Shown here in pieces: positions 1 to 24,260 of a stretch of 24,260 nucleotides of DNA (positions are counted from its first letter, which is position 1; every line of letters starts with the position of its first letter). The stretch spans positions 394,609 to 418,868 of the forward strand of contig MU069540.1 in NCBI GenBank assembly GCA_002284615.2, given 5' to 3'. The stretch comes from Dunaliella salina (taxonomy: Eukaryota; Chlorophyta; Chlorophyceae; Chlamydomonadales; Dunaliellaceae). The position numbers and the translations under genes are program-made. The notes beneath the pieces are model-generated. The model made no database searches, was not told the origin of the DNA, and saw only the letters and a program-made list of their open reading frames with translations.

Positions 1-635
1 ACACACACACACACACGCATGCCATTGAACAAGGCGATGGCAGCCTCTGCAACCTCAAAAGAGCCTGTTGGATTTCATAAAAAAACGTTTTCTACAATTC
101 AACAAAGTGAGCATGCGCTCTTGTTCGAGGCGGAGCCTCTCCTCCTCCAGCTGCGCCCTCACCAGTGTTCTCCGCCAGCCCTGAGGAAAAAATCAGTTCC
201 CACTGTTCGGAACTTGGCCATTTTCACCCCTACCCACACTCTCTGTGCGAACAACAGTCTGGGAAAACGCATGAACAAATGCTCCCTGGCCTGCAGCGTT
301 GCCCACACCTCAACCTGTCCCTGGACCCCATCCAAGCCCAAGCTGGGCACACATCAAGCGCTGTGCTCCAAACTGCTTTTAGCCCAGCTGCATCTCCAGA
401 CGCATCTCTAGGCATCTCCATCCCCAGATTGCATCCAGCCCCCCACTCACATCTGCACCCACCACTGACATTATCTGAACCTCACTGCATATGTCCAAGC
501 CCAGTACTAACAACATCTGAACCCACTACTGACATCATCTGAACCTCACTGCATATGTCCAAGAACTTGTGCTGCTGGCTGCATTTGCACACCCTCCATC
601 AAAGCACCTGGTGCTTGCCACATCCAGGTACAGAA
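1..635. other. No gene seen; starts in a (CA)n tract
   Basis: The window opens inside a (CA)n microsatellite (1-16). The rest is C-rich, with a short direct repeat around 470-560 (catctgaaccyactg and tcactgcatatgtccaag each occur twice). No splice-bordered coding island was recognised on either strand. Confidence 0.5.
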
Positions 636-684
636 TTTTAGGGTTCAGGTTCAGGGTTTAGCAACAACCCTAACCCTAACCCCC
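636..684. repeat. Head-to-head telomere-like repeat
   Basis: The plus strand carries degenerate TTTAGGG-type units (ttttagggttcaggttcagg, then gtttag). After a short spacer (caacaa) come CCCTAA-type units (ccctaaccctaaccccc). The two halves are roughly complementary and could pair as an imperfect hairpin. TTTAGGG is the plant and many-algae telomere unit; the internal position suggests an interstitial telomeric sequence. Confidence 0.6.
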
Positions 685-839
685 TTGAATTTTCCCCACT
701 CTCATCTGCACGTGCTGCTTGCCGTATTTGATCCCACTCTCACCTGCATTTGCTGCTCATCACATCCGATCCCACACTCACCTGCACCCCCTGATTACTG
801 TGCATCTGAACACCTGCCACTCACATCCACCATTTGCTG

Positions 840-1330
840 GCTTGCTACTCACATCCATGCCACCGCTTGCTGCCTTGCTCCTCATGTGCATGCCACCACT
901 CACTGACTTGCTGCTCACATTCATCAAATGCTGACTTGCTACTCACATCCATGCCACCACTTGCTGAACTTTCTGCTCACATCCATGCCACCACCACTTG
1001 CTGGCTTGCTACAAACATCGATGCCACCACCACTTGCTGACTTGCTACTCACATCCATGCCACCTCTTGCTGACTTGCTACCCAGATCCATGCCACCACT
1101 CACTGACTTGCTGCTCATGTCCATTAAATGCTGGCTTGCTCCAAATATCCATGCCACCACTTGCTGACTTGCTACTCACATCCATGCCACCACTTACTGA
1201 CTTGCTGCTCACATCCATCAAATGCCGACTCGCTACAAACATCCATGCCATCACCACTTGCTGAACTTGCTACTCACATCCATGCCACCACTTGCTAACT
1301 TGCTACCCACATCCATGCCACCGCTTGCCG
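840..1330 (-). repeat. Tandem array with donor-like GTGAGT in each unit
   Basis: Direct, imperfect repeats of about 30-60 bp. Plus-strand units read ttgctgacttgctactcac followed by atccatgccaccac. On the minus strand most units contain GGCATGGAT followed by GTGAGTAGCAAG, a near-consensus 5' splice site. The unit resembles the 3' end of the tentative exon at 1311-1354. Open frames across the array are by-products of repetition and are not taken as genes. Confidence 0.8.
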
Positions 1331-1354
1331 CACCCGGTCTGGCTCTCGTAACAC
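1311..1354 (-). CDS. Tentative downstream tail exon of the STE20-type kinase gene
   Basis: This is a weak candidate exon. On the minus strand an acceptor (GCGCTGCAG) is followed by 14 codons reading VLREPDRVRQAVAW plus two bases, then GTGGGTAGC as donor. It starts in phase 0, which matches the phase 0 end of the exon at 2551-3080. The charged, helix-like composition is plausible for a tail segment. Its donor end is echoed by the array at 840-1310, whose units carry GGAT followed by GTGAGTAGC, the same exon-end/donor relation seen elsewhere in this gene. Alternatively the exon may be absent: an open frame just upstream (stop at 1374-1376, reading ...STERSKPSELS) could be a terminal exon instead. 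Short length keeps confidence low. Confidence 0.3.
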
Positions 1355-1375
1355 CTGCAGCGCTCTGAAGGGCTC

Positions 1376-2080
1376 ACGACAGCTCACTGGGCTTGCTGCG
1401 CTCTGTCGAGCTCAGGCGCACCCACTGTGCACCCTTCAGCACTCTCGGCACTCGCCTACGCTCAGCACGCACAACATGCACAACACTCACCACAATACCC
1501 CCCTCCGTCCTTGGCTCACAACAGTTGCCCACCCGTGGTTCCACTCCATTTTCTGGCGATTCACTTAATTCAAAAGGCACTGAGTGCTTGTGCTCCTTTT
1601 GCCCCTGACTTCATCCACTCCTGGTTTGCCTGCCCTCCAAGCACCTTCTGTACTTCCTATGTTTCCACACAACTTTGCTGCAGGCTCCAATCCACACCAG
1701 CTCCACCACATACCCACCTGCACTTGTAATCAAGCCAAGCCACCCCATACCCACCTGCTTTTTTAATCGAGCCAAGCCACTCAATGTCGTCCTCCATTTC
1801 CAATTACTCTCTTTTCCACATTCCTCATGTCCAACATAATCAAGCCCTGCAGATCCGTGCGGCACATCTAAAGCTCGGCTCACCTAACCTTCCCTCCCTG
1901 AAAAGAAACCCCTGTGCCTGCCGCCTTACTACCACGCCAAAGCTCTGCAAATCTCTCCTGAACCCAACTAAGCCCTTCAAATCTCCTGCACCCTACTTCT
2001 GCAGATACACTCTGCTATACCCGACCTGACCCTTGACAACCTGACCTCCCTCCCCGTAACCTCTCATTCCAACAGAAGAA
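1376..2080. other. Non-repetitive stretch, no supported gene
   Basis: A pyrimidine-rich plus strand without array structure. Open frames here have no recognisable motif and no convincing splice borders. The only item of note is the minus-strand frame ending at the stop at 1374-1376, mentioned as an alternative terminal exon. The stretch could hold intron or the 3' part of the kinase gene. Confidence 0.4.
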
Positions 2081-2085
2081 CGCCC

Positions 2086-2435
2086 CCACTTCCGGTCGCA
2101 CCTGCTACCCTTCAGAGACAGAGCTCTGCGGTGTGCGCGCACACAGCGTGCTGGTGGTACTGGTGGCAGGGCTATCCTTCACCGGGTTAAAGTTTTTAGC
2201 TTCTTTTTTAAGTTCAACAAACTGGCAATGTAATGATTGCAAACAGCTCCGAAACGTTCTGAGTTTTCAAACAGTTCCAAGTTCTCGCACTGGCCGACCC
2301 TGATTCTTACAGAAGAATGCCCCCCTAACCCCCAGTCGCACCTGTTGCCCGTCGACAGAGGTCTGCGGCGTGCGTGCACCCTGCGTGCTGGTGGTACTGG
2401 TGGCAGGGCTATTCTTCACTGGGTTCTACAAACTG
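2086..2435 (-). repeat. Two donor-side copies of the 3' end of exon 2551-3080
   Basis: Two diverged direct copies of about 100 bp each, centred near 2130 and 2370, repeat the end of the exon at 2551-3080 and the start of its intron. The shared block runs (minus strand) from the ACCACCAGCACGC region through CGACGGGCAACAG to GTGCGACTGGGGG. The copy at about 2370 is closest to the exon; the one at about 2130 is more diverged (GGGTAGCAG then GTGCGACCGG). Both keep the CAG/GTGCGA donor, so two decoy 5' splice sites lie downstream of the true one. Confidence 0.8.
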
Positions 2436-2550
2436 GCAATGTAATGGTTGCGAACAGCTCCAAATCGTTTGAGTTCTCGAACGGTTCCAAGTTCTCGCAC
2501 TGGCCAACCCTGATTCCTACAGAAGAATGCCCCCCTACCCCCAGTCGCAC

Positions 2551-3080
2551 CTGCTGCCCGTCGACGGAGGTTTGCGGCGTGCGCGCACCCAGCGTGCTGG
2601 TGGTGCTGGTGGCTGGGCTGTCCTTCACGGGGTGCGAAACCGGCTCGCCACGCCTGCCAGACCTGCTGGCCCCTAGACCAGGCGCGGCAGCACCGGCAGC
2701 AGGGTTGGTAGCATTGGCAGGCAACGTGCCCGTGCCTCCGCCCACCCCACTGCTCCCTAGGTGTGGATGCGAGCCAGGCCCTTTATTAGAGGCATTCAGC
2801 ACTGGCAGTGGGAGTTTGCCTTCACCCTTGGGCGCCTCTTGAGCCCCCAAATGCTGTGTCGGTTGGTGCTGTTGGTGCTGCTGCCAGGGTGATGGTTGCT
2901 GCTGCTGCCGGGACCCCCCGGCCCCCGCAGCACTGCTGCTGCTGGGAGGCTGCTGGCTTGCCCTGCCGCTCGCAGAACGCAAAAGTGCTGCGCCTGGGTA
3001 GCCGGCGCCCCCTCCGTTGGCGTACGCAAGCTGCTGCTGGGAGGCGGAGGAAGGGCCATCGAGCGACTGGGGGCCCTCTC
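2551..3080 (-). CDS. Kinase tail exon: Q/S/P/G/A-rich low-complexity region
   Basis: A 530-bp exon and the longest in the window. The acceptor is CATCCTACACAG before GAGAGGGCCC; the donor is CGGGCAGCAG before GTGCGACTGG. It begins with two bases of a split codon, which the single G left by exon 5127-5220 completes as Gly, and runs 176 codons to a phase 0 end. It reads EGPQSLDGPSSASQQQLAYA at the start, then a stretch with runs of Q, S and H (QQQQPSPWQQHQQHQPTQ), then a Gly/Ala/Pro-rich part. No folded domain is recognised; it is probably a disordered tail, as is common in algal kinases. Both ends have been duplicated into the flanking introns (3094-4490 and 2086-2435). Function is unknown; membership in the kinase gene rests on phase, strand and composition. 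Confidence 0.7.
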
Positions 3081-3093
3081 CTGTGTAGGATGA

Positions 3094-4490
3094 GGAATGG
3101 AGCCTGCTGCGGCCAAAGGCGGGCCCTGTACATTTAAGGGACAAGGTGTATCCAGGCAGAATTATATTGAGATGTTCGTATGTGGGAGTGCTTGTCTGGA
3201 TCAGGTAAAGTACAAACCGGCCGCGCCAGATACCGGCAAGGCAGGACCGTCAAGCAACTGGGGCCCCTTCTCTGTGGAGGATGAGGAATGCAGCCTGCCA
3301 CGGCCAGAGGCGGGCCCTGTTTGATGGACAAGGCCAGGCAGAATTGAATTGAGATGTGCACTTGTGGGAGTGCTTGTCCAGGATCAGGTAAAGTACGAAC
3401 CAGCCGTGCTGGACACTGGCAAGGCAGGGGCATCAAGCGACTGGGGCCCCTCTCCCGTGTAGGATGAGAAATGCAGCCTGCTGCGGCCAGAGGAGGGCCC
3501 TATTTGATGGACAAGGCCAGGCTGAGTTGAATTGAGATGTTCGTATGTGGGAGTGTTTGCCTGGATCAGGTGAAGTTTTAACCAGCCGTGTCGGACACCT
3601 GCAAGGCAGGGGCATCAAGCGACTGGGGCCCCTCCTCTGTGGAGGATGAGGAACGTAGCCTGCCGCGGCCAAAGGCAGGCCCTGGACGTTTAAGGGACAA
3701 GGTATACCCAGGCAGACGAGATGATAGGTGGATGCGCTTGTTTGGATCAGTCCAAGTACTGCAGCCTGCCGCGGCCAGAGGAGGGCCATGTGCATTGGAC
3801 AAGGCCAGGCAGAGTGGATAGATGAGATGATATGCGGAAGCGCTTCTGAATCAGTTGAAGTTCGCACCGGCCGTGTCGGACACCAGCAAGGCAGGGGCAT
3901 CAAGCCAATGGGGCCCCTCTCCTGTGGAGGATGAGGAATGCAGCCTGCCGCGGCCAGAGGAAAGCCCTGTGTGAGGGACAAGGCCAGGCCAAATTTGGAA
4001 TTGAGATATTCATGTGTCCAAGTGCTTGTCTGGATCAGTTGAAGTACGTCCCAGCCGTGACGGACACTGGCAAGGCAGGGGCACCAAGCGACTGGGGCCC
4101 TTTCCCTGTGGAGGATGAGGAACGCAGCCTGCCGCGGCCCTGTGCATTTAAGGGACCTGTGCATTTAAGGGACAAGGGATACCCAGGCAGACTTGGATTG
4201 ATGAGATGATATGGTGGAGCGCTCGTTTGGATCAGTTCAAGTACTGCAGCCTGCCGCGGTCAGAGGAGGGCCCTGGACGTTTGAGGGACAAGGTATACCC
4301 AGGCAGACTTAGATTGATGAGATGATATGTGGGAGCGCTTGTTTGGATCAGTTCAAGTACTACAGCCTGCCGCGGCCGGAGGAGGGCCCTGTGAGGGGGA
4401 CAAGGCCAGAAAGATTTGGATGAAGATGTGTATAAGTGAGAGCGCTTGTCTGGATCAGTTTAAGTAAGCAAAGGTCACGCCGGACTCTGG
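3094..4490 (-). repeat. Acceptor-derived tandem array upstream of exon 2551-3080
   Basis: About seven imperfect direct units, many about 180 bp long and some half-length. Plus-strand units contain caagcgactggggcccctc, then ctgtggaggatgaggaatgc, then agcctgccgcggccagagg. The true junction reads gagcgactgggggccctctc followed by ctgtgtaggatgaggaatgg. Each full unit therefore copies about 20 bp of exon start plus the 3' splice site and the intron sequence just upstream. Most copies keep the AG, giving a ladder of decoy acceptors. Minus-strand open frames here are by-products of the repeat. Confidence 0.85.
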
Positions 4491-4698
4491 CCATGCAGGG
4501 GCGTCTCTTGACACCTGGGTACCAACCAGATCTGGTTGTGATACCTTGCAGGCAAGGGCGAAAATCCTCGACACTAGATGAGTCAGGGTGTGATACCTGG
4601 TTGTGATATCTTAAAGGCAGGGGCGGCCCTTGACACCCCAGTTTGTAATGAAGCAAGCACCATGGCAAAGCTGCAACTGCCTGTACACAGAGACATGA

Positions 4699-4699
<1 letters not shown>

Positions 4700-4792
<93 letters not shown>

Positions 4793-4802
4793 GCGCGCAC
4801 GC
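4700..4802. repeat. (CA)n followed by (GC)n microsatellite
   Basis: A perfect (CA)n tract of about 78 bp runs into a GC-alternating tract of about 22 bp. It is a purine/pyrimidine alternating block with potential to form Z-DNA. It lies in the intron between exons 5127-5220 and 2551-3080. Confidence 0.95.
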
Positions 4803-5126
4803 GCATGAACATTCATTGCAGTGTAATGGACTTGCTTGCAAGACAGGGATCAGGAGGGAACAATCCCTTAGCACCTTCTCTGCAAGAGCGGGGCTTGTTT
4901 TCATGCAGGAGCGCATGTCAGCGGCTGCTGCTTGCAATTCTTACCCTCACTTACTTGTACTTGGCCAGTAAAAAGGAAAGGAAAAAGAGTAACCATGCAA
5001 GCTCCCTACATCAATCAAGGAAGAGGAGACACATTGGCCCAGAGAGCCTTGCGCCTCCCTTACCAGAGGCTAGGGTGGCTGCTGCTGCTGCACTTGACTC
5101 ATATTAAAATGTCAAGAGAAACGCAC

Positions 5127-5220
5127 CTTGCGGCTGGGACACCACCATTGGCGGGTGGGCAGCCCCTTCTGGGATACCTCCATTTGCATGGGGGTGCTGG
5201 TTGGGCATGTCTCGGAGGGG
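5127..5220 (-). CDS. Kinase tail exon with P/N/H/Q-rich segment
   Basis: A 94-bp exon with acceptor GGTGTGTGCAG before CCCCTCCGAG and donor CAGCCGCAAG before GTGCGTTTC. It reads PLRDMPNQHPHANGGIPEGA and then continues as a short hydrophilic and Pro/Val-rich segment ending SQPQ plus one base. It starts in phase 0, matching the phase 0 end of exon 6836-6918. It ends with one base, which exon 2551-3080 needs. No domain is recognised. The strongest extra support is that its acceptor and first 15 or so bases are the seed of the large 51-bp array just upstream (5225-6200). The role is presumably that of a flexible linker in the kinase tail, which is inference. Confidence 0.6.
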
Positions 5221-5224
5221 CTGC

Positions 5225-6200
5225 ACACACCAAATTTTGTAGGCAAGCACAATTTCAATGGGCTCAGAGGGGCTGCACGCATCAAATTGTAGGCACACAT
5301 CAATTTCAAGGGGCTCAGAGGGGCTGTGCGTGTCGCTTTCAAGGCATGCATCAACTTCAATGGGCTCTCGGGGCTGCATGCATCTTTTTGACAGCGTGTG
5401 CAACAATTCCAATGGGCTCTCAGGGGCTGCAAATATCGATTTGAAGGCATGCATCAATTGCAATAGGGTCAGATGGGCCGCACACATTGATTTGAAGGCA
5501 TGCATCAGCTTTTCACTTTGGAGGCATGTGGCAATTTGGAGTGTGTTTTGGAGGGGCTGCACGCATCAACTTGAAGGCATGCATCAAATGCAATGGGCTC
5601 AGAGGGGCTGCATGCATCAATTTGAAGGCAGGCATCAAGTGCAATGGGCTGGGAGGGGCTGCACGCATCAATTTGAGGGCATGCATCAAATGCAATGGGC
5701 ACAGAGGGGCTGCACACATCGGTTTGAAGGCCTGCATCAATTTCAAGAGGCACAAAGGGGCTGCATGCTTGAATTTGGGGGCATGCATCAAATGCAATGG
5801 GCACAGAGGGGCTACATGCATGAATTTGAAGGCATGCATCAAATGTAATGGGCACAGAGGGGCTGCACACATTGGTTTCAAGCCCTGCATCAATTTCAAG
5901 GGGCTCAGAGGGGCTGCACGCTTCAATTTGAGGGCATGCATCAATTTCAAGGGGCACAAAGGGGCTGCATGCATGAATTTGAAGGCATGCATCAAATGCA
6001 ATGGGCACAGGGGGGCTGCATGCATGAGTTTGAGGGCATGCATCAAACGCAATGGGCACTGAGGGGCTGCACGTATCAATCTCAAGGCGTGCAACAATTT
6101 CAGGGGGCTATGAGATAGGGGCTGCATGCATCAACTTGAAGGCATGCATCCGCTTTCACCCTGAAGGCAACTAGAAGTTTGAAGGAGCTGGCCTTGGGGG
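5225..6200 (-). repeat. 51-bp acceptor-derived tandem array (about 19 units)
   Basis: Plus-strand units have the form ggggctgcatgcatcaattt, then gaaggcatgcatcaa, then atgcaatgggcacagag. On the minus strand each unit reads ...GCATGCAG followed by CCCCTCTGAGCCCAT. This matches the true acceptor and exon start at 5220 (GTGCAG then CCCCTCCGAGACATG). The period is about 51 bp, a multiple of 3, which explains long open frames in several frames with a 17-residue repeat. These are not regarded as proteins. Units near the exon are more irregular; those in the middle are most uniform. Confidence 0.9.
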
Positions 6201-6830
6201 GGCTGCATGCATTCTCTGTGCTACATGCATTACGCAGTGCACATGTCCCAGCCACGGGCACCAAAACTCACTCATCCCTTAATCCACCTTGTCATCGAAG
6301 GCATTAGCTATATGTGGCGCACCAAAAGGGAAACTGCCAAAAGGGAAACTCGCTTTGAGAGAAGCAGCCAGTTCTGGCATGCTGTCGATTGACAGCAGGC
6401 TTTGTCAACGCGTAACGTCGGAGTTTGGAGTACGCCATGCCGCAAATCCATTGATTCGCAGCAGGCAGGTCCAGAGGACCAAAAGTGAAGGACATATGCA
6501 ACAACAAACACAGCACACCTATCTGATCACACAATATTGCAGCTGAGAATGGTGCACCCCCCCCCCCCCCCTTGTTTTGCCCCTGCAAATGCACCAGTTG
6601 GGGAACCTTGCCTTGATGCACGCGGCCTATGGCTTGCACAGACTTTTTCCGTTCTCTTTTCTTTACCGTCCTCACTTTCTGAGAGGGCGTGTAGCAAGTG
6701 TCTGTGAGTCTCCCATCTCTGATAATCGTCGGCAGTGCGCACTAGTGCACCCAGAGAAAACTAAATCCCTGGGCAGCACTGCTTGGGCCTTAGGGTTTGT
6801 TGCACTGGGTGCATGGAGCATCCTCTCTCT
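6201..6830. other. Intron sequence without array structure
   Basis: This is the 5' part of the intron after exon 6836-6918. It contains a short direct repeat (ccaaaagggaaactgccaaa region, 6322-6352) and a run of 15 C at 6557-6571. No splice-bordered coding island was recognised here on either strand. Confidence 0.5.
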
Positions 6831-6835
6831 TCTAC

Positions 6836-6918
6836 CTGATGCGGCTGCGTTTTATCCTCTGCTGCCATAACTAGCTGTGAATCAGGCCGAGGCAGCTTGC
6901 CAGGTCCTGGTCCAGATA
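6836..6918 (-). CDS. Kinase tail exon, short basic/acidic linker
   Basis: An 83-bp exon with acceptor AAAGGGTGCAG before TATCTGGACC and donor CCGCATCAG before GTAGAAGAG. After two bases of a split codon it reads SGPGPGKLPRPDSQ and then LVMAAEDKTQPHQ, ending in phase 0, which fits exon 5127-5220. An in-phase alternative acceptor 12 nt inside the exon (CTGGACCAG) is possible. It needs a preceding exon that ends with one base; the tentative exon 8335-8364 would supply this, but exon 9900-10010 directly would not. Its first 20 or so bases seed the array 6925-7640. No domain is recognised. Confidence 0.55.
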
Positions 6919-6924
6919 CTGCAC

Positions 6925-7640
6925 CCTTTCCACAACCAGATCTTGGCCAAACTGATGCACCCTCTCCATGGCCAAATCCTGGTCACCCTACCAACGATCA
7001 AGTCCTGGTCATGCTGCTGTGACTTTCCTTAACCAGATCCTGGTCCAGAAGCTGCACCATTTCCATTAACCAGATCCTGGTCCAGCTGCTGCACCCTTGT
7101 TGTGACCAGGTCCTGGTCCAGCTGCTGCACCCTTTCCCAGACCAGATTCTGGTCAAATTGCTGCACCCTCTCCATGACCAGGCCCTGCAGCTGCTGTACC
7201 CTTTCTATGACCAGGTCCTTGCCAGGCTGCTGTACCCATTCTATGACCAGGTCCTTGCCAGGCTGCTGTACCCATTCTATGACCAGATTCTGGTCCAGGT
7301 GCTGCAACCTTTCCCTCGACCAGTACCTGGTCATGCTGCCGCACCCTTTCCATGACCAGATCCTGGTCAAACTGCCGTGACCTTTCCATCCACCACGTCC
7401 TGGCCCAGGGCTGCAAGCTTTCCATTGACCAGATCCTGGTCCAGATGCTGCACCCAGATGCTGCACCCTTGTTGTGACCAGATTCTGGTCGAACTGCTGC
7501 ACCCTCCTTGGCATGATAAGGTCCTTGCCAGGCTGCTGTAACCTTTCTATGACCAGATCCTGGTCCAGGTGCTGTAACCTTTCCCTCGACCAGTACCTGG
7601 TCAGGCTGCTGCACCTTTTCCATGACCAGCTGGGAAGAGT
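6925..7640 (-). repeat. Acceptor-derived array of about 36-40 bp units
   Basis: Plus-strand units read tgaccagatcctggtccag followed by ctgctgcaccctttc. On the minus strand each is GAAAGGGTGCAG followed by CAGCTGGACCAGGATCTGGT, against the true junction AAAGGGTGCAG, TATCTGGACCAGGACCTGG at 6918. About 18 units are present, with some local higher-order doubling (two near-identical units at about 7201-7280). Minus-strand frames with repeating VQQLDQDLV are by-products of the repeat. Confidence 0.85.
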
Positions 7641-7689
7641 CCTAGCTGGTCATAAATACCTACTGGAACCTCTCCATTACCAGAAATGA

Positions 7690-8330
7690 CCCGGGTCAAG
7701 TTTGCTTCACCCAATTCATTACCTTCTTCAGATGTTCATGCTAGCACATAGATGGTGGAACAGGTGTGGGTTTAGTGGACCCAGACCGGGTCCTGGCGTT
7801 GGACCCCCAGTCTCAGAAGCACTCAGCCTTAAACAGCAGGATTTAGGACTCTTGTATGTTCCACAAACTGAAAAATATTTGTGGGATATCCACTTGCATC
7901 AGGAGCAAGCCGCTTGGTTTGCCAAGGACGCTACGTGCAGAATCCTTGTCAAGATTCTGAATGTATCAGCAAATGGTGCAGCAGCCCTTTCAATCATTGG
8001 GCCAGTGACTTGCATGTTTGAGCATTCACAGTGTTGTCCTTCCTTGAGGCTTAAGTGGTTCTGGTGGCAAATGATAACCAATTCCACCCATGCCTCCTCA
8101 TGATGCCAGCAAATTTGGCAGCAGCAACAGCAGCAGCAGCAGCAGCGCCTGCAGAGCGCATCCAGAGGGAAGAGGGCATATGCCATTTTGCACGAGCAAT
8201 CCAGTACCTGATGAAGGGCTCGTCTTGATTGAGTCCCGTGGGCAGGTCGGTAACAAACCTTTCTCGGTTGAATCATAGGGTCAAGCAAAATGAGGCAACC
8301 GTCGCTGGCGCTGATCGAACATCAGCAGTA
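7690..8330. other. Coding-like sequence of unknown origin, possible relic
   Basis: This non-repetitive block lies between two arrays. A plus-strand frame (7702-8103) reads protein-like in places (for example QEQAAWFAKDATCRILVKIL). A second plus-strand frame starting at about 8102 runs through an Ala-rich tract encoded by (GCA)n, then PAERIQREEGICHFARAIQY, and stops at about 8228. The opposite strand is also open here. No family is recognised and no start or splice structure can be fixed. It could be a relic of a mobile element or a captured exon. A (CAG)n-type tract lies at 8111-8147. Confidence 0.3.
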
Positions 8331-8334
8331 ACAC

Positions 8335-8364
8335 CCTGCCCAAGAGGCAGTTCCTCATCAGCCA
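8335..8364 (-). CDS. Very tentative short tail exon
   Basis: The acceptor GAGTGCAG before TGGCTGATGAG is present at the edge of an array whose units repeat GTGCAG followed by TGGCTGATG, as expected if a real exon starts here. Read with two bases of a split codon it gives ADEELPLGQ plus one base before a weak donor (GTGTTA). That phase would feed exon 6836-6918, but it does not fit the phase 0 end of exon 9900-10010. An alternative in-frame start after GATGAG would fit both. The exon is therefore predicted mainly from the array pattern and may be wrong. Confidence 0.2.
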
Positions 8365-8369
8365 CTGCA

Positions 8370-8545
8370 CTCACCTCTTCCTTATTTTGCCCTGCGCCTG
8401 TGTATCATTATTCATTTCTTAGCGCTATTATCAGTGTTTATCATCAAATTTGCCCTGCGCCTGTTGGTCATGAGGCAATAATGCCTTGTCCTATGAATCA
8501 GGTCAAGAAGACAAGGGCATCAGCACATCAGCCACTGCACTAGGG
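8370..8545 (-). repeat. Acceptor-derived array, part 1 (upstream of 8364)
   Basis: Plus-strand units include ttgccctgcgcctgt, then catgaggcaa, ccatgaatcaggtcaag and acatcagccactgcact. The last block is GTGCAG/TGGCTGATG on the minus strand, as at 8364. The same units resume at 9430-9890, so the array is split by the unrelated block 8546-9430. Confidence 0.7.
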
Positions 8546-9430
8546 AAGTTCAGGGGCCCCTCGTGCTTGTCCGGTTTGCCCCAAACCGCGTCAGCAAGAA
8601 GTCCGGAGAGAGTGGGAATCAAACCCCGAGCCTCCGGGTCTTGGCAAAAATCCGAATTTAGAGTTATTATTTTTTAGGTTAGCCCGGACCCCTTTTCAAA
8701 AATTCCAGAGCTGGACAACTTCCCAATATCACTGGATATGGTCTTTCCTAACTTTGTTTCTCGTCTAAATCTAACCATGCCAACCATTTTTATTCCATAA
8801 AATATCATGTTCACCAAAAAATCATGAAAATCGAAGGTTTCCAGATCATTCTTCTGGCCTCAGATCACCTAAAAATGGCCCACAGTTCCACCCTGGGACC
8901 GTTTTTCACTCCCATTTTTTTGGATTTATAACCCCTGGATACCCTACGAACATCCTGCATATTCAAAGTGGGAAAGAAGAAAGTAAAAAATGGCCTTTTT
9001 GGCACCCCTTGTGCTGGGTTTTCTCTAAGGGAAATGGCTGAAATCCTGTATCTCACCAACCACTGGGTCTTTTCACTCCATTTTTTTTTTGCAATGATAT
9101 TCTTTTGGTACAAAGATTCCAAACAACTTAAAATCACTTAATTCGGTGCAGTGGGTGGTCAGGTATGGAGATTTGGTGATGAAAACTAGGGTTCACGCTG
9201 CGGCTGATTAGGCGTAAGTCCCCAAAGCTGGGACTGTTAAGCTCTAGTCATACAGAAAGCTTGAAAAACAGGCTACATTTTGAAATCATGATTAAGTGTC
9301 CCAGGTTATGGGACACCTATGCTAGGATCATATTTAAAACACCCCTTTTTGGGGGGGAGTTGTCCAGCTCTGCAAAAATTCCCCGTTTTTTCGTCAAATG
9401 TTTTAATATCTCCGGATACTGGACGGCATG
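8546..9430. mobile_element. Non-repetitive block interrupting an array, possible insertion
   Basis: About 885 bp of AT-richer, homopolymer-rich sequence sits between two parts of one tandem family. The string cactgcact occurs at both borders (about 8534 and 9441) and could be a target-site duplication, but it is also part of the repeat unit. On the minus strand, 8614-8630 contains a GGTTTGATTCCC-like string resembling an internal RNA polymerase III B box. No transposase or reverse-transcriptase frame is visible. Insertion of a SINE-like element is inferred, not shown. Confidence 0.35.
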
Positions 9431-9890
9431 AAAAACACCCCTGCACTGCACTCATCTCTCCCTCATATTGTCCCGCGCGTGTATCTTGAGGCAAGGACGC
9501 CTCTTTCTATGAATCAGACCAAGCGGACAAGGGCATGGGCATATCAGCCGCTGCACTCATCTCTCCCTCGTTTTGCCCTGTATCATTACTCATTTCTTAG
9601 CATTACTCATTTCTCAGCATTATCATCATTTTATATAATTGATTTTGTCCTGCGCCTGTATCTTTATTTTGCACCACGCCTGTGTATCCTGAGGCAAGGA
9701 CGCCTTGTTCCATGAATCAGGTCAAGCAGACAAGGACATGGGCACATCAGCCACTGCACTCATCTCATCTCTCCCTCATTTTGCCCGGCGCCCATGTACC
9801 ATCAGGTAGGGACGCCGCACCTTATGAACCAGGTCAAGCAAAGAAAGGCAGGAGCACATCAGCTACTGCACTCATCTCATCGGTCCCTCA
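9430..9890 (-). repeat. Acceptor-derived array, part 2
   Basis: Three to four units of about 130-150 bp with the blocks gaggcaaggacgcc, atgaatcaggtcaagc, acaagggcatgggcac, atcagccactgcactcatc and tctccctcattttgcc. It belongs to the same family as 8370-8545. It ends a few bases before the donor of exon 9900-10010. Confidence 0.8.
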
Positions 9891-9899
9891 TGGACATAC

Positions 9900-10010
9900 C
9901 TGTAAGTCATCTGATAGCAGCGTCGTCTCCTCCAGCACTGATTTACTCAAGGCGTGCTGCCCGGAAATGCCATTGCTCTTGACGGTTGCGTCGGATGCGT
10001 TCGGCTTCCC
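9900..10010 (-). CDS. Kinase tail exon, Ser/Thr-rich
   Basis: A 111-bp exon of 37 codons in phase 0-0. The acceptor is GTACATGCAG before GGGAAGCCGA; the donor is GACTTACAG before GTATGTCC, the best donor in the tail. It reads GKPNASDATVKSNGISGQ and then HALSKSVLEETTLLSDDLQ. The serine/threonine clusters next to acidic residues look like phosphorylation targets, which is inference. The acceptor and first 50 or so bases are copied several times upstream (10020-10745). Assignment to the kinase gene rests on strand, splice borders and position; no domain is recognised. Confidence 0.6.
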
Positions 10011-10019
10011 CTGCATGTA

Positions 10020-10745
10020 CCTGCAAAAGATGGGCCATTTGACAGGGGTCTGGATCGACTCTTGAGTGTCTGCCTTTCTTGTGAATATTGTGTGTACTTG
10101 TATACATTGGAATTGCCGTTGCTCTTGACGGTTGTGTTGCATGCGTTGGGCTTCTCCTGCATGTGCTTGCATGAGCTGTGTTACTTGACAAGGTCCAGGA
10201 TCAGCTGAGTGTCTGCCCTTGTGTAAATACGGTGCATACAGTGCTCTGGTGTAAATACTGTGCTTACAGTGCCCTTGTGCACACTGTGTATATACTGCAC
10301 CTGCGTACGCATCCCTTACGTTTTGCACTTGCGTATAACTTACTTATGTATTGCCCAGGTGTATAGATATTCTGTACATACTGCCCTTATGTACGTATTG
10401 CATGTATATTGCTCTTGGTGGATGTGTTGGATGTGTAGGGCTCTCCCTGCATGTGCCTACAAGAGCCGGGCCATTTTACAGGGCCCAGGTCAGCGCCCTT
10501 AGTGGCTGCCCTCGATCGTGATTATACATTGAAATTGCCGTTGCTCTTGACGGTTGCGTCAGATCCATTTGGCTACACCTGCGTGCACCTGCACGAGACG
10601 GGCTATTTGACAGGGTCCAGATCAACTGTCTGCTCTTGATTGTGTTCATACATTGGAATTGCCGTTGTTCTTGACGGATATGTTAGATTTGCAGGGCTCT
10701 CCCTGTGTGTGCCTGCATGGGCCAAGCCATTTCACAGGATTCACA
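10020..10745 (-). repeat. Acceptor-derived array upstream of exon 9900-10010
   Basis: Diverged units at about 10110-10200, 10400-10500, 10520-10630 and 10650-10745 repeat ttgccgttgctcttgacggt, then gttgcatgcgt, gggcttctcctgcatgtgc and ttgacagggtccag. The minus strand gives CATGCAG followed by GAGAAGCCCAACGCATGC, matching the true junction (CATGCAG, GGGAAGCCGAACGCATCC). Each copy carries about 50 bp of the exon. A tract of tac/gtgc-rich sequence lies between units. Confidence 0.8.
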
Positions 10746-10785
10746 TCAGTGCTCCAAGTGGCTGCCTCCAAATGTTGTCATTATT

Positions 10786-10829
10786 CATTATCATCAGCAT
10801 CATCAGCATCATCAGCATCAGCATTATTA
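10786..10829. repeat. (CAT)n trinucleotide tract
   Basis: Short cat/cag trinucleotide repeats (atcatcagcatcatcagc) lie at the distal end of the preceding array. Confidence 0.8.
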
Positions 10830-10892
10830 ATTACATTGTTATCAAAGGTTAAAGTGCAATAGCTGGCATGCAGGCGTGGCTGTGCCTCCGAC

Positions 10893-10917
10893 TGCCACAG
10901 TATTTTGGCTAGGCAAG
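10893..10917 (-). CDS. Very tentative micro-exon in the kinase tail
   Basis: An acceptor with a good tract (CCTCTTGAGTGTTTCAG) is followed by a frame that accepts the two-base AG left by exon 11314-11417 (giving Ser) and reads LPSQNTVA. It ends in phase 0, as exon 9900-10010 requires. The donors available (GTCGGA, or GTGGCA six bases earlier) are weak. The phase bridge is the only real support. Confidence 0.2.
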
Positions 10918-10978
10918 CTGAAACACTCAAGAGGTACATTTTGCTCCAGATAAAGGTGGCGATGTCCATGAAAGTGAC

Positions 10979-11005
10979 AATGATGATGATGGTGATGATG
11001 CTGCT

Positions 11006-11036
<31 letters not shown>

Positions 11037-11073
11037 ATAATCAGATGATGGTAACGGAGGTTGGATGATGGTG

Positions 11074-11159
<86 letters not shown>

Positions 11160-11170
11160 GATGGCGATGA
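10979..11170. repeat. (GAT)n trinucleotide microsatellite
   Basis: Long gat/ggt/gct trinucleotide tracts, with a nearly pure run at about 11070-11150. They produce Asp-rich or Ile/His-rich open frames in different frames, which are not considered genes. Confidence 0.95.
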
Positions 11171-11228
11171 AGGTGATGAAAAAGCACGAGAAAACCTGAA
11201 GCATACAGTTATGGAACCTCAACAAACC

Positions 11229-11246
11229 CATCTGTCCACCACTGTT
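11229..11246 (-). repeat. Partial copy of the 3' end of exon 11314-11417
   Basis: The plus-strand string ctgtccaccactgttga repeats the exon end (ctgtccaccactgctgc at 11314). The GT of the donor has become AT in the copy (GGACAG then ATGGG), so it is not a usable splice site. It is a single donor-side duplicate in the following intron. Confidence 0.55.
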
Positions 11247-11313
11247 GACCCGAGTAAGTTCCTCACCTACACCCCCTCTACCGCCATCTCACCCCCATCA
11301 ATACCCCGTCTAC

Positions 11314-11417
11314 CTGTCCACCACTGCTGCCTTGAGGGTGTCCCCCATCTTTTGAGTGGAGCGCCCAAACTTCTTGGTGCCAAAATCCCAGCCAGGCAAA
11401 GTGCCAGATGGGAGGTC
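11314..11417 (-). CDS. Kinase tail exon with WDFGT-like motif
   Basis: A 104-bp exon with acceptor AACATCGCAG before GACCTCCCAT and donor GTGGACAG before GTAGACGG. It reads DLPSGTLPGWDFGTKKFGR and then STQKMGDTLKAAVVD plus two bases. It starts in phase 0, as exon 12472-12544 ends. A G-x-D/W-D-F-[SG]-T/x stretch followed by a GDT-[LV]-[KR]-A segment is known from tails of STE20 kinases of plants and protists, so this exon is a good sign that the downstream islands belong to the kinase gene; the family statement is from memory of such tails. Its acceptor seeds the array 11420-11870. Confidence 0.65.
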
Positions 11418-11419
11418 CT

Positions 11420-11870
11420 GCGATGTTTCCCTGCGTGTTGCAAGCATTTTGCACTAAAGAAGCATTTTGTACTGAAGAATGACCACGCATGCATTGAAGT
11501 TCTTAAGTCCCAACATGGCGAAGTATCAGCAGGGAGGTCCTGAGATGTGTCCTTGCCTGTCGCAAGCATGCATCCCTGAAGAAAGAGCATACGCGCGCGC
11601 CACAGTGCCAAAGTCCCATGCTAGAAAAGTACCAGTAGAGAGGCGCTGAGATGTGTCCCTGCGTGTTGCGGACACTTTGTACTGAAGAATGGCCATACAC
11701 GCACAACTGTACCAAGTTCCAACGCGGCAAAGTATCAGCAGGGAGGTCCTGGTGCGCATCCCTGCATGTTGCAAGCATTACTTCCTGAAGAATAAGCACA
11801 CACCCACGATAGTGCTGAAGTCCCAAGCTGTACAGAGTCCTAAGTATCAGGAGGGAGGTCATAGGAAATA
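11420..11870 (-). repeat. Acceptor-derived array upstream of exon 11314-11417
   Basis: Four units of about 110-120 bp. On the minus strand they contain ACACATCTCAG followed by GACCTCCCTGCTGATACTTC, against the true ACATCGCAG followed by GACCTCCCATCTGGCACTTT. The units also share the upstream intron block (plus strand: tgtgtcc ctgcgtgttgc aag...ctgaagaat). At least two units keep an intact AG acceptor. Confidence 0.85.
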
Positions 11871-12062
11871 AATGTTAATGCAGGTTGCAGCAGTATTGCA
11901 CAGTGAGGAATGCCCACATTCCACACATTGCCCACACTTATGATGCAGCATATGTTGGATGGGTGCATATTATCTTCATCTATCCGCTTCAATGCGACAA
12001 ATGGCAAGGTACAATGGAGACAAGTTAACAAATGAATCCACACTTCTCAAGTCGTGACCTGC

Positions 12063-12064
<2 letters not shown>

Positions 12065-12113
<49 letters not shown>

Positions 12114-12148
12114 NNNNNNNNNNNNNNNNNNNNNNNNNNNNNNNNNNN
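12065..12148. repeat. (CA)n microsatellite running into an assembly gap
   Basis: A perfect (CA)n tract from 12065 to 12113 is followed by 35 undetermined bases (12114-12148). The gap means the true length of the tract and any sequence behind it is unknown. Confidence 0.95.
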
Positions 12149-12471
12149 CACATCCTCTGCTCTACCTGCACCCCCACCATCAATACCCCCCAACCTGCGC
12201 GCCTCATGCACCCTCATGCACCCCCATGCACAGACATGCACCCTCTCATATCCCAACCCTGCGACAACTGTGGCGCACACCCATGGCCAAAAAAAGCACA
12301 GTCAGCTCCCCCCCCCAAACTGTCCTTAATCTTAGATCAGGATACACACCATTGCACAACAGTGCTGACAAATCATTGTGTTGTCAAAAGTGAATCTCAA
12401 CTCCATCGCCTTCATGCCTCCCAGCTACTCTGATCCAGTTATGGGGTGTACTGCCGACGGAGGTTAATCAC

Positions 12472-12544
12472 TTCTACAAGAGTCCACATCTTGATGGATA
12501 AATCCTTATCCTGCTCGCCCCGACCATACTCAAAACGAGTACGG
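12472..12544 (-). CDS. Kinase exon after the catalytic domain, boundaries uncertain
   Basis: A minus-strand island reading RTRFEYGRGEQDKDLSIKM and then WTL or WTLVE. With acceptor GCCTGCTCGTCCCAG at 12545 it takes one base to complete the Ser codon begun by exon 12779-12928. The donor is GTAGAAG (exon end 12478) or GTGATT (12472), both in phase 0. The open frame extends further upstream as ALMDIPQPARPS; if exon 12779-12928 used a GTGAGC donor 18 nt further on, an acceptor at about 12627 (ATGGAACAG) would also fit. Charged linker following the kinase domain; no motif recognised. Confidence 0.5.
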
Positions 12545-12778
12545 CTGGGACGAGCAGGCTGAGGAATATCCATCAAGGCCTGGGTTCCTGAAGAAGTGAT
12601 GGGCGCTGTCGGCAGCTTAAGATTGGCCTGTTCCATATGCCAACACCATATGCCTGTACTAGTGCCAAACCATGAATCTGCCACAAAATATGTAAAAATA
12701 CGTGTAAGGGAGGGAATTGGCAAACCCAAACAACCCACCACTGTGGCCCATGCGTGGCTCACATCCCTCCAAACACAC

Positions 12779-12928
12779 CTGCGTGAAGTGATGTGCCGCC
12801 TGCGTTTGGAAAATTCATGCACCATTTCCACGAGCCCTTCCGGAACTGTGTCCCCACATCCTGCCACAAATGGGTGCTGCAGCAGCTCTGAGGCGGGAGG
12901 GCGAGCGCTGGGGTCTTTTTGCATGCAC
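12779..12928 (-). CDS. STE20-type kinase exon, subdomain XI
   Basis: A 150-bp exon with acceptor ACTGCCCTCAG before GTGCATGCAA and donor TCACGCAG before GTGTGTTTGG. The first base completes the Arg codon begun in exon 17411-17535, giving DR-CMQKDPSARPPASELLQ followed by HPFV. This is the conserved C-terminal end of the kinase C-lobe (C-x-x-x-x-P-x-x-R-P), with the invariant Arg of subdomain XI present. A polar extension (VEMVHEFSKRRRHITSR) follows. The exon's 5' end and acceptor were copied repeatedly into the upstream intron (12929-17270), including four nearly identical 61-bp units right at the junction and two longer pseudo-exon copies at about 14848-14920 and 14998-15075. Confidence 0.9.
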
Positions 12929-13190
12929 CTGAGGGCAGTACCATCCGAATAGGTGGTAAACAATTGAGCTGGGATCTTCTTGCAAGTACCTGAGGGCAGT
13001 TCCATCCGAATAGGTGGTAAACAATTGAGCAGGGATCTTTTTGCATGCACCTGAGGGCAGTTCCATCCGAATAGGTGGTAAACGATTGAGCTGGGATCTC
13101 TTTGCATGCACCTGAGGGCAGTTCCATCCGAGTATGTGGTAAACAATGGAGCTGGGATCTTTTTGCACGCACCTGAGGGCAGAGGGAGGT
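12929..13190 (-). repeat. 61-bp tandem repeat of the exon 12928 acceptor
   Basis: The string ctgagggcag (minus strand CTGCCCTCAG) recurs at 12929, 12990, 13051, 13112 and 13173, exactly 61 bp apart. Units are nearly identical and include about 25 bp copied from the exon start (GTGCATGCAAAAAGATCCC). Because 61 is not a multiple of 3, use of a more distal copy with readthrough would shift the frame. Confidence 0.95.
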
Positions 13191-13399
13191 GTGTCGGTTT
13201 ACGGACAAAAGCATGTGTGAGTCTCTGATGGCAAAGGAGTGTGCCTTTTTGTGGACGCAGACTTCGGAGTTCTTTGGGTCAGGCTGGGCATGCATGTTCG
13301 AGATAATGAAGCAAAAGCCCCTCCCACTTCTGAGCATGCAGGACCTCACCCTGAGGGCAGTCAAGCAACCCTGCATACTCAGTTTGAGCTAGGGGGGGG

Positions 13400-14840
13400 C
13401 ACGGAGTGGGAGGCCGGGAACCAGTCAAAAGCCCTAATTTCACTGCCTGCGTAGTTTTTCTTTTCTTTTCAGAGATCTGTGGAACACCATTTTTGCATTC
13501 CATCCCTCTTCGGAGTGGAAATGTGCAATTCAAATCAAGAAATCCTGGCTATTTTTCCACCCTGCAGACTGTTACACTTCTTTTAAGCTGGCTGTGCACT
13601 CAGCATGTAATTCCACTTCCATTTCGAATACAAGTTTGGGTATCTTTTCAACCACTGTTCTTCAAAACCTGTCTTTTCACTTGCGCAACCATTTCCTCCT
13701 CCCACAACTTATCCGTTTAAGCACTCTTTGACCTATTAGAGGTACAAGCTAATTGTACAATGGACATATCCAATTGTGACATGTAAACAGCGTCTGACAG
13801 TGTACTGCACTCTTCATTCGGCTTAATTGTCAAACAAACAGTGATCAGGATAGGGTCCTCAGGAAGTCGTCCCAAAACTTACCTGACCAACAGCGATGAT
13901 TGGGCATTTCAGCAGGAGCACATTCCGGGGGGTCCGGGGTGGGGTTGGGGTCCAAGAAATCGCTCCCCGGCGCCCCGATTTTGGCAGGGAAATGGCGAGA
14001 AGCAAAGGATTTTTGTACACTGGACTGAATCCAGTCAAAATTTGGTCGATCGCTGGGACCTATGCAAGGGACACACGGTGCATCGTTTGGGGAACCCACT
14101 TTTGTGACTTGCTCTTTCTATTGTTAAATTTAAAATTTGGCAGCAAGAGCAATTTGACAAGAGGTTAGACCTCAACGCCAAGATTTGAAGTTTGTGCAAC
14201 AAGGAACAGGCCTGCCACATCAGATGGTGAGGCCATGCAGTGACGCTTGAGTCCATAGCTTTGACAGCTCCCAGCTTTGACCAAACCCCAGGAATGCGCA
14301 CACACATACTTGGGCCCCCAAACTTGGCAGGGCATGCTTGAGGAACATACTGAACAAGACCTCATACTCAGGTTGTGGCCAAACACTCTGCTTCCCTAGT
14401 TTCCATTCTTGGACCACTAAAAAGTGCCTGGAAGACACTCTGATGCACCAAGTGCTTTCGGACCAATTTTCGCCCCTCTCTATTTTCACACCGCTGGGTC
14501 AGGCTAAACCCAAAACCTATCTGAGAGCCAAAATATCGGGGAAATTTGGGTCAGAGCATGCTTTTTGGGCACCCTTACAACTGAAAAAAGGCAAAAATGG
14601 CCTAAAATGCCTAAAAATGCCCCAGGCTCACTCATTGGGCCCCAACCCCACTTTTTTTGCAGAAATGCCAAATAAATTACCCTAGACAATTCTGCATAAA
14701 GAAAAAAGGCGGAAATCTGCCAGCTTCATCATCTCCCTCGATTTTTGCCTGGCATGCCCGGCATGACTCAAGGGTAGAGAGCAGTACCTGTTGGACAGAA
14801 AGGTGTGCGCGAGTTCCTTAGGGTAAATGTGTGTTTTTAT
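13400..14840. other. Unique intron sequence, no gene seen
   Basis: About 1.4 kb without array units and without splice-bordered coding islands. It contains AT-richer blocks with homopolymer A/T runs at about 14500-14700 that resemble in texture the block 8546-9430, with shared fragments such as gggaaat and gggcaccc, too short to claim homology. Possible old insertion. Confidence 0.4.
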
Positions 14841-14847
14841 GGATAGA

Positions 14848-15080
14848 GGCATGCAAGTTCTGCGGCAGCTCTGAGGCGGGGGCGGGCGCTCGAATCTGTT
14901 TGCATGCACCTGAGGGCAGAGGAAGGTTTGTCTGTTTGTGGACAAAAATGTGTTTCAGCCCCTGGTGGCAAAGGGGTATGCCTTTAAGTAGATGGAGGCA
15001 TGCAAGTTCTGCGGCAGTTCTGAGGCGTGGTGGGGGGCGCTGGGGTTTTTTGCATGCACCTGAGGGCAGTTCCATCCAAT
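14848..15080 (-). pseudogene. Two diverged pseudo-exon copies of exon 12779-12928
   Basis: At about 14848-14920 and 14998-15075 the minus strand repeats CTGCCCTCAG followed by GTGCATGCAAACAGATTCG or GTGCATGCAAAAAACCCC. Both copies then continue with a GCGCCC-rich stretch and CCTCAGA(G/A)CTGCCGCAGAAC. They are about 60 bp copies of the exon start with single-base deletions that destroy the kinase frame. The acceptor sites remain intact. They bridge the short-unit array near the exon and the higher-order array further away. Confidence 0.75.
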
Positions 15081-15189
15081 TAGGTGGTAAACAATTCCAT
15101 CAAAACAGTTGTTAAAATGTTGACCTGCAGAAGCAATACCTCCATTCCAGTTGGCAAAGAACTCACAGTTGGACCAGTTTCATGATCAG

Positions 15190-15852
15190 ACAACTCAGTT
15201 TGCATGCATCTGAGGGCACAGGGAGGGGCGTCTGTTTGTAGGCTAGCACGCGTGCGAGTTCCTGAGGGCAGAGGAGTGTGCCTGTTAGTGGGCAAAGAAG
15301 TGTGCGAACTCCTGAGGGCAGAGGAGTGTGCCTCTCAGTGGATAGAGACATCCGAGTTCCAGAGGGCAGAAGATTGTGCCTTGTCAGGGACAAAGACATG
15401 TGCGAGTACCTGAGAGCGGAGGACTACGCTTTTTAGTGGGCGAACAAGTGCGCAAGCTCCTGAGGGCAGACGAGTGCGCCTCTTAGTGCATGGAGACATC
15501 TGATTTCCTGAGGGCAGATAGTTGTCTTTTGCGGACAAAGATGTGTGCGAGTCCCGGAGGGCAGAGGAGTGCGCATTTTAGTGGGCGAAGACGTGCGCAA
15601 ATTCCTCAGGGCAGAGGAGTGTGTCTCTTAGTGGATGGAGACATGCAAGTTGCTGAGGGCAGAAGATTGTGGCTTGTCATGGACGAAGACGTGTGCGAGT
15701 CCCTGAGGGCAGAGGAGTGTACGTTCTAGTGGGCAAAGACGTTTGCGAGTTCCTGAGGGCAGAGGAGTGCGTCTCTTAGTGGATGGAGACATCCGAGTTC
15801 CTGAGGGCAGAAGATTATGCCTTGTCGGGGACAAAGATGTGTGCCGAGTCCT
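15190..15852 (-). repeat. Higher-order satellite, trimer of about 49-bp monomers (part 1)
   Basis: Three monomer types alternate. Type a contains tcttagtggatggagacatc then cgagttcctgagggcagaag. Type b contains gtcatggacgaagacgtgtg then cgagtccctgagggcag. Type c contains agtgggcgaagacgtgcgc then aattcctgagggcagagg. Type a recurs at 15333, 15481, 15626 and 15774, a period of 145-148 bp. Every monomer carries a form of ctgagggcag, the minus-strand acceptor core CTGCCCTCAG of exon 12779-12928. Confidence 0.9.
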
Positions 15853-16338
15853 GTTGTTGGAGGGTATGCTGATGCTGTTGGAGGTTATGCTGCCTGAGAA
15901 GAGCAAACCTCACCATCAGCATCCAACCCTCAGCAATCCACTAATACTGCCGTACAGCCCATGCACAAACACTGGAGCCCATGCACAAACATCGGAGCCC
16001 ATGCATGCAACATCAGCCCAGCTGTCACCTGGAGGACGCCCCACAGGATTCTTCTGCTGCACTGGCTGCCCCATATTGTCCTTCTTGGCCTTGGTCAGCT
16101 TGTTCTGGGTCGCTTGGAGCTGCTAGGCGGGGGTTACAGCCACTTAGCTAAGGGGCAGGACCTTGAGCTGGGGGCCTGTGAGGCCATTTTCAGCACTTGC
16201 CATTTCCAGCCCCGAAATTAATTAAATTCTAGTTCGAACGAATTTCGAAAGCTCAGGTAATAATTAATTAGATATTTTGAATTTTGGGGTTCGAATGCCC
16301 CAGAATTAATCAATTTTCGAACTGGTCGTGCAGCTACG
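15853..16338. mobile_element. Non-array block inserted in the satellite, possible element
   Basis: About 485 bp interrupts a type b monomer; array sequence resumes at 16339 in register with type b (atgtgcgagtacctgagag). The block holds a triple short repeat (agcccatgcacaaacac, 15956-16010), an exon-like island on the minus strand (16029-16119) and an AT-rich tail (16208-16330). That tail includes the hairpin GGGGTTCGAATGCCCC at 16286-16301. Clear terminal repeats or a target-site duplication were not found. Confidence 0.4.
16029..16119 (-). pseudogene. Exon-like coding island foreign to the kinase
   Basis: On the minus strand, acceptor CCGCCTAGCAG precedes a 91-bp stretch reading LQATQNKLTKAKKDNMGQ and then PVQQKNPVGRPP plus one base, followed by donor GTGACAG. 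The composition is strongly protein-like (coiled-coil-like start, basic). The intron it lies in joins AG to G, so a phase 0-to-1 cassette cannot be read in the kinase. It may be a captured exon carried by the inserted block. No family is recognised. Confidence 0.35.
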
Positions 16339-17270
16339 GCATGTGCGAGTACCTGAGAGCAGAGGAGTATGCTTTTTAGTGGGCGAACAGTTGCGCAAAC
16401 TCCTGAGGGCAGAAGAGTGCGTCTCTTAGTGCATGGAGACGCCTGATTTCCTGAGGGCAGATAATTGTCTTTTGCGGACAAAGGTGTGTGTGAATCCCGG
16501 AGGGCAGAGGAGTGCGCCTTTTAGTGGGCGAAGACGTGCGCGAATTCCTGAGGGCAGAGGAGTGTGTCTCTTAGTGGATGGAGACATTTAAGTTCCTGAG
16601 GGCAGAAGATTGTGGCTTGTCGTGGACGAAGATGTGTGCGAGTCCCTGAGGGCAGAGGAGCGCACGCTTCAGTGGGCAAAGACGTTTGCGAGCTCCTTAG
16701 GGCAGAGGAGTGTGTCTCATAGTGGATGGAGACATCCGAGTTCCTGAGGGCAGAAGACTGTGCTTTTTTGTGGTCAAAGACATGAGCGAGACCCTGAGAG
16801 GAATGTGCCTTTTAGTGGGTCAAGACGTGTGCAAGCTCCTGAGAGCAGAAAACTGAGTCTTTTCGTGGAGACATCCAAGTTCCAAAGGGCAGAGGATTGT
16901 GCCTTTTCATGGACATAGACGCGTGCGAGTTCCTGAGGGCAGAGGAGTGTGCCTTGTAGTGGGCAAAGAAGTGTGCAAGCTCCTGAGGGCAGAGGAGTGT
17001 GTGCCTCATAGTGGATGGAGACATCCGAGTTCCTGAGGGCAGAAGATCGTGCCTTTTTGTGGTCAAAGACATGAGCGAGACCCCTGAGAGGAATGTGCCT
17101 TGTAATGGGCCAAGACACGCAAGTTCCAGAGGGCAGAGTAGTTCATCTCCATGGACGAAGCTGTATGCAAGTCTCTGAGAGCAGAGGATTTTGCCTTCCC
17201 TGAGGGCAGGGTAGTTTGTCTTTTTGTGGACAGATACACACATCTATTTGCATCCCTTTTTGCATGCACC
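16339..17270 (-). repeat. Higher-order satellite (part 2)
   Basis: The same a/b/c monomers as in 15190-15852. Segment 16341-16770 is a close second copy of 15389-15840 unit by unit (about 950 bp apart), so a multi-trimer block was duplicated as a whole. A further doubling relates about 16700-16815 to 16980-17115 (spacing about 280 bp; both contain gtggtcaaagacatgagcg). Monomers nearest the following exon become irregular and lose the trimer order. Confidence 0.9.
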
Positions 17271-17410
17271 AGAGGAAGAAGAGGTGCATTTTTTGTGGAC
17301 AAAGGCATGTGTGTTGATGAGCGCAGGCACTGAGGCATGCTTTCCTTTGAAACCCTCCAGGGCGAAGGCTCTTGGCTCTGCAGGCTGTATGCACGCCAGT
17401 TCAAACCCAC

Positions 17411-17535
17411 CTGTCCACAAAGTCCTTGAACTCCGGGCTGAAGTTGCCTTCCAGCTTGGGTGGCGCATTTTTGGGGATCAGGAAGAGCACGCGCATAGGG
17501 TGCAGGTCCGAGTAGGGGGGGGAGCCGGTGGCCAT
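17411..17535 (-). CDS. STE20-type kinase exon, subdomain X
   Basis: A 125-bp exon with acceptor GTGGTTGCACAG before ATGGCCACCGG and donor TTGTGGACAG before GTGGGTTTG. It reads MATGSPPYSDLHPMRVLF, LIPKNAPPKLEG and NFSPEFKDFVD plus two bases. The block E-M-A-x-G-x-P-P-[YL]-x-D-[LI]-H-P-M-R-x-[LI]-F-x-I-P is diagnostic of the GCK/STE20 group. It starts in phase 0, directly continuing ITAIE of exon 19039-19214, and its last two bases are completed by exon 12779-12928. The codons are GC-rich and intact. The acceptor and first 48 or so bases are copied six times in the upstream intron. Confidence 0.95.
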
Positions 17536-17559
17536 CTGTGCAACCACCAAGACGCGTAA

Positions 17560-18275
17560 AGTGTGTGACATGTAAGGAAGGTGTGCAAATGGATAGGGTT
17601 GGATCTGTGGAGTACACACATAGGGTGCGTGCCGATGGGGCTGCGAGTTGGTGGCCATCTGTGCAACCACCAAGACGCGCAAGTGTGAGACATGTAAGGT
17701 GTGCAAATGGATAGGGTTGGATCTGTGGAGCACACACATGGGGTGCGTGCCGATGGGGCTGCGAATTGGTGGCCATCTGTGCAACCACCAAGACGCGCAA
17801 AGTGTGAGACATGTAAGGTGTGCAATTGGATAGGGTTGGATCTGTGGAGCACACACATGGGGTGCGTGCTGATGGGGCTGCGAGCCGGTGGTCACCTGTG
17901 CAACCACCAAGGCGCGCAAAGTGTGAGACATGTAAGGTGTGCGAACGGATAGGGTTGGATCTGTGGAGCACACACATGGGGTGCGTCCCAATGGGGCTGC
18001 GAGCCGGGGGCCATCTGTGCAACCACCAAGACCTGCAAAGTGTGAGACATGTAAGGAAGGTGTGCAAACGGATAGGGTTGGATCTGTGGAGCACACACGT
18101 GGGGTGCGTCCCAAGGGGACTGCGAGCCGGGGGCCACCTGTGCAACCACCAAGACGCGCAAAGCGTGAGACATGTAAGATGTGTAATTGGATAGGGTTGG
18201 ATCTGTGGAGCACACACATGGGGTGCAGGTCCAAATGAGGGGGCGAGCCGGCGGGCGGGGCGTCTATGCAGCCAC
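17560..18275 (-). repeat. About 120-bp acceptor-derived array (six units)
   Basis: The acceptor core ctgtgcaaccacc (minus strand GGTGGTTGCACAG) lies at 17536 (true) and recurs at about 17659, 17777, 17896, 18014, 18138 and, degenerate, 18264. Each unit also copies about 48 bp of exon, seen as ATGGCCACCAACTCGCAGCC and CATCGGCACGCACCC on the minus strand, with frame-breaking changes. The rest is upstream intron including ggatagggttggatctgtgg. Units are 118-126 bp long. Long open frames on both strands are by-products. Confidence 0.95.
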
Positions 18276-19700
<1,425 letters not shown>

Positions 19701-20426
19701 AACAGCAGTATTGCTGTGTGGAGAGTCTTTAATTATATGTACCCGGCATGTACGATCCTGAAAGTTCAGTGATCCTGAATATCTCCTGAATATTGACACC
19801 AGGCTGACAGACCTGTCCTCGAACGAAGGACAATCAGGAGACATGCAAGGGGCTGTTTAATCTACATGCACTGGAGAGCACAATATCGTGCCATGCGTCT
19901 GCACGCAGATGAGGAAGAGCATCGGCGAACCCGCGTGTTGAGCCATCTGAGTGTGGTCAGCCGAGGGCTCTCAGGTCATTGTTCTTTCGAGCAGACTTCA
20001 CTTCGACAGCCTGATATACATTGACTTATCTGTGACAGTGCCCAACTCTGTTAGCAGGCTGTCACCCAAAACATTCAAGGGGGGCCCCCCCCCCCCCCCC
20101 CGCCCCTCCTCCTCCTGTTTGGTTTGACACTGAGAGAGGACACCTTCTTCCCTACTTTGATTCAGGAGCGTAAGCACACTCACTGTATGGAATCCAAGTC
20201 ACACATGACGGACTCGACACACACAGTCATTCATTCAACACATTGCATGAAGTTCCAGTCATACACGACACACGCAGGATTCCTGTCACTCACGGCATGC
20301 GCGCAACAGGCCACAAGAGGCGATACATTTTCATCAGCACAAGGTTCCGTGCCTGTTGGGACCTGCAGGATACTGGATGTTGGCAGCTCCGATGCCTACC
20401 TGGATGTGAAACGTAAAGCATGCACA

Positions 20427-20428
<2 letters not shown>
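19701..20428. other. Intron sequence without array; poly-G/poly-C run
   Basis: Unique sequence with G6C17 at 20079-20101 and a short direct repeat of cac-rich words around 20170-20290 (catgaagttccagtc/catggaatccaagtc types). No coding island recognised. Confidence 0.5.
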
Positions 20429-20476
<48 letters not shown>

Positions 20477-20477
20477 N

Positions 20478-20525
<48 letters not shown>

Positions 20526-20546
20526 CCTCTCTCGCCCATCCACTCC

Positions 20547-20577
<31 letters not shown>

Positions 20578-20588
20578 TCTCTCTCTCT

Positions 20589-20684
<96 letters not shown>

Positions 20685-20685
20685 T
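20429..20685. repeat. (CT)n microsatellite with one ambiguous base
   Basis: A long (CT)n tract interrupted by short variants at 20521-20545 and 20570-20595, with a single N at 20477. On the minus strand it is (GA)n. It lies inside the intron between the first two kinase exons of the window. Confidence 0.97.
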
Positions 20686-20964
20686 TCTCTATGTATATCA
20701 CCAACACCCGGATGACTTGGAGTCAATACAGGTGGTGCAGGGGCAAGCATGCATCAAACCAATCCGAACTTAAGTAGGAACAATCAATTATGTATCATGC
20801 TTGCATGGTTGGTGAAGTTACAATGGCGGTTCGTGAACTTGCAAATCAGTTGTGGGATCACTTGCCCTCATGTTGTTTATTCCTTGTCGGTGTCTCTACG
20901 AACATATTACGCATACCTTGTGCTTTGCATTGACTGGGGTGTCATATAAAGAGTCAGATGCATG

Positions 20965-22560
20965 ACACCTCAGGAAATGCAAACCACAAGGCATGCATTA
21001 TTATGTGCATAGACACCAACAAGGAATAAACAGCATGCGGACGCAGCACAAGTGGGCCCCAGCAGGGCGTTGGTGGGCATGACAAATTCACAGATGTGAA
21101 TGCAGAGCATAAGGCACACGCCAAGTGTGCTCAGAGGCAGCAATAAGGAACGGACAGGAATACATAGCATAAGGCACACGCTGTGTTGTGCTCAGAGGCT
21201 GCTAGCAGTCAGCCGGTTTGACTGGAGGCCTTCTTCTTCCTTGAGTGTGCTCAGAGGCAGCAATAAGGAACGGACAGCATCAGGGCGCGGCACCTGTGGG
21301 CCCCACCATGGTGTTGGCAGTATAGCCATGATATCTTGGAATTCAATATGAAGCTGAAGGCATGCATTAAGTATGCATGAATGAGCAGCATGAGGGCGCA
21401 ACACCTGTAGCCCCTGCATGGTTTTGGCGGCCATGACAGCTGGGTCTATGAGGAGAAGCACAAGGCACAGAGGCACCAACAAGGAATGAGCAGCATGAGG
21501 AAGACACGGAACCTGTGGGCCCCAGCATGGTGTTGGCAGCCATGGCACCTCGGTAAATGCTAGGCACCGGGCATATATTGTTTGTGCACGCAATAACCAA
21601 CAAGGAATGAGCAGCATGAGGTAGACGCAGCACTTCCGGCCCTGAGCATGGTGTTGGCAGCCATGGCACCTCGGTAAATGCGAAGCACAGGGCATGTATT
21701 GTTTGTGAATGCAGGCACCAACAAAAAAATGAGCGGCATGAAGGCGCAAGACCTGTGGGCCCCAGCATGGTGTTGGCGGCCATAACTTCTCGGTGATGGC
21801 AAGGCACAGGGCACGCATGGCATGTGCATGCAGTCACCAACAAGAAATGAGCAGCATGAGGTAGACACGGCACCTGTGGGCCCCAGCATGGTGTTGGCAA
21901 CCAAGATATTTCAGTACATGCATCATGCAAGGCTCACATCATGTGTGCACGCAGGCACCAACAAGGAATGAGCAGCATGAGGTAGACGCAGCACCTGTGG
22001 GCCCCAGCATGGAGTTGGCGGCCAAGACATCTCTGTACATGCAACGCGCAGGGCTCACGTTATGTGTGCACAGAGGCACCAACAAGCAATGAACAGCATG
22101 AGGTGTACGCAGCACCTGTTGGCCACAGCATGGAGTTGGCGGCCAAGACATCTCTGTACATGCAACGCGCAGGGCTCACGTTATGTGTGCACAGAGGCAC
22201 CAACAAGCAATGAGCAGCATGAGGTATACACAGCACCTGTTGGCCACAGCATGGAGTTGGCGGCCAAGACATCTCTGTACATGCAACGTGCAGGGCTCAC
22301 ATTATGTGTGCACAGAGGCACCAACAAGCCATGAACAGCATGAGGGCGCGGCACCTGTGAAACACAGCATGGAGTTGGCGGCCACGGTACCTCGGTAAGC
22401 GTGAAGCAGAAACACAAATCATGTGTGCACAGAGGCACCAACAAGGAATGAGCAGCATGAGGGCACGACACCTGTGGGTCCCAGCAAGGTGTTGCTGGCC
22501 TTGATGTCTTAGTAAATGCGAAGCACAGGGCATGCATTATGCATAGCCATGGGAAATTAG
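20965..22560 (-). repeat. About 120-bp donor-derived array from exon 23221-23356
   Basis: About 12 units. Plus-strand units contain cacctgtgggccccagcatg, then gtgttggcggccatgaca, then tctcggtaaatgc. The true exon end reads tacctgtgggccccagcagg, atgttggcggccttgatg, tctcgatggatgcgg. On the minus strand the units give GACAT..GCCGCCAACACCATG then CTGGGGCCCACAG and GT, so the catalytic-loop codons (IKAAN) and the 5' splice site are copied, with a recurrent change near ATCCTG. Units from about 21880 to 22330 are the most uniform (period 121-122). Confidence 0.95.
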
Positions 22561-22665
22561 CATCCCCCAACATGTAAAAGAGACTACCAATGACTTGCCG
22601 AGTCTCAAGCTCATCGATCCTCTGGGTCGGATTTTCAGTGATGCCCACCACATTCCTGCTGCTAC

Positions 22666-22810
22666 CTTTTGCCAAATGGACCCTTCAAGTCTCTACGAGC
22701 CTCGTGCTCGCTCAGGCTCCCAGACAGCGCTGTTATCTCGTCCTCCTCAAACTCATTCTCCTGGAGGGTTGCCCTTGCCTGATCCATCATGGTGTAGTAC
22801 AGACGTGCAG
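22666..22810 (-). pseudogene. Exon-like coding island foreign to the kinase
   Basis: On the minus strand AAACGTGTAG (acceptor) precedes a 145-bp stretch reading LYYTMMDQARATLQENEF, then EEDEITALSGSLSEHEARRD and LKGPFGK, before AAAAG/GTAGCAG (donor). The acidic, helix-like composition is unlike random intron. It begins with two bases and ends with two bases of split codons, whereas the host intron interrupts one codon after its first base, so inclusion would shift the kinase frame. It is likely a captured exon or a relic of a mobile element. Its first 40 or so bases are also present inverted immediately upstream. Family not recognised. Confidence 0.4.
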
Positions 22811-22857
22811 CTACACGTTTGTACTACACCATGATGGATCAGGCAAGGGCAACCCTC
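22764..22857. repeat. Inverted repeat, 37-bp perfect arms, 20-bp spacer
   Basis: Left arm 22764-22800 (starts gagggttgcccttgcc, ends ggtgtagtac) is the exact reverse complement of right arm 22821-22857. Pairing extends outward with a mismatch to about 22758/22863, and partly into the spacer. Transcript from either strand could form a long hairpin. Confidence 0.95.
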
Positions 22858-22985
22858 TAGGAGCCCAACCTTGATAATGTGTGCACTCATAGTATGTGCT
22901 CAAGGCATACAAGATGTGTGCAATATGTGAGGCAACAAGAAAAGAGCAGCAGTTCCCCTCAAGAGGACTCAGCTCCTGTGGGTCC

Positions 22986-23200
22986 CAGCAGGATGTTGAC
23001 GGCCATGACATCTGGGTAAATGCACAGGCACACAAAATGTGTGCGCAGAGGCACCAACAAAAGATGAGCAGCATGAGCGCCGCACCTGAGGGCCCCAGCA
23101 TGGTGTTGGCGGCCGCGACACCTCGGAGAATTTTTGGCAAATGCCAGACACAAGGCGTGCGTTGCGTGTGCACAGAGGCGACATTCACAACAAATGAACA
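22986..23200 (-). repeat. Donor-derived array, exon-proximal units
   Basis: Two units (about 22975-23030 and 23085-23140) of the same family as 20965-22560. The first keeps the exon-like caggatgttgacggccatga and so is closest to the true exon, as expected for the unit next to the seed. Confidence 0.85.
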
Positions 23201-23220
23201 GCACGAGGGAGGCGCGGTAC

Positions 23221-23356
23221 CTGTGGGCCCCAGCAGGATGTTGGCGGCCTTGATGTCTCGATGGATGCGGTTTTCGCTGTGCAGGTAGGCCAGGGCCACC
23301 AGGACCTCATGCAGGATGTAGGCCACAAATGACTCATCCAGCGGCCCATGCTGAAC
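23221..23356 (-). CDS. STE20-type kinase exon, catalytic loop (subdomain VIb)
   Basis: A 136-bp exon with acceptor GCTTCCCTGCAG before GTTCAGCATGG and donor GGGCCCACAG before GTACCGCGCC. It has 45 codons plus one base, reading VQHGPLDESFVAYILHEVLV, ALAYLHSEN and RIHRDIKAANILLGPT. HRDIKAANILL is the catalytic loop: Asp is the catalytic base, Lys the phosphate contact typical of Ser/Thr kinases and Asn the metal ligand. GPLDE-x-x-[VI]-A-x-I-L-x-E-[VI]-L matches helix E of STE20/GCK kinases. The N-lobe (P-loop, VAIK Lys, alphaC Glu) must be encoded beyond the right edge. Both ends of this exon have been amplified into the flanking introns (23400-24000 upstream, 20965-23200 downstream). Confidence 0.96.
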
Positions 23357-23399
23357 CTGCAGGGAAGCAGGAAGGAGGCCATGTATGACTCATCATGAA

Positions 23400-24000
23400 G
23401 CAGGAAGCAGGAAGCACATGCCACAAATGACTCATTCAGCGGCACATGCTGGACCTGCAGAGGAGTAGGGTGTAAGCCATGAATGACTCATCACAAAGCA
23501 GGAAGCAAGAAGCAGGAAGCTGGAAGCGCGCCACAACCAATTCATCCGGTGGCCCATGCTGGACTTGCAGAGGAGGAGTACGACATGTGCTTGCTTGCAA
23601 TTTTGCTGTGTGGGTGCGCCAGGGCTACTAGGACCTCATGCAGGATGTAGGCCGAAAAAAATTAATCCAGCAGCCCATGCTGGAGCTGCAGAGAAGCAGG
23701 ATATAGGCCATATATGACTGGTCACGAAGCAGGAGGCAGGATGTATGCCTCAAACGACTCATCCAGCGGCATGCACTGGACCTGCACAGGAGCAGGATGC
23801 AGGCCACAAATTACCCATCGCGAAGCCGGAAGCATGAAGCACACCACAATCGACTCATTGAGCGGCCTATGCTGGATCTGCAGAGGAAGAGTACGACATG
23901 TGCTTGCATGCAGTTTTGCTGTGTGGGTGCGCCAGGGCCAGGAGGACCTCATGCAGGGAGGTAGGCCATGAAGTCTCATCAAGAGAGCCATTCTGGTCAT
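23400..24000 (-). repeat. Acceptor-derived array upstream of exon 23221-23356
   Basis: Units of about 100-120 bp copy the acceptor and exon start: on the plus strand cacaaatgactcattcagc, ggcacatgctggacctgcag and aggagcaggatg. Copies lie near 23425-23465, 23535-23575, 23665-23700, 23755-23795 and 23850-23890. Two longer copies also include the later exon part (ctgtgtgggtgcgccagggc, then aggacctcatgcagg) at about 23608-23650 and 23918-23960. Several keep a CTGCAG acceptor. Confidence 0.9.
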
Positions 24001-24166
24001 GTGAAAGAAATGTATGGCATGCGCTTGTTTGCTCCGCGAATGTCACTTTTCTGGTGAGACCGCTATGTACCCCTTGCCTTGCAAGTTCAAAAAAACGAAA
24101 CAAAAAGACACAAAAGTAGCTTTGAACTGTACAGCTGGGCATGAATGAGCATATTCGAAAGTGAGC

Positions 24167-24167
<1 letters not shown>

Positions 24168-24211
<44 letters not shown>

Positions 24212-24219
24212 CCTGCGTG

Positions 24220-24260
<41 letters not shown>
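24168..24260. repeat. (GT)n microsatellite at the right edge
   Basis: A (GT)n tract interrupted at about 24206-24222 by gcgtgcctgcgtgcatg. It runs off the window end. The preceding 24001-24167 shows no feature. Confidence 0.95.

Follow-up and report, generated by a model that had tools for sequence, protein, structure and literature searches.

Minisatellite-like arrays that repeat an exon-intron boundary have been described in lancelets as "mirages", in the globin genes BflGb6 and BflGb9, Adh3, troponin C, and PGBD5, and the cited accounts report copy-number polymorphism together with RNA evidence that splicing is undisturbed (PMC3087553, PMC3902484). In Chlamydomonas reinhardtii and Volvox carteri, intronic tandem repeats are described as denser near intron-exon junctions (PMC3887541). 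Tandem duplication of coding DNA as a source of new introns is the subject of the Rogers model (cited in PMC3087553) and of a potato RdRp case (PMC4974935), and internal tandem repeats at exon-intron boundaries are reported from human duplicated genes (PMC2812944). We analysed a 24,260-nucleotide stretch of DNA (the window) from the salt-loving green alga Dunaliella salina. Its initial annotation had proposed that nearly every intron of one gene grew by duplication across its own junction and had treated such a gene as lacking a known precedent, a view that does not stand beside what these lancelet papers describe.

The kinase gene and its exons

The minus strand of the window carries an STK24/25-like kinase gene. 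The joined translation of an eight-exon model, 498 amino acids, is identical in every letter to residues 96-593 of the D. salina protein P0001. The Pkinase profile scores above its cut-off for the frames of E1 and E2, and the top PDB matches of the E1 frame are STK25/STK24, so that, judged by its kinase domain and closest solved relatives, the gene is predicted to encode a GCK-III kinase. Rfam gave zero matches at gathering thresholds, and a search of viral contigs found no relative. The exons, all on the minus strand, are as follows.

23221..23356, minus strand: E1, kinase catalytic-loop exon, within P0001
19039..19214, minus strand: E2, kinase activation segment, within P0001
17411..17535, minus strand: E3, within P0001
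12779..12928, minus strand: E4, within P0001
11314..11430, minus strand: E5, within P0001
9900..10020, minus strand: E6, within P0001
5127..5220, minus strand: E8, within P0001
2551..3125, minus strand: E9, within P0001
2105..2125, minus strand: annotated last exon (SSVSEG, stop), within the third copy of the E9 donor unit; from the annotated protein

The E9 donor at 2551 is placed from the annotated protein, and straight read-through past 2551 is also an open frame. The last annotated intron (2550-2126) lies between two copies of one exon end, an arrangement that would fit intron gain by tandem duplication. A tentative E7 (6925-6836), corresponding to an exon proposed at 6918, is open, phase-compatible and has 11 crossing copies but is missing from P0001; because P0001 has no exon there, E7 was left out of the counts and its array was scored as non-junction.

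Arrays derived from exon-intron junctions

Each junction, with 120 bp on either side, was compared with the window by BLAST, and a copy was counted as crossing when it extended 8 bp or more to each side of the junction. Crossing copies with 65-94% identity were found at all eight acceptors and at two of the eight donors, those of E1 and E9 (Fisher P 0.007), and every one lies on the intron side of its junction. The arrays are thus diverged tandem copies of the adjacent exon-intron junctions, and the introns of this gene have been lengthened by repeated tandem copying across exon edges. Microsatellite matches aside, the junction matches within the window adjoin their own exon, and no introner-like family common to introns at many sites was found there. 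The repeat families are listed below.

23270..23985, minus strand: E1 acceptor family, 5 crossing copies spaced 96-119 bp
20965..23255, minus strand: E1 donor family, 13 crossing copies mostly 117-121 bp apart, GT in all
19145..19675, minus strand: E2 acceptor family, 2 crossing copies
17485..18270, minus strand: E3 acceptor family, 6 crossing copies, unit ~119 bp
12885..17230, minus strand: E4 acceptor family, comprising a 61-bp array, a pair of copies close to 14909 and 15059, and, at 15248-17230, arrays of 50/148 bp with its intron part in common
11385..11820, minus strand: E5 acceptor family, 3 crossing copies
9970..10755, minus strand: E6 acceptor family, 4 crossing copies
8355..9880, minus strand: family beginning just within the intron after E6, junction not crossed
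6900..7620, minus strand: 36-bp array at the proposed 6918 site, without an adjoining P0001 exon
5215..6200, minus strand: E8 acceptor 51-bp array, units holding only 5-13 bp of exon
3050..4495, minus strand: E9 acceptor family, 8 crossing copies
2065..2625, minus strand: E9 donor unit of ~210 bp and two more copies downstream

Ten of the eleven junctions at which copies had been noted in the initial annotation were borne out by BLAST. The exception is 6918, where the 36-bp array is real. Three positions, 11417, 10010, and 3080, needed moving by 10-45 bp to 11430, 10020, and 3125. A unit made of the junction plus 15-70 bp of exon is too generous at the E8 acceptor (5220), whose copies include just 5-13 bp of exon.

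The copies behave as non-coding DNA. Their divergence is 17.3% in the exon part and 17.6% in the intron part, and by codon position it is 0.168/0.143/0.207; a frame would stay open in only 4 of 40 cases if the decoy acceptor were used. The splice dinucleotides are nevertheless mostly retained (AG in 40/44 copies and GT in 15/15, together 55/59). The A of AG is present in all 44, and adjacent positions are nearly as well retained. Loss of splice signals from the decoys, considered as a route to their tolerance, was not observed, and pyrimidine tracts are not weaker in decoys (means 0.60 v 0.59, P 0.77). The branch-point-like motif CTNAY occurs at one of eight real acceptors and is uninformative. 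Copies away from the exon show no clear sign of having been strongly homogenised, copy-to-real identity being 0.82 and copy-to-copy 0.81. According to the annotated protein, the exon-proximal splice site is the one used, yet the last exon of P0001 itself sits in an array copy. The suggestion that selection spares only duplications leaving one good splice site is half borne out: the exon-proximal site persists, but the copies mostly keep theirs too.

Junction preference and a probable explanation of the arrays

Whether junctions are preferred depends on what is counted. Repeats cover 52% of intron positions in the window, and a position-level rotation test gave no significant total excess (P 0.33); acceptors alone showed one (P 0.016) and donors did not. 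When each array is treated as one independent event, junction-crossing families number 10 of 14, where 1.6 were expected, and this excess persists with introns set to 200 bp (P 0.007). Junction preference is thus absent per position and present per independent array. An array anchored to an exon under constraint may be recognisable for longer, which would inflate the seed-level excess; the excess suggests, short of proof, an exon-edge hotspot for duplication.

The derivation of arrays from adjacent junctions, supported in the window, is seen again in further kinase genes of D. salina. Across the other kinase loci (45 exon matches), 15 of the 92 families reach into an exon, where 5.3 would be expected (P 0.0004), and acceptor-type and donor-type exons are about equal (5 and 7 among the 45 cores), totals that are uncorrected for three odd cores. 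Acceptor bias, 8 v 2 in the window, was accordingly rejected as a general rule. Per base, 14.6% of positions at these loci are in repeats, compared with 10 of 66 exon edges. The contention that satellites placed at random would not land on junctions again and again thus holds for independent arrays in both data sets and fails per base in both. In the one chaperonin (CCT) gene examined, junction copies were found at 0/5 exons.

The three odd cores yielded copies of other kinds. C94:234636 probably represents an array copy in its own right, and at C96 and C770 the HMM edges probably overshoot the exon.

We consider it probable that the arrays are junction-spanning minisatellites of the mirage type, arising from local duplications that were amplified and tolerated, with exon edges somewhat favoured. 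Short local tandem duplications (~50-210 bp) would be frequent in the non-coding DNA of this genome and would later be amplified. Where a duplication spans an exon edge, the copy joined to the exon body would retain coding sequence and splice site, and the outer copies would become intron. The spliceosome would pick the exon-proximal site, most simply through exon definition, and use of that site is the likely reason such duplications are tolerated. Exon edges would seed recognisable arrays at a somewhat higher rate than non-coding DNA elsewhere, and the intron length of the kinase gene may be largely a by-product. The non-significant rotation total, the per-base rates at the other kinase loci, the lack of an acceptor excess elsewhere, and the CCT gene count against this account.

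The per-base figures, with repeats over half of the intron sequence and exon edges elsewhere close to background, are what would be seen if repeat-rich non-coding DNA caught junctions no more often than background and the kinase gene were an extreme case chosen as striking; the seed-level excesses in the window and at the other loci speak against that reading, which we regard as somewhat unlikely. The excesses would also follow if mutation were directed to junctions, making exon edges duplication hotspots, e.g., because of R-loops formed during transcription, pausing of replication at exon nucleosomes, or allelic recombination in which only exons are well matched. The youngest two-copy duplications are often exact, the alignment differing in length from the unit by no more than 3 bp in 10 of 39 rows, but the 39 rows span -13 to +33 (median 5) and are not restricted to junctions, and detection bias remains in the excess; we think this unlikely. 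A broader proposition, in which exon edges of D. salina are hotspots, junction capture and array growth are a main route of intron lengthening and occasionally yield new exons or introns, and lancelets independently do alike, can be entertained tentatively. Use of the copies, as alternative exons or as decoys retained for regulation, would agree with their intact dinucleotides, the invariant A, and the last exon within an array copy; divergence at all codon positions, the few open frames, the nearly as well-kept neighbours of AG, and the non-independence of many copies make it very improbable. Misassembly is the least credible source of the arrays. A run of N lies in the window, and the published D. 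salina draft, which may not be the assembly analysed here, is gapped and of mixed Illumina/PacBio origin (PMC5658486), but false expansion yields near-identical copies, whereas these differ from the junction by far more, and the same pattern appears on further contigs.

Comparison with known systems

The arrays provide a concrete route for intron lengthening and a natural experiment in splice-site choice, since several intact-looking decoys lie by an exon and nearly all are ignored by the annotated protein. Like the human repeats, they overlap boundaries and alter gene structure, but the human account concerns primate paralogs, whose repeats are recent and variable and have novel introns formed within them (PMC2812944). 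As in Rogers-type gain, tandem duplication provides splice sites; unlike it, the D. salina case is mostly one of existing introns growing rather than new introns. Chlamydomonas and Volvox are likewise green algae with intron repeats enriched by junctions, although what is reported for them is density and motifs, with dinucleotide GT/AC prominent, and not junction-derived units (PMC3887541). Closest are the lancelet mirages, as far as described: minisatellite-like tandem copies that straddle the boundary of exon and intron on the acceptor or the donor side, many of them with AG/GT intact. D. salina shows tandem copies over the boundary, at both 5' and 3' boundaries, with AG/GT in many but not all. 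It differs in being a green alga in which a single gene has arrays in all eight of the introns lying upstream of the window's exons, in units of up to ~210 bp, and in the base-rate and seed-level tests applied, here to one assembly. What is new is therefore the lineage, the array density, and the statistics, junction-spanning arrays being already known from a few lancelet genes. A lancelet curiosity now extends to a green alga, and the process may be a more general one that goes unnoticed wherever repeats are masked.

Junction copies in the kinase gene

The window maps to contig C105, positions 394609–418868, of the assembly searched (G000; 284.9 Mb, 1403 contigs), and encodes a kinase on the minus strand. 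In a profile search, the reading frames of the two most 5′ exons in the window, E1 and E2, exceed the Pkinase cut-off, and among solved structures the E1 frame best matches STK25 and STK24. Exon borders were fixed by reading phase and AG/GT, and the joined exons (E1–E6, E8, and E9) give 498 amino acids identical letter for letter to residues 96–593 of P0001, a predicted 599-aa kinase-like D. salina protein from an annotated gene model. Residues 1–95 are encoded outside the window, and the adjoining 6 kb of contig is all N. A further exon junction placed at 6918 by the initial annotation was dropped, the exon being absent from P0001.

Each junction ±120 bp was aligned to the window, and copies reaching 8 bp or more into either side were scored as crossing if they did so on both. 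The proposal that the introns hold arrays seeded from their own splice junctions held for 8/8 acceptors and 2/8 donors, with three of the originally reported coordinates 10–45 bp off; at the acceptor placed at 5220, an array does lie beside the junction but its units hold little exon. Every copy is on the intron side, identities are 65–94%, and the included exon stretch is 5–85 bp; no copy crosses the E2 donor in this alignment. A looser count (at least 8 bp upstream and at least 5 bp downstream of the junction) gave 44 acceptor and 15 donor copies, a single family supplying 13 of the latter.

Other repeats were observed in the introns:
22758–22863, E1–E2 intron: almost perfect inverted repeat of two 53-nt arms with 94% complementarity and no spacer
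18916–19038: (CA)n/(GT)n microsatellite directly abutting the final base of E2 (19039), so that the E2 donor GT forms its first unit
8355–9880: dispersed repeat family starting within ~20 bp past the E6 donor, junction uncrossed
6836–7629: 36-bp array adjoining an open, phase-compatible stretch missing from the annotated protein, a candidate for an exon that was lost or left unannotated

Local repeats cover 52% of intron positions in the window, and two null models disagree on whether junctions are special. Under the position-level null, in which the exon map is rotated across the repeat map, 4.0 acceptors and 4.0 donors are expected on average, against 8 acceptors (P 0.016) and 2 donors (P of ≥2 = 0.96) observed; acceptors minus donors gave P 0.003, and all window junctions together showed no significant excess (P 0.33). 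At the level of arrays, 10 of the 14 repeat families in the window cross exactly one junction and terminate within the exon; the other 4 cross no junction. Random placement of 14 seeds on a collapsed map predicts 1.6 crossings, and 10 were attained in 0/20,000 runs; with introns set to 300 or 200 bp, 4.8 (P 0.0008) or 6.2 (P 0.007) are expected. Junction seed lengths were derived from copy spacings; for the four non-junction seeds, two lengths (36 and 33 bp) were taken from Tandem Repeats Finder periods and the other two are our estimates. We judge the array-level null the better one because each array starts as a capture and then grows, although an array anchored to an exon under constraint may remain recognisable for longer, which would inflate the array-level excess.

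Divergence and origin of the copies

Copies differ from the real site at 404/2335 exon positions (17.3%) and 820/4672 intron positions (17.6%). Differences at codon positions one, two, and three are 0.168, 0.143, and 0.207, so the copies are evolving like non-coding sequence; the surplus at position three is consistent with silent change within the real exon. AG is retained in 40/44 acceptor copies and GT in 15/15 donor copies. The A of the AG is the sole acceptor position from −24 to +19 retained in 44/44, but adjacent positions are almost equally retained and the copies are not independent, so we do not claim selection on the AG. If these decoy acceptors were spliced, the open frame would be preserved in 4/40 cases. 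Decoy pyrimidine tracts are no weaker than those of the real acceptors. The exon-proximal copy must be picked by other means, and we infer that exon definition would select it.

Duplication lengths and the trend of identity with distance offer weak evidence on mechanism. Among 39 listed two-copy duplications (identity 90% or higher) from the window and the fetched loci, some representing one place shared by overlapping loci, aligned length minus unit ranges from −13 to +33 (median 5) and is within 3 bp in 10 (e.g., aligned length/unit of 208/211, 193/191, 124/125, 54/55, 34/35, and 37/36). For some of the 39 this hints at an exact event with little microhomology; it does not bear on the rest, several of which belong to longer arrays. 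In six of the eight families with at least three copies, similarity to the real junction (percent identity) drops with distance, and in two it climbs.

The annotated 3′ end of the gene comprises:
2550–2126, minus strand: last intron, 425 bp
2125–2105, minus strand: last exon, encoding the C-terminus SSVSEG and stop

The last exon falls inside the third E9 donor unit copy, and the modelled last intron therefore has a copy of the same exon end on each side. It is possible that this intron and exon (2105–2550) were born from E9 donor array copies; the reading frame straight past 2551 is likewise open. Downstream of the gene, a short run of CCCTAA-like, telomere-like units was seen by eye at 665–684.

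Junction arrays in other genes

The kinase family has 66 exon-level matches genome-wide, 2 of them inside the window; of the 64 outside it, 45 were analysed, lying on 30 stretches. Copies occur at 14/45 cores: acceptor-type, upstream, at five and donor-type, downstream, at seven, with one core having both. The remaining kinds (5p_down at 1 core, 3p_up at 2, whole at 1, internal at 2) all stem from three cores: one is probably an array copy in its own right, and in the other two the HMM edges probably run past the exon. Repeat families touch an exon core in 15/92 cases versus 5.3 expected (Poisson P 0.0004), an approximate comparison, the expectation counting edge crossings and the observation any core touch, with two families at one core. 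Outside the window there is no per-position excess: 10/66 edges (first 33 cores) versus a background of 14.6% (2245/15418 positions outside known kinase cores). Several genes thus carry junction arrays, at acceptors as well as donors, with the gene in the window as an extreme case. The pattern is not universal, since junction copies were found at 0/5 exons of one CCT chaperonin gene (5 of 12 CCT matches checked). The probable array copy among the three cores above is a kinase HMM match (L033, G000:C94:234636-234782) seemingly derived from the exon next to it, C94:234791-234934; gene finders can be misled by copies of this kind.

Comparison with known systems

Junction-derived arrays are unmentioned in the whole text of the D. 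salina draft genome paper, whose assembly (343.7 Mb in 5,512 scaffolds) is of another size than G000 and is not equated with it here (PMC5658486), and among the literature matches listed, which cover the field incompletely, none reports them in any alga. Two green algae have been described as carrying repeats close to the ends of introns (PMC3887541), and human duplicated genes as carrying repeats at boundaries (PMC2812944). In lancelets, junction-spanning minisatellites termed mirages are known in the globin, Adh3, TnC, and PGBD5 genes (PMC3087553, PMC3902484).
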